Translations under genes and position numbers: made by a program
Shown: positions 1-64,000 of the stretch, piece by piece
How positions within the stretch are numbered: the stretch's first letter is position 1
Layout of the letters: every line of letters begins with the position of its first letter
The notes under the pieces: model-generated
The model's input: the letters and a program-made list of their open reading frames with translations, nothing else
The model's database searches: none
What the model was told of the DNA's origin: nothing
Assembly: GCF_002149015.1 (NCBI RefSeq)
Contig: NZ_NGFO01000015.1
Location: 1-64,000, forward strand
Direction of reading: 5' to 3'
From: Gordonia lacunae
Lineage (GTDB): Bacteria > Actinomycetota > Actinomycetes > Mycobacteriales > Mycobacteriaceae
Length of the DNA: 64,000 bases

Positions 1-11
1 CCTCATGCCTC

Positions 12-695
12 ATGCTCATCCAGCGCGCGGTGGCGGACTCGATCATCACCTGCGATCTGCCGGCCGCGTCGCGCCCAGAGACCGACCGGGAGACCTCACC
101 CACGCGCCGCCTCCCCGCCTCCCGTCGCGAGCGGATCCTCGACGCCGCCACCGAACTGTTCTCCGAGCGCGGTTTCCCCGACGTCCGCATCGACGAGATC
201 GCACGCGCCGCGGACGTCTCGATCACCACGCTGTATCAAGAGGTCTCCGGCAAGGCCGACCTCCTCCGGGCGGTCCTGTGGCGCGGTGTGCAGGGAATCC
301 TCTACGTGTCCGGTCATGCACTCACCCGCGCTGCCGCCCCCGATGCCCTCGACGCGCTGATCCGGGTGTTCGTCGAGTACTCCCTGGGCACGCACGGGCG
401 CATCATGCCGGTCTTCACCAGCGACCTGATGTACCTGCCCGACGCCGAGCAGACGCAACTCCGGAACGCGCAGGCGGACTACCGCGCCGAATGGATCGAC
501 GCGATCCGATCCCGGAACCCGCTGCTGACGGCGGCCGACGCGAATGCTCTCGCGCAGGCGCTCTTCGGCTTCACCTGCGAGGTCATCGAGTCACCGGAGT
601 TGCGCTCTCGGCCCGGCATCGCGGACGACCTCACGGCGATCGCCTGGGCGATCCTGGACCCCGCCGGGTTGCGTGGAGCGCCGCCCGCGTCCTGA
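12..695 (+). CDS. TetR-family transcriptional regulator
   Basis: A 227-residue protein with a TetR-type N-terminal helix-turn-helix. Residues about 38-85 contain RRERILDAATELFSERGF and a recognition helix around VSITTLYQ. The rest is helical and Ala/Leu-rich, as expected of a ligand-binding and dimerisation domain. The ligand cannot be told from sequence. The ATG at 12 is the first start visible, but the frame stays open to the window edge, so the true start could lie outside; the 35 or so residues before the HTH look unstructured, so a start further in is also possible. It ends 19 bp before pepN on the same strand. No operator can be seen because its upstream DNA is missing. Confidence 0.8.
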   Translation: MLIQRAVADSIITCDLPAASRPETDRETSPTRRLPASRRERILDAATELFSERGFPDVRIDEIARAADVSITTLYQEVSGKADLLRAVLWRGVQGILYVSGHALTRAAAPDALDALIRVFVEYSLGTHGRIMPVFTSDLMYLPDAEQTQLRNAQADYRAEWIDAIRSRNPLLTAADANALAQALFGFTCEVIESPELRSRPGIADDLTAIAWAILDPAGLRGAPPAS

Positions 696-714
696 GCTGG
701 ATAAGCTGGCCTGC

Positions 715-3318
<2,604 letters not shown>

Positions 3319-3331
3319 ACCGGCTCCTGGG

Positions 3332-4012
3332 TCAGCGCCGTCGCCAGCGGTAGCGCACCTGCGGGCGGCCCGCCGAGCCGTATTCGGTGTCGCGTTCGAG
3401 GACGTGGTCGTCGGCGAGCCGCTCGAGGTAGCGCCATGCGGTGACCCGCGACGATCCGAGGGCGCGGGCGACCTCGGAGGCGGTGAGCCCGTCGGAGCTG
3501 TCGCGGACCGCCCGGCTCACCGCGTCCTCGGTCTGCGGCGCGGCGCCCTTCTTCGCCGACCGGCGGGTGTCGCTCGTGCGCAGTTCGGCGAGCGCCCGAT
3601 CGACATCTCGCTGGCTGACCGCGTCGGCGTCCCCGGTGAGCGCCTCGCGGTACCGCAGATACTGCTCGATCTTCTCCCGGAACGCGGCGAAGGTGAACGG
3701 TTTCAGCAGGTAGAGGAGCACTCCGCGCGACATCGCGCTGCGCACCGTCGCGAGGTCGCGCTGGGCGGTGATCGCGATGACGTCGGGCGCCGGGCGCACA
3801 CCCGACAGTGCGGAGGCGAGGTCGACCCCGCGGGCGTCGGGCAGACCCAGGTCGAGCAGAACCAGGTCCACCGGTCCGGCGGTCGCCATCCGGAGAGCCT
3901 CCTGCGCCGTGGACACCGCGCCCACGACCTCGAACCCGCCCAGTCGCACGAGATAGTCGCGGTGCGCCTCGGCGATCACCGGCTCGTCCTCGACGATCAG
4001 GACGCGGATCAT
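3332..4012 (-). CDS. CitB/DpiA-type response regulator
   Basis: A 226-residue cytoplasmic response regulator. The receiver domain (residues 1-120) has the acidic cluster in VEDEP, phospho-acceptor Asp54 in LLDLGLPD, and Lys104 in LLKPF. The C-terminal half carries a winged-helix-like HTH (LTASEVARALGSSRVTAWRYL), as in regulators paired with CitA/DcuS kinases. The frame extends further upstream, but the homologous N-terminus MIRVLIVEDE starts at ATG 4012, which overlaps the kinase stop by 4 bp, so the pair is translationally coupled. The divergent neighbour is a C4-dicarboxylate symporter, its probable target. A weak inverted repeat with flanking direct repeats in the promoter gap is a candidate binding site. 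Confidence 0.92.
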   Translation of the reverse strand: MIRVLIVEDEPVIAEAHRDYLVRLGGFEVVGAVSTAQEALRMATAGPVDLVLLDLGLPDARGVDLASALSGVRPAPDVIAITAQRDLATVRSAMSRGVLLYLLKPFTFAAFREKIEQYLRYREALTGDADAVSQRDVDRALAELRTSDTRRSAKKGAAPQTEDAVSRAVRDSSDGLTASEVARALGSSRVTAWRYLERLADDHVLERDTEYGSAGRPQVRYRWRRR

Positions 4013-5571
4013 GATCGGCTCGCCCCCTGGTCGTCGGCGCGCATACGCACCGTGATGACCGAACCGTAGGTGTTCTCGGCGCTCATCGTCCCGTGCCGGC
4101 GCGCGACGACCTGGGCGACGAGCGCGAGACCGAGCCCGCGGCCGGCGGCGTCGCCACCCGCCTTGGTCGAGTAGCCCCGGGTGGTCGCGCGCTTGAACAG
4201 TTCGGCGTCCATGCCGGTTCCGCTGTCGGCGACGACGATGTCGAGCATGCGGTCGTCCCCGACGACGGTCACCTCGACCCACGGGTCGGCCGGATCACAG
4301 GCGTCGAGGGCGTTGTCGATCAGGTTGCCCACGACCGTGATCATCTCGCCGGGTGTGAGAATCCGGGTGGCGGCGTCACTCACCTGCGACTCCTCGGTCA
4401 GCGACAGCGGGATTCCGCGCTCGGCGGCCTGGGCGGTCTTGCCCAGCAGCAGGGCGACCAGCGCGGGTTCGGCCACCGCCTGGGTCATCCGGTCGATGAG
4501 CTGCTGGGACAACTCGAACTCGGTGGTCGCGAGTCGGACCGCCTCGTCGGGCCGGCCCATCTCGACCAGCGCGACGATCGTGTGCAACCGGTTGGCGGCC
4601 TCGTGTGCCTGCGATCGGAGAGCCTCGGCGAAGCGCGTCATCGAGTCGAGTTCGCCCATCGCCTCCTCGAGCTCGGTGCGGTCGCGGATGGTCACCACCG
4701 ACGACCTGCGGCGGCCCGACACCGGGGAACGGCTCACCAGCAGCACCCGGCCCCGGTCGGCATAGGTCACGTCCGTCTCCTCGTCGCCGTCGGTGAGGAA
4801 CGCCGGCAGGTCGTCGGGGGACGTGTCGGCCTCGATCCCGAGCAGGCGACGCGCCTCGGAGTTGACGAGGGCGGGTCGCCCGTCCTCCACCACGACCAAC
4901 CCCTCCCGCACGGACCGCAGCACGGCGTCGTGATGGTCATACATCAACCGGAGTTCCCCGGGCGCCAGACCGCCGGTCTGCCGCAGCAGGCGTCGCCGAA
5001 TCCACCACACACCGCCCACTGCGGTGGCCAGCGCGGCGAACGCGGCGAGTGCGATGAGGGGCAGCTGACCACGCCAGGCCGAGGTCAGCGTGCGCTGCGT
5101 GATCCCGGCGGCGACCATCCCCACCACGCGACCGTCCGGGGTGCGGACCGGCGCGATCGTGCGGATGGACGGCCCGAGGGTGCCGGTGTAGTTCTCGGTG
5201 ACGGTCTGCCCCCGCAGGGCGGCATCGATGCTGCCCAGGTACGGCTCACCGATGCGGGTGGGATCGGTGTGGGTGTAGCGGGTCCGGTCCGGTGCGAGCA
5301 CGGTGATGAAAGCGATCCCGGTCGCCGCGCGAACGCGTTCGGTGACCGGCTGGAGCACCGCACTCGGGTCCGCGGAGGTGAGTGCGGCGACGGTCGACGG
5401 CGACTCCGCGAGGCTGACCGCCACCGCGGTGACCTCGGCCCGCGCCGCGCGGTTCCCGTCGATCCGGGCGTCGACAGCCGCGAGGACGCTCTCGGCCACG
5501 ACGACCACCGCGAACACCGCCAGCGCGAGGGCCGCGACCTGCCCGGCGAGCGTTCGCGGGTACCAGCGCAT
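4009..5571 (-). CDS. CitA/DcuS-type sensor histidine kinase
   Basis: A 520-residue membrane kinase expected to sense extracellular di- or tricarboxylates. TM1 is about residues 12-34, followed by a periplasmic PAS/Cache-like domain, TM2 (IALAAFAALATAVGGVWWI, about 175-195), a cytoplasmic PAS segment and the kinase core. The H-box has the CitA-family form (RSQAHEAANRLH, with the phospho-His in QAHE). The N-box is GNLIDNALDA, and the G-boxes are DSGTGM and GLGLAL. ATG 5571 (MRWYPRTLAG) sits just before TM1. The frame stays open 24 codons upstream, but that part overlaps promoter DNA shared with the divergent transporter. The substrate is inferred from the neighbour, not from binding residues. 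Confidence 0.92.
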   Translation of the reverse strand: MRWYPRTLAGQVAALALAVFAVVVVAESVLAAVDARIDGNRAARAEVTAVAVSLAESPSTVAALTSADPSAVLQPVTERVRAATGIAFITVLAPDRTRYTHTDPTRIGEPYLGSIDAALRGQTVTENYTGTLGPSIRTIAPVRTPDGRVVGMVAAGITQRTLTSAWRGQLPLIALAAFAALATAVGGVWWIRRRLLRQTGGLAPGELRLMYDHHDAVLRSVREGLVVVEDGRPALVNSEARRLLGIEADTSPDDLPAFLTDGDEETDVTYADRGRVLLVSRSPVSGRRRSSVVTIRDRTELEEAMGELDSMTRFAEALRSQAHEAANRLHTIVALVEMGRPDEAVRLATTEFELSQQLIDRMTQAVAEPALVALLLGKTAQAAERGIPLSLTEESQVSDAATRILTPGEMITVVGNLIDNALDACDPADPWVEVTVVGDDRMLDIVVADSGTGMDAELFKRATTRGYSTKAGGDAAGRGLGLALVAQVVARRHGTMSAENTYGSVITVRMRADDQGASRS

Positions 5572-5607
5572 TCCTGCCGACCTCGTTCCCTGTCTGAACG
5601 TAATGAA

Positions 5608-5645
5608 CACAATCGTGACCCGCGTCACCCCATCGGGCCACAATC
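5608..5645. promoter_or_regulatory. Candidate operator between citAB-like genes and dctA-like gene
   Basis: The 115-bp divergent gap holds an inverted repeat GTGAC-CCGC-GTCAC (5615-5628). It is flanked by two direct copies of CACAATC at 5608-5614 and 5639-5645, 31 bp apart, which is about three helical turns. The arrangement suits a dimeric response regulator controlling the symporter. The arms are only 5 bp, so this is suggestive. Confidence 0.4.
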
Positions 5646-5686
5646 CTAATCACTGTTGTCCGAGGTGTACGAGGAGAGAATCACCG

Positions 5687-7123
5687 ATGAACATTCGAGG
5701 CAGGTCCGGCGGCTCACCGGCCGGAGAAGGTTCCGATCCGATCGCGACCACGCCTGACGATACGGCCGATGCGCCGACGCCGGCCAAGCGGGATCGCACC
5801 CATTGGCTCTACATCGGCGTCATCATCGCGGTGGTCGCGGGTGTCGTGGTGGGGCTGGTCGCACCCGGCGTCGGCAAAGACCTCGGGGTGCTCGGCACGA
5901 TGTTCGTCAGCCTGATCAAGATGATGATCGCCCCGGTCATCTTCTGCACGATCGTGCTCGGCATCGGTTCGGTCCGCAAGGCGGCGACGGTCGGCAAGGT
6001 CGGCGGACTCGCCTTCGTCTATTTCCTCGCGATGTCGACCGTCGCGCTGGCCATCGGCCTGGTCGTCGGCAACATCATCCAGCCGGGCGACGGCCTCAAC
6101 ATCGAGTCGGTGTCGGGCAAGGGCCAGGCACTGGCCGACGACGCACACGAGTCCGGCGGCACGCTGGACTTCATCCAGGGCATCATCCCGGAGTCGATGC
6201 TGTCCGCCCTGACCGAGGGCAGCGTGCTGCAGGCCCTCTTCGTCGCTCTGCTCGTCGGTTTCGCGATCCAGGCCATGGGCCGCACCGGCGAACCGATCCT
6301 GACCGCGGTCTCCTACTTCCAGAAGCTCGTCTTCAAGGTGCTGACGATGGTGCTCTGGGTGGCCCCGATCGGCGCGTTCGGCGCGATCGCCAGCGTCGTC
6401 GGACAGACCGGCTGGGCGGCGGTCCAGCAGCTGCTGACGCTGATGCTCGCCTTCTACCTGACCTGTCTGGTGTTCGTCTTCGGCGTGCTCGGCGTGATGC
6501 TGAGGACGGTGTCGGGTGTCTCGATCTTCAAGCTCGTTCGCTACCTCGCCCGCGAATACCTGCTCATCTTCGCGACGTCGTCGTCGGAGTCCGCACTGCC
6601 TCGCCTCATCGCGAAGATGGAACACCTCGGGGTGGAGAAGACAACCGTCGGCGTCGTGGTGCCGACCGGATACTCGTTCAATCTCGACGGGACCGCCATC
6701 TACCTCACCATGGCGTCGATCTTCATCGCCGATGCGATGGGCGACCCGCTGTCGGTCGGGGAACAGATCGGCCTGCTCGCCTTCATGATCATCGCCTCCA
6801 AGGGCGCCGCGGGTGTCAGCGGTGCGGGCCTGGCCACGCTCGCCGGTGGATTGCAGGCCCATCGTCCCGACATGCTCGACGGGGTCGGCCTCATCGTCGG
6901 TATCGACCGGTTCATGTCGGAGGCCCGCGCGGTCACCAACTTCTCCGGCAACGCGGTCGCGACGCTGCTCGTCGGCTCGTGGACCAGCACGGTCGACAAG
7001 CAGCGCGTCGACGACGTGCTGTCGGGCCGTGAACCGTTCGACGAGACCAACATGGTCGATGACGAACTCGACGGGGACGCCACGACCCCGCGCGGCGCCC
7101 ACGAGAAGGTCCTCACCCACTGA
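5687..7123 (+). CDS. DctA-type dicarboxylate/cation symporter (DAACS family)
   Basis: A 478-residue inner-membrane secondary transporter, predicted to import C4-dicarboxylates with protons or sodium. It has multiple hydrophobic segments from about residue 43. Family signatures are the serine-rich SSSESALPRL re-entrant loop, PTGYSFNLDGTAIYLT, and the GLATLAGGL and FSGNAVATLLVG segments near the C-terminus. ATG 5687 is preceded by GAGGAGAG about 8 bp upstream. The open frame upstream overlaps the divergent kinase and was rejected. A hydrophilic N-terminal tail of about 40 residues precedes TM1 and is longer than in enterobacterial DctA. It is divergent from the CitA/CitB-like pair. A glutamate or other dicarboxylate substrate is possible. 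Confidence 0.92.
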   Translation: MNIRGRSGGSPAGEGSDPIATTPDDTADAPTPAKRDRTHWLYIGVIIAVVAGVVVGLVAPGVGKDLGVLGTMFVSLIKMMIAPVIFCTIVLGIGSVRKAATVGKVGGLAFVYFLAMSTVALAIGLVVGNIIQPGDGLNIESVSGKGQALADDAHESGGTLDFIQGIIPESMLSALTEGSVLQALFVALLVGFAIQAMGRTGEPILTAVSYFQKLVFKVLTMVLWVAPIGAFGAIASVVGQTGWAAVQQLLTLMLAFYLTCLVFVFGVLGVMLRTVSGVSIFKLVRYLAREYLLIFATSSSESALPRLIAKMEHLGVEKTTVGVVVPTGYSFNLDGTAIYLTMASIFIADAMGDPLSVGEQIGLLAFMIIASKGAAGVSGAGLATLAGGLQAHRPDMLDGVGLIVGIDRFMSEARAVTNFSGNAVATLLVGSWTSTVDKQRVDDVLSGREPFDETNMVDDELDGDATTPRGAHEKVLTH

Positions 7124-7142
7124 GGCAGACGCCACGGCAACG

Positions 7143-7178
7143 ACGAGGCCGCCCCACCGGAAGGTGGGGCGGCCTCGT
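7143..7178. terminator. Perfect 16-bp stem-loop after the dctA-like gene
   Basis: The arm ACGAGGCCGCCCCACC (7143-7158), a GGAA tetraloop and the exact complementary arm (7163-7178) form a very stable hairpin between convergent genes. There is no T tract, which is common in actinomycete terminators. It probably works in both directions, ending the transporter transcript and the minus-strand small-gene transcript that stops at 7200. Confidence 0.8.
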
Positions 7179-7199
7179 GGTCTGTGCGGGTGCGGGCGG

Positions 7200-7694
7200 T
7201 CAGCTCGCGGCGGCGGCGGTGGCCATCACACGCAGTGCGGCGATCAGCCCGTCGATCAGGTTGCCCTGGCGGAAGCCGGTGACTGCGGCGGTGACGCCCA
7301 GGGCGGCCACGCGGTCGTTCACGCGGCTCGACACCAGGCTGCCGGAGACGATGACCACGTCGCGCGTGTTCGGCGAGACGGCGATCAGGGTGCCGTAGGC
7401 GGGCTCCGGCGACTTCGCGAGGATCGCGCGCGCACTGGCCTCGACGTCGCCGTCGAGATCGCCGATGTACACCGAGAACCGGACGAGGGCCTTCTCGCTG
7501 GCGGCTTTCAGCGTGTCGTCGAGCGCGATCAGATCGCGCTTGCTGAACGGCGGCGTCGTCGGCGAGTCACCGGGATAGCGCGCCGCGGAGATGCGACCAC
7601 TGTTGGTGAACACCGCGCCCACGGGCAGTTCGGCGGCCGACCGGGCGGCGACCTCGGCGCTCACATTCGCGTGCGTAACCTCACCACTTGCCAC
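7200..7694 (-). CDS. DUF5130-like protein, TPM-domain resemblance
   Basis: A 164-residue protein resembling the actinobacterial DUF5130 family (TPM-like fold). Function is not established and I assign none. It has no obvious signal peptide. The sequence alternates acidic helix (LDDTLKAASEKALVRFSVYIGDLDG) with beta-rich segments (RDVVIVSGSLVSSRVNDRVAALGV) and ends in an Ala-rich tail. The frame is open to 7862, but that region overlaps the upstream small gene. GTG 7694 is preceded by GGGAG at a suitable distance and overlaps that gene by 14 bp, implying translational coupling. It lies in the segment between pepN and glbO, where mycobacteria also carry short conserved hypotheticals. Confidence 0.7.
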   Translation of the reverse strand: MASGEVTHANVSAEVAARSAAELPVGAVFTNSGRISAARYPGDSPTTPPFSKRDLIALDDTLKAASEKALVRFSVYIGDLDGDVEASARAILAKSPEPAYGTLIAVSPNTRDVVIVSGSLVSSRVNDRVAALGVTAAVTGFRQGNLIDGLIAALRVMATAAAAS

Positions 7695-7935
7695 TGGCCG
7701 AACTCCCGTCAACGTCGCTGGGCTCCGCATGCCGCGGAAGTGCCATCGGTTCGATGTCGGTGGCACTGAAGAGAAGCGGTGCATGCTCCCACTGCTGGTC
7801 GAGGGTGTACTCCTTGACCTTCGGGTACTTGACCCCGGAGGAGAACACCATCGCGACAACACAGAGCAGCACGAAGAGCACCGTCACGATCGTGACTGGC
7901 ACTCCGATGGGGACGATCAGGCTGTCGACGTCCAT
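7681..7935 (-). CDS. Small single-pass membrane protein, unknown function
   Basis: An 84-residue protein with one strong N-terminal membrane segment (residues about 8-31, VPIGVPVTIVTVLFVLLCVV) and a polar C-terminus of about 50 residues. The tail contains the tract YPKVKEYTLDQQWEHAP, which looks conserved in character. No enzymatic motif is visible. It overlaps the DUF5130-like gene, so the two are probably an operon and may act together at the membrane. The start ATG 7935 is the only one that keeps the whole membrane helix. Confidence 0.75.
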   Translation of the reverse strand: MDVDSLIVPIGVPVTIVTVLFVLLCVVAMVFSSGVKYPKVKEYTLDQQWEHAPLLFSATDIEPMALPRHAEPSDVDGSSASGKW

Positions 7936-8032
7936 GTCACCCTTTCGATGGTCGTGCCGGACCCGCCCGGTTGTCGGCGCAGGTCATCGTTCATCAATCT
8001 AACCCACCGGACACCGCCCGGCGCACCGGGGC

Positions 8033-8194
8033 CTACAGCGCGTCGTAGACGTGCGAGACGACCTCGTGCGCCCGGTGGACGCCTCACGCGGCGCCCGCGC
8101 CGATGTACCGCGGCCAGGCCGGATCGACGTCGTCGATCGTCGCGAGCAACCGCCCGTGCGTCCGGTCGCGGCGCATCAGCGCGACCCGGATCAT
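8033..8194 (-). pseudogene. Small ORF (54 codons) interrupted by in-frame TGA
   Basis: On the minus strand, ATG 8194 opens a frame encoding MIRVALMRRDRTHGRLLATI and continuing through DDVDPAWPRYIGAGAA, then a TGA at 8086-8084. The same frame resumes as GVHRAHEVVSHVYDAL before TAG at 8035-8033. Both halves look like ordinary soluble protein (acidic and aromatic residues, no low complexity), so one small gene of about 53 residues broken by a nonsense change is plausible. A genuine 36-residue product is the alternative. The rest of the 7936-8319 gap contains nothing I can support as a gene. Confidence 0.35.
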
Positions 8195-8319
8195 CGGTCG
8201 CCCCCGACGAGCCCGAGTCCATCAGGCCACGCTCCCCGTGACGCCGGTGTCACGGTGTCGGGCCAGCTCACAGCTCTGGCTCGGCCGCCACGTTGAGACA
8301 CGCGGCCGGGGTGAGGACA

Positions 8320-8766
8320 ATGGTCGAGGTGACTGGCGAACCCAACACATCCCCTCCGACCCCACCGGCGCCGGAGACCCCGGCGCGGACCTTCTACGAC
8401 GAGGTCGGCGGCGCCGAGACGTTCCGGCGCCTCACCGCTGCGTTCTACGCCGAGGTGGCGCGCGACGAGGTGCTGCGACCGCTGTATCCCGAGGAGGATC
8501 TCGGGCCTGCCGAGCGTCGTATGCGGATGTTCCTCGAGCAGTACTGGGGCGGGCCCCGGACCTACTCCGATGAGCGCGGCCACCCCCGACTCCGCATGCG
8601 TCACAACCCGTTCCGTGTCGGGCCGATCGAGCGGGACGCCTGGCTCCGCTGCATGCACACCGCGATCGCCTCCATCGACGACGAGACCCTCGACGCGCCG
8701 CATCGCCGGGCATTGACCGACTACATGGAGATGGCGGCGCAATCGATGATGAATTCGCCCATCTGA
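8320..8766 (+). CDS. glbO: Truncated haemoglobin, group II (trHbO)
   Basis: A 148-residue group II truncated haemoglobin, expected to bind haem and oxygen in the cytoplasm. Diagnostic features are the proximal His in RLRMRHNPF, the [17 protein letters not shown] loop, the G8 Trp in [13 protein letters not shown] and the C-terminal helix [15 protein letters not shown] 8320 ([11 protein letters not shown]) was chosen. A TTG nine codons upstream is in frame but gives no conserved residues. A Pro-rich tail of about 22 residues precedes the globin fold. Position next to the alpha-glucosidase and downstream of pepN matches the mycobacterial glbO locus. Confidence 0.95.
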
Positions 8767-8843
8767 GTGCGGTTTCCCTCCCGACACGCCGCCCGACTCG
8801 CCGACTGACCTGGATTTCTCCGAGAAAACTCAGGTAGGGCACA

Positions 8844-10649
8844 ATGACCACGGTGAGCGACGAGACACCAGATGTTGTCCCCGCCGAGCCAACTGGCGGG
8901 GGTCAGCCCGAGGACGCGCCGTACGACGACGGCGCGATCGAGTCGGATGTCGATGCGCTCGACGAGCCGGCCCCGACCGAGTCGGTCGCCGACGCGGCGA
9001 TCGTGGCGGCGGACACACCGGTCGCACGGCCCGTTGTGCCCCAGCTGGATCCGTCCGACACCTCGTGGTGGAAGTCCGCGGTCTTCTACCAGATCTATCC
9101 GCGCTCGTTCTCCGATCTCGACGGCGACGGGGTGGGCGACCTCGCCGGGGTCATCGACAAACTCGGCTATCTCGAACTGCTCGGAGTCGATGCGATCTGG
9201 CTCAGTCCGATCATGGCCTCCCCCATGGCCGATCATGGTTACGACGTCTCCGATCCGCGCGACATCGATCCCCTCTTCGGCGATCTCGAGGTGTTCGACG
9301 ACCTCGTCGCCGAGGCCCATGAGCGCGACATCCGCGTGACGATGGACCTCGTCCCCAATCACACGAGCGATCAGCACGAGTGGTTCGTCGCCGCACTCGC
9401 GTCGGCACCGGGCAGTTCCGAGCGCGAGCGGTACATCTTCCGCGACGGCCGCGGTGACGGCGGCGACGAGCCGCCGAACAACTGGCACAGCATCTTCGGT
9501 GGACCGGCCTGGACGCGCGTGACCGAGGCCGACGGTTCGCCGGGACAGTGGTACCTGCACATCTTCGCGACGGAACAGCCGGACCTGAACTGGGAGAACC
9601 CCGACGTCTTCGCCGATCTGGAGAAGACGCTGCGCTTCTGGCTCGACCGGGGCGTCGACGGTTTCCGCATCGACGTCGCGCACGGCATGGCCAAGCCCGC
9701 CGATCTACCGGACATGGATCTGTCGGCGACCAAACTCCTGCAGAACTCCGATGACGATCCGCGCTTCAACAACTATGCGGTACACGAGATCCACCGCAAG
9801 ATCCGCAAGGTCCTCGACGAGTACCCCGGCGCGGCCAATGTCGGCGAGATCTGGGTGAGCGACAACGAGCGGTTCGCCGAATATCTGCGGCCCGACGAGC
9901 TCCATCTCGGGTTCAACTTCCGACTCGCCAAGGCGCCGTTCGAATCCGGTGCGATCAGGGAGGCCATCGAGAACTCGCTCGACGCGGTCCTGTCGGTGTC
10001 GGGCACTCCCACGTGGACGCTGTCCAATCACGATGTCGCCCGGGAGGTCACCCGCTACGCGGTCGTCGATCCGGACTCCGGCGCGCTCGATCTCGAGCGG
10101 GGCACCCGGCGTGCCCGCGCGATGCTCGTCGTCGAAATGGCCTTGCCCGGAACGATCTTCCTCTACAACGGAGCCGAGCTGGGACTGCCCAACGTCGATG
10201 ACCTGCCGGACGACGCCCTGCAGGACCCGGTGTGGGAGCGTTCCGGACGCACCGAACGCGGACGCGACGGATGTCGCGTACCGATTCCCTGGGAAGGGAC
10301 CGAGCCCCCGTTCGGATTCAGCACATCGACCGACACCTGGTTGCCGATCCCGGCCTCGTGGCAGGCACTCACCGTCGAAGCCCAGCTCGAGGACGTAGGG
10401 TCGATGCTGTCGCTCTACCGCGCCGCCATCGACCTGCGCGTGTCTCGCCCGGAGTTCGCCGGTGACCACCTCGAGTGGTACGGCGCGCCCGAGGGGTGCC
10501 TGGCATTCCGTCGCTCCGAGGGCAGGCTGGTCTGTGCCCTGAACGCGGGCGAGGTGCCAGTACCCCTCCCACCCGGCGAATTGCTGCTCGTCAGTTCACC
10601 TCTGGTCGACGGCCTGCTCGCGCCGGACGCGGCGGCCTGGCTGGTGTGA
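8844..10649 (+). CDS. aglA: GH13 alpha-glucosidase
   Basis: A 601-residue glycoside hydrolase family 13 enzyme of the oligo-1,6-glucosidase/alpha-glucosidase type, acting on short alpha-glucosides in the cytosol. The barrel begins with WWKSAVFYQIYPRSFSD. Region I is DLVPNHTS. The nucleophile is Asp277 (DGFRIDVAHG), the acid/base Glu335 (NVGEIW), and the transition-state stabiliser Asp397 (SNHDVAREVTRY). The first 70 or so residues are an acidic, low-complexity extension not needed for the fold, so the true start could be nearer residue 65. ATG 8844 is the first start after the glbO gap. It follows glbO by 77 bp on the same strand, as in mycobacteria. Confidence 0.93.
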   Translation: MTTVSDETPDVVPAEPTGGGQPEDAPYDDGAIESDVDALDEPAPTESVADAAIVAADTPVARPVVPQLDPSDTSWWKSAVFYQIYPRSFSDLDGDGVGDLAGVIDKLGYLELLGVDAIWLSPIMASPMADHGYDVSDPRDIDPLFGDLEVFDDLVAEAHERDIRVTMDLVPNHTSDQHEWFVAALASAPGSSERERYIFRDGRGDGGDEPPNNWHSIFGGPAWTRVTEADGSPGQWYLHIFATEQPDLNWENPDVFADLEKTLRFWLDRGVDGFRIDVAHGMAKPADLPDMDLSATKLLQNSDDDPRFNNYAVHEIHRKIRKVLDEYPGAANVGEIWVSDNERFAEYLRPDELHLGFNFRLAKAPFESGAIREAIENSLDAVLSVSGTPTWTLSNHDVAREVTRYAVVDPDSGALDLERGTRRARAMLVVEMALPGTIFLYNGAELGLPNVDDLPDDALQDPVWERSGRTERGRDGCRVPIPWEGTEPPFGFSTSTDTWLPIPASWQALTVEAQLEDVGSMLSLYRAAIDLRVSRPEFAGDHLEWYGAPEGCLAFRRSEGRLVCALNAGEVPVPLPPGELLLVSSPLVDGLLAPDAAAWLV

Positions 10650-10662
10650 CGGGCCCGGCCGT

Positions 10663-11352
10663 CTAGTTCAGGACGGTGACCGCGAGATCGCGGTGACGGC
10701 GCTGGTACACCGACCCGAAGCGCGCATCGATCCGAATCCACGCCGCGGACATCCTGATTCGCACCGGCTCGTCGGCCGCGATCGCACCGGTGTCGGAGGT
10801 CTCGGTGACCGCGCGTCCGGCCTCGTCGCGGATGAACCCCATCCCGGTGAGGGCAAAGACCGACCTCATGTTCACCGCGGCCCGCAGTGCGCCGTCCGCG
10901 GACGTGACCTCCAGGACGTCCTGGTCGAGCAGCCCCGTTGCGGGACCGTGCCCGCTGCCTTCCTCGCGCGCGACCCGCGCTCCCTCCCGGGACAGTTCGA
11001 CGACGCTGCGGGCGGGGACGTCGTCGATGTGCCGGAAGCCGACCACTGCCGGAAGCGCCCCGCGCCAGGCACTGTCGAGCGAGAAGCCGGGATCGACCGC
11101 ATCGCCGGGGCCGGCCGCCTCCACGGCCGATCGCAGTGTCGACGCGTCGCACACCACGTCGGCCGGTGCGATCCGTCCGGTCACCGAACGCGTGGCCAGG
11201 ACGTCGAATCCGGTGTGTGCCCACAGGGCCACCAGTCCATCTGATCGCGCCACCACCCGGACGACCGCCGCGTCGTCGAGACGCACCGCGTGGGCCAGGA
11301 ATGCGAGGGCATTGGATCGGTCGGACGACGCGATCTCGATGAACCGCTCCAT
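10663..11352 (-). CDS. Conserved hypothetical protein of the glbO-gdh neighbourhood
   Basis: A 229-residue soluble protein without a recognised domain or catalytic motif. It has mixed alpha/beta composition and several Trp residues, and ends AVTVLN. The start ATG 11352 overlaps the thioesterase stop (TGATG), so the two genes are translationally coupled. Position between the alpha-glucosidase and the thioesterase corresponds to the mycobacterial hypothetical at this locus, which supports a real gene and orthology but gives no function. It converges on the alpha-glucosidase gene with a 13-bp gap. Confidence 0.75.
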   Translation of the reverse strand: MERFIEIASSDRSNALAFLAHAVRLDDAAVVRVVARSDGLVALWAHTGFDVLATRSVTGRIAPADVVCDASTLRSAVEAAGPGDAVDPGFSLDSAWRGALPAVVGFRHIDDVPARSVVELSREGARVAREEGSGHGPATGLLDQDVLEVTSADGALRAAVNMRSVFALTGMGFIRDEAGRAVTETSDTGAIAADEPVRIRMSAAWIRIDARFGSVYQRRHRDLAVTVLN

Positions 11353-11843
11353 CAGCTGGGCCCCGTGGACCGATCGACGGATTCCCCTGTGGCACGACGG
11401 AATCCGGCGAGGTACTCCTTCTGCTCCGGGGTGAGTCGCGCGATCCGCTGCGTCCCGACGTCAAAGGCGACGAGCTGCGTGCTGGCGACGACGGCGGGGC
11501 GCGAGGCGGGGTCGGCGCCCGCCGCCCGCACCTCGTAACCGACGGTGAAGTCGACGGCACGTAGACGCTCCACGTACATGGTGACCTCGATCGGCCCCTC
11601 GGAATGACGCAGCTGCGCTTGATATCTCACATGCAGGTCGGCGACGAGGCAACCGTCCCGGAGAGGTGCCGTCGGCCGCCCGTCGTAGAACAGCCAGGGG
11701 ATGCGGGCCTCCTCGAGCAGCGTCACCATCCGGGCATGGTTGATGTGCGCGTACACATCCATGTCCGACCACCGGACCGGCACCCGGACCACATATCCGT
11801 CGGCGGTCGTGGTCCCGGCGTCCTCGTTGAGCACGTGCGTCAT
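11352..11843 (-). CDS. Hot-dog fold acyl-CoA thioesterase (4HBT-like)
   Basis: A 163-residue hot-dog protein expected to hydrolyse acyl-CoA thioesters. The signature is RWSDMDVYAHINHARMVTLLEEAR, with the catalytic Asp in SDMD. It is followed by strands typical of the 4HBT family, including YQAQLRHSEGPIEVTMYVERLRAVDFTVGYEV. The length is typical. The ATG at 11843 follows a short leader and lies 73 bp beyond the molybdoenzyme gene's end. It is coupled with the hypothetical downstream. The same gene is found beside gdh in mycobacteria. The acyl chain is not predictable. Confidence 0.88.
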   Translation of the reverse strand: MTHVLNEDAGTTTADGYVVRVPVRWSDMDVYAHINHARMVTLLEEARIPWLFYDGRPTAPLRDGCLVADLHVRYQAQLRHSEGPIEVTMYVERLRAVDFTVGYEVRAAGADPASRPAVVASTQLVAFDVGTQRIARLTPEQKEYLAGFRRATGESVDRSTGPS

Positions 11844-11916
11844 CCCCTGTCAGATCGGTGTCGGCGGGCGACCCTCGCGGCCGCCCCGGCCCAACCCTAC
11901 GCACTCCCCGACCCGG

Positions 11917-14178
11917 TCAGGCAGGCGCGATCTCCACGGGGAGGCCGTTGAGGACGACGGTTCCCGACAGCGGATCCAGCACGGCGCCGTCGTTGAGCTC
12001 GTTCACGTTCACCCCTGGATCGGCGGCGGCGACGCCCAGCCGGACGCCCTCGACATCGTGACCCCAGCCGTGCGGCAGGGAGGCGACGCCGGGCCGGATG
12101 TCGGTGGTGATCTCGACGGGTACGGTCAGCGACCCGCCCGCGCCTCGGATCTTGGCGACGTCGGAGATGCCGAGCCGGTCGGCGTCGTCGGGGTGCATGT
12201 GGAGGGTGCAGCGATTGGTGCCGCCGGTGAGTGCGGGGAGGTTGTGCATCCAACTGTTGTTGGACCGCAGATGACGGCGACCGACCAGCAGCAGGCCACC
12301 CTCGGCGACCGGACCCGGGCTGTCGTCCGCGGACACCGCGGCCCACAGCCGGGCGAGGTCGCCGATGAGCGGATCGGGAGCGAGTTCGACCTTGCCGGAT
12401 GCCGTGCGCACCACCCCGGGCAGTCGCGGTCGCATGGGTCCCAGGTCGATCCCGTGGGGTGCGGCCAGCAGGTCGGCGAAGGTCAATCCCGCGCGTGTTC
12501 CGAAGGCGTCGCCGTACGCGCCGACGCGCAACAGCATGTCCAGGCGGCGTTGATGTCCCGGTGCGTCGGGCAGCATCGCGACGAGGGACTCGACGTCGCG
12601 ACCCGCGACCGGCGAATGCGGGTCGGTGACCTCCTTGGCCAGCGTCGCGGCGATGACCTGTTCGTCGACGAGCCCGGGGTCGGCATCGACCCCGACGCCG
12701 GAGAGGCCGAGGATCAGTCGGGCGACGATCTCGATCTCGTCTGGACGGCCCGGCGGGAGCGGCAGTACGGGCGGCGAGTAGCGAGCGGTGGCCCGAACGG
12801 CCAGATTGTTCAGGATGGCGTCGAAATGCGGACTCTGCGACGGGCGCGGGGGCGGCAGCAGAACGTGCGCGTGCCGCGTCGTCTCGTTGAGGTACGGGTC
12901 GACACAGACCACGAACTGGGCGTCGTCGAGTGCGCGCCCCAGCCGTGCGCCGTTGGGTGCCGACAGGACCGGGTTCCCCGACACCGTCACCAGCGCGCGC
13001 AGCCGGCCGTCGCCGGGGGTCTCGAACTCCTCGGCCATCGCGACGGCGGGCAGCTCGCCGCCGACCTCCGCGTGACCGGACACCCGGCTTCGCCAGCGCC
13101 CGGTGCGGAATCCGCGACCGGCGCGGGCCGGGCGCGGCGACGGCGCCGTCGGGGCCAACGGGAACATCACTCCCCCGGGCCGGTCGAAATTGCCGGTGAG
13201 GATGTTCACCACGTCGATGAGCCAGCTGCCCAGCGTGCCGAATTGCACTGTGGTGGTGCCCATCCGGCCGTAGACAGCAGCCGAGGGGGCTGCGGCGATC
13301 GATCGCGCGAGCGCTCGGATGTCTGCCGCCGCCACGCCGCAGAACGCCTCGACACGTTCGGGTGCGAAGGCATCCATCGCCCGCCGCAGCGCCTCGACGC
13401 CAAGGACGTGGGTGGCTGCCCCGCCCAGGTCGTCGGCGACGAGGTCGTCGTCGAACAGGCACTGCACGACCGCGGCCAACAACGCCGCGTCGGTGCCGGG
13501 CCGCGGCGCCAGGTGGGTGTCGGCGAGTTTGGCTGTGCGGGTACGGGCCGGGTCGATGACGGTGAGCCGTCCACCGCGCCGCCGCAGCGCGGTGAGTTTG
13601 CCCGGGAAGTCGGCGGTCGTGGTGACACTGCCGTTGGAGACCACCGGATTCGCTCCGATGATCACGAGGTGGTCCGTGCGGTCGAGATCGGGAACGGCGA
13701 AGGTCCCCGCATGTCCGACCAGATAGCCGGTGGCCGCCTGCTTCGGCATCTGATCGAGTGTGCTGGCGCTGAACACGTTCCGGGTGCCGAGGGCCCGGAT
13801 GAGCAACGGCGCGTACATCGTCCCGGCGACGGTATGGGCGGACGGGTTGCCGAGATAGAAGCCGATCGACTCGCCCCCGGACGTCGCGATCACCTCGTTC
13901 AGTCCCTCGACGGCGGCTGTGAGCGCTGTGTCCCAGTCGGTGTCGACGAGCCGGCCGTCGCGCCGGATGAGCGGCCGGTCGAGGCGATCGGGATCGTTGT
14001 CGAGCTGTGCGAAACTCGCACCCTTCGGACAGAGATAGCCGGCGCTGAACACGTCGTCGGCGTCACCGCGTGCCGCGATGACGGTCTCGCGGCCCGTCGT
14101 GCGGTCCCGGTCGATGCTGAGGGTCAGACCGCAGGTGGCCTCGCAGAGCGGGCAGATGCGCGGTGCGGTTCGGGTCAT
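11917..14178 (-). CDS. Molybdopterin oxidoreductase (DMSO reductase superfamily)
   Basis: A 753-residue enzyme of the bis-MGD molybdopterin family. The N-terminal Fe-S motif is CPLCEATCGL with the fourth Cys in YLCPKG, so a [4Fe-4S] cluster is expected. The central molybdopterin-binding segments include IGFYLGNPSAHT and VIIGANPVVSNGS. The C-terminal dinucleotide-binding domain has LLVGRRHLRSNNSWMHN and SLPHGWGH. There is no Tat signal, so it is probably cytoplasmic. The substrate is unknown; formate dehydrogenase-like or biotin-sulfoxide-reductase-like roles cannot be separated by eye. I do not recall this gene at the same place in M. tuberculosis, so it may be a lineage-specific insertion. 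Confidence 0.9.
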   Translation of the reverse strand: MTRTAPRICPLCEATCGLTLSIDRDRTTGRETVIAARGDADDVFSAGYLCPKGASFAQLDNDPDRLDRPLIRRDGRLVDTDWDTALTAAVEGLNEVIATSGGESIGFYLGNPSAHTVAGTMYAPLLIRALGTRNVFSASTLDQMPKQAATGYLVGHAGTFAVPDLDRTDHLVIIGANPVVSNGSVTTTADFPGKLTALRRRGGRLTVIDPARTRTAKLADTHLAPRPGTDAALLAAVVQCLFDDDLVADDLGGAATHVLGVEALRRAMDAFAPERVEAFCGVAAADIRALARSIAAAPSAAVYGRMGTTTVQFGTLGSWLIDVVNILTGNFDRPGGVMFPLAPTAPSPRPARAGRGFRTGRWRSRVSGHAEVGGELPAVAMAEEFETPGDGRLRALVTVSGNPVLSAPNGARLGRALDDAQFVVCVDPYLNETTRHAHVLLPPPRPSQSPHFDAILNNLAVRATARYSPPVLPLPPGRPDEIEIVARLILGLSGVGVDADPGLVDEQVIAATLAKEVTDPHSPVAGRDVESLVAMLPDAPGHQRRLDMLLRVGAYGDAFGTRAGLTFADLLAAPHGIDLGPMRPRLPGVVRTASGKVELAPDPLIGDLARLWAAVSADDSPGPVAEGGLLLVGRRHLRSNNSWMHNLPALTGGTNRCTLHMHPDDADRLGISDVAKIRGAGGSLTVPVEITTDIRPGVASLPHGWGHDVEGVRLGVAAADPGVNVNELNDGAVLDPLSGTVVLNGLPVEIAPA

Positions 14179-14260
14179 GGGCCCAGGCTAGGCCCGTCTG
14201 CCCCCGACCCGCGGCGAATCGGCCGGGGCGGCCGCGAGCCGACCGAGGGCGCCGGTTCGG

Positions 14261-17200
14261 TCAGCGGATCATGCTGCGCAGCTGGCGAGCGGCGACCGAG
14301 AGGGTGGCCAGGTCCGCGGTGCCGGTCTCGTCGATCTCCCGGAGCACGCTGCGCACCCGACTCAGCCGGTTGGACTGGGACGACTCCCATTCGGCGATCT
14401 TCTCGGCCGTGCTCTCCTCGGGCTCGCTGACCTCGAGGATCTTCAGGGTCAGAGCACGCAGCGCGCCGTGCATGTCGTCACGCACGGCCAGCCGCGCAAG
14501 CGCATGCCACCGGTCGCCGTAGTCGAGATCCGACACCGCCGTCAGCAGTTGCTCGAGCCCGAAATGTTCCATCACCGCGAAGTACAGCTCGCCGACCTCG
14601 GCGTCGTCGCGGTCCGCGATCTCGGCGGCGTCGATGATGTCGAGGAGGCAGAATCGGTGCAGGCTCACCGCGACGGTGTGCGCGAGGTCCTCGGGCACAC
14701 CGAGATCGACATACCCCTGAGCCCGCTCGGCGACGTCGCGCACCGACGTCGGGCCGTACCAGTCGTCGGCGACGGTGGACAGCTCCGCCACCCGCTCGCC
14801 GTAGCGGGTGATCTCGGCGGCCATGGCCAGGGGTTGCGGCCGGAAGGCCAGCAACCACCGTGAGGCCCGGAACAGCAGACGGCGCGCGTAGAGCATCATC
14901 TCGTCGACGGCCTCGACCGGGGCGGGCGCGTGTCGGATGTCCTCGATCACCTCGTTCATGCCGAAGACCTTGTTGGACACCACGTAGGCGCGCACGCCCT
15001 CCTCCGTCGTGCAGCTGCTCCCCTCGCTCAACCGGAACAGATGCGTCATCCCGGCGTGGTCGACGACGTCGTTGACGAGGGTCGTCGCCACGATCTGGCG
15101 GCGCAGCCGGTGTCCGCTGATCGCGTCGGGATACGTCGTGCGCACCGCGTCCGGGAAGTAGCGCGCGATGCGGGGTGCGAAGACGTCGTTGTCGGGCAGG
15201 TCGGTGGCGAGCAGGTCGGATTTGGACTCGAGCTTGACGTGCGCCATGAGGGTCGCGAACTCCGGTGAGGTCAGACCGCGGTGGAGCTCGCCCCCGACGC
15301 GCCGACGCAGCTCGCGCGGCTCGGGCAGCGCTTCCAGGCGTAGGTCGACGCCCCGCTTGGCTGCGAGGTGCTCGAGCATGCGGGCGTGGACCTCGACGCG
15401 CGTCAGCTCGAAGGTGCGGCAGAAGCCGAGCTCGGAGTTCTGTGAGATGTTGTCGGCGAGAACGAGTTCGGCGACCTCGTCGGTCATCGACTCCAGCAGC
15501 GGATCCCGGTCGGCGACGTCGAGCTCACCCGCGGAGACCGCCGAGTCGAGCAGGATCTTGATGTTGACCTCGTGGTCGGAACAGTCGACCCCGGCCGAGT
15601 TGTCCAGGGCATCGGTGTTGATACGCCCCCCGGCGAGGTCGAATTCGATCCGCCCCCGCTCGGTGACCCCGAGATTGCCGCCTTCGCCGATCACCTTGGC
15701 CCGCACCTCGTTTCCGTCGACGCGGATCAGGTCGTTGGACTTGTCACCGACGCTCCCGTGCGATTCCGTCGAGGCCTTGACGTAGGTGCCGATGCCGCCG
15801 TTCCACAGCAGGTCGACCGGGGCGAGCAGGATCGCGCGGATCAGCTCCGGCGGCGAGAGTTCGTCGACGCCCTCCTCGATGCCCAGCGCGGCCGCCATCT
15901 CGGGACTGATCGGGATGGACTTGCGATCGCGCGCCCAGACGCCGCCGCCCGCGCTGAGCAGGCTCGTGTCGTAGTCGGCCCACGAGGACCGCGACAGCCC
16001 GAAGAGACGTGCGCGTTCGGCGAACGACTCGGCCGCCTGCGGGTCGGGGTCGACGAAGATGTGCCGATGATCGAAGGCGGCGACGAGCCGGATGTGCTCG
16101 CTGAGCAACATGCCGTTGCCGAACACGTCCCCGCTCATGTCGCCGATCCCGACGACGGTGAAGTCCTCGGACTGGGTGTCGGTGCCCATTTCGCGGAAGT
16201 GACGCTTGACCGACTCCCAGGCCCCGCGGGCGGTGATGCCCATGGCCTTGTGGTCGTAACCGGCCGAACCGCCGGACGCGAACGCATCGCCGAGCCAGAA
16301 CCCGTACGACCTCGACACCTCGTTGGCGATGTCGGAGAAGGAGGCGGTGCCCTTGTCGGCCGCGACTACCAGATACGTGTCGTCGGAGTCGAGCCGGACG
16401 ACCCCGCGGGCCGGGATCACCTCGCCGGTCGTCAGGTCGATGTTGTCGGTGACGTCGAGCAACCCGGCGATGAACTGCCGGTAGCACGCGATCCCCTCCT
16501 CCCGCTGCGCCTCCCGGTCCCGCGCGGCGTCCCCGGAGGGTGGCGGCGGTCGCTTGACGACGAAACCGCCCTTTGCGCCGAGCGGCACGATCACCGCGTT
16601 CTTCACCGCCTGCGCCTTCGCCAGTCCGAGGATCTCGGTTCGGAAGTCCTCCCGGCGATCCGACCATCGCAGGCCGCCGCGGGCGACCGAGCCGAATCGG
16701 AGATGAACGCCCTCCACGCGCGGCGAGTACACGAAGATCTCATGCAGCGGACGGGGTTTGGGGGTCTGCGGGATGTCGCGCGGGCGGAGTTTGAACGAGA
16801 TGACCGGACGGTGGTCGGTGTCGCCGGACCGGCCGCCGACGAAATAGTTCGTGCGATCGGTCGCGATGAGGACCGCCGCGAAGGCGGAGACGATGCGGTC
16901 GGCGTCGAGGCTCAGCACGAGCCCGATCTCCCCGTCGAGCCGTTCGCGCAGCTCCTGTCGGCGCTCCTCGTCGGCGGTCTCGGGGTCGAACGACGCCACG
17001 AACAGGTCGACGAGGCCACGGGTGATGGCCAGATGCTGACCGAGGACGCTGGCGACGTGGGCCGAACTGTACGAGAACCCACACTGGCGCAGGTACTGGC
17101 CGTAGGCCCGCAACATCGCCGCCGACCGCCAGTCCAGGCCCGACCGGATGACGAGTTCGTTGTAGGCGTCGACATCCGCACCGGCCAGCCAGATACGCCG

Positions 17201-18991
17201 GAAGGCCTCGGTGAACCGGTCCGCCAGATCGTCGGAGTGATCGAGGTCGACGGTCATCCCGGCGGCGAGCTGCACACTGAATTCGTATGCCCAGCACACG
17301 GTGTCGTCGAGCCGATGGATCTCGTACGGATGCTCCTCGAGGACGTCGAGCCCGAGGCTGTGCAACACCGGCAGGACATCGGTGAGTGTCGCCGACGCAC
17401 CGCAGAGGTAGAGCGTGAAGATCCACCGGTCCTGCTGATCGTCGGCGCCCGCCTCGGCGGCGTCGAGGGTCACGTCGATCTGACCCGGCTGCAGGCCCAC
17501 GACTCGGATGAGGTCGGCCAGCGCAGCGCGGGGTTCGCGAAGTTCTTTGTAATCCTCCGACAACGAGGACAACTGGCGCAGCAGCACGTCCGGACCACCG
17601 TCGAGTCCGGGGATCTCCTCGGCAAGGGCGAGTTCACGGACCCGCTCGTCCCAGCCGCGGATCGCGGCGACCAGCGCGCCCTGCATCCGCGCATGCGCCG
17701 GCGATCCGGTGTCGACGGAGCCGAGCTCGGCCGCGGTCGCCGGATCGATGCAGACCAGCACCTGCAGCAGCGCCAGTGGCATCTCACTGACGCGCGCCGT
17801 GTATTCCAGTGCCGTCCCGTCGACCTCGGCCACCAGCGCGCGTTCGAGGGCCAGCCGGCTGTGGGTGTTGTAGCGGTCCCGGGGAAGGTAGATGAGCGCG
17901 ACCGCGGTGCGTCCGTCGAAGTTGGTGCGCACGAAGAGGCGCAACGACCGCGTCGCCACCGCGTCGAGCATCTCGGTGAGCCGACGTTCGAGCTCGTCTT
18001 CGGTGGACGAGAACATCTCCACCAGTGGGTAGTTCTGCAACAGTTCGATCATCGACTGCCCGGCAAAGGAGTCCTCCTCGACTCCCGCGTGCGCGAGGAC
18101 GTCGTGCACCTTGCGCCGTAGCACCGGGACGTCGAGGACGGCCTGATGGTTGCCCGCCGAGGTCAGGGTGCCCAGGAACCGATGCTCCCCGTCGTGTTCG
18201 CCATCCTCGTCGAACGTCGGAACCTGAAGGAGCACAGGGAAATTGGTACGCTGCACGCCGGTCGCCACGAACACTCGGCTCACCCTGGGCACCAGCGGAC
18301 GGTCCGTCACCGACGGGAAGTCGCGGTCGATGGAGCCGGTCCGCCACACGCCGAACCGCTCGGCGTCCGCGGCGGACCCGTCGACTCCCACCCGCGAGTA
18401 ACCCAGCAGAAGGAAGTGGTTGCCCGCGAACCACTCCAGCAGGGCGGCATACTCGTCTCGATCCGCATCGGAGACGCCTGTCTGCGCACGCGGCGCTTCG
18501 GCCATCCCGCCGGCACACGCGACCATGCGAGAGCGCATCTCCGGTGCATCGGCATCGACGTCGATGACCCGCGAGACGACGTCGCGCAGATCGTCGCGCA
18601 ACGGTTCGGGATCGATGCCGGGATGTCGCGCGAGACCGCTGACGACGATCCACGACTCGGAGGTCGCCTCGCCGGCGTCCACGGCGACGAGCGTGCCGTC
18701 GGCGTCGCGTCGTACCGGCATCACCGGATGATCCATGTGGTCGACGGTGAGATCGTGGGCCTCGACGGTCGCCAGGACGGCTTCGACGAGCATCGGCATG
18801 TCGTCGTTGACGACGAGGATCTCGACGGTCCCGCCCTCGCCCGCAGTCACCTCGACGAGCGCCTGACCACGGCGGCGTACCCGAGCGGCGTCGAGATGTC
18901 TGGCCACCTGGTCGGCGGCCGACTCGCCCGCCGACCCATCGGTGCGCGTCCTGAAATAGCGGTTCACCGCGTCCGGCACGAGTGACGTCAC
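14261..18991 (-). CDS. gdh: NAD-specific glutamate dehydrogenase, 180-kDa class
   Basis: A 1576-residue enzyme interconverting glutamate and 2-oxoglutarate plus ammonia with NAD. The size is right for the large actinobacterial class. The N-terminal 700 or so residues are the ACT-like regulatory domains. The catalytic part begins near YSPRVEGVHLRFG and RGGLRWSDRREDFRTE and contains VPLGAKGGFVVKRP (substrate-binding Lys) and the dinucleotide site VVGIGDMSGDVFGNGML. A helical C-terminal domain follows. The start is GTG 18991. It sits 40 bp downstream of ettA and is followed by the molybdoenzyme and thioesterase; the gdh-ettA pairing is conserved in mycobacteria. Confidence 0.96.
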   Translation of the reverse strand: MTSLVPDAVNRYFRTRTDGSAGESAADQVARHLDAARVRRRGQALVEVTAGEGGTVEILVVNDDMPMLVEAVLATVEAHDLTVDHMDHPVMPVRRDADGTLVAVDAGEATSESWIVVSGLARHPGIDPEPLRDDLRDVVSRVIDVDADAPEMRSRMVACAGGMAEAPRAQTGVSDADRDEYAALLEWFAGNHFLLLGYSRVGVDGSAADAERFGVWRTGSIDRDFPSVTDRPLVPRVSRVFVATGVQRTNFPVLLQVPTFDEDGEHDGEHRFLGTLTSAGNHQAVLDVPVLRRKVHDVLAHAGVEEDSFAGQSMIELLQNYPLVEMFSSTEDELERRLTEMLDAVATRSLRLFVRTNFDGRTAVALIYLPRDRYNTHSRLALERALVAEVDGTALEYTARVSEMPLALLQVLVCIDPATAAELGSVDTGSPAHARMQGALVAAIRGWDERVRELALAEEIPGLDGGPDVLLRQLSSLSEDYKELREPRAALADLIRVVGLQPGQIDVTLDAAEAGADDQQDRWIFTLYLCGASATLTDVLPVLHSLGLDVLEEHPYEIHRLDDTVCWAYEFSVQLAAGMTVDLDHSDDLADRFTEAFRRIWLAGADVDAYNELVIRSGLDWRSAAMLRAYGQYLRQCGFSYSSAHVASVLGQHLAITRGLVDLFVASFDPETADEERRQELRERLDGEIGLVLSLDADRIVSAFAAVLIATDRTNYFVGGRSGDTDHRPVISFKLRPRDIPQTPKPRPLHEIFVYSPRVEGVHLRFGSVARGGLRWSDRREDFRTEILGLAKAQAVKNAVIVPLGAKGGFVVKRPPPPSGDAARDREAQREEGIACYRQFIAGLLDVTDNIDLTTGEVIPARGVVRLDSDDTYLVVAADKGTASFSDIANEVSRSYGFWLGDAFASGGSAGYDHKAMGITARGAWESVKRHFREMGTDTQSEDFTVVGIGDMSGDVFGNGMLLSEHIRLVAAFDHRHIFVDPDPQAAESFAERARLFGLSRSSWADYDTSLLSAGGGVWARDRKSIPISPEMAAALGIEEGVDELSPPELIRAILLAPVDLLWNGGIGTYVKASTESHGSVGDKSNDLIRVDGNEVRAKVIGEGGNLGVTERGRIEFDLAGGRINTDALDNSAGVDCSDHEVNIKILLDSAVSAGELDVADRDPLLESMTDEVAELVLADNISQNSELGFCRTFELTRVEVHARMLEHLAAKRGVDLRLEALPEPRELRRRVGGELHRGLTSPEFATLMAHVKLESKSDLLATDLPDNDVFAPRIARYFPDAVRTTYPDAISGHRLRRQIVATTLVNDVVDHAGMTHLFRLSEGSSCTTEEGVRAYVVSNKVFGMNEVIEDIRHAPAPVEAVDEMMLYARRLLFRASRWLLAFRPQPLAMAAEITRYGERVAELSTVADDWYGPTSVRDVAERAQGYVDLGVPEDLAHTVAVSLHRFCLLDIIDAAEIADRDDAEVGELYFAVMEHFGLEQLLTAVSDLDYGDRWHALARLAVRDDMHGALRALTLKILEVSEPEESTAEKIAEWESSQSNRLSRVRSVLREIDETGTADLATLSVAARQLRSMIR

Positions 18992-19031
18992 ATCTGCCGA
19001 TGCTAGTCACCCGTGCCGGACGGGGTCCGGA

Positions 19032-20705
<1,674 letters not shown>

Positions 20706-20807
20706 GTGAAAACTCCTTCGGACCTGCTCGATGCCGTGTGATTGTCAGCCGCGGACGCGGGGGTGGGCGCCGAAAGCGCACACACATGGAATCCAGCCTA
20801 GTCGCCG

Positions 20808-20840
20808 CCGGATGTCGGGCGACGGTCCGGTGCGCTTGCG
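20808..20840. repeat. 33-bp direct repeat, copy 1
   Basis: A 33-base sequence beginning CCGGATGTCGGGCG and ending GTGCGCTTGCG is repeated exactly at 26070-26102 in the same orientation. Its first 23 bases are framed by a short inverted repeat, CCGGA and TCCGG. This copy lies in the 273-bp gap upstream of ettA and the GH26 gene. No protein-coding reason for the identity is seen. It may be a dispersed chromosomal repeat or a recombination footprint. Confidence 0.8.
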
Positions 20841-20978
20841 CTCGCCACGGCATGTGCCGACTTTTCGGCGTTGCCAGGCGGGCGTGGTGGTTTACCGGGA
20901 CAATGTCGTGGGGCATAGAAGGGGGAATCGGGTGAGGCGCCGTGCCGGTGCACGGCTGCATGGCGATGGGAGCGGTCG

Positions 20979-21971
20979 ATGGGTGGGGTACCCAGATGGA
21001 CGATCGTGTCCGTGGTTCTGGGCGTGATGGTCGGCTCGATGGGGGTCGTCGCCTGCACCCCACCGCCACGGGAGTGCCCGCCGACGATCTCGCCGCTGTC
21101 CGGCCCGGCCGGCGACTGTCTGCGGTTCGGTGTCAGCACCCCGAGCGGCCCGCTCCGACCGGCCGAGGTCGCGTCCGTCACCGAGCTGGTCGGGGTCCGG
21201 CCGACCGTCAACCTGTTCTTCGAGGACTTCACCGCCATCCCGCCGATCGCCGCGCTTGATGCGGTGGTCGCCGCAGGCGCCGAGCCCGTGGTCACGTGGG
21301 AGCCCTGGCGACATCTCGGTGGCGCCGACTACGACCGGGGTGCGTTCTCGATGTCCTCGATCGTGGCCGGCGTCCACGACGACTACCTGTACCGCTGGGC
21401 CGATGAACTCCGCGCCTGGGGCCAGGTCGTCTACCTGCGGTTCGCGCACGAACCGAACGGCGACTGGTATCCGTGGAGCCCCGCGGGCGGGACATCTCCC
21501 GAGCTCTACATCGCCGCGTGGCGGCACGTGCACGATCTCTTCGCGTCCAAGAGCGCGCGCAACGTGAAATGGGTGTGGGCCCCGAACGTCCCACTCGCCG
21601 ACGATGCCCCCCTGTCCCGCTGGTACCCGGGTGACGACTACGTCGACGTCCTCGGAGTCGACGGCTACAACTGGGGCGCGGTGCCCGGCCATCGATGGAC
21701 CTCCCCGGACGAGCTGTTCGCCGGCTCCCTGGAGCAGCTCCGCGTCCTGTCCCCGCAAAAGCCGATCCTCGTCACCGAGGTCGGATCGGCGGAAGTCGGC
21801 GGGTCGAAGGCCGAGTGGATCGCCGACCTGGTGACCTACCTCGACGAGGCCGACGACGTCACGGGCTTCGTCTGGTTCGACCACGACAAAGAAGCGGACT
21901 GGGGCTTGGGCAGCACGGCCGCAGCGGGCGCCGCGATGGCGCGCGCACTCGAGAAAGCGGGACTGAGGTGA
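20979..21971 (+). CDS. Secreted GH26-like glycoside hydrolase lipoprotein
   Basis: A 330-residue extracytoplasmic enzyme. Residues 1-25 form a signal peptide ending in a lipobox (VVAC), with lipidated Cys26. The mature domain resembles GH26 endo-glycanases: acid/base Glu158 in RFAHEPNGDWYPW, the DVLGVDGYNWG segment, and nucleophile Glu267 in ILVTEVGS. It is predicted to cut a beta-linked polysaccharide outside the membrane. It begins an operon; its stop overlaps the next gene's GTG (GTGA). The next genes encode a polysaccharide synthase and its apparent regulators, so this hydrolase may trim or release that polymer, as cellulases do in bcs operons. ATG 20979 was chosen because it gives the complete signal sequence. 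Confidence 0.85.
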   Translation: MGGVPRWTIVSVVLGVMVGSMGVVACTPPPRECPPTISPLSGPAGDCLRFGVSTPSGPLRPAEVASVTELVGVRPTVNLFFEDFTAIPPIAALDAVVAAGAEPVVTWEPWRHLGGADYDRGAFSMSSIVAGVHDDYLYRWADELRAWGQVVYLRFAHEPNGDWYPWSPAGGTSPELYIAAWRHVHDLFASKSARNVKWVWAPNVPLADDAPLSRWYPGDDYVDVLGVDGYNWGAVPGHRWTSPDELFAGSLEQLRVLSPQKPILVTEVGSAEVGGSKAEWIADLVTYLDEADDVTGFVWFDHDKEADWGLGSTAAAGAAMARALEKAGLR

Positions 21972-23200
21972 CCCTGGTGGACGCGCACATCGATGCCGAC
22001 CTCGAAGAGGCACGACTGCATTCGGTGCAGCAGCTCAACGTGCTCGACTCACCGCCGGAAGATCGCTTCGCGCAGATCACCCGGATGGCGAAAGCGGTGT
22101 TCGGCGTACCGATGTCGACGGTGTCGCTGCTGGATCGGGATCGCCAGTGGTTCAAGGCGGTCGACGGCATCGAGCTGCAGAACCTGCCGCGGGAACAGAC
22201 GGTGTGCCAGGTGACCGTGGCCCGCGCCTACGATCATCCCGAGGATCCGGCCCTGATCATCCCGGACGTCTCGAAGGTCCCGGCCTTCGCCGAGATCCCC
22301 CAAGTCGCCGCCGACGGCGGGATCCGCTTCTACGCCGGGTACCCGTTGTACGGTCCCGGCGGCCATCCGGTCGGGACGTTCTGTCTCTACGACACACAGG
22401 CGCGCGAACTCACCACCGAGCAGCAGGCGGCATTCCGGGAGCTCGCCGCATGGGCACAGCGGGAGATCGCGAACACCGACGACCTGGAACGTGCCGCGCT
22501 CGTGCAGCGCCAGTTGCTGCCACCGCCGCTCGGGACCGTGCCGGGCTGGTCGATCGCCGCGATGTGCCTGCCCGCCTTCGCCGTCGGCGGTGACTTCTAC
22601 GACCACTATCCCTGGACCGACGGCCTGGTGTTCACGGTCGCCGACGTGATGGGCAAGGGTCTCGGCGCGGCGATCCTCACCGCGACGGTCCGCTCCGCGA
22701 TCCGCGCGGCATCCCGTGCCCTCGACGCCGCGGCCCGGAACGCGACCGACACCGACCTCGGACAGGTGGTGGGCACGGTCGCCGATCAGCTCGCCGACGA
22801 CTTCGCCGGCACCGAGACGTTCGCGACCGCATTCCACGCACGGCTGCACACCGACGACGGCAGGCTCGAGTACGTCGACGCCGGCCACGGTCTGTCGGTC
22901 GTCCGCCGCAGCACCGGCGGCGTCGAGTCGCTGAACGGCGGCGGTCTGCCGATCGGCATCCTGCGCGACGAGACCTGGGACACTGCTCGGGTCGACCTCG
23001 GCCCGGGCGACATGCTGGTCATCACCTCCGACGGACTGCTCGACCTGCTGCCCGCCGGCGACGACGCGGCGCTGCGCGCACTCTTCGACGACACCGCCAC
23101 ACCGTCGGACGTGTGCTCGATGGTGACCGAACTCGTGGCCTCTCGACCGCCGATCGACGATGTGACCGTCCTGGCCATCCGGCGAGACGAGACCGCATGA
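21968..23200 (+). CDS. GAF-domain PP2C/SpoIIE-type serine phosphatase
   Basis: A 410-residue cytoplasmic protein. Residues about 10-170 form a GAF sensor (QLNVLDSPPEDRFAQITRMA, then YAGYPLYGPGGHPVGTFCLYD). A short helix with VQRQLLPPPLG leads into a PP2C_SIG/SpoIIE domain with metal-binding motifs VGGDFYDHY, VADVMGKGLGAA, VDAGHG and TSDGLLD. Such RsbU-like phosphatases dephosphorylate STAS anti-anti-sigma proteins. The STAS and RsbW-like genes lie two genes downstream, so a complete partner switch is encoded. GTG 21968 overlaps the GH26 stop, and the 3' end overlaps the glycosyltransferase start by 4 bp. Confidence 0.92.
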   Translation: MTLVDAHIDADLEEARLHSVQQLNVLDSPPEDRFAQITRMAKAVFGVPMSTVSLLDRDRQWFKAVDGIELQNLPREQTVCQVTVARAYDHPEDPALIIPDVSKVPAFAEIPQVAADGGIRFYAGYPLYGPGGHPVGTFCLYDTQARELTTEQQAAFRELAAWAQREIANTDDLERAALVQRQLLPPPLGTVPGWSIAAMCLPAFAVGGDFYDHYPWTDGLVFTVADVMGKGLGAAILTATVRSAIRAASRALDAAARNATDTDLGQVVGTVADQLADDFAGTETFATAFHARLHTDDGRLEYVDAGHGLSVVRRSTGGVESLNGGGLPIGILRDETWDTARVDLGPGDMLVITSDGLLDLLPAGDDAALRALFDDTATPSDVCSMVTELVASRPPIDDVTVLAIRRDETA

Positions 23201-25173
23201 GCGAGAGCGTCGAGGAGGCCACCCTCGCGCGGACGGCCCCGTCGCCGTGGTTGCGACTGCTGATCGTCGCCGCCGCGATCCTGGGGCTCAACTACATCGT
23301 GTGGCGCTGGCTCGCCTCGGTGAACTGGGACGCGTGGTGGATCGCGGTACCGCTCGTCGTCGCCGAGACCTACAGCCTCATCGACTCCCTGCTGTTCGGT
23401 CTGACGATGTGGCGGCTGCAGCACCGCCCCGACCCGCCTCCCCCACCCGAGGGCGCCACGGTCGATGTCTTCATCACCACCTACAACGAGCCGCTCGACC
23501 TGGTGATGAAGACCGCGATCGCGGCGAAGGCGATCACCTATCCGCACACCACGTGGATCCTCGACGACGGTGATCGCCCCGAGATCGCCGACGCCGCGGC
23601 ACAGGCGGGCATCGGGTACATCACGAGATCGTCGAACTGGCTGGACAAACCCCGGCACGCCAAGGCGGGCAACCTCAACAACGCGCTGATGCAGACCGAG
23701 GGCGAGTTCCTGCTCATCCTCGATGCCGACCAGATCCCTGAACCGCAGATCCTCGACCGGACCCTCGGGTACTTCCACGACGAGAAGATGGCCCTGGTCC
23801 AGACCCCGCAGTACTTCGTCAACGTGCAACCCTCGGACCCGCTCGGCAGCCAGGCGCCGCTCTTCTACGGCCCGATCCAGCAGGGCAAGGACGGGTGGAA
23901 CGCCGCGTTCTTCTGCGGCTCCAATGCCGTGTTGCGCCGGGAGGCGTTGATGCAGCTCGGCATCACCCAGTACGTCTCGGCCGTCTCCGACGGCATCGAC
24001 CGCGCCCTGCGCACCGCGCGGTCGGTCCTCAAGTCGACGCGCAAGCAGGTGGGCCGCGACAACACCACCGCCTCGGCCGCCCTCGACGCGGTCGACGCGG
24101 CGGTCAGAGACGCCCGGGCACAACTGAAGAAGAAGGAACCGCTCGCCGACATCACCTACCGGTTCCAGACCCGCGTCGACGAGGCGGCGCGCGGTCTCGC
24201 CGATGCCGACGTCGAGGCCATGCGCGCCGACCTGGAGGCGATCGAGGCGCTCACCGAGCTGAGCGAGCAGGAGCCGGGGGCCGGCGCCGTCGACTACGAC
24301 GCGCTCGCCGTCCTCGCCGAGCGCGAATGGTCTCCGCTGGGCGCGATCGAATCGATCCGTGCGATGGTCGAGGCCGTCGACGTCGGGCGATCCGACGAGG
24401 CCCAGCCGATGCTTCCGCTGGCCACCATCTCGGTGACCGAGGACATGGCGACCTGCATGCGTCTGCACGCCCTCGGGTGGAACTCTGCCTATCATCACGA
24501 GAACCTCGCTTTCGGCCTGGCGCCGGAAGACCTGAAAACGATGGTGACGCAACGGCTCCGGTGGGCGCAGGGCACGATCCAGGTGATGCTGCGCGAGAAC
24601 CCGCTGGTCCAGAAGGGCCTGACGCTCACCCAGCGCCTCATGTACTGGGCCACCATGTGGAGCTATCTCGCCGGGTTCGCGGCCATCGCCTACATCGCGG
24701 CCCCGGTGGTCTACCTGGTGTTGGGCATCCTGCCTGTCCAGGCCTACAGCTGGGACTTCTTCCTGCGACTCATCCCGTTCCTGGTGATCAATCAACTGCT
24801 GTTCCTGGTGGTCGCCCGAGGCACGCCGACGTGGCGCGGCCAGCAGTACAGCCTCGCGCTGTTCCCGGTGTGGATCAAGGCCTGCACCACCGCATTCCGC
24901 AACGTGTACATGAACCGCCCACTCGGCTTCGCCGTGACCCCGAAGACCAAACAGTCCCAGGATGCGTTGCCATGGCACATCGTTCGGCCGCAGCTGATCG
25001 CGATGGCGCTGCTGGTGGTGGCATCGGTGATCGGCATCGTGCAGCTGTATCGGGGTGCCATCTCCGTTCTCGGTGTGGGCGTGAACCTGTTCTGGGTACT
25101 GTTCGATCTGGTGATCCTGAGCGTTGTCATCACCGCGGTGCGGTACCGCGGTCCCGATGAGGAAAGGCAGTGA
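23197..25173 (+). CDS. BcsA-like family 2 processive glycosyltransferase with large insertion
   Basis: A 658-residue membrane glycosyltransferase likely to polymerise and export a polysaccharide. Two N-terminal TM segments are followed by the GT-A domain: FITTYNEPLD, the DADQIPEP DxD-type motif, FFCGSNAVLRR (from about 239), VTEDMATC (413-420, general-base region) and QRLRW (452-456). Several C-terminal TM segments follow. No PilZ RxxxR domain is seen at the C-terminus, so c-di-GMP control is not indicated. Between the GSN and TED motifs about 150 extra residues, helical and rich in Ala, Asp and Glu, replace the short loop of usual BcsA proteins. It overlaps the phosphatase (ATGA) and the STAS gene (TGATG). 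The sugar polymer is unknown. Confidence 0.9.
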   Translation: MSESVEEATLARTAPSPWLRLLIVAAAILGLNYIVWRWLASVNWDAWWIAVPLVVAETYSLIDSLLFGLTMWRLQHRPDPPPPPEGATVDVFITTYNEPLDLVMKTAIAAKAITYPHTTWILDDGDRPEIADAAAQAGIGYITRSSNWLDKPRHAKAGNLNNALMQTEGEFLLILDADQIPEPQILDRTLGYFHDEKMALVQTPQYFVNVQPSDPLGSQAPLFYGPIQQGKDGWNAAFFCGSNAVLRREALMQLGITQYVSAVSDGIDRALRTARSVLKSTRKQVGRDNTTASAALDAVDAAVRDARAQLKKKEPLADITYRFQTRVDEAARGLADADVEAMRADLEAIEALTELSEQEPGAGAVDYDALAVLAEREWSPLGAIESIRAMVEAVDVGRSDEAQPMLPLATISVTEDMATCMRLHALGWNSAYHHENLAFGLAPEDLKTMVTQRLRWAQGTIQVMLRENPLVQKGLTLTQRLMYWATMWSYLAGFAAIAYIAAPVVYLVLGILPVQAYSWDFFLRLIPFLVINQLLFLVVARGTPTWRGQQYSLALFPVWIKACTTAFRNVYMNRPLGFAVTPKTKQSQDALPWHIVRPQLIAMALLVVASVIGIVQLYRGAISVLGVGVNLFWVLFDLVILSVVITAVRYRGPDEERQ

Positions 25174-25511
25174 TGGCGAACTTCGCGACCCGCAGTGTGG
25201 ACGGCGGTGCCGTGGTGATCCGGCCCGAAGGCCGGCTCAACATGGTTGCCGCCCCCCGACTGCGAGACCAGTTGCACGAGTTGGTCGGATCGGGTTCGTC
25301 CCGGATCGTCGTCGACCTGTCCGGTACCGATTTCATCGATTCCTCGGGGCTCGGCGCACTCGTCTCCGGCCTCAAGGTGGCGCGCCAGGCCGGCGGTGAT
25401 CTGCGGATCGCCGCCCCCACCCCGCAGGTGGTCACCGTGCTCGAGCTGACCAACCTCAATCGTGTTCTCCGCGTTCACCCGTCCGCCGATTCCGCATTCG
25501 ACGGGGCCTGA
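25173..25511 (+). CDS. STAS-domain anti-anti-sigma factor (RsbV/SpoIIAA-like)
   Basis: A 112-residue single STAS domain. The phosphorylatable Ser lies in FIDSSGLGALVSGLKVARQAGG, the canonical DSSGLG site. It would be dephosphorylated by the RsbU-like phosphatase upstream and phosphorylated by the RsbW-like kinase downstream. The start ATG 25173 overlaps the glycosyltransferase stop; a GTG one codon earlier is possible. A degraded partial copy of this gene is found at about 61030-61106 on the far side of the catabolic island. Confidence 0.92.
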   Translation: MANFATRSVDGGAVVIRPEGRLNMVAAPRLRDQLHELVGSGSSRIVVDLSGTDFIDSSGLGALVSGLKVARQAGGDLRIAAPTPQVVTVLELTNLNRVLRVHPSADSAFDGA

Positions 25512-25551
25512 CGGGTCCAGGCCCGCCAACCGAGACATCGAGGCCACGGCG

Positions 25552-25965
25552 ATGACCGAGAACACCGCGACCCGCACCCTCGAGGAGACCACCTCCCTCG
25601 AGACGTTGGATCACATCCACGCACTGCTCGCCGACCTGCTCGCCGAGTGCCCGATCGACGACATGGACGCCATGCAGTTCGAGCTCGCGGTCGCCGAGAT
25701 CGGCGCGAACGTCGTCGAGCACGCCGGCGAGGGATCCACGGTCACGGTGCGCCTCGAACTCGAGGTCGCACCGGATCGGGTCGAGGCCCGCTACTCCGAC
25801 GACGGGAACCCCGCCCGTGTCGATCTCGACGCGATCAGCCTGCCCGACGACTTCGCCGAGCGCGGCCGCGGCCTGGCCATCGCGATCAACGTCCTCGACG
25901 AGCTCGCCTATCGCCGCGCCGACGGCAAGAATCACTGGCGACTGGTGCGGAACCGTTCGGCCTGA
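25552..25965 (+). CDS. RsbW-like anti-sigma factor/serine kinase (HATPase_c)
   Basis: A 137-residue GHKL ATPase. The N-box is FELAVAEIGANVVEHA, the G1 region is RYSDDGNPA, and the G2 region is FAERGRGLAIAINVLDEL. It is predicted to phosphorylate the adjacent STAS protein and possibly to sequester a sigma factor or another target; no sigma gene is in the operon. ATG 25552 was chosen because the HATPase fold starts soon after. The coding sequence 25696-25814 is duplicated, less 2 bp, at 61107-61223, where it no longer encodes an intact protein. Confidence 0.9.
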   Translation: MTENTATRTLEETTSLETLDHIHALLADLLAECPIDDMDAMQFELAVAEIGANVVEHAGEGSTVTVRLELEVAPDRVEARYSDDGNPARVDLDAISLPDDFAERGRGLAIAINVLDELAYRRADGKNHWRLVRNRSA

Positions 25966-25997
25966 ACCGTTTCCGACACCGCTCCACGACTGTCAGG

Positions 25998-26055
25998 TCA
26001 TGCCGCCGACTCCTGGGTCGCCGGCGTCGCAGCGATGGCCGGCGCGTCGGCTGCA
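25998..26055 (-). pseudogene. 3'-terminal fragment of ssb
   Basis: This 58-bp fragment is identical to the last 58 bp of the intact ssb at 61239-61296. On the minus strand it encodes the final residues AADAPAIAATPATQESAA and the stop, with no upstream coding sequence. It is a stub created when DNA was inserted at the end of ssb. The 26056-26225 stretch beyond it holds the second 33-bp repeat and no gene. Confidence 0.88.
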
Positions 26056-26069
26056 GGGCATGGTCGGCA

Positions 26070-26102
26070 CCGGATGTCGGGCGACGGTCCGGTGCGCTTG
26101 CG
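26070..26102. repeat. 33-bp direct repeat, copy 2
   Basis: An exact copy of 20808-20840 in the same orientation, lying 14 bp inside the left island junction. The two copies bracket the 5.2-kb GH26-to-RsbW operon. No ORF explains the match. Confidence 0.8.
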
Positions 26103-26225
26103 GCGCACGCTCCCACCTATCCACGTACAACCGCGCCTCCGAACTGTGCGGCTGTCACTCCATCCCCATCATCGTCTGGTTTCGGTCGACCGCGACCACA
26201 GCGGCCGCGATCACACTCATTGCTC

Positions 26226-26990
26226 TCAGGTGATGGTGACACCGCCGTCGACTGTGATCGCCTGCCCTGTGACGTATCCGGAGGCATCGGAGACCAGCCA
26301 GATGAGGGTAGCGGCCAGTTCACGCGGGTCGCCCTGCCGCCCGAGCAACATGCGGGGCGCGAGGCCGTCGAGATAACCGTCGCGGTACTGCTCGGTCATC
26401 TCTGACGCGAAGAACCCCGGTGCGAGGGCATTCACTCGAATGCCCTTGCGTGCGCCCCACTGTTGGGCGAGGTCACGGGTCAGTCCCATCAGCCCGGCCT
26501 TGCTCGCGCTGTACGCGGCCTGCGGGAGTCCCGCGGTGGTGATCCCAAGAATGCTGGCGATGTTGACGATGGCGCTTCCCGGCTCCATCACCCGCCCGCA
26601 TGCCTGAGCGGCCCAGTAGGCTCCGTTCAGGTTGATGTCGACGACCGAGCGAAATTGTTCAGGAGTCTCCCTGGTCGCCGGGTGAGCGGTCGCGACACCG
26701 GCGTTGTTGACGAGGATGTCGATCCGTCCGTATTCGGCCATCGCCGCGGCGACCAAGGCAGTGCACTGATCCGGGTCAGCGATGTCGGTGGCGATCGGCA
26801 GCGCCGCGCGACCGGCAGCCCGAACCCGGGCCGCCGTCTCGTCGAGTTTGTCGAGTCGCCTCGCTGCCAACACCACGTCGGCACCGGCCTCCGCAAGGCA
26901 CTCGGCAAAGGCGACTCCGAGGCCAGACGAGGCGCCGGTCACCAAAGCCACACGGCCGTCGAGCCGGAACTTGTCGAGCACGTTCGTCAT
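26226..26990 (-). CDS. Short-chain dehydrogenase/reductase
   Basis: A 254-residue classical SDR. The cofactor motif is TGASSGLG near residue 18, NNAG follows mid-protein, and the catalytic Tyr-Lys pair lies in AYSASKAG. It ends with the SDR tail SGYVTGQAITVDGG. The acidic residue favouring NAD is not evident (AARRLDKLDE follows strand 2, so NADP is plausible). It follows the acyl-CoA dehydrogenase by 13 bp as the last gene of a three-gene operon. A 3-hydroxyacyl-CoA or alcohol dehydrogenase role in the island's CoA pathway is likely but unproven. Confidence 0.85.
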   Translation of the reverse strand: MTNVLDKFRLDGRVALVTGASSGLGVAFAECLAEAGADVVLAARRLDKLDETAARVRAAGRAALPIATDIADPDQCTALVAAAMAEYGRIDILVNNAGVATAHPATRETPEQFRSVVDINLNGAYWAAQACGRVMEPGSAIVNIASILGITTAGLPQAAYSASKAGLMGLTRDLAQQWGARKGIRVNALAPGFFASEMTEQYRDGYLDGLAPRMLLGRQGDPRELAATLIWLVSDASGYVTGQAITVDGGVTIT

Positions 26991-27003
26991 GAGACTTCCT
27001 GTT

Positions 27004-28791
27004 CTAGAACCAGCGTGGGTTCATGTCGGATGCGGTCCGGTCGCCACTGGCCAGCAAGTCGAGCTGGGGTCCGACCTTCGGCAGTTCGTGAGCGAAGAAG
27101 TACTGTCCGGCCATTCGCTTGCCCTGGTAGAAGTCGTCGGCCTGGTCGCCGACGACGAGCAGTTGCTCAAGCCACATCCAGGCCACGACGACGTGTCCGA
27201 ACGCCTCGAGGTACACCGACGAGTTCGCCAGCGCGACAGTCGGCTCACCGTCGGCCCACAGGGCCTCGGTGACGTCGAGGATGCGACGCCAGGCCTTGTC
27301 GAGGTCGTCGGCATGATCTACGCCGACCCCACGCGCACGGCTCGTGGTCGTCGCGATCCGCGTGCCCAGCAGCCGCAATCCGGCGCCGCCCTGCATGACG
27401 ACCTTCCGGCCGAGCAGGTCGAGTCCCTGAATTCCGTGTGTTCCCTCGTGAATCGGGTTCAGGCGGTTGTCGCGGTAGTGCTGTTCGACGTCGTAGTCGC
27501 GGGTGTACCCGTACCCGCCATGCACCTGGATCGCCAGGCTGTTGGCCTCGAGGCACCACTGCGACGGCCAGCTCTTCGCGATCGGCGTCAGGACGTCGAG
27601 GAGCAACGCCGCCTCGGCTGCCGAGGCGGCGTCGCTGGCGGTGTCTTGTTCGTCGACGAGTGCCGCACAGTAGAGGCCGAGCGCGAGTGCGCCTTCGACG
27701 TACGCCTTCTGGGCAAGGAGCAGACGGCGGACATCGGCGTGTTCGATGATCGGAACCGGTGGCGCCGACGGATCTTTGGCCCCGACGGGGCGGCCCTGCG
27801 TCCGGGTACGGGCGTACTCCACCGATTTGCGGTATCCGACGTAGCCGAGCGATGTCGCGAGGAATCCGACGCCGATCCGGGCCTCGTTCATCATGTGGAA
27901 CATGTACGACAGACCGCGGTGCTCGTCCCCGACCAGAAAGCCGACGGCCCCGGATTGCTCACCTGGAGAATGGTTTCCGTCTCCGAAGACGAGCAACGTG
28001 TTGGTCGTTCCGCGGTTGCCCATCTTGTGGTTGAGCCCGGCCAGGATGATGTCGTTGCGCTCGCCGAGTCCGCCGTCGGGCGCGGGCAGGAACTTAGGGA
28101 CGATGAACAGGGAGATGCCTTTGACTCCCGGTCCGCCACCGGGCGTCTTCGCCAGGACGAGGTGCACGATGTTCTCGGTGAGCTCGTGGTCTCCGCCTGA
28201 GATCCACATCTTCGTCCCGGTGATCCGATAGCTGCCGTCGTCGGCACGGATCGCGCGGGTGGTGATGTCGGCGAGCGACGATCCGGCATCGGGCTCCGAT
28301 AGACACATCGTGCCGAACCACCGCCCCTCGAGCATCGGACGAACGTAGGTCTCGACCTGCTCATCGGTCCCATGCGCGGCGATCAGGTTGGCGTTCGCAG
28401 TCGTCAGGAAGGGATATGCGGCAGTGCCGGCGTTAGCTGCCTGGAACCAGGCCATCGAGGCGCGCGCGACCGTGGTCGGCAGTTGCATTCCGCCGATCTG
28501 CTCGTCGAACGGCCCAGCGATCAACCCCGACCTCGCGTAAGCATCGAGTGCCTTTTTCACCTCCGGGATCATGGCCACAGAGCCGTCCGGACGCATTGTC
28601 GGCTCCTGCGCGTCGGCCATCTTGTTATGCGGCGCGAAAAGCCGTTGTGCTAGTTCGGCGCTCAGATCGAGGACGGCGTCGAAGGTCTCTCGCGAGTGTT
28701 CGGCGAAGCGTTTCCGGGCGGTCAGCGCGGGCACGTCGAGCCACTCGTACAGCAGGAAGTCGAGGTCGCGGCGGGACAGTACATCGATCAT
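27004..28791 (-). CDS. Acyl-CoA dehydrogenase, long FadE5/DmdC-type
   Basis: A 595-residue FAD acyl-CoA dehydrogenase, about 200 residues longer than classical enzymes. It carries the extra N-terminal segment and C-terminal domain of the FadE5/DmdC group. The flavin and substrate region reads GTMCLSEPDAGSSLADI and TKMWISGGDHEL. The catalytic base is likely Glu449 in NPIHEGTHGIQGLDLLG. ATG 28791 (MIDVLSRRDLDFLLYEWLDV) was chosen because the family N-terminus starts there; the upstream open frame is low-complexity. It follows the FabG-like gene by 28 bp and precedes an SDR by 13 bp. It probably introduces a double bond in a short acyl-CoA; the acyl group is unknown. Confidence 0.9.
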   Translation of the reverse strand: MIDVLSRRDLDFLLYEWLDVPALTARKRFAEHSRETFDAVLDLSAELAQRLFAPHNKMADAQEPTMRPDGSVAMIPEVKKALDAYARSGLIAGPFDEQIGGMQLPTTVARASMAWFQAANAGTAAYPFLTTANANLIAAHGTDEQVETYVRPMLEGRWFGTMCLSEPDAGSSLADITTRAIRADDGSYRITGTKMWISGGDHELTENIVHLVLAKTPGGGPGVKGISLFIVPKFLPAPDGGLGERNDIILAGLNHKMGNRGTTNTLLVFGDGNHSPGEQSGAVGFLVGDEHRGLSYMFHMMNEARIGVGFLATSLGYVGYRKSVEYARTRTQGRPVGAKDPSAPPVPIIEHADVRRLLLAQKAYVEGALALGLYCAALVDEQDTASDAASAAEAALLLDVLTPIAKSWPSQWCLEANSLAIQVHGGYGYTRDYDVEQHYRDNRLNPIHEGTHGIQGLDLLGRKVVMQGGAGLRLLGTRIATTTSRARGVGVDHADDLDKAWRRILDVTEALWADGEPTVALANSSVYLEAFGHVVVAWMWLEQLLVVGDQADDFYQGKRMAGQYFFAHELPKVGPQLDLLASGDRTASDMNPRWF

Positions 28792-28819
28792 GAGCGCGCC
28801 CCCGAACGGCTTCGCCGGC

Positions 28820-29551
28820 TCACATCGACACCCCACCGTCGACCGGAAGAACGACGCCGGTGATGTACCCGGCCTCCTCGGAAGCAAGAAAGGCGATGGC
28901 ATCAGCCATCTCGGAGGGGTCGGCGAACCGGGAGATGGGGCCCGTGAGTTCGGCGATCTTCTCGTCCGGGATGGAGGCCGTCATCCGTGTCGCGGCGTTC
29001 GGGGAGATGGCGTTCACCGTGACGCCGAACGCGGCCAGTTCCTTGGCGGCGGTCTTCGTCAGCCCGATGATCCCGGCCTTCGCGGTGGCGTAGTTGGCCT
29101 GGCCGCGATTGCCGTGCAGTCCGGTGTAGGAGGTGATGTTCACGATCCGACCGAACTCTTGGACCCGGAAGTGTGGTGCGCATGCCCGGATGAACTTGAA
29201 CGTGCCGCCCGCATGGACCCGCAGCACCTGGTCCCAATCGTCGTCGGTCAGCTTCCACAGCACCTTGTCCCGAAGTATTCCGGCGTTGTTGATCAGGATG
29301 TCGACCCGTCCGGTCTCGGCGACCACGGTCGACACGACCCGGTCCACGTCCTCGGTAGCGCCGACATCGGCGGCGACGGCGATGCCACCGATCTCGCGAG
29401 CGGCCGACTCCAGTTCGTCCTTGTCGAAGTCGACCATGAACACCGTCGCGCCGGCCGAGACGAAGTGCGCTGCAAGCGCCTGCCCGATACCTCGAGCAGC
29501 GCCGGTGACGATGACGGACTTGCCGGTGAAGTCGAAGGTTATGTTGCCCAT
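28820..29551 (-). CDS. FabG-like short-chain dehydrogenase
   Basis: A 243-residue SDR with TGAARGIGQALAAHF at the nucleotide site, Asp in MVDFDKDE after strand 2 (favouring NAD), NNAG, and catalytic YATAKAG. The C-terminus VVLPVDGGVSM is typical. It is the first gene of the minus-strand operon with the acyl-CoA dehydrogenase and a second SDR. The 181-bp gap to the divergent TetR gene contains a 32-bp palindrome, so this operon is probably repressed by that regulator. A 3-hydroxyacyl-CoA dehydrogenase function is inferred from context. Confidence 0.87.
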   Translation of the reverse strand: MGNITFDFTGKSVIVTGAARGIGQALAAHFVSAGATVFMVDFDKDELESAAREIGGIAVAADVGATEDVDRVVSTVVAETGRVDILINNAGILRDKVLWKLTDDDWDQVLRVHAGGTFKFIRACAPHFRVQEFGRIVNITSYTGLHGNRGQANYATAKAGIIGLTKTAAKELAAFGVTVNAISPNAATRMTASIPDEKIAELTGPISRFADPSEMADAIAFLASEEAGYITGVVLPVDGGVSM

Positions 29552-29648
29552 GCAGAATTCCTGTCTGATAGTCCAACCGGTGTGACCGGCGGACCTGGCC
29601 GGTGTCGAAAGCTCAGCCCGAGCGGGGACTCGCGGATTCAGACCGAAC

Positions 29649-29680
29649 TATGCGAGCGCATATTTATATGCGCTCGCATA
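29649..29680. promoter_or_regulatory. Large palindromic operator between FabG-like gene and TetR
   Basis: A perfect inverted repeat with 15-bp arms: TATGCGAGCGCATAT at 29649-29663 and its complement at 29666-29680, separated by TT. It lies in the divergent promoter region, 53 bp before the TetR start. The AT-rich centre could also supply -10 elements. It very likely binds the TetR protein encoded at 29733 and controls both transcripts. Confidence 0.85.
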
Positions 29681-29732
29681 TAGTCGCCCTACGGCCCGAA
29701 ACCTGTCAACCCCGAGCGACGGAAGAGTCACA

Positions 29733-30362
29733 ATGAGCGCCGAACACACCCCCGCAGTCGAGGCACTGGGGCCCTCGAAAGCCGCCGCACGAATTCGGGC
29801 GGCCGCCGCCGAGGCGTTCGCCGCCAAGGGCTACGGCGCCACCACCACACGGGAGATCGCAGCCCGGCTCGGGCTCAGCCCAGGCGCCGTGTATCCGCAC
29901 TACAAGACGAAAGAATCGCTGCTGTTCGCGATCAGCCTCGAAGGCCACCGCGCCGCACTCGCCGCGGTCACCGGAGCCGACGATCCTGGTGCCGCTGCGG
30001 CCGCCCGCCTCTCCACTACCGTCGCCGCTTACGTCGCGTGGCACGCGGACAACCACGCGCTGGCCAGGGTCGTCCAGTACGAACTACGTTCCCTGTCTCC
30101 CGAGCACCACGCACTCATCGCCGACCTCCGCCGGTCGACATCGAGCGCATTCCGTCTGATCATCGAAACTGGTTCGGAGTCAGGCGAATTCGATCCGTTG
30201 GATGTTGAGGCGGCAACACTGGCAATCACCTCCCTCGGCGTCGACGTGAGCCGATGGTTCCCATCGAACACCTACGCCGATCCCGAAGCCCTGGCCGCGC
30301 GCTATGTCGAACTCGCCCTCCGGATGGTCGGATACGAGGAGGCCGTGCGAAGAGTACGTTGA
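29733..30362 (+). CDS. TetR-family regulator of the FabG/acyl-CoA dehydrogenase operon
   Basis: A 209-residue TetR protein. The HTH at residues about 17-62 contains IRAAAAEAFAAKGYGATTTREIA and LGLSPGAVYPHYKTKESLL. The C-terminal domain resembles the type found with fatty-acid or CoA genes (AYVAWHADNHALARVVQYELRSL). It is divergent from the SDR and acyl-CoA dehydrogenase operon, with a 32-bp palindrome between them, so autoregulation and control by a CoA-thioester ligand are likely. ATG 29733 follows GACGGAAGAGTC. Confidence 0.88.
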   Translation: MSAEHTPAVEALGPSKAAARIRAAAAEAFAAKGYGATTTREIAARLGLSPGAVYPHYKTKESLLFAISLEGHRAALAAVTGADDPGAAAAARLSTTVAAYVAWHADNHALARVVQYELRSLSPEHHALIADLRRSTSSAFRLIIETGSESGEFDPLDVEAATLAITSLGVDVSRWFPSNTYADPEALAARYVELALRMVGYEEAVRRVR

Positions 30363-30400
30363 GACCATGATCGCTTCAGCGATTTGACCGGAGTGGCGCT

Positions 30401-31144
30401 CTACGCCGTTGTGGTCGGGTCGGATTGTGCGTCCGCGAGTTTTTGAACCAAGTCGAGCTCCAGGTGGACGTTCGCGAGAATCCCTTCGACTGTCGGAGGA
30501 GTCGGATGGGAATCGTCGCCGAGGACGCTCTTCACCACCATCTCGGCGAGGTCGTTCGCTGCGACCTGATCCTCGCGGCCATCCAGATGCCACCAAGCGA
30601 TCCAGTTCAGCATGCCAATCACACCGAGAGCAGCGGTGCGGGCATTGACGGCGCGAAAGGTGCCATCGTCGACACCAGCCTCGATCAGCTTGATCAGCTC
30701 CCTGAGCACTCGGCGACGGCTCGAGGCGTAGGACTTTGCCAGGTGGTCGGGCAGATCTCCCTCGGATCGAATCAGCAGCCGGAATCGATCTCCATGAGCC
30801 ATCTGGTGCAGTGCCATCGACCGCGCCATGCGCCGTAGCTTGTCGGCAGGACTTAGATCAGACATCGCATTGATCTCGTGCAGCAGCTGTGCAGGCTGCC
30901 CAGCGATCTCGGTGACCAACTGGATGAAGAGGTCGTCCTTGTTGTCGACGTAGTGATAGACGGCCTGACGGGTGAGCCCAGTGGCATCGGCGATGTCCTG
31001 CAACGTCGTGCCTGCAAATCCGCGCTCAGCGAACAGGCGTGCTGCGTTCTCCTTGATCTCCCGCTCGACCAGTTCGCGGCGGACATTCGGCCGCCCCCGG
31101 CGCCGGCGAGCAGAGGGGGCCGAGTCGGTGGAAGACGGCGTCAT
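30401..31144 (-). CDS. TetR-family regulator, cassette A
   Basis: A 247-residue TetR protein. The HTH (about residues 25-72) includes ENAARLFAERGFAGTTLQDIA and LTRQAVYHYVDNKDDL. The ligand domain is closely similar to that of the regulator at 56609: compare LLIRSEGDLPDHLAKSYA and IGMLNWIAWW here with MVLKSESDLPEELAEAHA and IGMWNWISWW there. It follows the cassette A monooxygenase by 11 bp, so it is the last gene of the HyuA-HyuB-ligase-monooxygenase operon and would be autoregulated through the promoter at about 38.9 kb. ATG 31144 was chosen; a TTG three codons earlier is possible. Confidence 0.88.
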   Translation of the reverse strand: MTPSSTDSAPSARRRRGRPNVRRELVEREIKENAARLFAERGFAGTTLQDIADATGLTRQAVYHYVDNKDDLFIQLVTEIAGQPAQLLHEINAMSDLSPADKLRRMARSMALHQMAHGDRFRLLIRSEGDLPDHLAKSYASSRRRVLRELIKLIEAGVDDGTFRAVNARTAALGVIGMLNWIAWWHLDGREDQVAANDLAEMVVKSVLGDDSHPTPPTVEGILANVHLELDLVQKLADAQSDPTTTA

Positions 31145-31155
31145 AACTACCAACG

Positions 31156-32694
31156 CTAGTCTGCCCTGTAAAACGCCACGAGGTCGATCCGCTCGCTGAC
31201 GAGTGCACCTGCAGCATCACCTTCGAAGCCGACCGGTACCTCCGCGACCACCAGCGCGCCAGTCGTGCGTCGAATGCGCTCCCCGATGTCGAAACGGTCG
31301 TAGACCGTCTCGCGGTCGTCGGGTCCGGTAAGCCAGTACGCCCTCGCCGACGGGAGGTTTTCGACCAGCTTTCTCGCGTCTTCCGACCACGGGCGCACCG
31401 TGACCTCGACCGCCACGGTGTCGGCGGCGGTGCGCAACCGTGGCGGGGCCAGACGATCAGTGAAGCGCCGGCCACTCGACTCGAGTGGTCGGCCGAGGAC
31501 CCACGCGGTGACTTCAGGCGCGGACGGGACCTCGAGAGCATCAACGTTCGCGTACGCGGCGAGGCCCGGCCTGGCGACGTCCGGCGTCGACTCGACAAAA
31601 CGCTCTACGGAAACCTTGCCTGCGCGTGTCATGTAGGCCACCATCAATTGTGCAACTGGCAGGTCCAGTCGTTCCGGGAACGAGTCCCACCAGGCCATCG
31701 ACCGTTCGGCGATGGCCTGCAGATGCTCAACGGCGGGGCGTCGCGCGGTCTCATAGTTTTCTAGGGCTTCGTCTAGTGCGCTCGCCTCGAGGAGAGACCT
31801 GTCGAGTGCTATCGCATCCTCCATGGCCAGCTTGGTCCCGGAGCCGATGGAGTAGTGCGCGGTGTGCGCCGCGTCGCCGATGAGCACCACGTTGCCCGTG
31901 TGCCACCTGCGGCACCGGATAGTCCGGAATCGAGTCCACTTTGTGCGATTGCCGATCAATGGATGCCCCTGCAGAGTTTCTTTGAACGCCTCTTGCAGAT
32001 AGTCGAGCGACACCTGATCACTATGCGAGTTCGGCGTCTCCTCAGTCGATATATCGAATCCGGCGCGCTTCCACGTCGCCTCGTCGGTTTCGATGAGGAA
32101 CGTGCTGCGGTCCTTGGCATAGGGGTAGGCGTGCGCCACGAACGTGCCATGTTCGGTAGTTACCGGGACGAAGATCGCGCGAGGAAGCGCAAAGTCGGTG
32201 CCGCACCACAGGTACAGCCCGTCGCCTTTCGCGATCGACGGATCGAAGTCGTCGGTCAGGCCGGTTCGGGTGGGACTCGATATACCATCGGCGGCCACGA
32301 TGAGGTCCGCGTCGAGGTCTGCTACTGCGCGGCGATCACTGAAACGCAGGTTGACGCCGACGCCACGCGCGAAGGCCTGCAGAACCGATAACAGCTCGGT
32401 ACGTCCAATGGCCAGGACTTCGCCCGACGACAGGTGCACCTCGTTGTCACCGACGCGCATGGAGGCCTCGTGTCCGTACGCCGCGGCGACGATGCCGTTG
32501 AGCGAGTCTTGGTCGGCCTGGCGTAAGTTGTGCTGTGTCCGCGAGGCGAGGCCGACTCCGAAGCCGAAAGTGCTATCCGGCGTGCTTTGCTCGTAGACCG
32601 TCACCACCGCGTCGGGATGGCTGAGCTTGAGTAGTCGGGCTGCGTACAGTCCCCCGGGTCCCCCGCCGAGAACCGCGATGCTGTCCAGCTTCAC
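31156..32694 (-). CDS. FAD-dependent monooxygenase, anthraniloyl-/salicylyl-CoA hydroxylase-like, cassette A
   Basis: A 512-residue group A flavin monooxygenase. GGGPGG (10-15) binds FAD, the DG motif is at about 136-137, and GDAAHTAHYSIGSGTKLAMEDA (from 273) is the second FAD motif. The N-terminal layout, YEQSTPDSTFGFGVGL, recalls the flavin half of 2-aminobenzoyl-CoA monooxygenase/reductase and SdgC-type salicylyl-CoA 5-hydroxylase. The Old-Yellow-Enzyme-like second half of those proteins is absent; residues 400-512 are a different tail. It overlaps the ligase stop by 4 bp, which supports a CoA- or AMP-activated acid as substrate. A paralogue is at 54861-56504. The exact aromatic or N-heteroaromatic substrate is unknown. 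Confidence 0.85.
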   Translation of the reverse strand: MKLDSIAVLGGGPGGLYAARLLKLSHPDAVVTVYEQSTPDSTFGFGVGLASRTQHNLRQADQDSLNGIVAAAYGHEASMRVGDNEVHLSSGEVLAIGRTELLSVLQAFARGVGVNLRFSDRRAVADLDADLIVAADGISSPTRTGLTDDFDPSIAKGDGLYLWCGTDFALPRAIFVPVTTEHGTFVAHAYPYAKDRSTFLIETDEATWKRAGFDISTEETPNSHSDQVSLDYLQEAFKETLQGHPLIGNRTKWTRFRTIRCRRWHTGNVVLIGDAAHTAHYSIGSGTKLAMEDAIALDRSLLEASALDEALENYETARRPAVEHLQAIAERSMAWWDSFPERLDLPVAQLMVAYMTRAGKVSVERFVESTPDVARPGLAAYANVDALEVPSAPEVTAWVLGRPLESSGRRFTDRLAPPRLRTAADTVAVEVTVRPWSEDARKLVENLPSARAYWLTGPDDRETVYDRFDIGERIRRTTGALVVAEVPVGFEGDAAGALVSERIDLVAFYRAD

Positions 32695-34379
32695 TTCCCG
32701 ACTCCCTCAGCGGTCAGTTCTGTTTCCTGTTGTGCTGCCACCTCGGCACGTAGTCGCTTTTTGTCGATCTTGCCGACATTGGTCTTTGGCAGTTCAGGCA
32801 CCCACACCAGGCGTTCGGGCCACTTGTACTTGGCGACACCCAACCTGCTCATGTGCTGTTGCACGTCGGCGACACTCAGCGTTGCACCGGTTGCCGACAC
32901 GAGGAAGGCGCACGCCTTCTCCCCTAGCCGCACATCAGGCATGGCGACCACGGATGCGACCGCGATGTCGGTGTGCTTCATCAGCAGCACTTCGACCTCC
33001 TCGGCGTTGATCTTCTCGCCGCCGCGGTTGATGAGGTCTTTGATCCGTCCTTCGATGGAAAGGTGTCGCCGACCATCAGCCAGGTGCACAGCGGCGAGGT
33101 CGCCCGTTCGGAAGAAGCCATCGGAGGTGAAGGCGATTCTGTTGTGGTCTGGTGCGTCGAAATACCCGGGGATGGTGTAAGCGCCGCGGCAGCACAGCTC
33201 TCCGACGGTGCCGTCGGGCATTTCCGCCTCGCTGTGCGGCTCGAGGATGCGGAACTCGTCCGATGGGCCGATCGGTGTACCGACCGTCGTAGTTCGCAAC
33301 GACTCCGGGTCGTTGGGTCGACTCACGAGGAACATACCTTCGGACATGCCGAAAAGTTGTCCGGCCCAACGGTTTGCACCATCATCGACTCGATGAAAGA
33401 CCTCTGGCGGCACTTTCGCTCCGGAGAGGATTGACCGCTTGAGCGTACGGAGGATGGGATCGAACTCTGGCGTGAGCAGCGCCTGATAGTGGCCGACACC
33501 GATACCGATATCGGTGACGCCGTGGCCAGCCATCAGCGCGAACGCCGGTCCGACATCAGGATTGGCCAATATCAAGGCGGCTCCCACTGAATGCGCACCG
33601 TGCAGCGAACAGGTGATCCCGGCGTTGTGGATCACTGGAGTGATGTGGGCGAGGACGTTGGACTGATTCCACCCCAGTGCTTCTGCGTACATGCGGGCGT
33701 TGTTCCAGTATTCGGCGTGGATTCGGGGGATCACCTTCGGCAGGCCGGTTGTCCCGCCCGATAGCTGGAAGACGACGACGTCCTCCGAATCGGTTTCCCT
33801 CTCGACGTCCTCGACGAATGCCCTCGCGGCGTCGGGATGGATGTCGCCCCCCAGGTCTTCGATCCGGTACGTGTCCTCGGTGGCCGCTTGCGCCCCGATG
33901 GTGAGGATTGTGCCGAGTGTGTCGTGACTCTTGGCAACGTCTCTGGCGAACTCGACGAGGTCGAATTTCAAACCCGCCTCGGCGATGTGCGCTTTCGCGC
34001 CGACCTTACGGCTGATGTGGCCGATTTCGTGCATGCGATGTTGCGCCAGGGTTGCCACCGGAATCAGACCAGCTTTGATGGCGCCGTACCAAGCCAGCAC
34101 GGTTGACTGGCGGTTCGTGGCCTGGAACAGCACTGGGTCGAGCGGCTTGAGACCTAGTCCTCCGAGCCCGGCGGCGATCTGGTCGCTGCGCGTGTCGAGT
34201 TCGCGGTAGGTAAGGGCGCCTTCGACGGTGATCAGCGCGGCGCGGTCCGCGTGGCGGGTGGCGGATTCGTGCAATTGCGCGCCGAGCGGGACATCGCTCC
34301 ACTCCCCGCTGGCACGGTACTGGGCGGCGCGATCCGCGGGATGATGAATGAGACGTCCGCCCCAATTTGATGCAGTCAC
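32691..34379 (-). CDS. Acyl-adenylate/CoA ligase, DhbE/EntE-like, cassette A
   Basis: A 562-residue ANL-superfamily enzyme. The P-loop is SGGTTGLPKVIP, the core motif is GMSEG, then the hinge GRIKDLINRGGEK, and the C-terminal catalytic Lys is in NVGKIDKK. Overall it is closest in style to EntE/DhbE aryl-acid AMP ligases and SdgA, so activation of an aryl or heteroaryl carboxylate is likely. GTG 34379 (VTASNWGGRLI) is preceded by GAGGA; the ATG further upstream overlaps the HyuB coding end. It overlaps the monooxygenase gene by 4 bp. A paralogue is at 53109-54848. No carrier-protein gene is nearby, so CoA is the more probable acceptor. Confidence 0.88.
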   Translation of the reverse strand: MTASNWGGRLIHHPADRAAQYRASGEWSDVPLGAQLHESATRHADRAALITVEGALTYRELDTRSDQIAAGLGGLGLKPLDPVLFQATNRQSTVLAWYGAIKAGLIPVATLAQHRMHEIGHISRKVGAKAHIAEAGLKFDLVEFARDVAKSHDTLGTILTIGAQAATEDTYRIEDLGGDIHPDAARAFVEDVERETDSEDVVVFQLSGGTTGLPKVIPRIHAEYWNNARMYAEALGWNQSNVLAHITPVIHNAGITCSLHGAHSVGAALILANPDVGPAFALMAGHGVTDIGIGVGHYQALLTPEFDPILRTLKRSILSGAKVPPEVFHRVDDGANRWAGQLFGMSEGMFLVSRPNDPESLRTTTVGTPIGPSDEFRILEPHSEAEMPDGTVGELCCRGAYTIPGYFDAPDHNRIAFTSDGFFRTGDLAAVHLADGRRHLSIEGRIKDLINRGGEKINAEEVEVLLMKHTDIAVASVVAMPDVRLGEKACAFLVSATGATLSVADVQQHMSRLGVAKYKWPERLVWVPELPKTNVGKIDKKRLRAEVAAQQETELTAEGVGK

Positions 34380-34395
34380 GTTCTCTGTCCTCGAT

Positions 34396-36717
34396 TCACT
34401 CGGTCGGCGCGGCGGCAAGGAGCATGGTCAGCTCGCCGGCGTGATCGGGATGATCTGCCGGCACGATGCCTGAGTAGACGGCCGACCAGCAGCCGGGGCA
34501 GCATTGCTGCCGGAACACGACTTTGGCGTCGATGTACTCCGATGGCGCGGACGTCACCTGTGGGCCGGCCTGGTTTGACGGGCCCTCGTATTTCGCCAGG
34601 GCGAGGTGGCCGGACTTGGTGTCGCCAAGTCGCCGGCCGCAGTGCGCGCACGCAATGACTCGAGCGTCACCCACACGCACTTCGGCCAGATTGTCGTCGA
34701 TGCGGCGCGAACTCCGTAGATCCACTGTGTCCGCCGGCGCGGACGGTGTCTCGGAGCGCTCGCGGCGCTGGTCGATGATGTGCGCGCGCAGGGAGTCCGT
34801 GGCGGCCTCGTCGACCTCCCCGTCGTGGAACACGACGCCATAATTGATGCGCGCCCCCTCGATCGTGACCTTGCCGTTGGCAAGGTCGTAGGCGACCGCC
34901 GCGGGCTCGCGACGAATGGGGTCGCCGTAGCCGCCCCCGCCCTGCCAGTGCATGTACAGCACTTCGCCCGGAGCCAGATAGGTCTCGGCGTAGTTCGTGC
35001 CGTATTCGCAGCGGCCGACCAGATCGTCAAGCCTGCCAGGGAGCCTGCCGTCGGCCAGAAGCTCCTCAACGCCAGCATCGCGGACCAGTACCTCGACGCC
35101 GGTGTTACCGGGCTGGCCGCCGGCCAATCCGCCGTTCTGCGCCACCGCTTTTCCTGCGGAGGCCAAGGCGAGCATCATCGGGATACTGCTGCCGTACGGG
35201 GTGACAGCGATCGAGGCACTCACTCCGCCGCGCTGACGACCAGGCCCCCCGGAGTCGGGCTCCTCGCGTCGCCACAAGGTGAGCAGCGGATAGAGGAACT
35301 CGGTCATCTCAGTGTCGGGAATACGACCCATCGGGATGCAGAACAGACCACCGGTGTCCATACCGTCAGCGACCGGCCGGGCACCGTACCCACCGGCCAT
35401 CGGTTCCATCACGACGTCGAGGAATGGGACTGGTTGCGGGCCACGCTCGTCGAGACCGGCGAGGACGGCGGTGTCCCACGTGCCACAGCACGAGGCCTGG
35501 ACGCTGGTACCCAACTCGATGTCGCGGTCGAGCATCTGCGACAGACACTCCGCGACCAGGTTGCCCGTGAGCCACGCCGGACCGATCGGCCCGCGGCTCA
35601 CGGCAGCCGGGAAGCTGGCGTTGTTGATCGTTCCCTCTTCGGCGATCAAATCGAAGCAGCGCATGAGACCGCCGGCTGACCATGGGATGTCGCCTGCAAG
35701 GATCGGCAACAGTGCCAACATCACCCCGCCCCGCATGCCCGCGTAGGTGCAGTTGATGACGCCCGTCTGCGGGTCGGTGCCGGTGAAGTCGAAGGACAGG
35801 CGATCGGAGTCCTTCGACATCGCAACGGTGATCTTGTGGAGTCCGCGGTCGCCGAGCGACCCCTGATCCTGGTAACCAGTAGCCCGCCACGTCCCATCGG
35901 GCAGCGCGGAAAGCTTGGCACGAAGGCGCGACTCGGCGTCGTTCATCATGCGCTTCATGACTGCCTTGACGGTGTCCGCGCCGTACTGCTCGATCACCGC
36001 GAGGAGGCGATTGCGACCCACGGTGTTGGCACCGATCTTGGCACGGAGGTCCAGGCCCACCAGCATCGGTACACGCGAACGCCGAACCCAGGCGTCGGAC
36101 ACATCGCGCTGCAGGATGCCATCACGAACAACCTTGATCGGAGGAGTCGGCACGGACTCGGAGAAGACGTCCTTGGCCGCCGGATCGTAGGAGCCGATAC
36201 CGGAGCCACCGAGATCGGGCTCGTGGCAAATGGCACTGGTCCAGGCAAACAGCTTGCCGTCATGGAAGACCGGCTGGTAGACAATGACGTCGCTTTGGTG
36301 CAATCCGCCGCCTACCCAGGGATCGTTGCACAAGAACATGTCGCCCTCGCCGATGCCCGGGTTCTGCGCCCGATTCTCGAGGGTCCAGTAAATCGCAAGG
36401 TCAACCGCTCCGACGAGCATGGTGTTGTAGAGGCCGACCTGGACTTCCTGGCCCACCTCGTCGCTCACGGCGAAGTCGAAGTCGTTGGCGTCGGTCACGA
36501 TCGGCGATCCCGACATCCGCTTGAGGGCCTCGCCCATCTCGTCGGTCACCGACCAGAGTCGGTGGCGGATCACTTCGTAGGTGAGCGGGTCAACGGAGTC
36601 GATTTGTTCTTGGGTAACGGTGTGCAACTCGATGTGTGCGCCGACGGCCCGACTGAGCGCGTCCGGGTCGAGGGGCCGACTGGTGAAGACATCGGAGCCG
36701 GGGATTGGTGCGGTCAT
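34396..36717 (-). CDS. HyuB-like hydantoinase/oxoprolinase/carboxylase subunit with cysteine-rich C-terminal extension
   Basis: A 773-residue protein. Residues 1-620 or so are the HyuB domain (IRHRLWSVTDEMGEALKRMS, GDMFLCNDPWVGGGLHQSD, GTDPQTGVINCTYAG, GGYGDPI). The last 100 residues are unusual: CxxC at 690-693 and CCxxC at 739-743, a likely metal ribbon recalling the small zinc-containing subunits of acetone and acetophenone carboxylases. HyuA/HyuB pairs use ATP to open lactams (5-oxoproline, hydantoins, caprolactam, 2-oxindole-3-acetate) or to carboxylate ketones. The fused extension keeps the carboxylase option open; the neighbouring maleate isomerase favours lactam or imide opening. It sits 22 bp after HyuA. 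The substrate is undetermined. Confidence 0.88.
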   Translation of the reverse strand: MTAPIPGSDVFTSRPLDPDALSRAVGAHIELHTVTQEQIDSVDPLTYEVIRHRLWSVTDEMGEALKRMSGSPIVTDANDFDFAVSDEVGQEVQVGLYNTMLVGAVDLAIYWTLENRAQNPGIGEGDMFLCNDPWVGGGLHQSDVIVYQPVFHDGKLFAWTSAICHEPDLGGSGIGSYDPAAKDVFSESVPTPPIKVVRDGILQRDVSDAWVRRSRVPMLVGLDLRAKIGANTVGRNRLLAVIEQYGADTVKAVMKRMMNDAESRLRAKLSALPDGTWRATGYQDQGSLGDRGLHKITVAMSKDSDRLSFDFTGTDPQTGVINCTYAGMRGGVMLALLPILAGDIPWSAGGLMRCFDLIAEEGTINNASFPAAVSRGPIGPAWLTGNLVAECLSQMLDRDIELGTSVQASCCGTWDTAVLAGLDERGPQPVPFLDVVMEPMAGGYGARPVADGMDTGGLFCIPMGRIPDTEMTEFLYPLLTLWRREEPDSGGPGRQRGGVSASIAVTPYGSSIPMMLALASAGKAVAQNGGLAGGQPGNTGVEVLVRDAGVEELLADGRLPGRLDDLVGRCEYGTNYAETYLAPGEVLYMHWQGGGGYGDPIRREPAAVAYDLANGKVTIEGARINYGVVFHDGEVDEAATDSLRAHIIDQRRERSETPSAPADTVDLRSSRRIDDNLAEVRVGDARVIACAHCGRRLGDTKSGHLALAKYEGPSNQAGPQVTSAPSEYIDAKVVFRQQCCPGCWSAVYSGIVPADHPDHAGELTMLLAAAPTE

Positions 36718-36739
36718 GGTTGAAGCTTCTCCTTAGTCT

Positions 36740-38848
36740 TCACGCCCGGTCGATGGCGATATGCAGGTTCCCGAGGCGATCCACGGTTCCGGTGGTGTCG
36801 TCTGGGACCACGACAGTGGTGGTCGGCACCTCGATCACCGCGGGGCCACGGAGGACGTGACCGGCGCGGAGTTGGGTGTAGTCATAGATCTGGGTGTCGA
36901 CGTAGCCGCGGGCGGCGCCGAGGCACACTTTGCGTATGCCTGTCAGGGCTGCCGACGGATCTGCCGAGTCTGCCTGTTTCAGTTCGGGCAATGTTGGTGT
37001 GAACGGCAGGATGCCGGTTCCACGCACGCGGTAGGTGATGGCCTGGATACCCGCCTCCCGGAAGCCGCTGTCTTTGCCGTAGAGCTCGGCGTAACGGGTC
37101 TCGAAAAGGGTTGCAGCGTCGGCGACATCCTCGGCGCCCAGTTCGCCGCCCGGGATCGCCGCCGCGACCTCGGCGAGCTGCATCGAGTAGCGCATGTCGA
37201 TTTCGCGCTCGATCTCGACCGCCGAGAACTGGATGCCCTGGCGGTCCAACAATTCGCGGACAGCGGCCTCGAGCTCCTCGAAATTCTTCTGTACCCGCGC
37301 CGGGTCAAGCGGAAGCGTCGCCGGATCGGACAGCTCCTTGGCCAGTACTATGTCCGACGACGCCAGACCGTATGCGGAGAACGCAGAGGCGACCTGGCCC
37401 AACGGAACGACTACGTCGGTCGCGCCGATCTCTTGCGCGTACAGCCCGCAGTGGGCAGGGCCGGAACCGCCGAACGCGTACACGATGAAGTCGCGCGGAT
37501 CGTGTCCCGCCTCGACCACGGTCTTGCGCAGGAGGTCTCCGGTCTGCGCGTTCTGGACCTCGTAGATCGCGGCCGCCGCGTCCTCCACCGAGAGGCCCAG
37601 CGGCTCTGCGATGCGAGTGCGGATCGCAGCGCGAGCCAGGGTCACGTCAAGAGAGCGTCTGCCGCCGAGCAATCCACGCTCGGGAATGATGCCCAGCACT
37701 AGGTTTGCGTCGGTGTTGGTCGGCTCGGTTCCACCATTGCCATAGCAGGCGGGCCCGGGAACGGCCTGAGCGCTGTGTGGGCCGATCTGCAGGTTGCCGC
37801 CGGCGTCGATCCAGGCGATTGCGCCGCCGCCGGAGCCGATCGCATGCACTTTGAGGGTAGGCACGTTGATCGGGTGGTGATTGATGATCGTGGTCGACGA
37901 ACGGACTGGCTCACCGTTGACCACGAGGCCCGCGAGAAAGGTGGTGCCGCCGGCGTCCGTGGCAATGATGTTCTCATGGCCGAGCTGTCGACCGAGGGAC
38001 ACCGAACCGACCACGCCACCGGTGAGGACCGAGCCTACGGTCGAGATGGCGTTCCCTGGGGCTTCGGAGGCGGTGATGGCGCCACCGTTGCTCTGCATGA
38101 CCAACAGTGGCCCAGAGAGCTTCTCGGCTCGTAGCTTGCCCTCCAACTCGCCGAGGTAGTCGCGGAGCCCTGGCCCGATCTGAGTGCTCATGATCGTGGT
38201 GGCGTTGCGCGCGAACTCCCGGATGCGAGGCGACACTTCGCTGGAAATCGCGACGAACAGGCTGGGGTCTATCTCGTGGGCGATCTCGCGTATGCGCTTC
38301 TCGTGCGCCGGATTGCGGAATGACCACAACAGCGACACGGCAAGTGCGGAAACACCTTCTGCGACCAGAACACCGATGGCCTCACGGACCTCGTCCTCGT
38401 TGAGAGCGACGACGACTCGGCCGTCGCGATCGATGCGCTCGGTGACCTCGATCGCATGGCGCTTCTTGATGAGGCCGTGAGACTTGCTCTGGCTGAGAGG
38501 ATTCTGCAGTTCCTCAGGCGCACGACCCAGATAGCGGCCTTCGACGTTCATGATGAACACCGAATCCCGGTGGCCCTTGGTGGTGAGGAAGCCGATATCC
38601 GGCACGTTGTTCATCACCAGCGCGTTCAGCGACGACGTGGTTCCGTGCGCGATGTGGTGTGTGTCTGCCAACATCTCCGACACTTGCACACCGAGTTGCT
38701 CCGCGAGCACGCCCAGCACGTCCATGACTCCCTCGGAATAGTCCTGAGGGGTCGAGGGAGTCTTCCCCGCCACGATCACCCCTTCGCCGTTGTCGAGGAC
38801 GGCGTCAGTGAACGTGCCGCCGACGTCCACTCCGATTACGTAAGCCAT
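36740..38848 (-). CDS. HyuA-like ATP-dependent hydantoinase/oxoprolinase/carboxylase subunit
   Basis: A 702-residue protein with the two actin-like ATPase halves of the HyuA family: GVDVGGTFTDAV at residues 6-17, HGTTSSLNALV, ATDAGGTT, GSGGGAIAWID, PGPACYGNGGTEPTNTDANLVLG and the phosphate loop FGGSGPAH. The length is standard. It phosphorylates an amide, lactam or enolate oxygen for the HyuB partner. It begins the minus-strand cassette A operon (HyuA, HyuB, ligase, monooxygenase, TetR). The 185-bp divergent region upstream, shared with the maleate isomerase operon, contains a 16-bp palindrome. It is absent from cassette B. Confidence 0.92.
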   Translation of the reverse strand: MAYVIGVDVGGTFTDAVLDNGEGVIVAGKTPSTPQDYSEGVMDVLGVLAEQLGVQVSEMLADTHHIAHGTTSSLNALVMNNVPDIGFLTTKGHRDSVFIMNVEGRYLGRAPEELQNPLSQSKSHGLIKKRHAIEVTERIDRDGRVVVALNEDEVREAIGVLVAEGVSALAVSLLWSFRNPAHEKRIREIAHEIDPSLFVAISSEVSPRIREFARNATTIMSTQIGPGLRDYLGELEGKLRAEKLSGPLLVMQSNGGAITASEAPGNAISTVGSVLTGGVVGSVSLGRQLGHENIIATDAGGTTFLAGLVVNGEPVRSSTTIINHHPINVPTLKVHAIGSGGGAIAWIDAGGNLQIGPHSAQAVPGPACYGNGGTEPTNTDANLVLGIIPERGLLGGRRSLDVTLARAAIRTRIAEPLGLSVEDAAAAIYEVQNAQTGDLLRKTVVEAGHDPRDFIVYAFGGSGPAHCGLYAQEIGATDVVVPLGQVASAFSAYGLASSDIVLAKELSDPATLPLDPARVQKNFEELEAAVRELLDRQGIQFSAVEIEREIDMRYSMQLAEVAAAIPGGELGAEDVADAATLFETRYAELYGKDSGFREAGIQAITYRVRGTGILPFTPTLPELKQADSADPSAALTGIRKVCLGAARGYVDTQIYDYTQLRAGHVLRGPAVIEVPTTTVVVPDDTTGTVDRLGNLHIAIDRA

Positions 38849-38916
38849 GTGCCTTCACCTTCTTAGAGCGGACCCCATGGTGACGGACATCACCACTCGG
38901 CTCTTGCGCTGATTAT

Positions 38917-38932
38917 TCGTCTACTGAGACGA
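38917..38932. promoter_or_regulatory. Candidate TetR operator, cassette A divergent promoter
   Basis: TCGTCT-ACTG-AGACGA is a 16-bp inverted repeat in the AT-richer gap between HyuA and the maleate isomerase gene. Its centre CTACTGAG nearly matches the centre CTTCTGAG of the cassette B palindrome at 56558, as expected if the paralogous TetR proteins bind related sites. Confidence 0.6.
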
Positions 38933-39033
38933 TAAAGTCAAGCGATAGGCTAAAACCCGCTGACCAGCATTAATGATTGACACTGTCGACATATATGCCT
39001 AATATTCGACGTCTACGCAGAGGAAAGGCGGCC

Positions 39034-39786
39034 ATGAGGACTCACCGGATCGGACTCGTCGTGCCGAGCAGCAACATCACCGTCGAGACCGAGATGCCGG
39101 CCATCTTGAGTCGCCATCCCACAGCGGAGTTTTCCTTCCACGCCACCCGGATGCGCATGAACACCGTCTCTCCGGCTGGCCTCGCAGCGATGAACGCCCA
39201 GCGTGAACGCTGCATTCTGGAGGTCGGAGACGCGTCGCCCGAAGTCATCCTCTACGCGTGTTTGGTAGCGATCATGGCGGGCGGGCCTGGCGAGCACCAG
39301 CGCGTGGAGTCCGCCGTCGCCGAGCAGCTGGCCGCCGGAGGCTCCGATGCACGAGTTCGTTCCAGCGCGGGCGCCCTGGTCGAGGCGCTGAAAGCGCTCG
39401 ACGCCAAGCGAATTGCCCTCGTCATGCCCTACACGAGGCCGCTTGCCCGGCAGGTCGTTGGATACCTAGAGGCTGAGGGCTTCGACATCCCCGACTGGTG
39501 CGCGCTGGAGGTGGCCGACAACAACGAGGTCGGACGCATTGCGAGCGACGACGTGATGAAGGCTGCCCGCTCGATCGACCGAACCGGCCTGGACGCACTC
39601 GTAATCAGCTGCTGCGTACAGATGCCGTCGCTGCGCCTTGTACAGCCTGCCGAGGACGAGTTCGGCCTACCTGTGATATCCGCCGCAACTGCCGGCGCGT
39701 ACAGCATCCTGCGCAGCCTCGGCCTCGACGTGAACATCCAGGGCGCAGGCAGTCTCCTTCGCACGACCACGCCCGTACAACCCTAG
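39034..39786 (+). CDS. Maleate cis-trans isomerase, cassette A
   Basis: A 250-residue Asp/Glu racemase-superfamily enzyme. The catalytic cysteines are Cys76 (LYACLVAI) and Cys194 (SCCVQMPSL). Tyr133 (MPYTRP), Asn163 (ADNNEV) and the N-terminal PSSN loop (11-14) also fit the residues reported for the Nocardia farcinica enzyme, so conversion of maleate, or a substituted maleate, to the trans isomer is a strong call. Arylmalonate decarboxylase-like activity is less likely because both cysteines are present. ATG 39034 has AGGAAAGG upstream. It is first in the plus-strand cassette A operon, divergent from HyuA. The paralogue at 52348 keeps the same residues. Confidence 0.9.
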   Translation: MRTHRIGLVVPSSNITVETEMPAILSRHPTAEFSFHATRMRMNTVSPAGLAAMNAQRERCILEVGDASPEVILYACLVAIMAGGPGEHQRVESAVAEQLAAGGSDARVRSSAGALVEALKALDAKRIALVMPYTRPLARQVVGYLEAEGFDIPDWCALEVADNNEVGRIASDDVMKAARSIDRTGLDALVISCCVQMPSLRLVQPAEDEFGLPVISAATAGAYSILRSLGLDVNIQGAGSLLRTTTPVQP

Positions 39787-39800
39787 AAAGGAACACCGCT

Positions 39801-40460
39801 ATGCCTGACAGCCACCAGCACCTGGTTCAAGGCGTCGACCACGTCGCCTACCCCACCTTTGATCCCGCAGAAACCGTGCGGTTCTACCGAGACACACTCG
39901 GATTTCCTGTGGTGCACTCGATCTGCGCCGCCGGGTGGGGCCCAGACAACCATCCAGACTTCATTCACTTCTTTTTCGACATCGGGAACAACGACCGCCT
40001 CGCGTTCTTTTACTACTTCGGACTCACCGAGTTTGCAGGCGGCCCCCAGGGCGACGTGTACTCGAAATTCTCCGCAGACGTCCCGAGCTTCTTCATCCAC
40101 TCACGCCACCTCGCCATCCACGTCAACAGCGAGGACGACCTCAACGAGTACCATCGCCGACTCGACGCAAGCGAATGGCCGGTGGAGATGAAGGTCCAGC
40201 ACGAAACCATCGAGTCGATTTACACGCACGATCCCAACGGCTACATGATCGAGATCACCCGTTCCCTGCGCCCGGTCACGCCACAAGAAGACCTCGACGC
40301 GAATCTCACCATCGACGCTCTCCTCGACGTGGTCGCCGGTCCAACCCCGTCCATGGATGCCCTGCTGGTGCGCAAAGCCGAACTCATCGTCGAACGCGCC
40401 GACAAGTGGCCGAGTGAGCAGCCCGCACTTGCCGAGACCACGGAGGTTCCGGCCCGATGA
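39801..40460 (+). CDS. VOC-superfamily (glyoxalase/extradiol dioxygenase-like) protein, cassette A
   Basis: A 219-residue vicinal-oxygen-chelate protein. Candidate metal ligands are His14 (GVDHVAYPTFD), His103 or His107 (SRHLAIHV) and Glu151 (GYMIEITR), matching the His-His-Glu pattern of type I extradiol dioxygenases and related enzymes. Aromatic tracts (PDFIHFFFDIG, AFFYYFGL) line the likely pocket. The conserved C-terminal extension (VTPQEDLDANLTIDALLD) is shared with the cassette B paralogue and looks specific to this subfamily. The role could be ring cleavage or isomerisation of an oxygenated intermediate. ATG 39801 is preceded by AGAAAGGAAC. It overlaps the next gene by 4 bp. Confidence 0.82.
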   Translation: MPDSHQHLVQGVDHVAYPTFDPAETVRFYRDTLGFPVVHSICAAGWGPDNHPDFIHFFFDIGNNDRLAFFYYFGLTEFAGGPQGDVYSKFSADVPSFFIHSRHLAIHVNSEDDLNEYHRRLDASEWPVEMKVQHETIESIYTHDPNGYMIEITRSLRPVTPQEDLDANLTIDALLDVVAGPTPSMDALLVRKAELIVERADKWPSEQPALAETTEVPAR

Positions 40461-40702
40461 CTTCAGTTCTCCTTCTCGACGTTCCAGAAAACCGGCCGAT
40501 CGTAGCCGTGGCTGCCGACTCGAACACCGTCACAGTCGAGCGCGTGGGACCGTACTTCAAAGTCTGTGCTCCGGGCGAGATCGTGATCGATCGGCGCGCA
40601 ACCAACGCCCGCCATGCCGTCTGGTACAGCAGCATCGCGGGTCTTCTATCCGCCAAGATCACTCAATGGGACAAGGACGCACTGCGCCTGGAGTCGCGAT
40701 GA
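40457..40702 (+). CDS. Small protein of unknown family, cassette A
   Basis: An 81-residue soluble protein I do not recognise. It starts within the VOC gene stop (ATGA) and its own stop overlaps the hydrolase start (ATGA), so translation is tightly coupled. It is clearly homologous to the product at 51429-51680. Shared blocks are D[VI]PEN, RVGPYF, IDRR, RHAVWYS (AR-HAVWYS here), AGL and DKDALR. One Cys (in FKVCAPGE) is not conserved, so metal binding by cysteine is unlikely. Being kept between the same two genes in both cassettes, it may be an accessory subunit of the VOC protein or hydrolase. Confidence 0.85.
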   Translation: MTSVLLLDVPENRPIVAVAADSNTVTVERVGPYFKVCAPGEIVIDRRATNARHAVWYSSIAGLLSAKITQWDKDALRLESR

Positions 40703-41940
40703 GTGCATCCACTCCCACGCGTCTCGGGGCAGGGCGTTTCATCGAATCCGCCGCCCTCCCGGCGAACACGGTCACCACAGCGCACGAGTTGACAACCATC
40801 GACGGCGCGAAGGTCCACGGTCTGCTGCGCATGCTCCCCGATGCCACCACCGTGGTGTCGATCATGCACCCGCGCATGGACACAAGTCATCACGTGCTTG
40901 TGCCGGAGTTGGTCGCCCGCGGCTTCGCGGTGTGGACTCAGGGGACCCGTTCGACCAACAACGATCTCAATCTGATCCATGAGCAGGCCTTGCTCGATGT
41001 CGCCGCCGGTCAGGTTTTTCTCCGGGACATGGGCTTCTCCAGGCGCGTCTCGCTCGGCCAGTCGGGCGGCGGCACTCTGTTCGCATTCTATCACCAGCAG
41101 GCTAATTTGGTTGCCGCAGACAGGATCTCGACAACCCCGGCCGGCCGCAAGATCGATCTGGCGTCCGCGGACATGCCAGCACCCGATGGTGCCATCTTCC
41201 TTGCTCCACACCCGGGGCAGGGAAACCTACTGCTCCGCGTGATCGACCCCTCCGTCGCGGACGAGTCGGACCCGCTCTCGGTGAGGCCCGATCTCGATCC
41301 GTTCTCGACGACCAATGGTTTCGCCACCCCACCGAGTTCAGCGCGATACACGGCCACGTTCATCGAGCAGTATCGAGCCGCGCAGGCCGAGCGGATCTCC
41401 CGGATCGACGACAAGGCGCTGGCGCGTGTCGCACTGGCCGCACAGGCGCGCGCGCGTTTCAAGCGATTCGGGGACGTCGTCGACCGCCGTGCTTCACTCG
41501 CACCTCGGTTGCTGACCGTCTACCGCACCGATGCTGACCTGAGGTTCACAGACTTGTCGATCGATCCGAACGACCGTCCGTACGGTTCGCTGTTCGGTCA
41601 CCGTCCCGACGTGACGAACTATGGCCTGATCGGTTTTGCACGGTTGGTCACTCCCGAGGCATGGCTGTCAACCTGGTCGGCCAATTACACGAACGCCGAC
41701 TTCTTCCGCTGCGCGCCCGGCGTGCACTCACCGACACTGTTCGTCGAGTTCACTGGCGACGTCGCTTGCTTCCCCGACGACGCGCGGCGAATGGTCGCTG
41801 CGCTCGGAACCGACGACGTGGTGCACAAGCACGTGCCAGGTACACATTTCGGCGGGCCGATCCGACCCGGTGAGCCCACCGGCGCCGGCCTCGCTGCAGT
41901 CGACATCGGCGACTGGCTCGACGAGCGATTCCCCGGATGA
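40699..41940 (+). CDS. Alpha/beta hydrolase, cassette A
   Basis: A 413-residue alpha/beta hydrolase. The nucleophile elbow is GQSGGG with Ser122, the oxyanion region is MHPRMDTSHH, and a late Asp (FTGDVACFP) and His (VPGTHFGG) complete the probable triad. It is longer than a minimal hydrolase, with a helical cap around residues 200-300 and conserved blocks APDGAIFLAPHPGQG and LLTVYRTDADLRF. It may hydrolyse a thioester, amide or ring-fission product. ATG 40699 overlaps the small protein's stop, and its stop overlaps the transporter ATG. The paralogue is at 50194-51432. Confidence 0.83.
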   Translation: MSASTPTRLGAGRFIESAALPANTVTTAHELTTIDGAKVHGLLRMLPDATTVVSIMHPRMDTSHHVLVPELVARGFAVWTQGTRSTNNDLNLIHEQALLDVAAGQVFLRDMGFSRRVSLGQSGGGTLFAFYHQQANLVAADRISTTPAGRKIDLASADMPAPDGAIFLAPHPGQGNLLLRVIDPSVADESDPLSVRPDLDPFSTTNGFATPPSSARYTATFIEQYRAAQAERISRIDDKALARVALAAQARARFKRFGDVVDRRASLAPRLLTVYRTDADLRFTDLSIDPNDRPYGSLFGHRPDVTNYGLIGFARLVTPEAWLSTWSANYTNADFFRCAPGVHSPTLFVEFTGDVACFPDDARRMVAALGTDDVVHKHVPGTHFGGPIRPGEPTGAGLAAVDIGDWLDERFPG

Positions 41941-43160
41941 CCGCCGACAACTCCCGCGTCGTGACCATCCTCTGCTTGCTGACACTGGTACTCGAGGGTT
42001 ACGACGTTGTGATGTACGGGACTGTTGTTCCTTCGCTCCTCGAGTACGAGCCGTGGGGTCTCACCGCCTCGGAGATCGGTTGGCTCGGTTCGATCCTCGG
42101 ACTCGGGATGCTTGCTGGTGCTCTGCTCGCGGCCTCCTTCGGCGACCGGATGGGCCGACGCCGTACGCTGCTGATCTCCGTGACAGTCTTCTCGGCCGCG
42201 ATGACGGTGTGCGCGGCCACCAGGGACTACGAGGTCTTCGCCGTCTCCCGGTTTGCCGTTGGCGTCGGCATTGGGTTCCTCATGCCGACCGCTACCGCAG
42301 CCATTGTCGAGTTCGCTCCAGCGGCATGGCGCAACCGGGCGGTCTCGCTGGGCTTCGCCGGCACTTCTGTCGGCGGAATCGCAGCCGGCCTGCTGTCTGT
42401 GTGGCTCATTCCCACGCTCGGATTTCACGCGATGTTCTGGGCGGGAGCGCTCCCGGCGATCCTGCTCATCCCTGCACTGTGGTTGCTGTTTCCACAGGCT
42501 CCCGCAGGTGCACCCCGCGGTCTGCCGATGGTCACGCCTCCCGACCAAGCGCCAAAGATAGCTCTGTCGCAGGTGTTCCAGGCGGCGAACGCCCGCACCA
42601 CGCTGAGCTATTGGGCACTGATGGTCATTTGCCTGCTACTGATCTTCGGCACCGTCACCTGGCTTCCGAAGTTGATGGGGGGTGCCGGGTACTCCGTGGC
42701 AGCGGCTTTGACCTTTCTGTTGGTGCTCAACATCGGCGGGCTCATCGGAACCCTCTCCGGTGGTTGGCTCGCCGACCGCTTCGGCGTGCAGGCGATCATT
42801 GTCGCGGGATTTCTGGCCGCTGGACTTGCCCTGTTCGGTTTGATCTGCAAACCGCCGACTCTGGTCGCCTGTCTTCTGGTCGTCGTCGCCGGCTCGGGCA
42901 CCGTGGGCACGCAGATCCTGCTCAACGCCTGGGTGGCCTCGAGCTATCCGGCGACGTGCCGTGCAGCAGGGGTGGGCCTGGCACTTGGGGTCGGCCGCTT
43001 GGGCGCGATCGCCGGACCCACCTACGGCGGATACGTAATTTCTGCCGGCGCCGGGTACAGCTGGCAGTTGGCCGCATTTGCACTTCCCGCAGTCGCGGCC
43101 GCAGTGATCGCGTCGACAGTTCGCCCACGGCCGCCGGAGTTCTCGGCAGAGACACAATGA
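41937..43160 (+). CDS. MFS transporter, aromatic acid:H+ symporter (AAHS)-like
   Basis: A 407-residue, 12-TM major facilitator. The first helix carries EGYDVVMYG, the D-x-x-x-x-G-type motif of AAHS proteins such as PcaK and BenK, and the loop 2-3 motif is GDRMGRRRTL. A matching GGWLADRFG lies in the second half. It probably imports the carboxylate substrate of cassette A. ATG 41937 overlaps the hydrolase stop, so it is the fifth gene of the plus-strand operon. The following 225 bp before the thiolase has no gene I can support and may hold the thiolase promoter. Confidence 0.88.
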   Translation: MTADNSRVVTILCLLTLVLEGYDVVMYGTVVPSLLEYEPWGLTASEIGWLGSILGLGMLAGALLAASFGDRMGRRRTLLISVTVFSAAMTVCAATRDYEVFAVSRFAVGVGIGFLMPTATAAIVEFAPAAWRNRAVSLGFAGTSVGGIAAGLLSVWLIPTLGFHAMFWAGALPAILLIPALWLLFPQAPAGAPRGLPMVTPPDQAPKIALSQVFQAANARTTLSYWALMVICLLLIFGTVTWLPKLMGGAGYSVAAALTFLLVLNIGGLIGTLSGGWLADRFGVQAIIVAGFLAAGLALFGLICKPPTLVACLLVVVAGSGTVGTQILLNAWVASSYPATCRAAGVGLALGVGRLGAIAGPTYGGYVISAGAGYSWQLAAFALPAVAAAVIASTVRPRPPEFSAETQ

Positions 43161-43385
43161 CTGCCGGCAGCGGCACCCGCGACATACCGTGTCGAGCACG
43201 TCGACACCGACATCGGCAGTGCGGCGCACGGATGCCCATTCACCAGCTAGCAACCATGCTCTCCCACCTTCCTTCTGCCCCAAAGCAGTTCGTAGCTCAC
43301 CAGTCGTCGCCCCGCTCGACGCGGCCCTTCCGTCGAAGAAGGGCGTCACACCTTCCGAACAAGTCCGCCAAGGAGGCGCAATCCA

Positions 43386-44576
43386 ATGCGCGAAGCAGTA
43401 ATAGTGTCTACCGCCCGAACCCCCATCGGGCGCGCCCATAAAGGCGTCTTCAACGACACCTCGGGCCCGGCGCTCGCAGCCCACGCCATCGAAGCCGCAG
43501 TGGCACGTGCTGACCTGGAACCAGGCGAAGTCGACGACGTGATCCTCGGCTGTGCCATGCAGGAAGGTTCCACCGGATACAACGTGGCACGTCAAGCCGC
43601 TCTGCGTGCCGGCCTTCCGGTCACTGTGCCCGGAATGAGCCTTGACCGCCAGTGCGCCTCCGGGCTGATGGCCATTGCAACCGCAGCCAAGGAAATCGTG
43701 ACCGACGGTCTGCGAATCGCAGTCGGAGGCGGCGTCGAATCGATCAGCCTGGTACAGAACAAGCACCGCAACACCTTCCGGACCCAGGACCCGTGGCTGA
43801 TCGAGAACGGGCACGACATATACATTTCCATGCTCGAAACCGCCGAGAACGTCGCCGAGCGCTGTGGCATCTCACGCGAAGCACAGGACGAGTACGCACT
43901 CGAATCTCAACGACGAACCGCAGCTGCCCAACACGCCGGACTGTTCGCCGACGAGATCGTGCCCTTCTCCGGAACCACGGTGGTCCCCGGTGCCGACGGC
44001 GTCCCGATTGCCGAGACGTTCACCCTCGCCCTCGACGAAGGCAACCGGCCCTCAACCACAGCCGACGGACTGGCTGGGCTCCGCGCGGTACTGCCGAATC
44101 GCCCCGGCCACGTTGCCACCATCTCGGCGGGCAACGCCTCGCAGTTGTCCGACGGTGGCGCGGCGCTGGTGCTGATGGAAGGCGCTGAGGCCGCCAGGCG
44201 AGGCCTCGAGCCGCTCGGCGTATACCGGGGAATGGCGGTAGCTGGATGCGAGCCCGACGAGATGGGTATCGGTCCGATACACGCCATCCCGAAACTGCTG
44301 ATGCAGCACGGTCTATCGATAGACGACGTGGACCTGTGGGAACTCAATGAGGCCTTCGCCTCGCAGGCGGTGTACTGCCGGGACACGTTGGGAATCGACC
44401 CGGCGAAATACAACGTCAACGGCGGCGCCATCGCGATCGGACACCCCTACGGCATGAGTGGCGCCCGTATGGTCGGCCACGCGCTGCACGAGGGCCGTCG
44501 CCGCTCAGCCAAGTATGTCGTCGTCACCATGTGCGTCGGCGGTGGTATGGGCGCAGCGGGACTGTTCGAGCTTTGA
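43386..44576 (+). CDS. Acetyl-CoA C-acyltransferase (thiolase)
   Basis: A 396-residue thiolase with all catalytic residues: Cys90 (LDRQCASG), His353 ([10 protein letters not shown]) and Cys383 (CVGGGMG). The length and the C-terminal [11 protein letters not shown] are standard. It is expected to cleave a 3-oxoacyl-CoA to acetyl-CoA and a shortened acyl-CoA. It sits 225 bp after the AAHS transporter on the same strand and converges with the crotonase gene across a 31-bp gap. With the acyl-CoA dehydrogenase, crotonase and SDRs it completes a beta-oxidation set within the island. Confidence 0.93.
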
Positions 44577-44607
44577 TCATAGGGGTACACCTGCGCCGGG
44601 CACCCGG

Positions 44608-45408
44608 TCAGTGACCGGTGAAGACCGCGGGGCGTCGCTCCACGAACGACTGCACACCTTCGGCTGCGTCGCTGGTGGTCAAAAGCTCACCCAGGGTAGG
44701 CAGGAGCCGGTCGATCGAGGCCTGGTCACCACGCTGGCGCGCGACATGCGCCGACTCCAACACCGACTGGACGCTTCGGGGCGCGGCACTGGTCGCGATC
44801 GTGGTGGCAATGTCCTTCGCGCGCTGGAGAGCCTGGCGGAAGTCGTCGGCGACCTCTTGAACGAGTCCGATTCGCTGCGCTTCCTCCGCACCGAATTCGT
44901 CCCCGGTGAGAATCCAGCGCATGGCATTACCCCAACCACATTCGCGAGGAAAACGAAACGTTGCACCGCCGAACGGATAAATCCCGCGGCGCACTTCCAT
45001 CTGGGTGAACCGCACGTTCCCAGCGGCAACTCGTATGTCGGCAGCGAGCAGCAACTCGATGCCCAAGGTCATCGCCCAACCGTGCGCAACGGCCACGATC
45101 GGCTTCGTCCACGTGCCGTCCAACCGCCACGGGTCACGCCCCCCTGCAGCAAAAGGGCTGGCGCCGCTCGTCAGTAACGGTGCCACATCGATGAGGTCGA
45201 GTCCGGCTGTGAAGTGGGTGCCATGGCCGTACAGGACTCCGACCCGCAGGTCGTCATCCGACTCCAGCAGCGCGTACGCGCGAGACAGGTCCGAGATCAT
45301 CTCACGAGTGAATGCATTGTGCTTCTCTGGTCGATTGAGGCCGATGAGGAGAACGTGCCCGTCTCGCTCAACCGTGACAGTAGCGGCGGCGAATTCTGTT
45401 GATGTCAT
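44608..45408 (-). CDS. Enoyl-CoA hydratase/isomerase (crotonase)
   Basis: A 266-residue crotonase. It keeps both hydratase glutamates, one in TLGIELLLAAD and one in TQMEVRRGIYPFGG. The oxyanion loop HFTAGLDL is followed by a helical C-terminus. It is probably a cytoplasmic enoyl-CoA hydratase, though other crotonase reactions on cyclic CoA esters are possible. ATG 45408 (MTSTEFAAATVTVERDG) was chosen; the frame is open 14 codons further but enters the regulator-binding region. Divergent from a TetR gene, with two copies of a GTAGA...TCTAC palindrome between them, it is likely repressed by that protein. Confidence 0.9.
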   Translation of the reverse strand: MTSTEFAAATVTVERDGHVLLIGLNRPEKHNAFTREMISDLSRAYALLESDDDLRVGVLYGHGTHFTAGLDLIDVAPLLTSGASPFAAGGRDPWRLDGTWTKPIVAVAHGWAMTLGIELLLAADIRVAAGNVRFTQMEVRRGIYPFGGATFRFPRECGWGNAMRWILTGDEFGAEEAQRIGLVQEVADDFRQALQRAKDIATTIATSAAPRSVQSVLESAHVARQRGDQASIDRLLPTLGELLTTSDAAEGVQSFVERRPAVFTGH

Positions 45409-45464
45409 CAGCGGTTCATCCCGGTTCGTCGATGGTCTGGCCGGGGCCACACTCCACCGCGCCA

Positions 45465-45512
45465 GTAGACCTAATGGTCTACTTCACTAGCGTAGTAGAA
45501 TCCTCGGTCTAC
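45465..45512. promoter_or_regulatory. Tandem TetR operators between crotonase and TetR genes
   Basis: Site 1 is GTAGACCTAATGGTCTAC (45465-45482), with perfect 7-bp arms. Site 2 is GTAGAATCCTCGGTCTAC (45495-45512), with 5-bp arms and the same outer half-sites. They are 30 bp apart, centre to centre, on the same helix face, which suggests two dimers of the adjacent TetR regulator. Confidence 0.8.
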
Positions 45513-45564
45513 AAGCAAGGTGGCGGTCACATTCAGGAGATCGCAACGCGGACGGAGGATCTCG

Positions 45565-46131
45565 ATGGCGGTTCGCGATCAGCTCATCACGACCACGGCG
45601 GGGTTGATGCGTCGTAAGGGGGTTGCCGCAACCAGCATCGCTGACATCCTTGAAGACAGCGGGGTGGCCAGACGCTCGATCTACTTGAACTTCCCGGGCG
45701 GAAAGTCTGAACTGGTGACCGCTACAACGATGGCCATGGGCGAGGCGATCACCGCGGCGATCAGCGGGGTGATGGAACGAGACGATCCAATTGTCGCGTT
45801 CGCCAACATGTGGTCATCCATGCTCGCCGAGTCTGATTTCGATGGCGGCTGTCCCGTATTGGCTGCTGCCCTAGGGCAGCACACAGCTCCCGAGGCGACC
45901 GCGGTTGCCGTGGGGATCTTCGGCAAGTGGCGTGAGGTGATCGCGCAGCGGCTGATATCAGATCACATCGATCCGCACACCGCAGGCACGCTCGCAGCGA
46001 CGATCGTCATGACGATCGAAGGGGCTGTCGTGATGTCGATCGCCTCCAAGTCCGCGACACCGTTATACGAGGCGGCGACTCATCTCAATGAACTGGTCGC
46101 TCTACATCGCCCGCCCGACAGGTCAAGATGA
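45565..46131 (+). CDS. TetR-family regulator (YxaF/LmrA-type)
   Basis: A 188-residue TetR protein with HTH LITTTAGLMRRKGVAATSIADIL and VARRSIYLNFPGGKSELV near the N-terminus. The C-terminal segment GGCPVLAAALG resembles the YxaF/LmrA subgroup. ATG 45565 has GGAGG 6 bp upstream; an upstream start at 45520 would overlap the operators. It is divergent from the crotonase gene with two operators in the gap and convergent with the YcaC-like gene, so crotonase is the likeliest target. The ligand is unknown. Confidence 0.87.
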   Translation: MAVRDQLITTTAGLMRRKGVAATSIADILEDSGVARRSIYLNFPGGKSELVTATTMAMGEAITAAISGVMERDDPIVAFANMWSSMLAESDFDGGCPVLAAALGQHTAPEATAVAVGIFGKWREVIAQRLISDHIDPHTAGTLAATIVMTIEGAVVMSIASKSATPLYEAATHLNELVALHRPPDRSR

Positions 46132-46159
46132 TCTGATGATTCAGCCGCTCAGCGCCTGG

Positions 46160-46795
46160 TCAGCGCGGTGTTGTATGTACGCGCATACGCTGCCGTTCGG
46201 GAAAATACCACTGCAGGATCGCACGGAGCTGTTGTGCGTTGTCGCGGCCCCAATCGCGCTGCAGCTCGGCGGTTAACGAGATTGCAGTGACGGGGTGGGC
46301 CCCAGCCTGGACCATGCGATGAACGGCGCTGTCGTGAGCGGTGGGGCTGATGCCACCGATCGCGTCGGTGACCGGGTAGATCTCGTACCCCTCGTCAATC
46401 ATGTCGAGGGTGGGAAATGCCACGCACACCTCAGTCCACAGGCCGGTCATGATCACTTTGCGTCGACCGGTCGCTTCGATCGCGGTGCGGAAGTCGGGAT
46501 CCTCCCACGAGTTGAGGGTGGTGCGATCGATCTCGGGCACCTGGGAGAACTGTTCTCGGACTTCGGGAATGGTTGGAGTGTTGGCGCCGAGCTCGACACC
46601 AACGGTACTCAGCACGACGGGAAGGTTGTAGGCCACAGCGGCTCGGGCCACGGCGGTCACGTTGAGCATGAGTTCGTCGCGCGAGATGGAGCCCACGCTG
46701 TCGACCTGTTCTGGCTGGTAGTCGATGACAGCCAGCGCGCAGTTGTCCGGGGTGAGCAGATGGTCGTTGTGTCGAACAGCGGTGACGCCGGCCAT
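46160..46795 (-). CDS. YcaC-like isochorismatase-family hydrolase
   Basis: A 211-residue cysteine hydrolase of the isochorismatase superfamily. The catalytic triad is Asp25 (VIDYQPEQ), Lys113 (RRKVIM) and Cys124 (WTEVCVAFP). TLNSWEDPDF and IYPVTDAIGG are typical of the YcaC branch. The physiological substrate of that branch is not settled; amide hydrolysis is plausible. It follows the glutaminase by 27 bp on the same strand and may be the end of one transcript with it. Because the island makes maleate, a maleamate amidase (NicF) role was considered, but the YcaC signature argues against it. Confidence 0.87.
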   Translation of the reverse strand: MAGVTAVRHNDHLLTPDNCALAVIDYQPEQVDSVGSISRDELMLNVTAVARAAVAYNLPVVLSTVGVELGANTPTIPEVREQFSQVPEIDRTTLNSWEDPDFRTAIEATGRRKVIMTGLWTEVCVAFPTLDMIDEGYEIYPVTDAIGGISPTAHDSAVHRMVQAGAHPVTAISLTAELQRDWGRDNAQQLRAILQWYFPERQRMRVHTTPR

Positions 46796-46822
46796 GTAAG
46801 TGCCTCTCTCGCTTTCAGATGG

Positions 46823-48073
46823 TCAGGGATGGACGGAGCGCCGGATCTCAGCGAAGCTCCCGTCGCCCAGATCAGGGTCGGGAAGTGTGTTGTCCGGGTC
46901 GTGGATGGCGGTTGATCGCCCCTCGAGGCGGACTCGACGCAGCCCCTCCAACACCATTCGGCGGCCCACGTCGGTGAACCTGTCCACACGGGAGAGGTCG
47001 AGCAACACACCTCGGTCAGCCGGGGTTGTCTCCATGACTCGTAAAATGACTTCGGCACCACTGAATTGCACAGGGCCCCGGAGAATCAGGATCGTTTCCG
47101 CGTCAGTGGCGTCGACATCACGCAGAACCGATGCACCGGAAGGCTCGACACCCATCAGGTGCATCCCCATGTCGTCGGACAGCCTGGCGAAGACCCTGGT
47201 CCCGCGCACACTGTTGCCGTGTGGGTCCAGGCGAGGAGAGAACACTGCGATCCCGCACTGCCCAGGAAGCGCTCCGATAAGCCCACCGGCAACACCGCTC
47301 TTGGCTGGAATTCCTACGGTGGTGAACCATTCGCCTGCAGAGTCATACATGCCTGCAGCCGCCATGACGGCCATGGTCTGTCGCGCCACCGCTGCATCCA
47401 TCACGGTCTCGCCGGTCTGCGGGTGCCGTCCGGCGTTGGCCAGCGTTGCGCACATGACGGCCAGGTCGCGCACCGACACTGACACCGAGCACTGCCGGAT
47501 GTAGCCGACGACCGCACGGTGCGGCTCGACATCGATGATCCCGTAGTTGCGCAACATGTGCGCGAGGGCGAGATTGCGGTCTGCACTGGAAAGCTCGGAG
47601 GCGCAGACGTCTTCGTCGATCACCAACTCTCGGTTGGCCAGCTGCGAGAAGAACGCCTGCACCCGGTGTACCCGCTCGTCCCCGCCAGCGTCGGCGCTGA
47701 CCAGCAACTGGTGGGTCGTGATAGCGCCGGCGTTGATCATGGGATTCTTCGGCCGGCGCGACTCCTTTTCGAGTGATAGTTCGTTGAACGCTTCCCCGGA
47801 GGGTTCGACGCCCACCGAGCGACGCACCACCTCGGGGCCGCGGTCGATCAGTGCTGCGGCGTAGGCGAACGGTTTTGAAATGGACTGGATGGTGAACGTC
47901 GTATCGGCATCACCGGCGGCATAAACCCGCCCATCGGGTGTGCACAGTGCGATCCCGAGCCGATCGGCCGGCGCCGTGGCCAACTCCGGGATGTAGTCGG
48001 CAACAGCGCCACTACGGTCCTCGCGCACCGAGGCCAAGACCTCGGCCAGATAATCTTCGACAGGCGACTTCAT
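46823..48073 (-). CDS. glsA: Glutaminase fused to a STAS domain
   Basis: A 416-residue protein. Residues 1-310 are a serine-dependent glutaminase (Ser64-x-x-Lys67 in TIQSISKPF, NPMINAGAITT, the YGIIDVEPHRAVVGYIRQC region and SGVAGG) that converts glutamine to glutamate and ammonia. Residues about 325-410 are a STAS domain (ILILRGPVQFSGAEVILRVM, GVLLDLSRVDRFTDVGRRM). The canonical STAS Ser site is replaced by FTDVG, so it is probably a nucleotide- or protein-binding module and not a phospho-switch. The fusion is known among glutaminases. It lies between the YcaC-like and FAD-oxidoreductase genes; a link with the cassettes is not obvious. Confidence 0.92.
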   Translation of the reverse strand: MKSPVEDYLAEVLASVREDRSGAVADYIPELATAPADRLGIALCTPDGRVYAAGDADTTFTIQSISKPFAYAAALIDRGPEVVRRSVGVEPSGEAFNELSLEKESRRPKNPMINAGAITTHQLLVSADAGGDERVHRVQAFFSQLANRELVIDEDVCASELSSADRNLALAHMLRNYGIIDVEPHRAVVGYIRQCSVSVSVRDLAVMCATLANAGRHPQTGETVMDAAVARQTMAVMAAAGMYDSAGEWFTTVGIPAKSGVAGGLIGALPGQCGIAVFSPRLDPHGNSVRGTRVFARLSDDMGMHLMGVEPSGASVLRDVDATDAETILILRGPVQFSGAEVILRVMETTPADRGVLLDLSRVDRFTDVGRRMVLEGLRRVRLEGRSTAIHDPDNTLPDPDLGDGSFAEIRRSVHP

Positions 48074-48094
48074 ACCAGTCTCCCTCCAACAGGC

Positions 48095-49881
48095 CTATCC
48101 GTCGGTCACCGCCGGGGTACGGATCTCAGCGGGTGAACTCAGAAGCTCATCGGGGTCGGTACGTTTGCGGGCTCCAACCCGAGAGTAGGCCAATGGATCA
48201 AAGTCACTGCGCGTGCTGGGCAACGTACCTTCCGGGACGAGATAGCGCCCGTTCCGGAAATCACGATGCAGATCGCGGCCCAAGATGGCTCCCGCAGTGT
48301 AAATTCCACTGAGCAGAACGCCCTCGGTCGTGGGGCCCGGTCGACAACTGGCCCCGGCCAAGTACAGTCCGCGAATTGATGTTTTGGGGCCCGGGCGGGC
48401 CAGCGCCATCTGGTGCGTGTTCATCTCGATCCCGTAGGACGCGCCTTGTGTGGACTGGGTGTAACGCTCCTGGGTCAGCGGGGTTGCAGCCTCTTGGTGA
48501 ACCACCCGCCCCTCGATCTCGGGCAGCACTGTTGTTGCTCGGTCGATCATGGCGTCGGTCAGCGACTTCTTGACGCGCTGGTATGTTTCGTCGGCGGCAT
48601 AGTCGTGATCTCTTGTCGTCATCGGCGTGGCCCCCCCCACATGCGATGGTCGCCCTCCATGGGGAACATCACCTCCAGGGAGCTTGAACCCGGCGGGGAG
48701 TACCGACGGTTGCCTGGGTCCTTGAGGTCCGAGCAGTGGACATAGGCGGGAATGACAGGTGTGACGCGGTCCAGCCAACTATCGACGGTGTCATCTGCGC
48801 GCAGCCTGCTGATGTCGTTGAGATCGTCCAGCGTCGACCAGGTCGGCATTGAGAAATGGTCGCGGTTCGGGTAGATCCGGGTCAGGTCGACATCGACACC
48901 GAGGAAGGCGTTGAAGAATGGATGCGACATCCGGAAAGCGTTGACCCTTCGCAGGTCTGACCGTTTCGCCGACCCGGTCGGAAGGAGATCGTTGTACGTC
49001 TTCTTCAGATCCGCGGTCGAGACCACGACCGGCGCGTGATAGGTGGCGCCGCTCGCGGTGCGCACTCCCGCGGCGACTCCATCTCGGACTATGATCTGGT
49101 CGACGAACTCGCCGGTGATCGCCTCTCCCCCATGCTGCTCCAGTGTTGCCAGTAACGATGCCGCCAACATCTGTCCACCACCTTCGGGAAACCAGGACCC
49201 CCCTTCGATGAACAGTCTGTAGTAGGCACCGAACGCCGCGAAGGGCAGGCGCGAGGGTGGACAGTTCAGACTTCCACACGGCGACACCGTCATCAGAGCC
49301 TGCAACTGCGAACTGATGCCGAACAGGTCGAGAACTCGCTTGAGCGGCAACAGGGCGATCGATGCGTACGGACCCATTGCCAGTGCGGATCGCGCGAAAC
49401 CACCGACACCAGACACCGAAGGTCCCCGATCGATCGCACGACCGATGTGACGTGCCGCCCGCAGTAACGTGCTAATTTGACGGCGCTGATCGGGGAACGC
49501 ATCAATGAGTCGCTGCTCGTAGAGCCCCCAATCCGTGGGTGTCTCAAATGTCAGGTCCGGGAAAACGATACGCTCATAACCGGTGTCATCCATCCGTCGA
49601 AATGACAGTTGGTCTCGGCCTATTCCGAGCCCGCGCAACATCGTCGGCATATCGCCCCCGAAACCGCAGTCGGCCAGGTGGTGCACCCCTACCTGCCACT
49701 CCCACTTGCCTTTACGCCGAAACACGTGTGTGGTCCCGCCGACAACGCTGTACTGCTCGAGGACGACCGCCCGGCGTCCGGCTGCAGCCAGCGCAGCGCC
49801 CGTGGTCAGGCCCGCCAAGCCGGAGCCGATGATCACGGCATCAACTGACCTCACTGATGCCTTCTGCGAACGCTTGTCCAT
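48095..49881 (-). pseudogene. CrtI/CrtISO-type FAD oxidoreductase, frameshifted
   Basis: Two frames make one protein of about 595 residues. The first (49881-48619) has the FAD motif VIIGSGLAGLTTGAALAAAG, VVGGTTHVFRRKG and middle domain, and ends MEGDHRMWGGPRR. The second (to 48095) continues naturally as GGATPMTTRDHDYAADETYQ and holds the C-terminal FAD motif GLYLAGASCRPGPTTEGVLLSG. The break is a run of eight Cs (48631-48638); one more base restores a single frame. The family contains phytoene desaturases, carotenoid isomerases and retinol saturases; the substrate here is unknown. The start was set at ATG 49881 (MDKRSQKASV). It may be a real null allele, a phase-variable tract or a sequencing error. 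Confidence 0.8.
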
Positions 49882-49933
49882 CTGGCGTGCCACCCCCCGG
49901 TTCGATGGCCAGTGTGGGCCGTCGGCCACGGTA

Positions 49934-49957
49934 CTAGACTGATCGGTATACGTCTAG
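49934..49957. promoter_or_regulatory. Inverted repeat upstream of the FAD oxidoreductase gene
   Basis: CTAGAC (49934-49939) and GTCTAG (49952-49957) with a 12-bp spacer containing GGTATAC. It lies 52 bp upstream of the oxidoreductase start, a suitable operator position. The rest of the 49882-50193 gap (312 bp) shows no convincing gene; a plus-strand frame through it has no family features. Confidence 0.45.
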
Positions 49958-50193
49958 GCTCTTCCGCCGTCCCCGTGCGGAGCTTCCGCCACCGACGTCC
50001 GGTCGATGTCGTGATGGACTGTCCTACAAACGAATTAACCCCCGCGACGTTTGCTGACCCGGTGAGTGCAGCGGGTGCATTGATTTGCCTGGACCGGAGG
50101 GCACAGTCCGTCGGCGACACGTGTCGACCGAACGCGCTCGCTCTCTACGGGCACATCGACGCCACCACGAGGTTCCGCGGTCGCCGGGCCGAA

Positions 50194-51432
50194 TCAGGTG
50201 ATCGCGGAGCGTGCGCCGTATCGCTGACCCAACCATTCCGCCATACGTTCAGCTGCCAATTCATAGCCAGACGGATCTTCAGGATGCAGGGGCGCTCCGA
50301 AGTGGGTGCCTCTGATCTGCCCGGTTGTCAGATCTGAGGACGCAAGCGCTGCGGTCATTCTCTGTACATCCTGAGGAAAGCACGCCTGGTCGCCAGTCAG
50401 CTCGAGAAACAGTGTTGGTGCGGTAACTCCCGGAGCACACCGGACGAAATCTGCGCGAGTGTGATTCAGCGACCAGGTGGACAGCCAGGCGCCGGGTGTC
50501 GACAGTCGTCCAAATCCAACGAGCCCGTAGTTTGTGAGATCCGGGCGGTTTCCGAACAGTGACCCATACTTGCGCTCGTTGGGGTCGAGCGTCAGGTCAA
50601 CCGATCGCAAGTCCGCGTCGGTTCGGTAGACGGTGACGATTCGAGGTGCCAGCGCAGCTTGGCGGTCGCGAAGCAATCCGGAGTGGAACGCTGTCTCCCT
50701 TGCGCGCCGTGTCGCACTGTCAGCTTCCCATGCTGCTCGATCGATGCGTTCAATCCTGGCCAACTGCGCTTCGCGATAGCGGGCGACGAAGTCGGGAGCA
50801 TAGCGGGTGTGGCCGGGTTCCGGGTCGAACCCGTTCTCAGGCGAGTATGGGTCGAGGTCGGGATCGCGCGAAAGCGGGTCGTTTTCATCGACAACCGAGG
50901 GGTCGATCAACCGGGCTAGGAGTTGCCCCTGCCCCGGGTGCGGTGCGAGGAATATCGCGCCGTCGGGTGCCGGCAGGTCAACGTCGGCCATCGGTACCGG
51001 TCTGCCACTGGCCGTAGTGCTAATCCGATCGTCGGGATCACAGTTCGCCTGCTGATGGTAGAGCGCCGACAGCGTTCCCCCGCCCGAATGGCCAACTGTG
51101 ACCACGTTCTCGAAATGTCGCCGGAGGAATTGGTGCCCTGCGGCGGCATCGAGAATCGCTTGTTCATGCAGTAGCGCTATGTCATTGTTCACCGATCGCG
51201 GTTGCTGTGCCCACACCGCATAGCCCTCGCGCACAAGGTATGGGATGAGCCCGTGATGCGTAAGGTCCTGTCGCGGGTGCATGAGCACCGCTACGGTTGT
51301 TGCACCCGGGATGTTCCTGAGGACCCCAGGGACCCTCGCTCCATCGCTCGTGGTGAGTTGATGTACCGACGTCGTTGTTGCGGCGGGCATCTCCGCGTTC
51401 GTGGGGTAACGTCCGGCGCCGAGGCGGCTCAT
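50194..51432 (-). CDS. Alpha/beta hydrolase, cassette B
   Basis: A 412-residue paralogue of the cassette A hydrolase, similar along its whole length. The nucleophile elbow is GHSGGG with Ser116. MHPRQDLTHH, APDGAIFLAPHPGQG, VTVYRTDADLR and the late His in RGTHFGAP are conserved. The A-copy Gln before the Ser is His here, giving the more usual GHSGG. It is the last gene of the six-gene cassette B operon; its ATG overlaps the small protein's stop by 4 bp. The reaction is unassigned: thioester, amide or C-C hydrolysis of a ring-opened intermediate. Confidence 0.83.
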   Translation of the reverse strand: MSRLGAGRYPTNAEMPAATTTSVHQLTTSDGARVPGVLRNIPGATTVAVLMHPRQDLTHHGLIPYLVREGYAVWAQQPRSVNNDIALLHEQAILDAAAGHQFLRRHFENVVTVGHSGGGTLSALYHQQANCDPDDRISTTASGRPVPMADVDLPAPDGAIFLAPHPGQGQLLARLIDPSVVDENDPLSRDPDLDPYSPENGFDPEPGHTRYAPDFVARYREAQLARIERIDRAAWEADSATRRARETAFHSGLLRDRQAALAPRIVTVYRTDADLRSVDLTLDPNERKYGSLFGNRPDLTNYGLVGFGRLSTPGAWLSTWSLNHTRADFVRCAPGVTAPTLFLELTGDQACFPQDVQRMTAALASSDLTTGQIRGTHFGAPLHPEDPSGYELAAERMAEWLGQRYGARSAIT

Positions 51433-51680
51433 CTGGCGACCACCCTAAGAGCATCCTTGTCGTGTTGGATTATCTGTGCGTTTGCAAGTCCTGCGACGCA
51501 GGAATACCACACTGCATGCCGACACCCTGACTCACGCCTATCGATAGAGATTTCCGGGTTGTATTCGCGACTGCCGATCGAGATCCGAAAATAGGGACCG
51601 ACCCTGTCGACACGCAAGGATGAATCCTCATTTGACACCTCGACGATTCCGAGATTTTCGGGGATATCGAGCACGTACAT
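51429..51680 (-). CDS. Small protein of unknown family, cassette B
   Basis: An 83-residue homologue of the cassette A small protein, with D[VI]PEN, VGPYF, IDRR, RHAVWYS, AGL and DKDALR conserved. ATG 51680 (MYVLDIPENLG) aligns with the A copy and lies 11 bp after the VOC gene; starts within the VOC gene are possible but add non-homologous residues. The stop overlaps the hydrolase start. The B copy carries about 5 extra residues (SREYNPE) before the IDRR block. Function is unknown; its fixed position between VOC and hydrolase genes implies a shared role. Confidence 0.83.
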   Translation of the reverse strand: MYVLDIPENLGIVEVSNEDSSLRVDRVGPYFRISIGSREYNPEISIDRRESGCRHAVWYSCVAGLANAQIIQHDKDALRVVAR

Positions 51681-51691
51681 CGAAAACACCA

Positions 51692-52333
51692 CTATCGTGC
51701 TCCCGGTGTCGCGTGTGCCGCATCCCATGTCGGCGCGTTTTCAACAATGAGCTCCGCTTTCCGCGCAAGGAGCTTGGCAAAATCCGGCGACGGTTCCGCC
51801 ATGATGTCGAGCAGAGCGTCGATCGTGAGATTTGCATCCAAGTCTTCCTGCGGCGTAACCGGACGCAAGGCGCGCGTGATCTCGAACATATAGCCGTTGG
51901 GGTCAGTGGTATAGATCGACTCGATGGTTTCGTGCTTGAGCTGCCTGTAAACTGGCCAGTCGCTGTCGTCGAGGCGTCGGCGATATTCCAGCAGATCAAC
52001 TTCGGAGTCAACGTGGATCGCAAGATGTCGCGACTTCACGAAAAAGTCTGGTACGTCGTTCGCAAATTGCCCGTGCGCGTCTCCCTTCGCCCCTCGGTGC
52101 GGGGGTTCGAGACCGAAGTAGTAGAAGAATGCGATCCGGTCATCGTTGCCGATATCGAAAAAGAAGTGAATGAAGTCGGGATGATTGTCAGGCCCCCACC
52201 CTGCCGCACAGATGGAATGCACGACAGGGAATCCGAGGACGTCTCTGTAGAAGTGCACCGTGCTCACAGGGTCGAAGGTTGGGAACGCAGCGTGATCGAC
52301 CCCTCGAACCAGGTGCGGTTTGTCAGTATCCAT
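51692..52333 (-). CDS. VOC-superfamily protein, cassette B
   Basis: A 213-residue paralogue of the cassette A VOC protein. The shared tract FPVVHSICAAGWGPDNHPDF is identical in both. The metal-ligand candidates His (GVDHAAFPTFD), His (SRHLAIHV) and Glu (GYMFEITR) are retained, as is the tail LRPVTPQEDLDANLTIDALL. The strong identity suggests the same reaction on a related substrate. It follows the maleate isomerase by 14 bp in the cassette B operon. Confidence 0.82.
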   Translation of the reverse strand: MDTDKPHLVRGVDHAAFPTFDPVSTVHFYRDVLGFPVVHSICAAGWGPDNHPDFIHFFFDIGNDDRIAFFYYFGLEPPHRGAKGDAHGQFANDVPDFFVKSRHLAIHVDSEVDLLEYRRRLDDSDWPVYRQLKHETIESIYTTDPNGYMFEITRALRPVTPQEDLDANLTIDALLDIMAEPSPDFAKLLARKAELIVENAPTWDAAHATPGAR

Positions 52334-52347
52334 ATCGTCTCCTTGGG

Positions 52348-53112
52348 CTATTGCGATCCGGCTGTGGCGTCCGGCGAGTTCAGCAGCGCGCCGTATCCGT
52401 CGATCGTGGTTGGGAGTCGCAGCGCGCGCAGGATGCTGAATGCGCCCGCTGTTGCAGCAGACAGGACGGGGAGCCCGAATTCTCGCTCCGCGTCTCCGAT
52501 CAGCGGCAGCGACGGCATCTGCACGCAGCAGGACAGAATGAGTGCGTCTGCATCGCGGAGGTCGAGCGAACGCGCCGCAGCCAGGACCTGGTCGCCGGGA
52601 ATACGTCCCACAGCAGCGTTGTCCTCGACTTCGAGTGCGCGCCAGTCCACGACTTCCACGCCCTCGGCTTCGAGGTAGCTGACCACTCGTTGAGCCAGTG
52701 GCCTCATGTACGGGGTGACGAGCGCGACCCGGCGAGCGTCGAGTGCTCTCAGCGCCTCGAGGAGCGCGCCGGCGCTCGACCGGACTTGCGCATGATCGTG
52801 TGCATCCCGCTGCGCGAGGTCACCCGAGATTGCGCCTTCCGCGCGTCTGTGTTCGCCAGAACTTCCTGCCATCAGGGCGACCAGGCAGGCATAGAGGACG
52901 AGATCGGTGGATGCGTCGGCCAGCTCCTGGCTGGCACGCTGTCGCTGCGCGTTCATTGCTGCGAGCCCGTCAGGAGAGACCGACGTCATAGCGACACGTG
53001 AGGAGTGGAACGAGAATTCGACGTCGGGATGTTGAGTGAGAATAGCGGGGAGTTCGGTTTCTACAGTGGTATTCGAGCTCGGAACGATCAGACCGATTCG
53101 GCGCCGGTTCAT
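52348..53112 (-). CDS. Maleate cis-trans isomerase, cassette B
   Basis: A 254-residue paralogue of the cassette A isomerase. Cys76 is in LYACLVAL and Cys196 in SCCVQMPSL; Tyr135 and Asn165 align with the A-copy residues after a two-residue insertion. ATG 53112 overlaps the ligase stop by 4 bp, and the upstream open frame is the ligase 3' end read in another frame. It supplies fumarate, or a substituted fumarate, from the maleate-type product of cassette B. It is the third gene of the operon. Confidence 0.9.
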   Translation of the reverse strand: MNRRRIGLIVPSSNTTVETELPAILTQHPDVEFSFHSSRVAMTSVSPDGLAAMNAQRQRASQELADASTDLVLYACLVALMAGSSGEHRRAEGAISGDLAQRDAHDHAQVRSSAGALLEALRALDARRVALVTPYMRPLAQRVVSYLEAEGVEVVDWRALEVEDNAAVGRIPGDQVLAAARSLDLRDADALILSCCVQMPSLPLIGDAEREFGLPVLSAATAGAFSILRALRLPTTIDGYGALLNSPDATAGSQ

Positions 53113-54848
53113 TGCGATACCCCCGTCTTGGAGTCTGATTCGGAATCTCCTCTTGTGGTGTTCCACTCTCCGTCTGCGAGTTCGGAGGCGAGTACCCGTA
53201 ATCGCTTCTTGTCTATCTTGTTGACCGCGGTTCTCGGCAGTTGGCTGACCCATTCAATCCGTTCCGGCCATTTGTATTTCGCGACCCCGATAGCGCTCAG
53301 ATGCTGGCGCACCTGGTCCAGGTTGACGTGGTCGCCTGGGCCGGTGAGAAATGCACAGGCGCGCTCGCCTAGCCTAGGATCGGGCATCGCGACCACGGCC
53401 GCATCAGTGACAGCGGGATGGCGTAGGAGCAGGGACTCCACTTCGGCTGCATTCACCTTTTCGCCGCCACGATTGATGAGATCTTTGATCCTTCCCCTGA
53501 TCTGGAGGTATCGAGCGCCGTCGATAGTGACCCAGGACGCCATGTCGCCAGTCCGATAGAGCCCTGCCGAAGTGAAGGCTGCGACGTTGGCTTCGCCGGC
53601 TTCGACGTACCCGCGCAGCGTGTACGGCCCGGCTGTGCACAACTCTCCAGTCTGTCCGTCGGGAACGGGAACTTCTGATCCCACGTTGAGAATCTCGATC
53701 ACGTCGTCGGGAGAAAGGGGATTGCCCACCGTAGTGGCCCGTGCAAGTCGTGGGTCACTGAAGCGCGATACCGAGAACAACCCCTCGCCCATTCCAAACA
53801 GTTGGCCGGCGGGCACTCCGAGACGGTCGATCGCATCGAACAGTGCGGAGGGGACTGTGGCTCCTGCAAGTACCAGGCCTTGCATACCTCTGACGGTGCG
53901 CCCGAAGTCGGGGTGTGTGTTGATGCGAAAATTCGACGTACCGATCAGTGCATGTGTCGCTCGTGCATCACGCAGGGTTCGGAGGTATCCGGTAGGTTCT
54001 GGCGAAGGTGCGAGAACCGTACACCCACCCACACTGTGTGGCCCGTGAACTGCGCAGACCACACCCGCGTTGTGAATCACCGGGCTACCGTGGCCGTTGC
54101 GGGTCTGTTCGGTGAAGCCGAATGCGTCGGCATACGACTGCGCGTTGTACCAGTATTCCGCGTGTAGGCGTGGGATCACTTTCGGTATGCCGGTGGTCCC
54201 ACCCGAGATCTGCAGCACGGCAACGTCGGTGAAGTCGATCGTGGATTGAATGGAGTCCACTCGTGCCCGCGCCACGCCGGCCTCGACACCGGAACCGAGG
54301 TCTTCGAACCGGAGTGCTCCATCCACCACCTCGGTGTGTGCCCCCACCACGACCAACGTGCGAAGCGTTGGGTGGCCGATAGCGAGGTCCTGGCCGAATT
54401 GCACCAGGTCGAGCGAACCGTACCCGCCGTCGACGACATGTCCGACCGCGCCGACCTGTCTCGAGATCTGGCCGAGTTCGTGTTCGCGGTGAACAGCCAG
54501 GGTGCACACCGGAATGAGGCCCGCTTTGAGCAGGGCGTACCACATCACGATGGTTTCGATCCGGTTCGTGAGCTGCAGAATAACGGGAGAACCAACGGGC
54601 GTTCCCGTTTCGCTCAGGCCGTACGCCACCCGGTCTGCCCACTTGTCGAGTTCTGCGAACGTGATGGCCGCATCGGCTGTTGCGACCGCATCCCTGTCAG
54701 GCCACGCAGCGGCAACGGCCCGAAACTGCTCGGCGATGGTGCGATCCTCCCAGTACCCAACGTCCTGGTAGTGCTGAACGAGGTCACGTGGATAGTTCGC
54801 CACTGCTTGGGAGGGGTCAAACCCTCGGCTGCTGATTGGTGAGTTCAT
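53109..54848 (-). CDS. Acyl-adenylate/CoA ligase, DhbE/EntE-like, cassette B
   Basis: A 579-residue ANL enzyme homologous to the cassette A ligase. It has SGGTTGIPKVIPRLHAEYW, the core motif GMGEG (A copy GMSEG), GRIKDLINRGGEK and the catalytic Lys in AVNKIDKK. The A copy has NVGKIDKK, so Gly before the Lys is Asn here, a small departure from the usual GK. Pocket residues around HGSPVIHNAGVVCAVHG differ from HITPVIHNAGITCSLHG, suggesting related but different acids. It follows the monooxygenase by 12 bp and overlaps the isomerase gene by 4 bp. Confidence 0.88.
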   Translation of the reverse strand: MNSPISSRGFDPSQAVANYPRDLVQHYQDVGYWEDRTIAEQFRAVAAAWPDRDAVATADAAITFAELDKWADRVAYGLSETGTPVGSPVILQLTNRIETIVMWYALLKAGLIPVCTLAVHREHELGQISRQVGAVGHVVDGGYGSLDLVQFGQDLAIGHPTLRTLVVVGAHTEVVDGALRFEDLGSGVEAGVARARVDSIQSTIDFTDVAVLQISGGTTGIPKVIPRLHAEYWYNAQSYADAFGFTEQTRNGHGSPVIHNAGVVCAVHGPHSVGGCTVLAPSPEPTGYLRTLRDARATHALIGTSNFRINTHPDFGRTVRGMQGLVLAGATVPSALFDAIDRLGVPAGQLFGMGEGLFSVSRFSDPRLARATTVGNPLSPDDVIEILNVGSEVPVPDGQTGELCTAGPYTLRGYVEAGEANVAAFTSAGLYRTGDMASWVTIDGARYLQIRGRIKDLINRGGEKVNAAEVESLLLRHPAVTDAAVVAMPDPRLGERACAFLTGPGDHVNLDQVRQHLSAIGVAKYKWPERIEWVSQLPRTAVNKIDKKRLRVLASELADGEWNTTRGDSESDSKTGVSQ

Positions 54849-54860
54849 ATCGGTTTCCTG

Positions 54861-56504
54861 TCAGATTGCAGCCGCGGCAGCATTGGCGACGGAAGCGTTG
54901 GCATTCGCAGAACCTGGCGCGAACGCCTCGACGTTCGTGTGCCGCGGTGATGACGCTGGGCGATCGAACTGGACGAGATCGATACGACCTGAGATCAGTC
55001 CTGCAACAGCGTCGTCTTCAAGGGCCTCCGGTAGGGAGAGGGCCACAAGGCCTCCGGTTCGCTTGCGCAGTCGCTCACCGAAATCCAATCGATCCAGGAC
55101 GGCAGGACGGTCCGCAGGACCTACCAGCAGGAAGCCCTGCGGTCTGTTCTTCGAAAGGTCCTCGAGCAGGTCGTCCGCCTCCGATGACCACGGCCCTTCG
55201 ACGCACTGTTCAACGATCGTCAGTTCTTTGTGTGCTTCCGGATCTCCCTGAGGCAAAATCCTTCCGCTCGCCCGGGTTGTCAGCAGTCCGTCGTCCAGAG
55301 GCTGCTCGAGTACCCACGTGTTGAGGTCCACGGACTGAAGCTCCGCGACCGAGATCCTTCGTCCGGCATAGTCTGATAACGCCGTGCTCATGACGTCGGG
55401 ATTGGACCGGGCGAATCGGGCCGGCGGCACGTTGCCCGCGCGGCTCATGTAGCAGTTCATCAACTGCGCGATCGGCAGGTCGAGGCGTTGAGGAAAACTC
55501 TCCCACCAGAGTTGGCTGCGATGTGCCAGGTCCTGGATTCGTTCGACGGCCGGCCGACGGACTGCTTCGTACCGCCGCAACGCTTCGTCTAATCGGTTGA
55601 AGTCTGTCAGCGCTCGCACCAGTTCGATCGCATCTTCCATCGCCATCTTGGTTCCCGACCCCACGGAGTAGTGCGCTGTGTGGGCTGCGTCGCCGAGAAG
55701 CACCACATTGCCGTGGTGCCATTTCTGTGCGCGCACAGTGCGAAAACGCGACCACCTTGTGCGGTTCCCGATCAGGCGATGGCCGTGCAAGGCCTCAGTG
55801 AATGCACTTTCGAGATATCGCAGACTGTCGCTGTCGCTGCCCGATTCGTCGCCTTCAGCATGGCGATCGAGACGTGCGCGCTTCAACGTCGCGGGATCGG
55901 TTTCGATGAGGAACGTGCTTCGGTCGGACTGATAGGGATAGGCATGAGTGACGAAGACCCCGTGCTCGGTTTCTACCGGCTCGAACAACGACGTCTCCAG
56001 CGCGAAGTCCGTCGCAGCCCAGAGATACAGTCCTGCACCAAGTCTGACCGATCCGCCGAACGCTGGTTCGTTGATCCGCGTGGCGCTACTGACACCATCA
56101 GCGGCGATGATGAGGTCCGCATCGATCTCGCTGGCTGCCATCCGCTGCCCGAACCTGACATCAACACCGGCCTCTGCAGCGTGGCGATGCAGGACATCGA
56201 GCAACCGAGGTCGGGCGATTCCGATTTGTGCTCTACTCGCCACCTTGGACACCTCGCCGCGGACGCGCATTTGCATGGCATGCTGGCGAGTTCCCAGTTC
56301 GATCTCACGGAGCGTTTCCTCGTCTGCCTCCGCGAGGCGTTCCCTGGTGCGCGCCGCCAGACCCACCCCGAACCCGAACGTATCGCCCGGTCGGCTCTGC
56401 TCGTACACGACAACTTGGCAACTCGGACGTGCACGCTTCAACAAGCGCGCGGCATACAACCCCCCGGGTCCACCACCAATCACGGCCACCCTGCGAAGCT
56501 CCAA
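54861..56504 (-). CDS. FAD-dependent monooxygenase, anthraniloyl-/salicylyl-CoA hydroxylase-like, cassette B
   Basis: A 547-residue paralogue of the cassette A monooxygenase. FAD motifs are GGGPGG (10-15), VAADG-like IIAADG and GDAAHTAHYSVGSGTKMAMEDA; YEQSRPGDTFGFGVGL is conserved. It also lacks the Old-Yellow-Enzyme half of bifunctional CoA hydroxylases, and its C-terminus has an extra Ala/Asn-rich tail of about 30 residues. The start is TTG 56504 with GAGG 7 bp upstream; it aligns with the A copy's MKLDSIAVLGGG, and an in-frame TGA lies just upstream. It is the first gene of the cassette B operon, divergent from its TetR gene across a palindrome. Confidence 0.86.
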   Translation of the reverse strand: MELRRVAVIGGGPGGLYAARLLKRARPSCQVVVYEQSRPGDTFGFGVGLAARTRERLAEADEETLREIELGTRQHAMQMRVRGEVSKVASRAQIGIARPRLLDVLHRHAAEAGVDVRFGQRMAASEIDADLIIAADGVSSATRINEPAFGGSVRLGAGLYLWAATDFALETSLFEPVETEHGVFVTHAYPYQSDRSTFLIETDPATLKRARLDRHAEGDESGSDSDSLRYLESAFTEALHGHRLIGNRTRWSRFRTVRAQKWHHGNVVLLGDAAHTAHYSVGSGTKMAMEDAIELVRALTDFNRLDEALRRYEAVRRPAVERIQDLAHRSQLWWESFPQRLDLPIAQLMNCYMSRAGNVPPARFARSNPDVMSTALSDYAGRRISVAELQSVDLNTWVLEQPLDDGLLTTRASGRILPQGDPEAHKELTIVEQCVEGPWSSEADDLLEDLSKNRPQGFLLVGPADRPAVLDRLDFGERLRKRTGGLVALSLPEALEDDAVAGLISGRIDLVQFDRPASSPRHTNVEAFAPGSANANASVANAAAAAI

Positions 56505-56557
56505 CGTACGACCTCATTCTTGGTCTCGTTCTTGAAATTCAACGTTTGAGCTTAGTT

Positions 56558-56575
56558 TTCAGCTTCTGAGCTGAA
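56558..56575. promoter_or_regulatory. Candidate TetR operator, cassette B divergent promoter
   Basis: TTCAGCT-TCTG-AGCTGAA is a perfect 7-bp-arm palindrome in the 104-bp gap between monooxygenase B and its TetR gene. A degenerate half-site (TTGAGCTTAG) lies just to its left. The centre CTTCTGAG resembles CTACTGAG at cassette A. Confidence 0.75.
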
Positions 56576-56608
56576 TTGTCAAGAGCCGTGCCAAGTACCC
56601 TGATCGCC

Positions 56609-57319
56609 ATGACTGCAACGCCCCCACCCCCGCGCCGCGAATCGAGCAAGCGCCGCGAGATGGTCGAGAACGAGATCTACGAAACCGCCGCGCGACTCTT
56701 CGCCGACAACGGATACGCGGGCACCAACCTCGGCGACATAGCCGACGCGGTGGGCCTCAACCGCGGATCGCTGTACTACTACGTCAAGCGCAAGGACGAC
56801 CTTCTGGCCATTCTGGTGCGGGCCGCGACAGGCGACGCCACCGCGGCAATCCGTGAGATCACCTCTCGCACAGACCTCAATGCCGCCGAGAAACTGCATG
56901 CCATAGCTCGCGGCAGCGTGACCCGGCAAGCACTTCATCCGCACCGTCTTCGCATGGTGTTGAAATCGGAATCAGATCTCCCAGAGGAGCTGGCCGAAGC
57001 TCATGCCCAGGGTCGACGCGCGGTTCTTGACGAGCTCACGAGCGTCCTCGACGAGGGCATGAGAGCCGGCCTGTTTCGTCAAGGCGAGCCAGACGTGGCA
57101 GCCCTGGCGTTGATCGGGATGTGGAACTGGATCTCCTGGTGGTTCGATCCAGACGGGAACCGGTCGGTCGAGAGCGTGGCCGAGCAGCTCGCCGACATGG
57201 CTGTCGCGGCAGTGACCCGCAGCGAGACCGGACTTGCGATCAATGGCTCATCCACGGAAGCAGTTGTCGCACTGATCAAGAACGACTTGGACCTGCTACT
57301 CAGAACCCTCGACGACTAG
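56609..57319 (+). CDS. TetR-family regulator, cassette B
   Basis: A 236-residue TetR protein, paralogue of the cassette A regulator. The HTH contains ETAARLFADNGYAGTNLGDIA and LNRGSLYYYVKRKDDLL. The ligand domain shares KSESDLPEELAEAHAQGRRA and IGMWNWISWW with the A copy. ATG 56609 was chosen by alignment of the N-terminus; TTG or GTG codons just upstream fall near the operator. It is divergent from the cassette B operon. The close pairing suggests both regulators sense similar CoA esters or acids. Confidence 0.88.
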   Translation: MTATPPPPRRESSKRREMVENEIYETAARLFADNGYAGTNLGDIADAVGLNRGSLYYYVKRKDDLLAILVRAATGDATAAIREITSRTDLNAAEKLHAIARGSVTRQALHPHRLRMVLKSESDLPEELAEAHAQGRRAVLDELTSVLDEGMRAGLFRQGEPDVAALALIGMWNWISWWFDPDGNRSVESVAEQLADMAVAAVTRSETGLAINGSSTEAVVALIKNDLDLLLRTLDD

Positions 57320-57366
57320 TACCGACCCTCCGCGCGGAGGCGTCCCCAGCACTCGCGGCCCGACCA

Positions 57367-57398
57367 TTGACAGCGATTCAGCACTACTGTTTGATAAT
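57367..57398 (+). promoter_or_regulatory. Possible promoter of amidohydrolase gene
   Basis: TTGACA (57367-57372) and GATAAT (57393-57398) precede the amidohydrolase start by about 33 bp. The 20-bp spacer is longer than optimal, so this is tentative. AGGAG at 57421-57425 is a good ribosome binding site for ATG 57431. Confidence 0.35.
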
Positions 57399-57430
57399 CA
57401 GCAGCCTTGTTGAATGTGTCAGGAGTCACC

Positions 57431-58651
57431 ATGCCCCACACCACCGTCTTCGAAGACGTCCGTCTCTTCGACGGAGAGTCAGTTGTCGATCATGCGTTCG
57501 TGACCATTCGAGGTCAGAAGATCGACGCCGTCACCGACTACGCCTCATCCCCAACCAACGCTGAGACGGTCAATGGTCGCGGGTGCACGTTGATGCCCGG
57601 CCTCATCGACTCGCATGCCCACGCAAAGCCCGGCGCCCTGGAGATGGCACTGTCGTTCGGAGTCACCACGGAGATCGATCTCGGTTCGGATCCGCTCTGG
57701 ATGGACGATCAACGAGCCGCGGCTCGAACACGAGACGACGTCGCTGATGTCCGATCATCGTCCTTCGGTGCCACCGTTCCGAACGGGCATCCATCCCACT
57801 TGATCGGCAGATTCTTTCCACATCCGTTCCCTACTGTCTCAACAGTTGCCGACGCCGGCCCTTTCGTCGAGGAACGCGTCGCGGAGGGCGCAGACTTCAT
57901 CAAGATGATCATCGAAGACGGCTCCGCACTGAACCGGCCGGCACTACCCGCTCTCCCGCTCGACATCGCAACAGCCCTGGTGGACGCTGCCCACGCACAC
58001 AACCGCCAGGCTTTTGCTCACGTCACCGCAATCGCCGGTGCTCGCCGAGCCCTTGACGCGGGCATCGATGCCCTTGTCCATCTCTTCTTCGACCAACCAG
58101 CCGATGACGTCATCGTCCAACGTATTGTCGACAGCGACGTGTTCGTTGTCCCCACCTTGGTGACACTCGGCGCCTTCTCTGGTGACCGAACCGCTCGGTG
58201 GCTCACCGAGGACCCGCGATCAGCCCACCTGCTCACCGAGGAGTGGAAGGCCAACCTGTGTTGCGGCTGGCCTGACAACCCGCACGGTTCTCTACACAAC
58301 GCACAGACATCTGCTCTGTCGCTCCACCGGGCCGGCGCCCGAGTCCTTGTCGGAACCGACGCAGCCTCAGTCGCTGCACGCGGCACTGCGCACGGCGCCA
58401 GCATGCATGACGAACTGCGACTCTTCGTCGACGCCGGCTTCACACCGCTCGAGGCCCTCCGCGCAGCAACCTCCGGCCCCGCCGATGCCTACGGGCTCTC
58501 TGATCGCGGCCGAGTGGCCACCGGACTCCAAGCAGACCTCGTACTCGTCGAGGGCGACCCGACGACCTCCATCGACGACACGCTGTCGATCCGCGGGGTA
58601 TGGCGCCGCGGAACCAAACTCGCCGCCCGCCGCACCCCTATCTCCGCCTAG
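57431..58651 (+). CDS. Metal-dependent amidohydrolase
   Basis: A 406-residue amidohydrolase-superfamily enzyme with a complete metal site: His62 and His64 (LIDSHAHA), probable carboxylated Lys158 (DFIKMII), His197, His217 and Asp310 (VLVGTDAAS). It resembles the imidazolonepropionase/prolidase-like group, which hydrolyses cyclic amides, amides or ureas. There is no signal peptide. ATG 57431 has AGGAG 5 bp upstream; an earlier in-frame start lacks this. It lies 111 bp after cassette B's TetR gene and 92 bp before an MHS transporter. It may open a lactam or amide for cassette B, in the place that HyuA/HyuB fill in cassette A. Confidence 0.88.
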   Translation: MPHTTVFEDVRLFDGESVVDHAFVTIRGQKIDAVTDYASSPTNAETVNGRGCTLMPGLIDSHAHAKPGALEMALSFGVTTEIDLGSDPLWMDDQRAAARTRDDVADVRSSSFGATVPNGHPSHLIGRFFPHPFPTVSTVADAGPFVEERVAEGADFIKMIIEDGSALNRPALPALPLDIATALVDAAHAHNRQAFAHVTAIAGARRALDAGIDALVHLFFDQPADDVIVQRIVDSDVFVVPTLVTLGAFSGDRTARWLTEDPRSAHLLTEEWKANLCCGWPDNPHGSLHNAQTSALSLHRAGARVLVGTDAASVAARGTAHGASMHDELRLFVDAGFTPLEALRAATSGPADAYGLSDRGRVATGLQADLVLVEGDPTTSIDDTLSIRGVWRRGTKLAARRTPISA

Positions 58652-58743
58652 CACGACACCCCGTTTGATACCGCCGCGCTTCTGACGGGATCTTCTCTGT
58701 CTGTCAGAACCGAATTCCCTGCCCATTGGAAGAGAGCTCAACC

Positions 58744-60087
58744 ATGCCCAAAACCGGGCCCAACAACAATCAAATGGCGAAAAGAGCCGCCAGCGCCGCA
58801 CTCATTGGTACGACAATCGAGTGGTACGACTTCTACATCTATGCCACTGCATCTGCCCTCGTTTTCAACCAAGTGTTCTTTCCATCAATGCCAGCCGGAC
58901 TCGGACTATTGGCATCATTCACCACATTCTGGGTCGGGTTTCTCGGCCGACCGATCGGAGCGATCTGTTTCGGTCATTTGGGCGACCGATACGGTAGGCG
59001 CAAGGTGCTGGTCACAACACTGCTCCTCACAGGAGGGGCCACAACCCTGATCGGGGCCCTGCCCACTGCGGCGGCGATAGGAATCGCTGCGCCCCTCCTC
59101 CTCATCGCACTGCGTCTCATCCAGGGCTTCGCACTCGGCGGAGAGTGGGGAGGAGCGGTGCTTATCGCCACCGAGCACGCGGCACCCAACCGGCGAGTGC
59201 TGTACGGGACGGCGGCGCAGATGGGTGCCCCTCTTGGACTGTGCCTCTCGCTGGCAGTGTTCGTGCTTCTGTCCGGCTTGTCTGACAGCCAGTTCGCATC
59301 GTGGGGATGGCGCCTACCGTTCCTCTCATCCGCGCTGTTGCTCGTAGTCGGCCTTGTGATTCGCCTGCGCATCGATGAGTCGCCAGACATGAAAGAGGTG
59401 AAGGAGTCGGGGAAGACGTCTCGCCTTCCAGTTGCGGACCTTCTCCGCTCCCAGGCCGGAACCGTCGCCCTTGCGATTGGCGCTTGCGCCATCGGGGCCA
59501 CATCAATCGTGTTCAAAACAACATTCGCCTTGAGCTGGGCAACCACGGACCTCAACTACGATCGGTCAACCTTCCTCTCACTCGGCGTGCTCGTGGCAGT
59601 AGTGTCCATTGTGGCGATGCCGGCCGGCGCACTCGTTGCGGAGCGTTACGGACTCGTTCGAGTCATCATGTCCGCCCTGGTCTCCGAAGCGGTCATGCTC
59701 CCGGTGATGTTCGCGTTCATCGGGACAGGCTCGGTACCCCTTGCGGCCATCGGTATGGGACTGGCGACTATTCCCAACGCAATCTTCTACGGAATCCTGG
59801 CAGGCCTGTTGGCCCAGTCATTCCCCGCGCGTTACCGCTACACAGGTATCTCTCTCTCATACCAATTGTGCGGAGCCCTACTTGTGGGGACGACCCCACT
59901 GATCGCCGAATTTCTACTTCAACAGACCGGCACCATTGCATCCGTCACAGTCTTCGCTCTGATCCAAGTGGCCCTGAGCGCCGGATGCTCGTGGGTTCTC
60001 CTCAAGCGTCGACCTCTTCCCAGTGATTCAGGAGCGCACGACAGCACCCGTCTAGCTGATGCATCGCCCCCGACCGCAACCGCGTAA
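58744..60087 (+). CDS. MFS transporter, metabolite:H+ symporter (MHS) family
   Basis: A 447-residue, 12-TM major facilitator of the MHS family (ShiA, KgtP and ProP relatives). Signatures are TTIEWYDFYIYATAS in TM1, GHLGDRYGRRKVL in loop 2-3, and FALGGEWGGAVLIATEHA. MHS proteins carry carboxylates such as shikimate, 2-oxoglutarate and aromatic acids. ATG 58744 has GGAAGAGAG upstream; a TTG six codons earlier is possible. It follows the amidohydrolase and precedes an SDR by 164 bp, and is likely the uptake system for the cassette B substrate. Confidence 0.9.
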   Translation: MPKTGPNNNQMAKRAASAALIGTTIEWYDFYIYATASALVFNQVFFPSMPAGLGLLASFTTFWVGFLGRPIGAICFGHLGDRYGRRKVLVTTLLLTGGATTLIGALPTAAAIGIAAPLLLIALRLIQGFALGGEWGGAVLIATEHAAPNRRVLYGTAAQMGAPLGLCLSLAVFVLLSGLSDSQFASWGWRLPFLSSALLLVVGLVIRLRIDESPDMKEVKESGKTSRLPVADLLRSQAGTVALAIGACAIGATSIVFKTTFALSWATTDLNYDRSTFLSLGVLVAVVSIVAMPAGALVAERYGLVRVIMSALVSEAVMLPVMFAFIGTGSVPLAAIGMGLATIPNAIFYGILAGLLAQSFPARYRYTGISLSYQLCGALLVGTTPLIAEFLLQQTGTIASVTVFALIQVALSAGCSWVLLKRRPLPSDSGAHDSTRLADASPPTATA

Positions 60088-60251
60088 GCCAATGCCCTAC
60101 TGGCTGAGCCCCCCCCTTATCTCAGGGTGGTCACACACCCAGAAAGCAGACGCCTGCGTGAACGATGCGACCTTGCGTCACGCGCTGGGCTCACCCCAAC
60201 AAGCCAAGGGACCTCGGATTGCCCTACTGACAGATTGGAACAGATACGGAC

Positions 60252-60980
60252 ATGCTCGAAAACAGGACCGCTGTAATTACCGGCGGGGCACGCGGTATCG
60301 GCGCAGAGATCGCACGCGTCTTCGTTGATCACGGCGCGCGAGTTGTGCTCGGCGACCTCGACGAGTCTGCGGCGCAAGAGACTGCGACAAGTCTCCGCGG
60401 AGACGCAACAGGAGTTGGGTGCAACGTCGTCGACCCACGCAGTATCGCCTCCATCCTCGAGCGTGCTCGCACCCAGTACGGCAGCGTCGACATCATGGTC
60501 AACAACGCCGGGATAGTTCGCGATGCAACCATGCGAACGATGACCGAGAACGACTTCGACGAAGTCATATCGGTCCACCTTCGCGGAACCTGGAACGGTA
60601 CGCGACTTGCGGCTGGGATCATGCGCGAGAACGGGGGCGGCTCCATCATCAACATGTCGTCGATCTCCGGCAAGGTGGGGTTCGTCGGACAAACCAATTA
60701 CTCCGCGGCGAAAGCTGGGATCGTCGGGCTGACCAAGGCAGCGGCGAAAGAGGTTGCACACCTTGGAGTTCGCGTGAACGCAATCCAGCCGGGGCTCATC
60801 CGCACCTCGATGACCGAAACACTGCCGGCCGAGATCTGGGAACGGAAGATGGGTGAGATACCTATGCAGCGTGCGGGCGACCCAGCAGAAGTCGCTTCCG
60901 TCGCGCTCTTCTACGCCTCGAACCTCTCCTCGTACATGACGGGCACCGTCGCGGAGGTCACCGGCGGACGCCATATCTGA
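60252..60980 (+). CDS. Short-chain dehydrogenase (FabG-like)
   Basis: A 242-residue [15 protein letters not shown], Asp in LGDLDESA after strand 2 (NAD preference), [12 protein letters not shown] and catalytic YSAAKAG. The C-terminus AEVTGGRHI is slightly unusual in lacking the common V-DGG. It is probably a 3-hydroxyacyl-CoA or dihydrodiol-type dehydrogenase of the island. It is the last island gene, about 50 bp before the right-hand repeat remnants. The 60088-60251 gap shows only a weak GGAACAG ribosome-binding candidate. Confidence 0.87.
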
Positions 60981-61029
60981 CCCCCGCCGCCATCGTCTCG
61001 TCGTAGGTCCCGGACTCGGTGCACCCGGT

Positions 61030-61296
61030 CATCCCATTCGTCGGGGCCCGGCGCATCGTCTCCAGCTTCAGCTTGGCGCGCCGGGCCGGCGGCGAACTGC
61101 GGATCGGAGATCGGCGCGAACGTCGTCGAGCACGCCGGCGAGGTCCACGGTCACGGTGCGCCTCGAACTCGAGGTCGCACCGGATCGGGTCGAGGCCCGC
61201 TACTCCGACGACGGGAACCCCGCTCCACGACCGTCAGGTCATGCCGCCGACTCCTGGGTCGCCGGCGTCGCAGCGATGGCCGGCGCGTCGGCTGCA
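61030..61296. repeat. Right copy of duplication: STAS/rsbW remnants plus ssb 3' end
   Basis: This copy is collinear with 25320-26055 but reduced. About 61030-61106 resembles the STAS gene around its GLGALVSG region (roughly 80% by eye). 61107-61223 matches rsbW 25696-25814 except for a 2-bp deletion. 61222-61296 matches 25981-26055 with one mismatch. Two deletions (left-copy 25412-25695 and 25815-25980) and the frameshift leave no functional STAS or RsbW. The last 58 bp form the true 3' end of ssb. Confidence 0.85.
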
Positions 61297-61667
61297 CGCC
61301 CCTGGGCGGGTGTGCCCCGATAGGTGACGACACAGCGGCTCAGATCGAGTCCGACGGCCACCGCCGTCATCTCGAGATCGGAACGACGCGACCCGTCGGC
61401 CGACGGGTACTCGTTGGTCTTGATCTGGCCGTGCGCCATCACCGGCCGCCCCTTCGCGATCGCCAGACCGACGCCGGTGAGCAGCCGCCGCCAGCAGCTG
61501 ACGGTGAGATACAGGGTGGGTCCGTCCGTCCACTCGCCGGTGCTCTTGTCGATGCGGCGCGAGGTGCACGCCACGCGGAAGGAGATCACGTCCTCGCCGG
61601 TGGTCGTCTGCCGCCGGCGGGGATCGGACACTACGGTTCCGATGACGGTCGTGTACGTCTCAAACAT
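61239..61667 (-). CDS. ssb: Single-stranded DNA-binding protein (second, short SSB paralogue)
   Basis: A 142-residue OB-fold SSB: MFETYTTVIGTVVSDPRRRQT, SFRVACTSRRIDK, LYLTVSCWRRLLTG and KGRPVMAHGQIKTNEY follow the SSB strand pattern. The C-terminal tail is short and Ala-rich (ATPATQESAA) and lacks the acidic DxxPF tip of the main replicative SSB, as in the second actinobacterial SSB. In mycobacteria this gene lies directly upstream of ettA; here ettA is about 40 kb away. Its last 58 bp are duplicated at 25998-26055, which makes its 3' end the insertion point of the island. Confidence 0.9.
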   Translation of the reverse strand: MFETYTTVIGTVVSDPRRRQTTTGEDVISFRVACTSRRIDKSTGEWTDGPTLYLTVSCWRRLLTGVGLAIAKGRPVMAHGQIKTNEYPSADGSRRSDLEMTAVAVGLDLSRCVVTYRGTPAQGRAADAPAIAATPATQESAA

Positions 61668-61824
61668 GGTCGTCTCCTACGGGTGTCGGCCACGGGAAGG
61701 TGTGGCCGCACCAGCATCACCCCCGACGGCCCCCGCGAACGGTGACGCTCTACGGCTGTGGAGAACCGAGCGGGTTACCCACAGATCGCCGGTGAACCGG
61801 GCGCTCGCGTCCTAGGATCGCGGA

Positions 61825-62409
61825 ATGCGTATGCGAGTGTTCCTGGTCGGTCTGGTCGCGGCAGCCATGATGCTGGTGGCCCCGCCCCTCGCGGGCGCGG
61901 CGCCGGGCACACAGACCGGGTTGACGGGCCTGACCGACGCGATCGCGGGCCGACTCGCACTGGCCGACACCGTCGCCGCGACCAAGTGGGCCTCTGGCGC
62001 GGCCATCGACGACCCGGCACGCGAACAGGTGGTGCTCGACACGGTGTCGCAGCTGGCGCTCGCCCGCGACCTCGATCCCGCCTACGTCCGCAGCGTGTTC
62101 CGCGACCAGATCGAGGCGAGCAAGACCGTACAGCGCGGGCTGTTCGCCCGGTGGCGACTGCCCGGTCAGACGGCGCCGCCCGCGACCACGGATCTCGGCC
62201 CCGTCCGGACGGCGATCAACGAGTTCACAGTGGCGATCGTCGACGAGCTGGGCGCTGCACGGGGAGTCGTGACGACCCTTCGGTGCCCTCCGGAGCTGGT
62301 CGCCGCGACCGGTTCCACCGCTGCCGGGTTCGGCTTCGATCCGCTCCACATCGGCGCTCTGGCCCAGGCCGGGTCGTCGGTCTGCACGGTGTCGACGGGG
62401 TCCGACTGA
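61825..62409 (+). CDS. Secreted chorismate mutase (AroQ-gamma type)
   Basis: A 194-residue exported protein. Residues 1-26 form a signal peptide ending AGA-AP. The mature part is an all-helical AroQ-gamma chorismate mutase: TDAIAGRLALADTVAATKW has the active-site Arg and Lys on helix 1, followed by DPAREQVVLDTVSQLALARDLDP and VFRDQIEASKTVQRGLFARW. Two Cys residues (TLRCPPEL and SSVCTVS) could form the disulfide known in the M. tuberculosis secreted enzyme. It converts chorismate to prephenate outside the cytoplasm. The 157-bp gap between it and ssb shows no other gene. Confidence 0.9.
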   Translation: MRMRVFLVGLVAAAMMLVAPPLAGAAPGTQTGLTGLTDAIAGRLALADTVAATKWASGAAIDDPAREQVVLDTVSQLALARDLDPAYVRSVFRDQIEASKTVQRGLFARWRLPGQTAPPATTDLGPVRTAINEFTVAIVDELGAARGVVTTLRCPPELVAATGSTAAGFGFDPLHIGALAQAGSSVCTVSTGSD

Positions 62410-62422
62410 GGCCGGTTGCGGC

Positions 62423-64000
62423 TCAACCGCGCTTGTTGAGTTCCTTGAGCATCTCGTTGTAGCTGCCGAGGTCGGCATCGTGGTCACGCACCGCGTTGCG
62501 GTCGTAGCGTCGTGCCTGCCTGGTGTCGCTGCGCTGCCACTGCACGAACAGTGAGAGCAAGACCACCACGAGCGGGATCTCGCCTGCGGCCCAAGCAATT
62601 CCGCCGCCGACGCGCTGGTCGTCGAACAGGTTGTAGTTCCACGGGAGGTTCAGTCCACGGTAATAGGTCTCGGCGATGACCGCGGTGGTCATCATCAGCG
62701 CGATGCCGAAGAACGCGTGGAACGGTATCGAGGCCATCACGAGGCCCAGCTTTGCCACCGGTGACACCTGACGCGGCGCCGGGTCGATGCCGATCACCAG
62801 CCAGTAGAACAGGTAGCCGCTGATCAGGAAGTGGAGATTCATCAGCAGGTGAGCCGCGTGGTACTGGACGACGGCCTCGTACAGACCGCCCAGATACAGC
62901 ACGTAGAAGCTGCCGACGAACATGACCGCGGCGATCAGCGGGTGGGTCAGGATCCGGGACGGCGCCGAGTGCACGCCCAGCTGAATCCACTCGCGCGGTC
63001 CCGGCGGATTGCCCCGACCCGCCGGCGGCAGCGCACGCAACGCAAGGGTCACCGGGCCGCCGAGCACGAGCAGTACCGGCACCATCATCGACATCAGCAT
63101 GTGCGCGATCATGTGGATGCTGAACATCGCCGGCGCATAGCGTCCGAATCCCGACGACGTCGCCAGCAACAGCAGCAGACACCCGAGAACCCACGCCACG
63201 GTACGGCCGACCGGCCAGGCGTCGCCCCGGCGCTTCAGGCGGATGACGCCGCGCAGGTACACGACGGCGAGGACGATGGCCGCGAGACCGAAGATCAGAT
63301 CGAAGCGCCACTCGGTGAGAAGGCGGACGAACGTCGGCGGTCCGTCGAGGTCGTACCCGATCGCGTTCTCGGTCGCCGAGATCTCCGCGGTGTCGACGAG
63401 GGGCGGCGGCGTACGGCCCAGACCGACGGCGAGCCCGAAGGTCGCCGCGAAGACCGCCAGCTCGACCAGACCGAACCGGACGAACAGCGACGGCTTGGCG
63501 TCGGAATCCAGTTGTGCGATGGTCACGCGTCGATGCCAGGCGCCCAACCCGCCGAGGACGACGAGAGCGACCACCTTGGCCACCACGAGGCGGCCGTAGG
63601 TGTCGGTGAACAGGTCCCCCAGCGGTACCCGCACCAAGGCGTTGACGACGCCGCTGGCGCCGACGACGAGGATGCACCAGAACGCGACACGGGAGAACCG
63701 TCGGACCGCGAGTGCCCGCCACCGTCCGTCGGCGAGGGCGTAGACCACGACGGCGGCGAGGCCGCCGAGCCACAGGGTCGCTCCGATGATGTGCAGGATC
63801 AGGCTGTTGGTGGCCACGTCGTGGTTGCCGCCCGACGACGAGTGGCCCGCGAGCGCCGAGGGCATCAGGCTGAACACGGCGAAGGCGATGACCGCGATCG
63901 TCGGGCCCCAATGCAGGGTCATCCGCGCGATGATGGCCGCCACCAGCGCGAACACCGCGGTCCAGAACCAGGTGCGCACCTCCGCGACCTGGCTGTACGC
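62423..64000 (-). CDS. CopD/CtaG-type membrane protein, 5' partial
   Basis: A polytopic membrane protein; the frame is open to the window edge. It first shows CopD-like helices (NSLILHIIGATLWLGGLAAVVVYAL, FSRVAFWCILVVGASGVVNAL), then a C-terminal CtaG domain (SIHMIAHMLMSMMVPVLLVLGGPVTLALRAL, YHAAHLLMNLHFLISGYLFYW). Conserved His residues suit copper handling for cytochrome c oxidase assembly. The fused CopD-CtaG architecture is common in mycobacteria. A GTG at 63979 is in frame, but AYSQVAEV reads through upstream of it, so more N-terminal helices probably lie outside the window. It converges with the chorismate mutase gene. Confidence 0.85.
   Translation of the reverse strand, partial: AYSQVAEVRTWFWTAVFALVAAIIARMTLHWGPTIAVIAFAVFSLMPSALAGHSSSGGNHDVATNSLILHIIGATLWLGGLAAVVVYALADGRWRALAVRRFSRVAFWCILVVGASGVVNALVRVPLGDLFTDTYGRLVVAKVVALVVLGGLGAWHRRVTIAQLDSDAKPSLFVRFGLVELAVFAATFGLAVGLGRTPPPLVDTAEISATENAIGYDLDGPPTFVRLLTEWRFDLIFGLAAIVLAVVYLRGVIRLKRRGDAWPVGRTVAWVLGCLLLLLATSSGFGRYAPAMFSIHMIAHMLMSMMVPVLLVLGGPVTLALRALPPAGRGNPPGPREWIQLGVHSAPSRILTHPLIAAVMFVGSFYVLYLGGLYEAVVQYHAAHLLMNLHFLISGYLFYWLVIGIDPAPRQVSPVAKLGLVMASIPFHAFFGIALMMTTAVIAETYYRGLNLPWNYNLFDDQRVGGGIAWAAGEIPLVVVLLSLFVQWQRSDTRQARRYDRNAVRDHDADLGSYNEMLKELNKRG

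Follow-up and report, generated by a model that had tools for sequence, protein, structure and literature searches.

Why does one stretch of the Gordonia lacunae genome carry the same set of gene families twice, and what might this set do? In the window (the whole stretch of 64,000 nucleotides that was analysed), a TetR-family regulator, an FAD monooxygenase (FMO), an aryl-acid ligase (LIG), a maleate isomerase (ISO), a VOC-fold enzyme (VOC), a protein of 80 residues (SML) and an alpha/beta hydrolase (HYD) form cassettes A and B (Table 1). The first-pass annotation had read these as two copies of a conserved seven-part catabolic unit that matches no named pathway.

Layout and age of the two cassettes

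BLASTP of A against B confirmed all seven pairs, with identities of 45–74% (listed by family in Table 1) and E values of 3e-27 to 1e-173, and the coordinates bear out the common gene order VOC–SML–HYD. That the overlaps are also the same, as had been stated, holds for SML and HYD, which share 4 bases in both copies (in B, HYD starts at 51432 and SML ends at 51429). In A, where VOC ends at 40460, SML spans 40457–40702 and HYD begins at 40699, VOC and SML overlap by 4 bases as well; the corresponding B junction is unsettled because the exact start of SML, near the VOC stop at 51692, is unsure. Family names are backed by Pfam or NCBIfam except for SML and HYD, which had no Pfam match at E 0.001. 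Moreover, A contains HyuB and HyuA, flanked by the ligase on one side and the isomerase on the other, and B lacks both.

Table 1. Features of cassettes A and B and adjoining genes in the window
Feature	Positions	Strand	Evidence and remarks
A TetR-family regulator (TetR_C_24)	30401..31153	-	Pfam TetR_N + TetR_C_24; 45% to B copy
A FMO, FAD monooxygenase	31156..32694	-	NF006101 319 bits; solved neighbours VioD
A LIG, DhbE-like aryl-acid adenylate-forming ligase	32691..34418	-	TIGR02275 360 bits; 5wm2
HyuB, hydantoinase B / CapB-like metal subunit	34396..36717	-	PF02538 434 bits; metal ligands
HyuA, hydantoinase A / CapA-like ATP subunit	36740..38848	-	PF01968/PF05378/PF19278
Divergent promoter region	38849..39033		operator-like TATTCGAC motif at 39003
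A ISO, probable maleate isomerase	38977..39786	+	PF17645; 2xec; start codon likely 39034
A VOC-fold metalloenzyme	39783..40460	+	PF00903 E 8.5e-15; start likely 39801
A SML, predicted MmoB/DmpM-type effector protein	40457..40702	+	model fold, Foldseek, hhalign, sub-threshold PF02406
A HYD, alpha/beta hydrolase, large helical insertion	40699..41940	+	S122, D354, H383 conserved
MFS transporter after A	41937..43160	+	PF07690
B HYD	50194..51432	-	59% to A HYD
B SML, effector-like	51429..51728	-	50% to A SML; true start probably 51680-51692
B VOC	51692..52333	-	74% to A VOC; PF00903
B ISO	52348..53253	-	63% to A ISO; PF17645; start likely 53112
B LIG	53109..54848	-	48% to A LIG; pocket segment IGTSNF
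B FMO	54861..56504	-	52% to A FMO; NF006101 302 bits
B TetR-family regulator	56576..57319	+	PF17932
Amidohydrolase adjoining B, possible accessory	57407..58651	+	PF01979

The seven shared families and their partly kept order could reflect a recent duplication, which would make the repeat trivial. We rejected this idea, which is hardly credible given the low identities and a tree of VOC and HYD (90 rows) that contradicts it. In this tree, A falls within a 12-row clade of HyuAB-bearing cassettes (SH-aLRT 99) shared with Amycolatopsis, Tsukamurella, Hoyosella, Mycolicibacterium and Gordonia, and the long branch that bears B falls outside this clade. Moreover, a similar pair of cassettes, with HyuAB in only one of them, is present in G. 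asplenii. Judged from these sequences, A and B are old paralogues.

Conservation of the cassette across genomes

A search with the VOC gene yielded 188 loci, of which the best 80 by VOC similarity were examined; all are actinobacterial, several are cut by contig ends, and because of the ranking, HyuAB-bearing close relatives of A are over-represented. These best 80 of 188 loci hold VOC (80), SML (80), HYD (79), LIG (77, a count that, like those of TetR, MFS and SDR, may take in unrelated family members), ISO (75), FMO (75), HyuA (71) and HyuB (70). VOC and SML lie within 10 bases of each other in all 80 loci, with a 4-base overlap in 74, and a 4-base overlap also joins SML to HYD in 74 of 79. 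Families recurring in at least six of the 80 loci comprised all nine cassette families except SML, which lies below the length limit of this survey, as well as MFS, SDR and two clusters resembling spurious frames, with no further named family among these recurring neighbours.

When 397 genomes sampled from the order were scored on their best two to seven candidates each, VOC (E 1e-40) and HYD (E 1e-90) orthologues fell in the identical 16 genomes. HyuA at 67% identity or more occurred in 15 of these and FMO above 340 bits in 14, neither in any other genome (next best FMO, 298 bits); these counts are not independent, owing to shared descent and contiguity. With SML alone as query, 12 of 72,556 plasmid records were found, each with an adjoining VOC match. 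VOC matches occurred in 41 plasmid records, 16 of them covering at least 80% of the query; 12 of the 16 also have an SML match, the Variovorax SML was seen in a separate locus comparison, and the other three records are two from Caballeronia and one from Paraburkholderia. In the seven plasmid records examined, the annotation of the genes reads 'VOC family protein', 'hypothetical protein' or 'alpha/beta hydrolase'. Four proteobacterial loci contain LIG, FMO, VOC, SML, HYD and ISO and lack HyuAB.

The co-occurrence check proposed with the first-pass annotation thus found that the families travel together. The unit is conserved across genera and phyla as proposed, but its usual actinobacterial form has nine genes, HyuAB included, rather than seven. 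FMO is absent near the loci L089, L090, L092, L098, L114 and L123 (L089 and L098 lie near contig ends), and one genome (G184) contains HyuA with no FMO match at E 1e-60, so that the core does not require FMO. HyuAB as an obligatory part was rejected as a strict rule. For the loci without nearby HyuA, except L089, the rest of the genome was searched: relatives of 71–73% identity were found for L090, L098 and L101 (that of L098 may be the cassette's own, severed by a contig end), of 53–63% for L087, of 57% for L113 and of only 33–36% for L092 and L114, and the L123 plasmid held no HyuA relative. Because some loci lack FMO or HyuAB, the innermost core consists of LIG, VOC, SML and HYD, with ISO in most loci.

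A TATTCGAC/GTCGAATA motif is present in 36 of 41 comparable intergenic regions (mononucleotide shuffles: mean 0.155 of 41, maximum 2). MFS matches, not all orthologous, occur in 19 of the 80 loci, and the MFS genes adjoining A and B are not orthologous to each other (27% over 86 residues, E 0.007). A 53% relative of the B-side amidohydrolase lies next to an R. opacus cassette of the A type, the sole case among the 80 loci (L054).

The VOC enzyme and its small partner

The 80-residue protein, listed as an unknown in the first-pass annotation, does have relatives: by predicted fold and profile homology, SML is a divergent effector of the MmoB/DmpM type. In the predicted structure of A SML (pLDDT 94.9) the effector fold spans the whole chain, and ranks 1–33 of a Foldseek search with this model are all effector entries. 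Aligned by hhalign with PF02406 (18 members above the cut-off), SML scored 89% (P 2.3e-6, 70 columns), compared to at most 4.0% for 60 column shuffles, at most 2.5% for 49 control windows and 0.2% for the reversed alignment. Single sequences match more weakly: A SML reached E 0.0019 and 18.7 bits, below the Pfam gathering score of 25 bits, and PF02406 was the best match in five of eight SMLs scanned (14.0–20.5 bits, all sub-cut-off) and gave no match in the other three, including B SML. B SML and two distant SMLs had no Pfam match at E 10, and SML matched no solved structure by sequence at E 1.

To our knowledge, MmoB/DmpM effectors are known only as partners of diiron monooxygenases. In the plasmid records and the 80 loci, SML is encoded with VOC. 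The PF02332 matches of the G. lacunae genome lie on another contig (C21), adjoining its true PF02406 gene, and its two diiron hydroxylase subunits had no relative in the window or in 101 related stretches (tblastn, E 1e-3; the positive control was found).

VOC carries a His-His-Glu triad (H20, H109, E157) that is invariant in nine sequences from two phyla, and a Tyr ten residues before the Glu, the spacing of BphC. BphC also has a second-sphere catalytic His195; in the VOC alignments, judged by eye, no conserved His was seen at the expected spacing. A sequence search of solved structures recovered a 'Glyoxalase' at E 1.9e-11 and, as weak matches, FosB, methylmalonyl-CoA epimerase, STM3117 and BphC. 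These relatives, together with the broad functions of PF00903, would also suit a metalloenzyme that is no oxygenase but an isomerase, a lyase or a relative of the glyoxalases in function, with SML keeping the effector fold in a purely structural role. We consider this unlikely, as the known MmoB/DmpM effectors serve solely oxygenases; moreover, the core needs a ring opener and FMO is missing from some loci, so that VOC is likely the oxygenase there. In our judgement the scales are evenly balanced on whether VOC and SML represent a new kind of oxygenase, in which a mononuclear-metal VOC enzyme has its O2 chemistry gated by the first MmoB/DmpM-type effector outside the diiron monooxygenases, and which would carry out the central, ring-opening step of a hitherto undescribed pathway that depends on CoA and leads to maleate in Actinomycetota and Proteobacteria.

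Candidate pathway and known systems

Both ligases match the (2,3-dihydroxybenzoyl)adenylate synthase equivalog TIGR02275 below its cut-off of 723.55 (A 360, B 379 bits), and the best solved relative of A LIG is the salicylate-AMP ligase 5wm2 (E 8e-92). In an alignment with CahJ, both keep the HN motif and Cys pocket residue (HNAG..C); this motif with Cys or Ser is typical of ortho-hydroxy aryl-acid ligases. The pocket segment reads GHGHY/F in most HyuAB-type ligases, IGTSNF in B LIG and VPPV in the salicylate-AMP ligase CahJ, and the difference between A and B suggests that the copies probably serve different substrates.

Both FMOs contain a flavoprotein monooxygenase N-terminal domain of the salicylyl-CoA 5-hydroxylase type. 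Their matches to NF006101 (A 319 bits, E 5e-95; B 302 bits, E 6e-90; cut-off 1078) are below the cut-off and confined to profile positions of about 2–368 of 768, and the closest solved structures are VioD. The C-terminal extension of A FMO (about 140 residues) weakly matches the OYE tail (E 0.018–0.055 in a set of eight proteins), which gives no more than a weak hint of an OYE-tail remnant. A fused thioesterase was tried because the proteobacterial loci have a separate one, and no Pfam match supported it. In Variovorax a 4HBT_2 thioesterase adjoins FMO, and thioesterases are annotated at the equivalent position in Pseudosulfitobacter and Tistrella, which fits CoA-thioester chemistry.

A ISO aligns without gaps over 248 residues with the maleate isomerase of Nocardia farcinica (2xec, E 4.8e-118). 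C85, C203, N23, Y142 and N172 are invariant in 11 sequences; the two cysteines are presumably catalytic and the other three carboxylate ligands, and the homology that marks ISO as a maleate isomerase is very strong. HYD could not be named as a C-C hydrolase, as a fold search returned only generic alpha/beta hydrolases and no solved relative was found by sequence at E 0.1.

HyuB residues D79, H140, D143 and H165 align with D41, H99, D102 and H124, described as the four metal ligands of CapB (PMC8453981; the chain aligned, 6yra_B, was identified as CapB from its length, 581). That paper attributes ATP-dependent hydrolysis of cyclic lactams to HyuAB relatives and an Asp-His-Asp-His site also to related carboxylases, so that the site cannot decide between the two. 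By NCBIfam, HyuA is closest to CapA (500 bits, cut-off 1000; ApcC 388 bits) and HyuB to CapB (220 bits; ApcD 202 bits). Among solved relatives of HyuA, N-methylhydantoinase 7hk5 (378 bits) is nearly level with acetophenone carboxylase gamma (372 bits), and HyuAB may therefore be an ATP-dependent carboxylase. The HyuA motifs DVGGTFTD and DAGGT are present, with QAVPGP at the adenosine motif where GxxPGP is expected. In actinobacteria, few parts of the cassette are better conserved than HyuAB (median identity 78–79%, range 47–88% including partial matches).

We lean towards the view that A and B each specify a catabolic route, aerobic and dependent on CoA, from an ortho-substituted aryl or heteroaryl carboxylate through maleate to fumarate; acids of the anthranilate or salicylate type or an N-heteroaryl acid would be candidate substrates. 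LIG, as its family suggests, would adenylate the acid and may then form the CoA thioester, and FMO, being of the salicylyl-CoA 5-hydroxylase/2-aminobenzoyl-CoA monooxygenase kind, would hydroxylate the activated ring. VOC, a single-domain metalloenzyme, would open the ring with O2, a reaction that SML, given its fold and linkage, may gate or couple. The product of ring opening would be hydrolysed by HYD, through cleavage of a C-C, ester or thioester bond. In A only, HyuAB might use ATP to open an intermediate that is a lactam or an amide, as its family and metal ligands suggest, and ISO would turn maleate into fumarate; TetR probably senses an acyl-CoA intermediate. The presence of HyuAB in A agrees with a substrate that contains nitrogen, for instance an acid of the anthranilate type or an N-heteroaryl one, and B and the proteobacterial versions, without nearby HyuAB, would take nitrogen-free acids of the salicylate type. 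The difference between A and B in HyuAB and ligase pockets thus predicts two substrate classes. The parts fit the acid activation, ring oxygenation and exit through maleate to fumarate that had been proposed from the sequence, and we infer the ring-opening chemistry. Several points count against this pathway: ISO is the only cassette protein with a close relative among enzymes whose substrate is known, LIG and FMO score far below their equivalog cut-offs, some loci lack FMO, HyuA is nearly as similar to a carboxylase, no diiron monooxygenase was found beside the cassettes as a usual partner for the effector, B SML has no Pfam match, and a thiolase, superfluous for a plain gentisate-like route, lies near five of the 80 cassettes.

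A narrower reading, which we hold as a tentative second choice, makes the substrate an N-heteroaryl carboxylate (pyrrole-2-carboxylate or a hydroxypyridine carboxylate), on which FMO would act beside the ring nitrogen, HyuAB would open the resulting lactam, and maleamate or maleate and CO2 would leave. The lactam chemistry of HyuAB relatives, the conservation of HyuAB and the GHGHY/F pocket, which differs from that of CahJ, speak for it, and maleate isomerases are known from nicotinate pathways. However, ISO aside, the nine families include no recognisable nicotinate-pathway enzyme, the relatives of FMO and LIG use benzoate-type acids, and the core also occurs without nearby HyuAB. A biosynthetic cassette, such as one making an acylated natural product, seems very unlikely: DhbE-like ligases and such FMOs do occur in siderophore and violacein-type biosynthesis, but no NRPS or PKS is among the families recurring in at least six of the 80 loci, and the maleate isomerase, the lactamase and the hydrolase all belong to families of degradative enzymes.

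Our literature search, with most subscription papers outside its scope, yielded no recognised description of the set, in agreement with the first-pass annotation; a compact catabolic unit present in many soil actinobacteria is now described. The salicylyl-CoA 5-hydroxylase route is reportedly encoded by sdgABCD in Streptomyces WA46. A 2-aminobenzoyl-CoA monooxygenase route is described from Azoarcus and Arthrobacter Rue61a (PMC3534580). Both routes share with the cassette an aryl acid carried as AMP/CoA derivative and hydroxylated by a related FAD monooxygenase domain. In contrast to them, FMO lacks a full OYE domain, and the cassette has VOC, SML, HYD, HyuAB and a maleate isomerase and no gentisate dioxygenase; no cupin match, as for a gentisate 1,2-dioxygenase, was found by Pfam among the A and B proteins.

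Like the cassette, the nicotinate (nic) pathway includes an alpha/beta hydrolase and a maleate isomerase and exits via maleate to fumarate; the cassette differs in its CoA-ligase start, VOC with effector, and HyuAB, and has no recognisable NicX or NicF. ISO shares both catalytic cysteines with the N. farcinica enzyme (2xec/2xed) and lies within a cassette. Like CapAB caprolactamase, N-methylhydantoinase and 5-oxoprolinase, HyuAB consists of two subunits and has their metal ligands and most of their ATP motifs, but scores far below the CapAB equivalog cut-offs. VOC shares the triad and the Tyr with the type I extradiol dioxygenases of VOC fold (BphC, HsaC), but is one short domain with a weak sequence match and an effector partner. 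SML shares with MmoB, TmoD and DmpM (PF02406) the fold over its full length and detectable sequence homology; those are effectors of diiron monooxygenases, whereas SML is paired with a VOC metalloenzyme. If VOC and SML are indeed an effector-gated oxygenase, effector function would be separated from diiron chemistry, and the evolution of oxygenase gating could be tested directly with two small proteins.

Cassettes A and B and their surroundings

The first-pass annotation had described a catabolic unit of seven families occurring twice in the window, and we found all seven in both cassettes A and B (45–74% identity): a TetR regulator, a FAD monooxygenase (FMO), a DhbE-like aryl-acid ligase (LIG), a maleate isomerase (ISO), a VOC-fold metalloenzyme (VOC), an 80-residue MmoB/DmpM-type effector-like protein (SML) and an alpha/beta hydrolase (HYD). 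The finding is real, and its most surprising component is SML. The list of parts was somewhat understated, as cassette A also encodes the hydantoinase/CapAB-like, ATP-dependent lactamase-type subunits HyuB and HyuA (HyuAB), located between LIG and the divergent ISO-VOC-SML-HYD-MFS genes. In place of this arrangement, the TetR gene of B is adjoined by an amidohydrolase and a different transporter.

Both cassettes look like parts of an acquired catabolic island, since GC content falls from ~0.67–0.70 outside to 0.61–0.64 across window positions 28000–60000, and GC at third codon positions drops there, in the longer genes, from mostly 0.81–0.92 to mostly 0.67–0.81; both values recover at ~61 kb. 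Two further loci of this region are listed in the table. Relatives of the thiolase lie near cassettes in L053, L054, L086 and L102 (68–77%) and in L092 (37%), and the amidohydrolase of L054 is a 53% relative of the one beside B. The YcaC-like hydrolase could serve as an amidase on maleamate-like amides.

A TATTCGAC/GTCGAATA motif was detected in 36 of 41 divergent HyuA-ISO intergenic regions, some of which carry two copies, and the complete palindrome GTCGANTATTCGAC in 15 of the 41. The motif is probably a TetR operator or promoter element.

Positions of the cassettes and of associated features
Feature	Sequence	Position
Cassette A	window	30.4-43.2 kb
HyuA-ISO intergenic motif copy	window	39003
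Acetyl-CoA acyltransferase (thiolase) gene, downstream of A	window	43386-44576
YcaC-like isochorismatase-family hydrolase and glutaminase, between A and B	window	46160-48073
Cassette B	window	50.2-57.3 kb
FMO relative in two frames, near a TetR gene	L040 (G004)	8084-9629
A-type cassette, then MFS, SDR, thiolase and amidohydrolase	L054 (Rhodococcus opacus)	12238-19509
FMO relative with a fused HbpS-like domain, near VOC-SML	L124 (Mycobacterium avium plasmid pP7a)	16298-18277
Distant HYD-family gene, with a distant FMO relative ~1.3 kb away	G029	G029:C1:447934-448953

Distribution and variants of the cassette

The complete layout of A, TetR-FMO-LIG-HyuB-HyuA followed by the divergent ISO-VOC-SML-HYD, was present in seven of 14 stretches taken from Gordonia relatives (L029–L035). 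Scanning a VOC alignment against contigs of 84,980 species returned 188 relatives, of which the best 80 were retained; without exception, these come from actinobacteria (Gordonia, Rhodococcus, Williamsia, Amycolatopsis, Pseudonocardia, Streptomyces, Mycolicibacterium, Nocardia, Nocardioides, Geodermatophilus and others). Besides VOC, these 80 loci carry SML (80), HYD (79), LIG (77), TetR (76), ISO (75), FMO (75), HyuA (71) and HyuB (70). In a family-recurrence count, for which SML falls under the length limit, the non-cassette families found in at least six of these best 80 loci were MFS (17) and SDR (12); two more recurring clusters (11 and 6 loci) resemble spurious reading frames.

Among 397 sampled genomes of the order, 16 carry a VOC orthologue (E 1e-40), and exactly these 16 carry a HYD orthologue (E 1e-90). 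Such an identical set would arise by chance with a probability of ~7e-29 under independence, which does not hold for contiguous genes with shared descent. HyuA at 67% identity or more was found in 15 of the 16 and FMO above 340 bits in 14, both in none of the other sampled genomes; HyuA relatives at 55–60% occur in eight additional genomes, and weaker FMO relatives occur widely (83 of 397 at E 1e-60). A second, more distant HYD family (33–40% identity) is widespread in Gordonia. The split FMO relative of L040, a stretch in which VOC, SML, HYD, ISO and HyuAB had no match, may be a remnant or a two-gene form.

Relatives of LIG, FMO, VOC, SML, HYD and ISO also occur together on four replicons from Proteobacteria (Cupriavidus metallidurans CH34, Variovorax, Pseudosulfitobacter and Tistrella), at 29–48% identity to the window proteins, and HyuAB had no match in these stretches of 20–25 kb each. 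In Variovorax, a hotdog thioesterase (Pfam) adjoins FMO, and annotated thioesterases occupy the equivalent position in Pseudosulfitobacter and Tistrella; the CH34 stretch carries no annotation. Plasmids carry further variants: on M. avium pP7a, VOC-SML lies ~11 kb from a HYD gene next to an annotated AMP-binding protein, and ISO had no match on this stretch. The plasmids of Rhodococcus USK13 and R. qingshengii both encode VOC, SML, HYD and LIG, the former with ISO and no full-length FMO, the latter with FMO and no ISO. Moreover, L092, L114, L123 and L090 retain the core LIG-ISO-VOC-SML-HYD with no FMO nearby; their companions (thiolase/SDR, aldehyde dehydrogenase or FAD_binding_2 dehydrogenase) may provide alternative feeder steps into this common core.

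History of the two copies

In a 90-row tree built from VOC and HYD, A falls inside a 12-row HyuAB-bearing clade (SH-aLRT 99). B sits on a long branch outside this clade, at an open fork with several HyuAB-less loci, and its exact position is unsure owing to long branches. Loci with HyuAB and FMO and those with FMO only were clustered on this tree, where none of 500 shuffles gave a value as low; the few loci lacking both were not clustered (49 of 500). G. asplenii carries a comparable pair of cassettes (L030, L039). Accordingly, A and B probably act on different substrates.

Proposed pathway and comparison with characterised enzymes

The best overall reading is an aerobic CoA-dependent route ending in the conversion of maleate to fumarate. 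Activation and hydroxylation would be followed by VOC ring cleavage gated by the effector, hydrolysis and isomerisation, with an additional ATP-dependent lactam opening in A only. The carbon balance of A could be met by anthranilate, which would pass via 5-hydroxyanthranilate and ring cleavage to maleamylpyruvate, a compound prone to hydroxylactam formation, and then to maleate, pyruvate and ammonia; that of B by salicylate, which would yield maleate and pyruvate via gentisate. A is predicted to favour an acid that contains nitrogen, and B one that does not. As substrates, pyrrole or pyridine carboxylates are nearly as good a fit. The proposed route does not account for the thiolase gene downstream of A, which has relatives near a few other cassettes, or for those variants in which FMO is missing and thiolase, dehydrogenases or aldehyde dehydrogenase are present.

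Several of the proteins can be compared with known enzymes. ISO matches the Nocardia farcinica maleate isomerase across 248 residues (E 4.8e-118) and retains both of its cysteines. HYD conserves Ser122, Asp354 and His383 and has a long helical insertion. HyuB retains all four metal ligands of caprolactamase, a site that, according to PMC8453981, is common to related carboxylases and not confined to lactamases; the HyuA sequence is only slightly closer to lactamase-type than to carboxylase-type enzymes. The closest solved relative of LIG is the salicylate-AMP ligase 5wm2, with the HN and Cys positions retained; a segment reading GHGHY/F in most HyuAB-bearing loci is GVGHY in A of the window and GTSNF in B. 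Finally, FMO resembles salicylyl-CoA 5-hydroxylase, the similarity being to the N-terminal half only.
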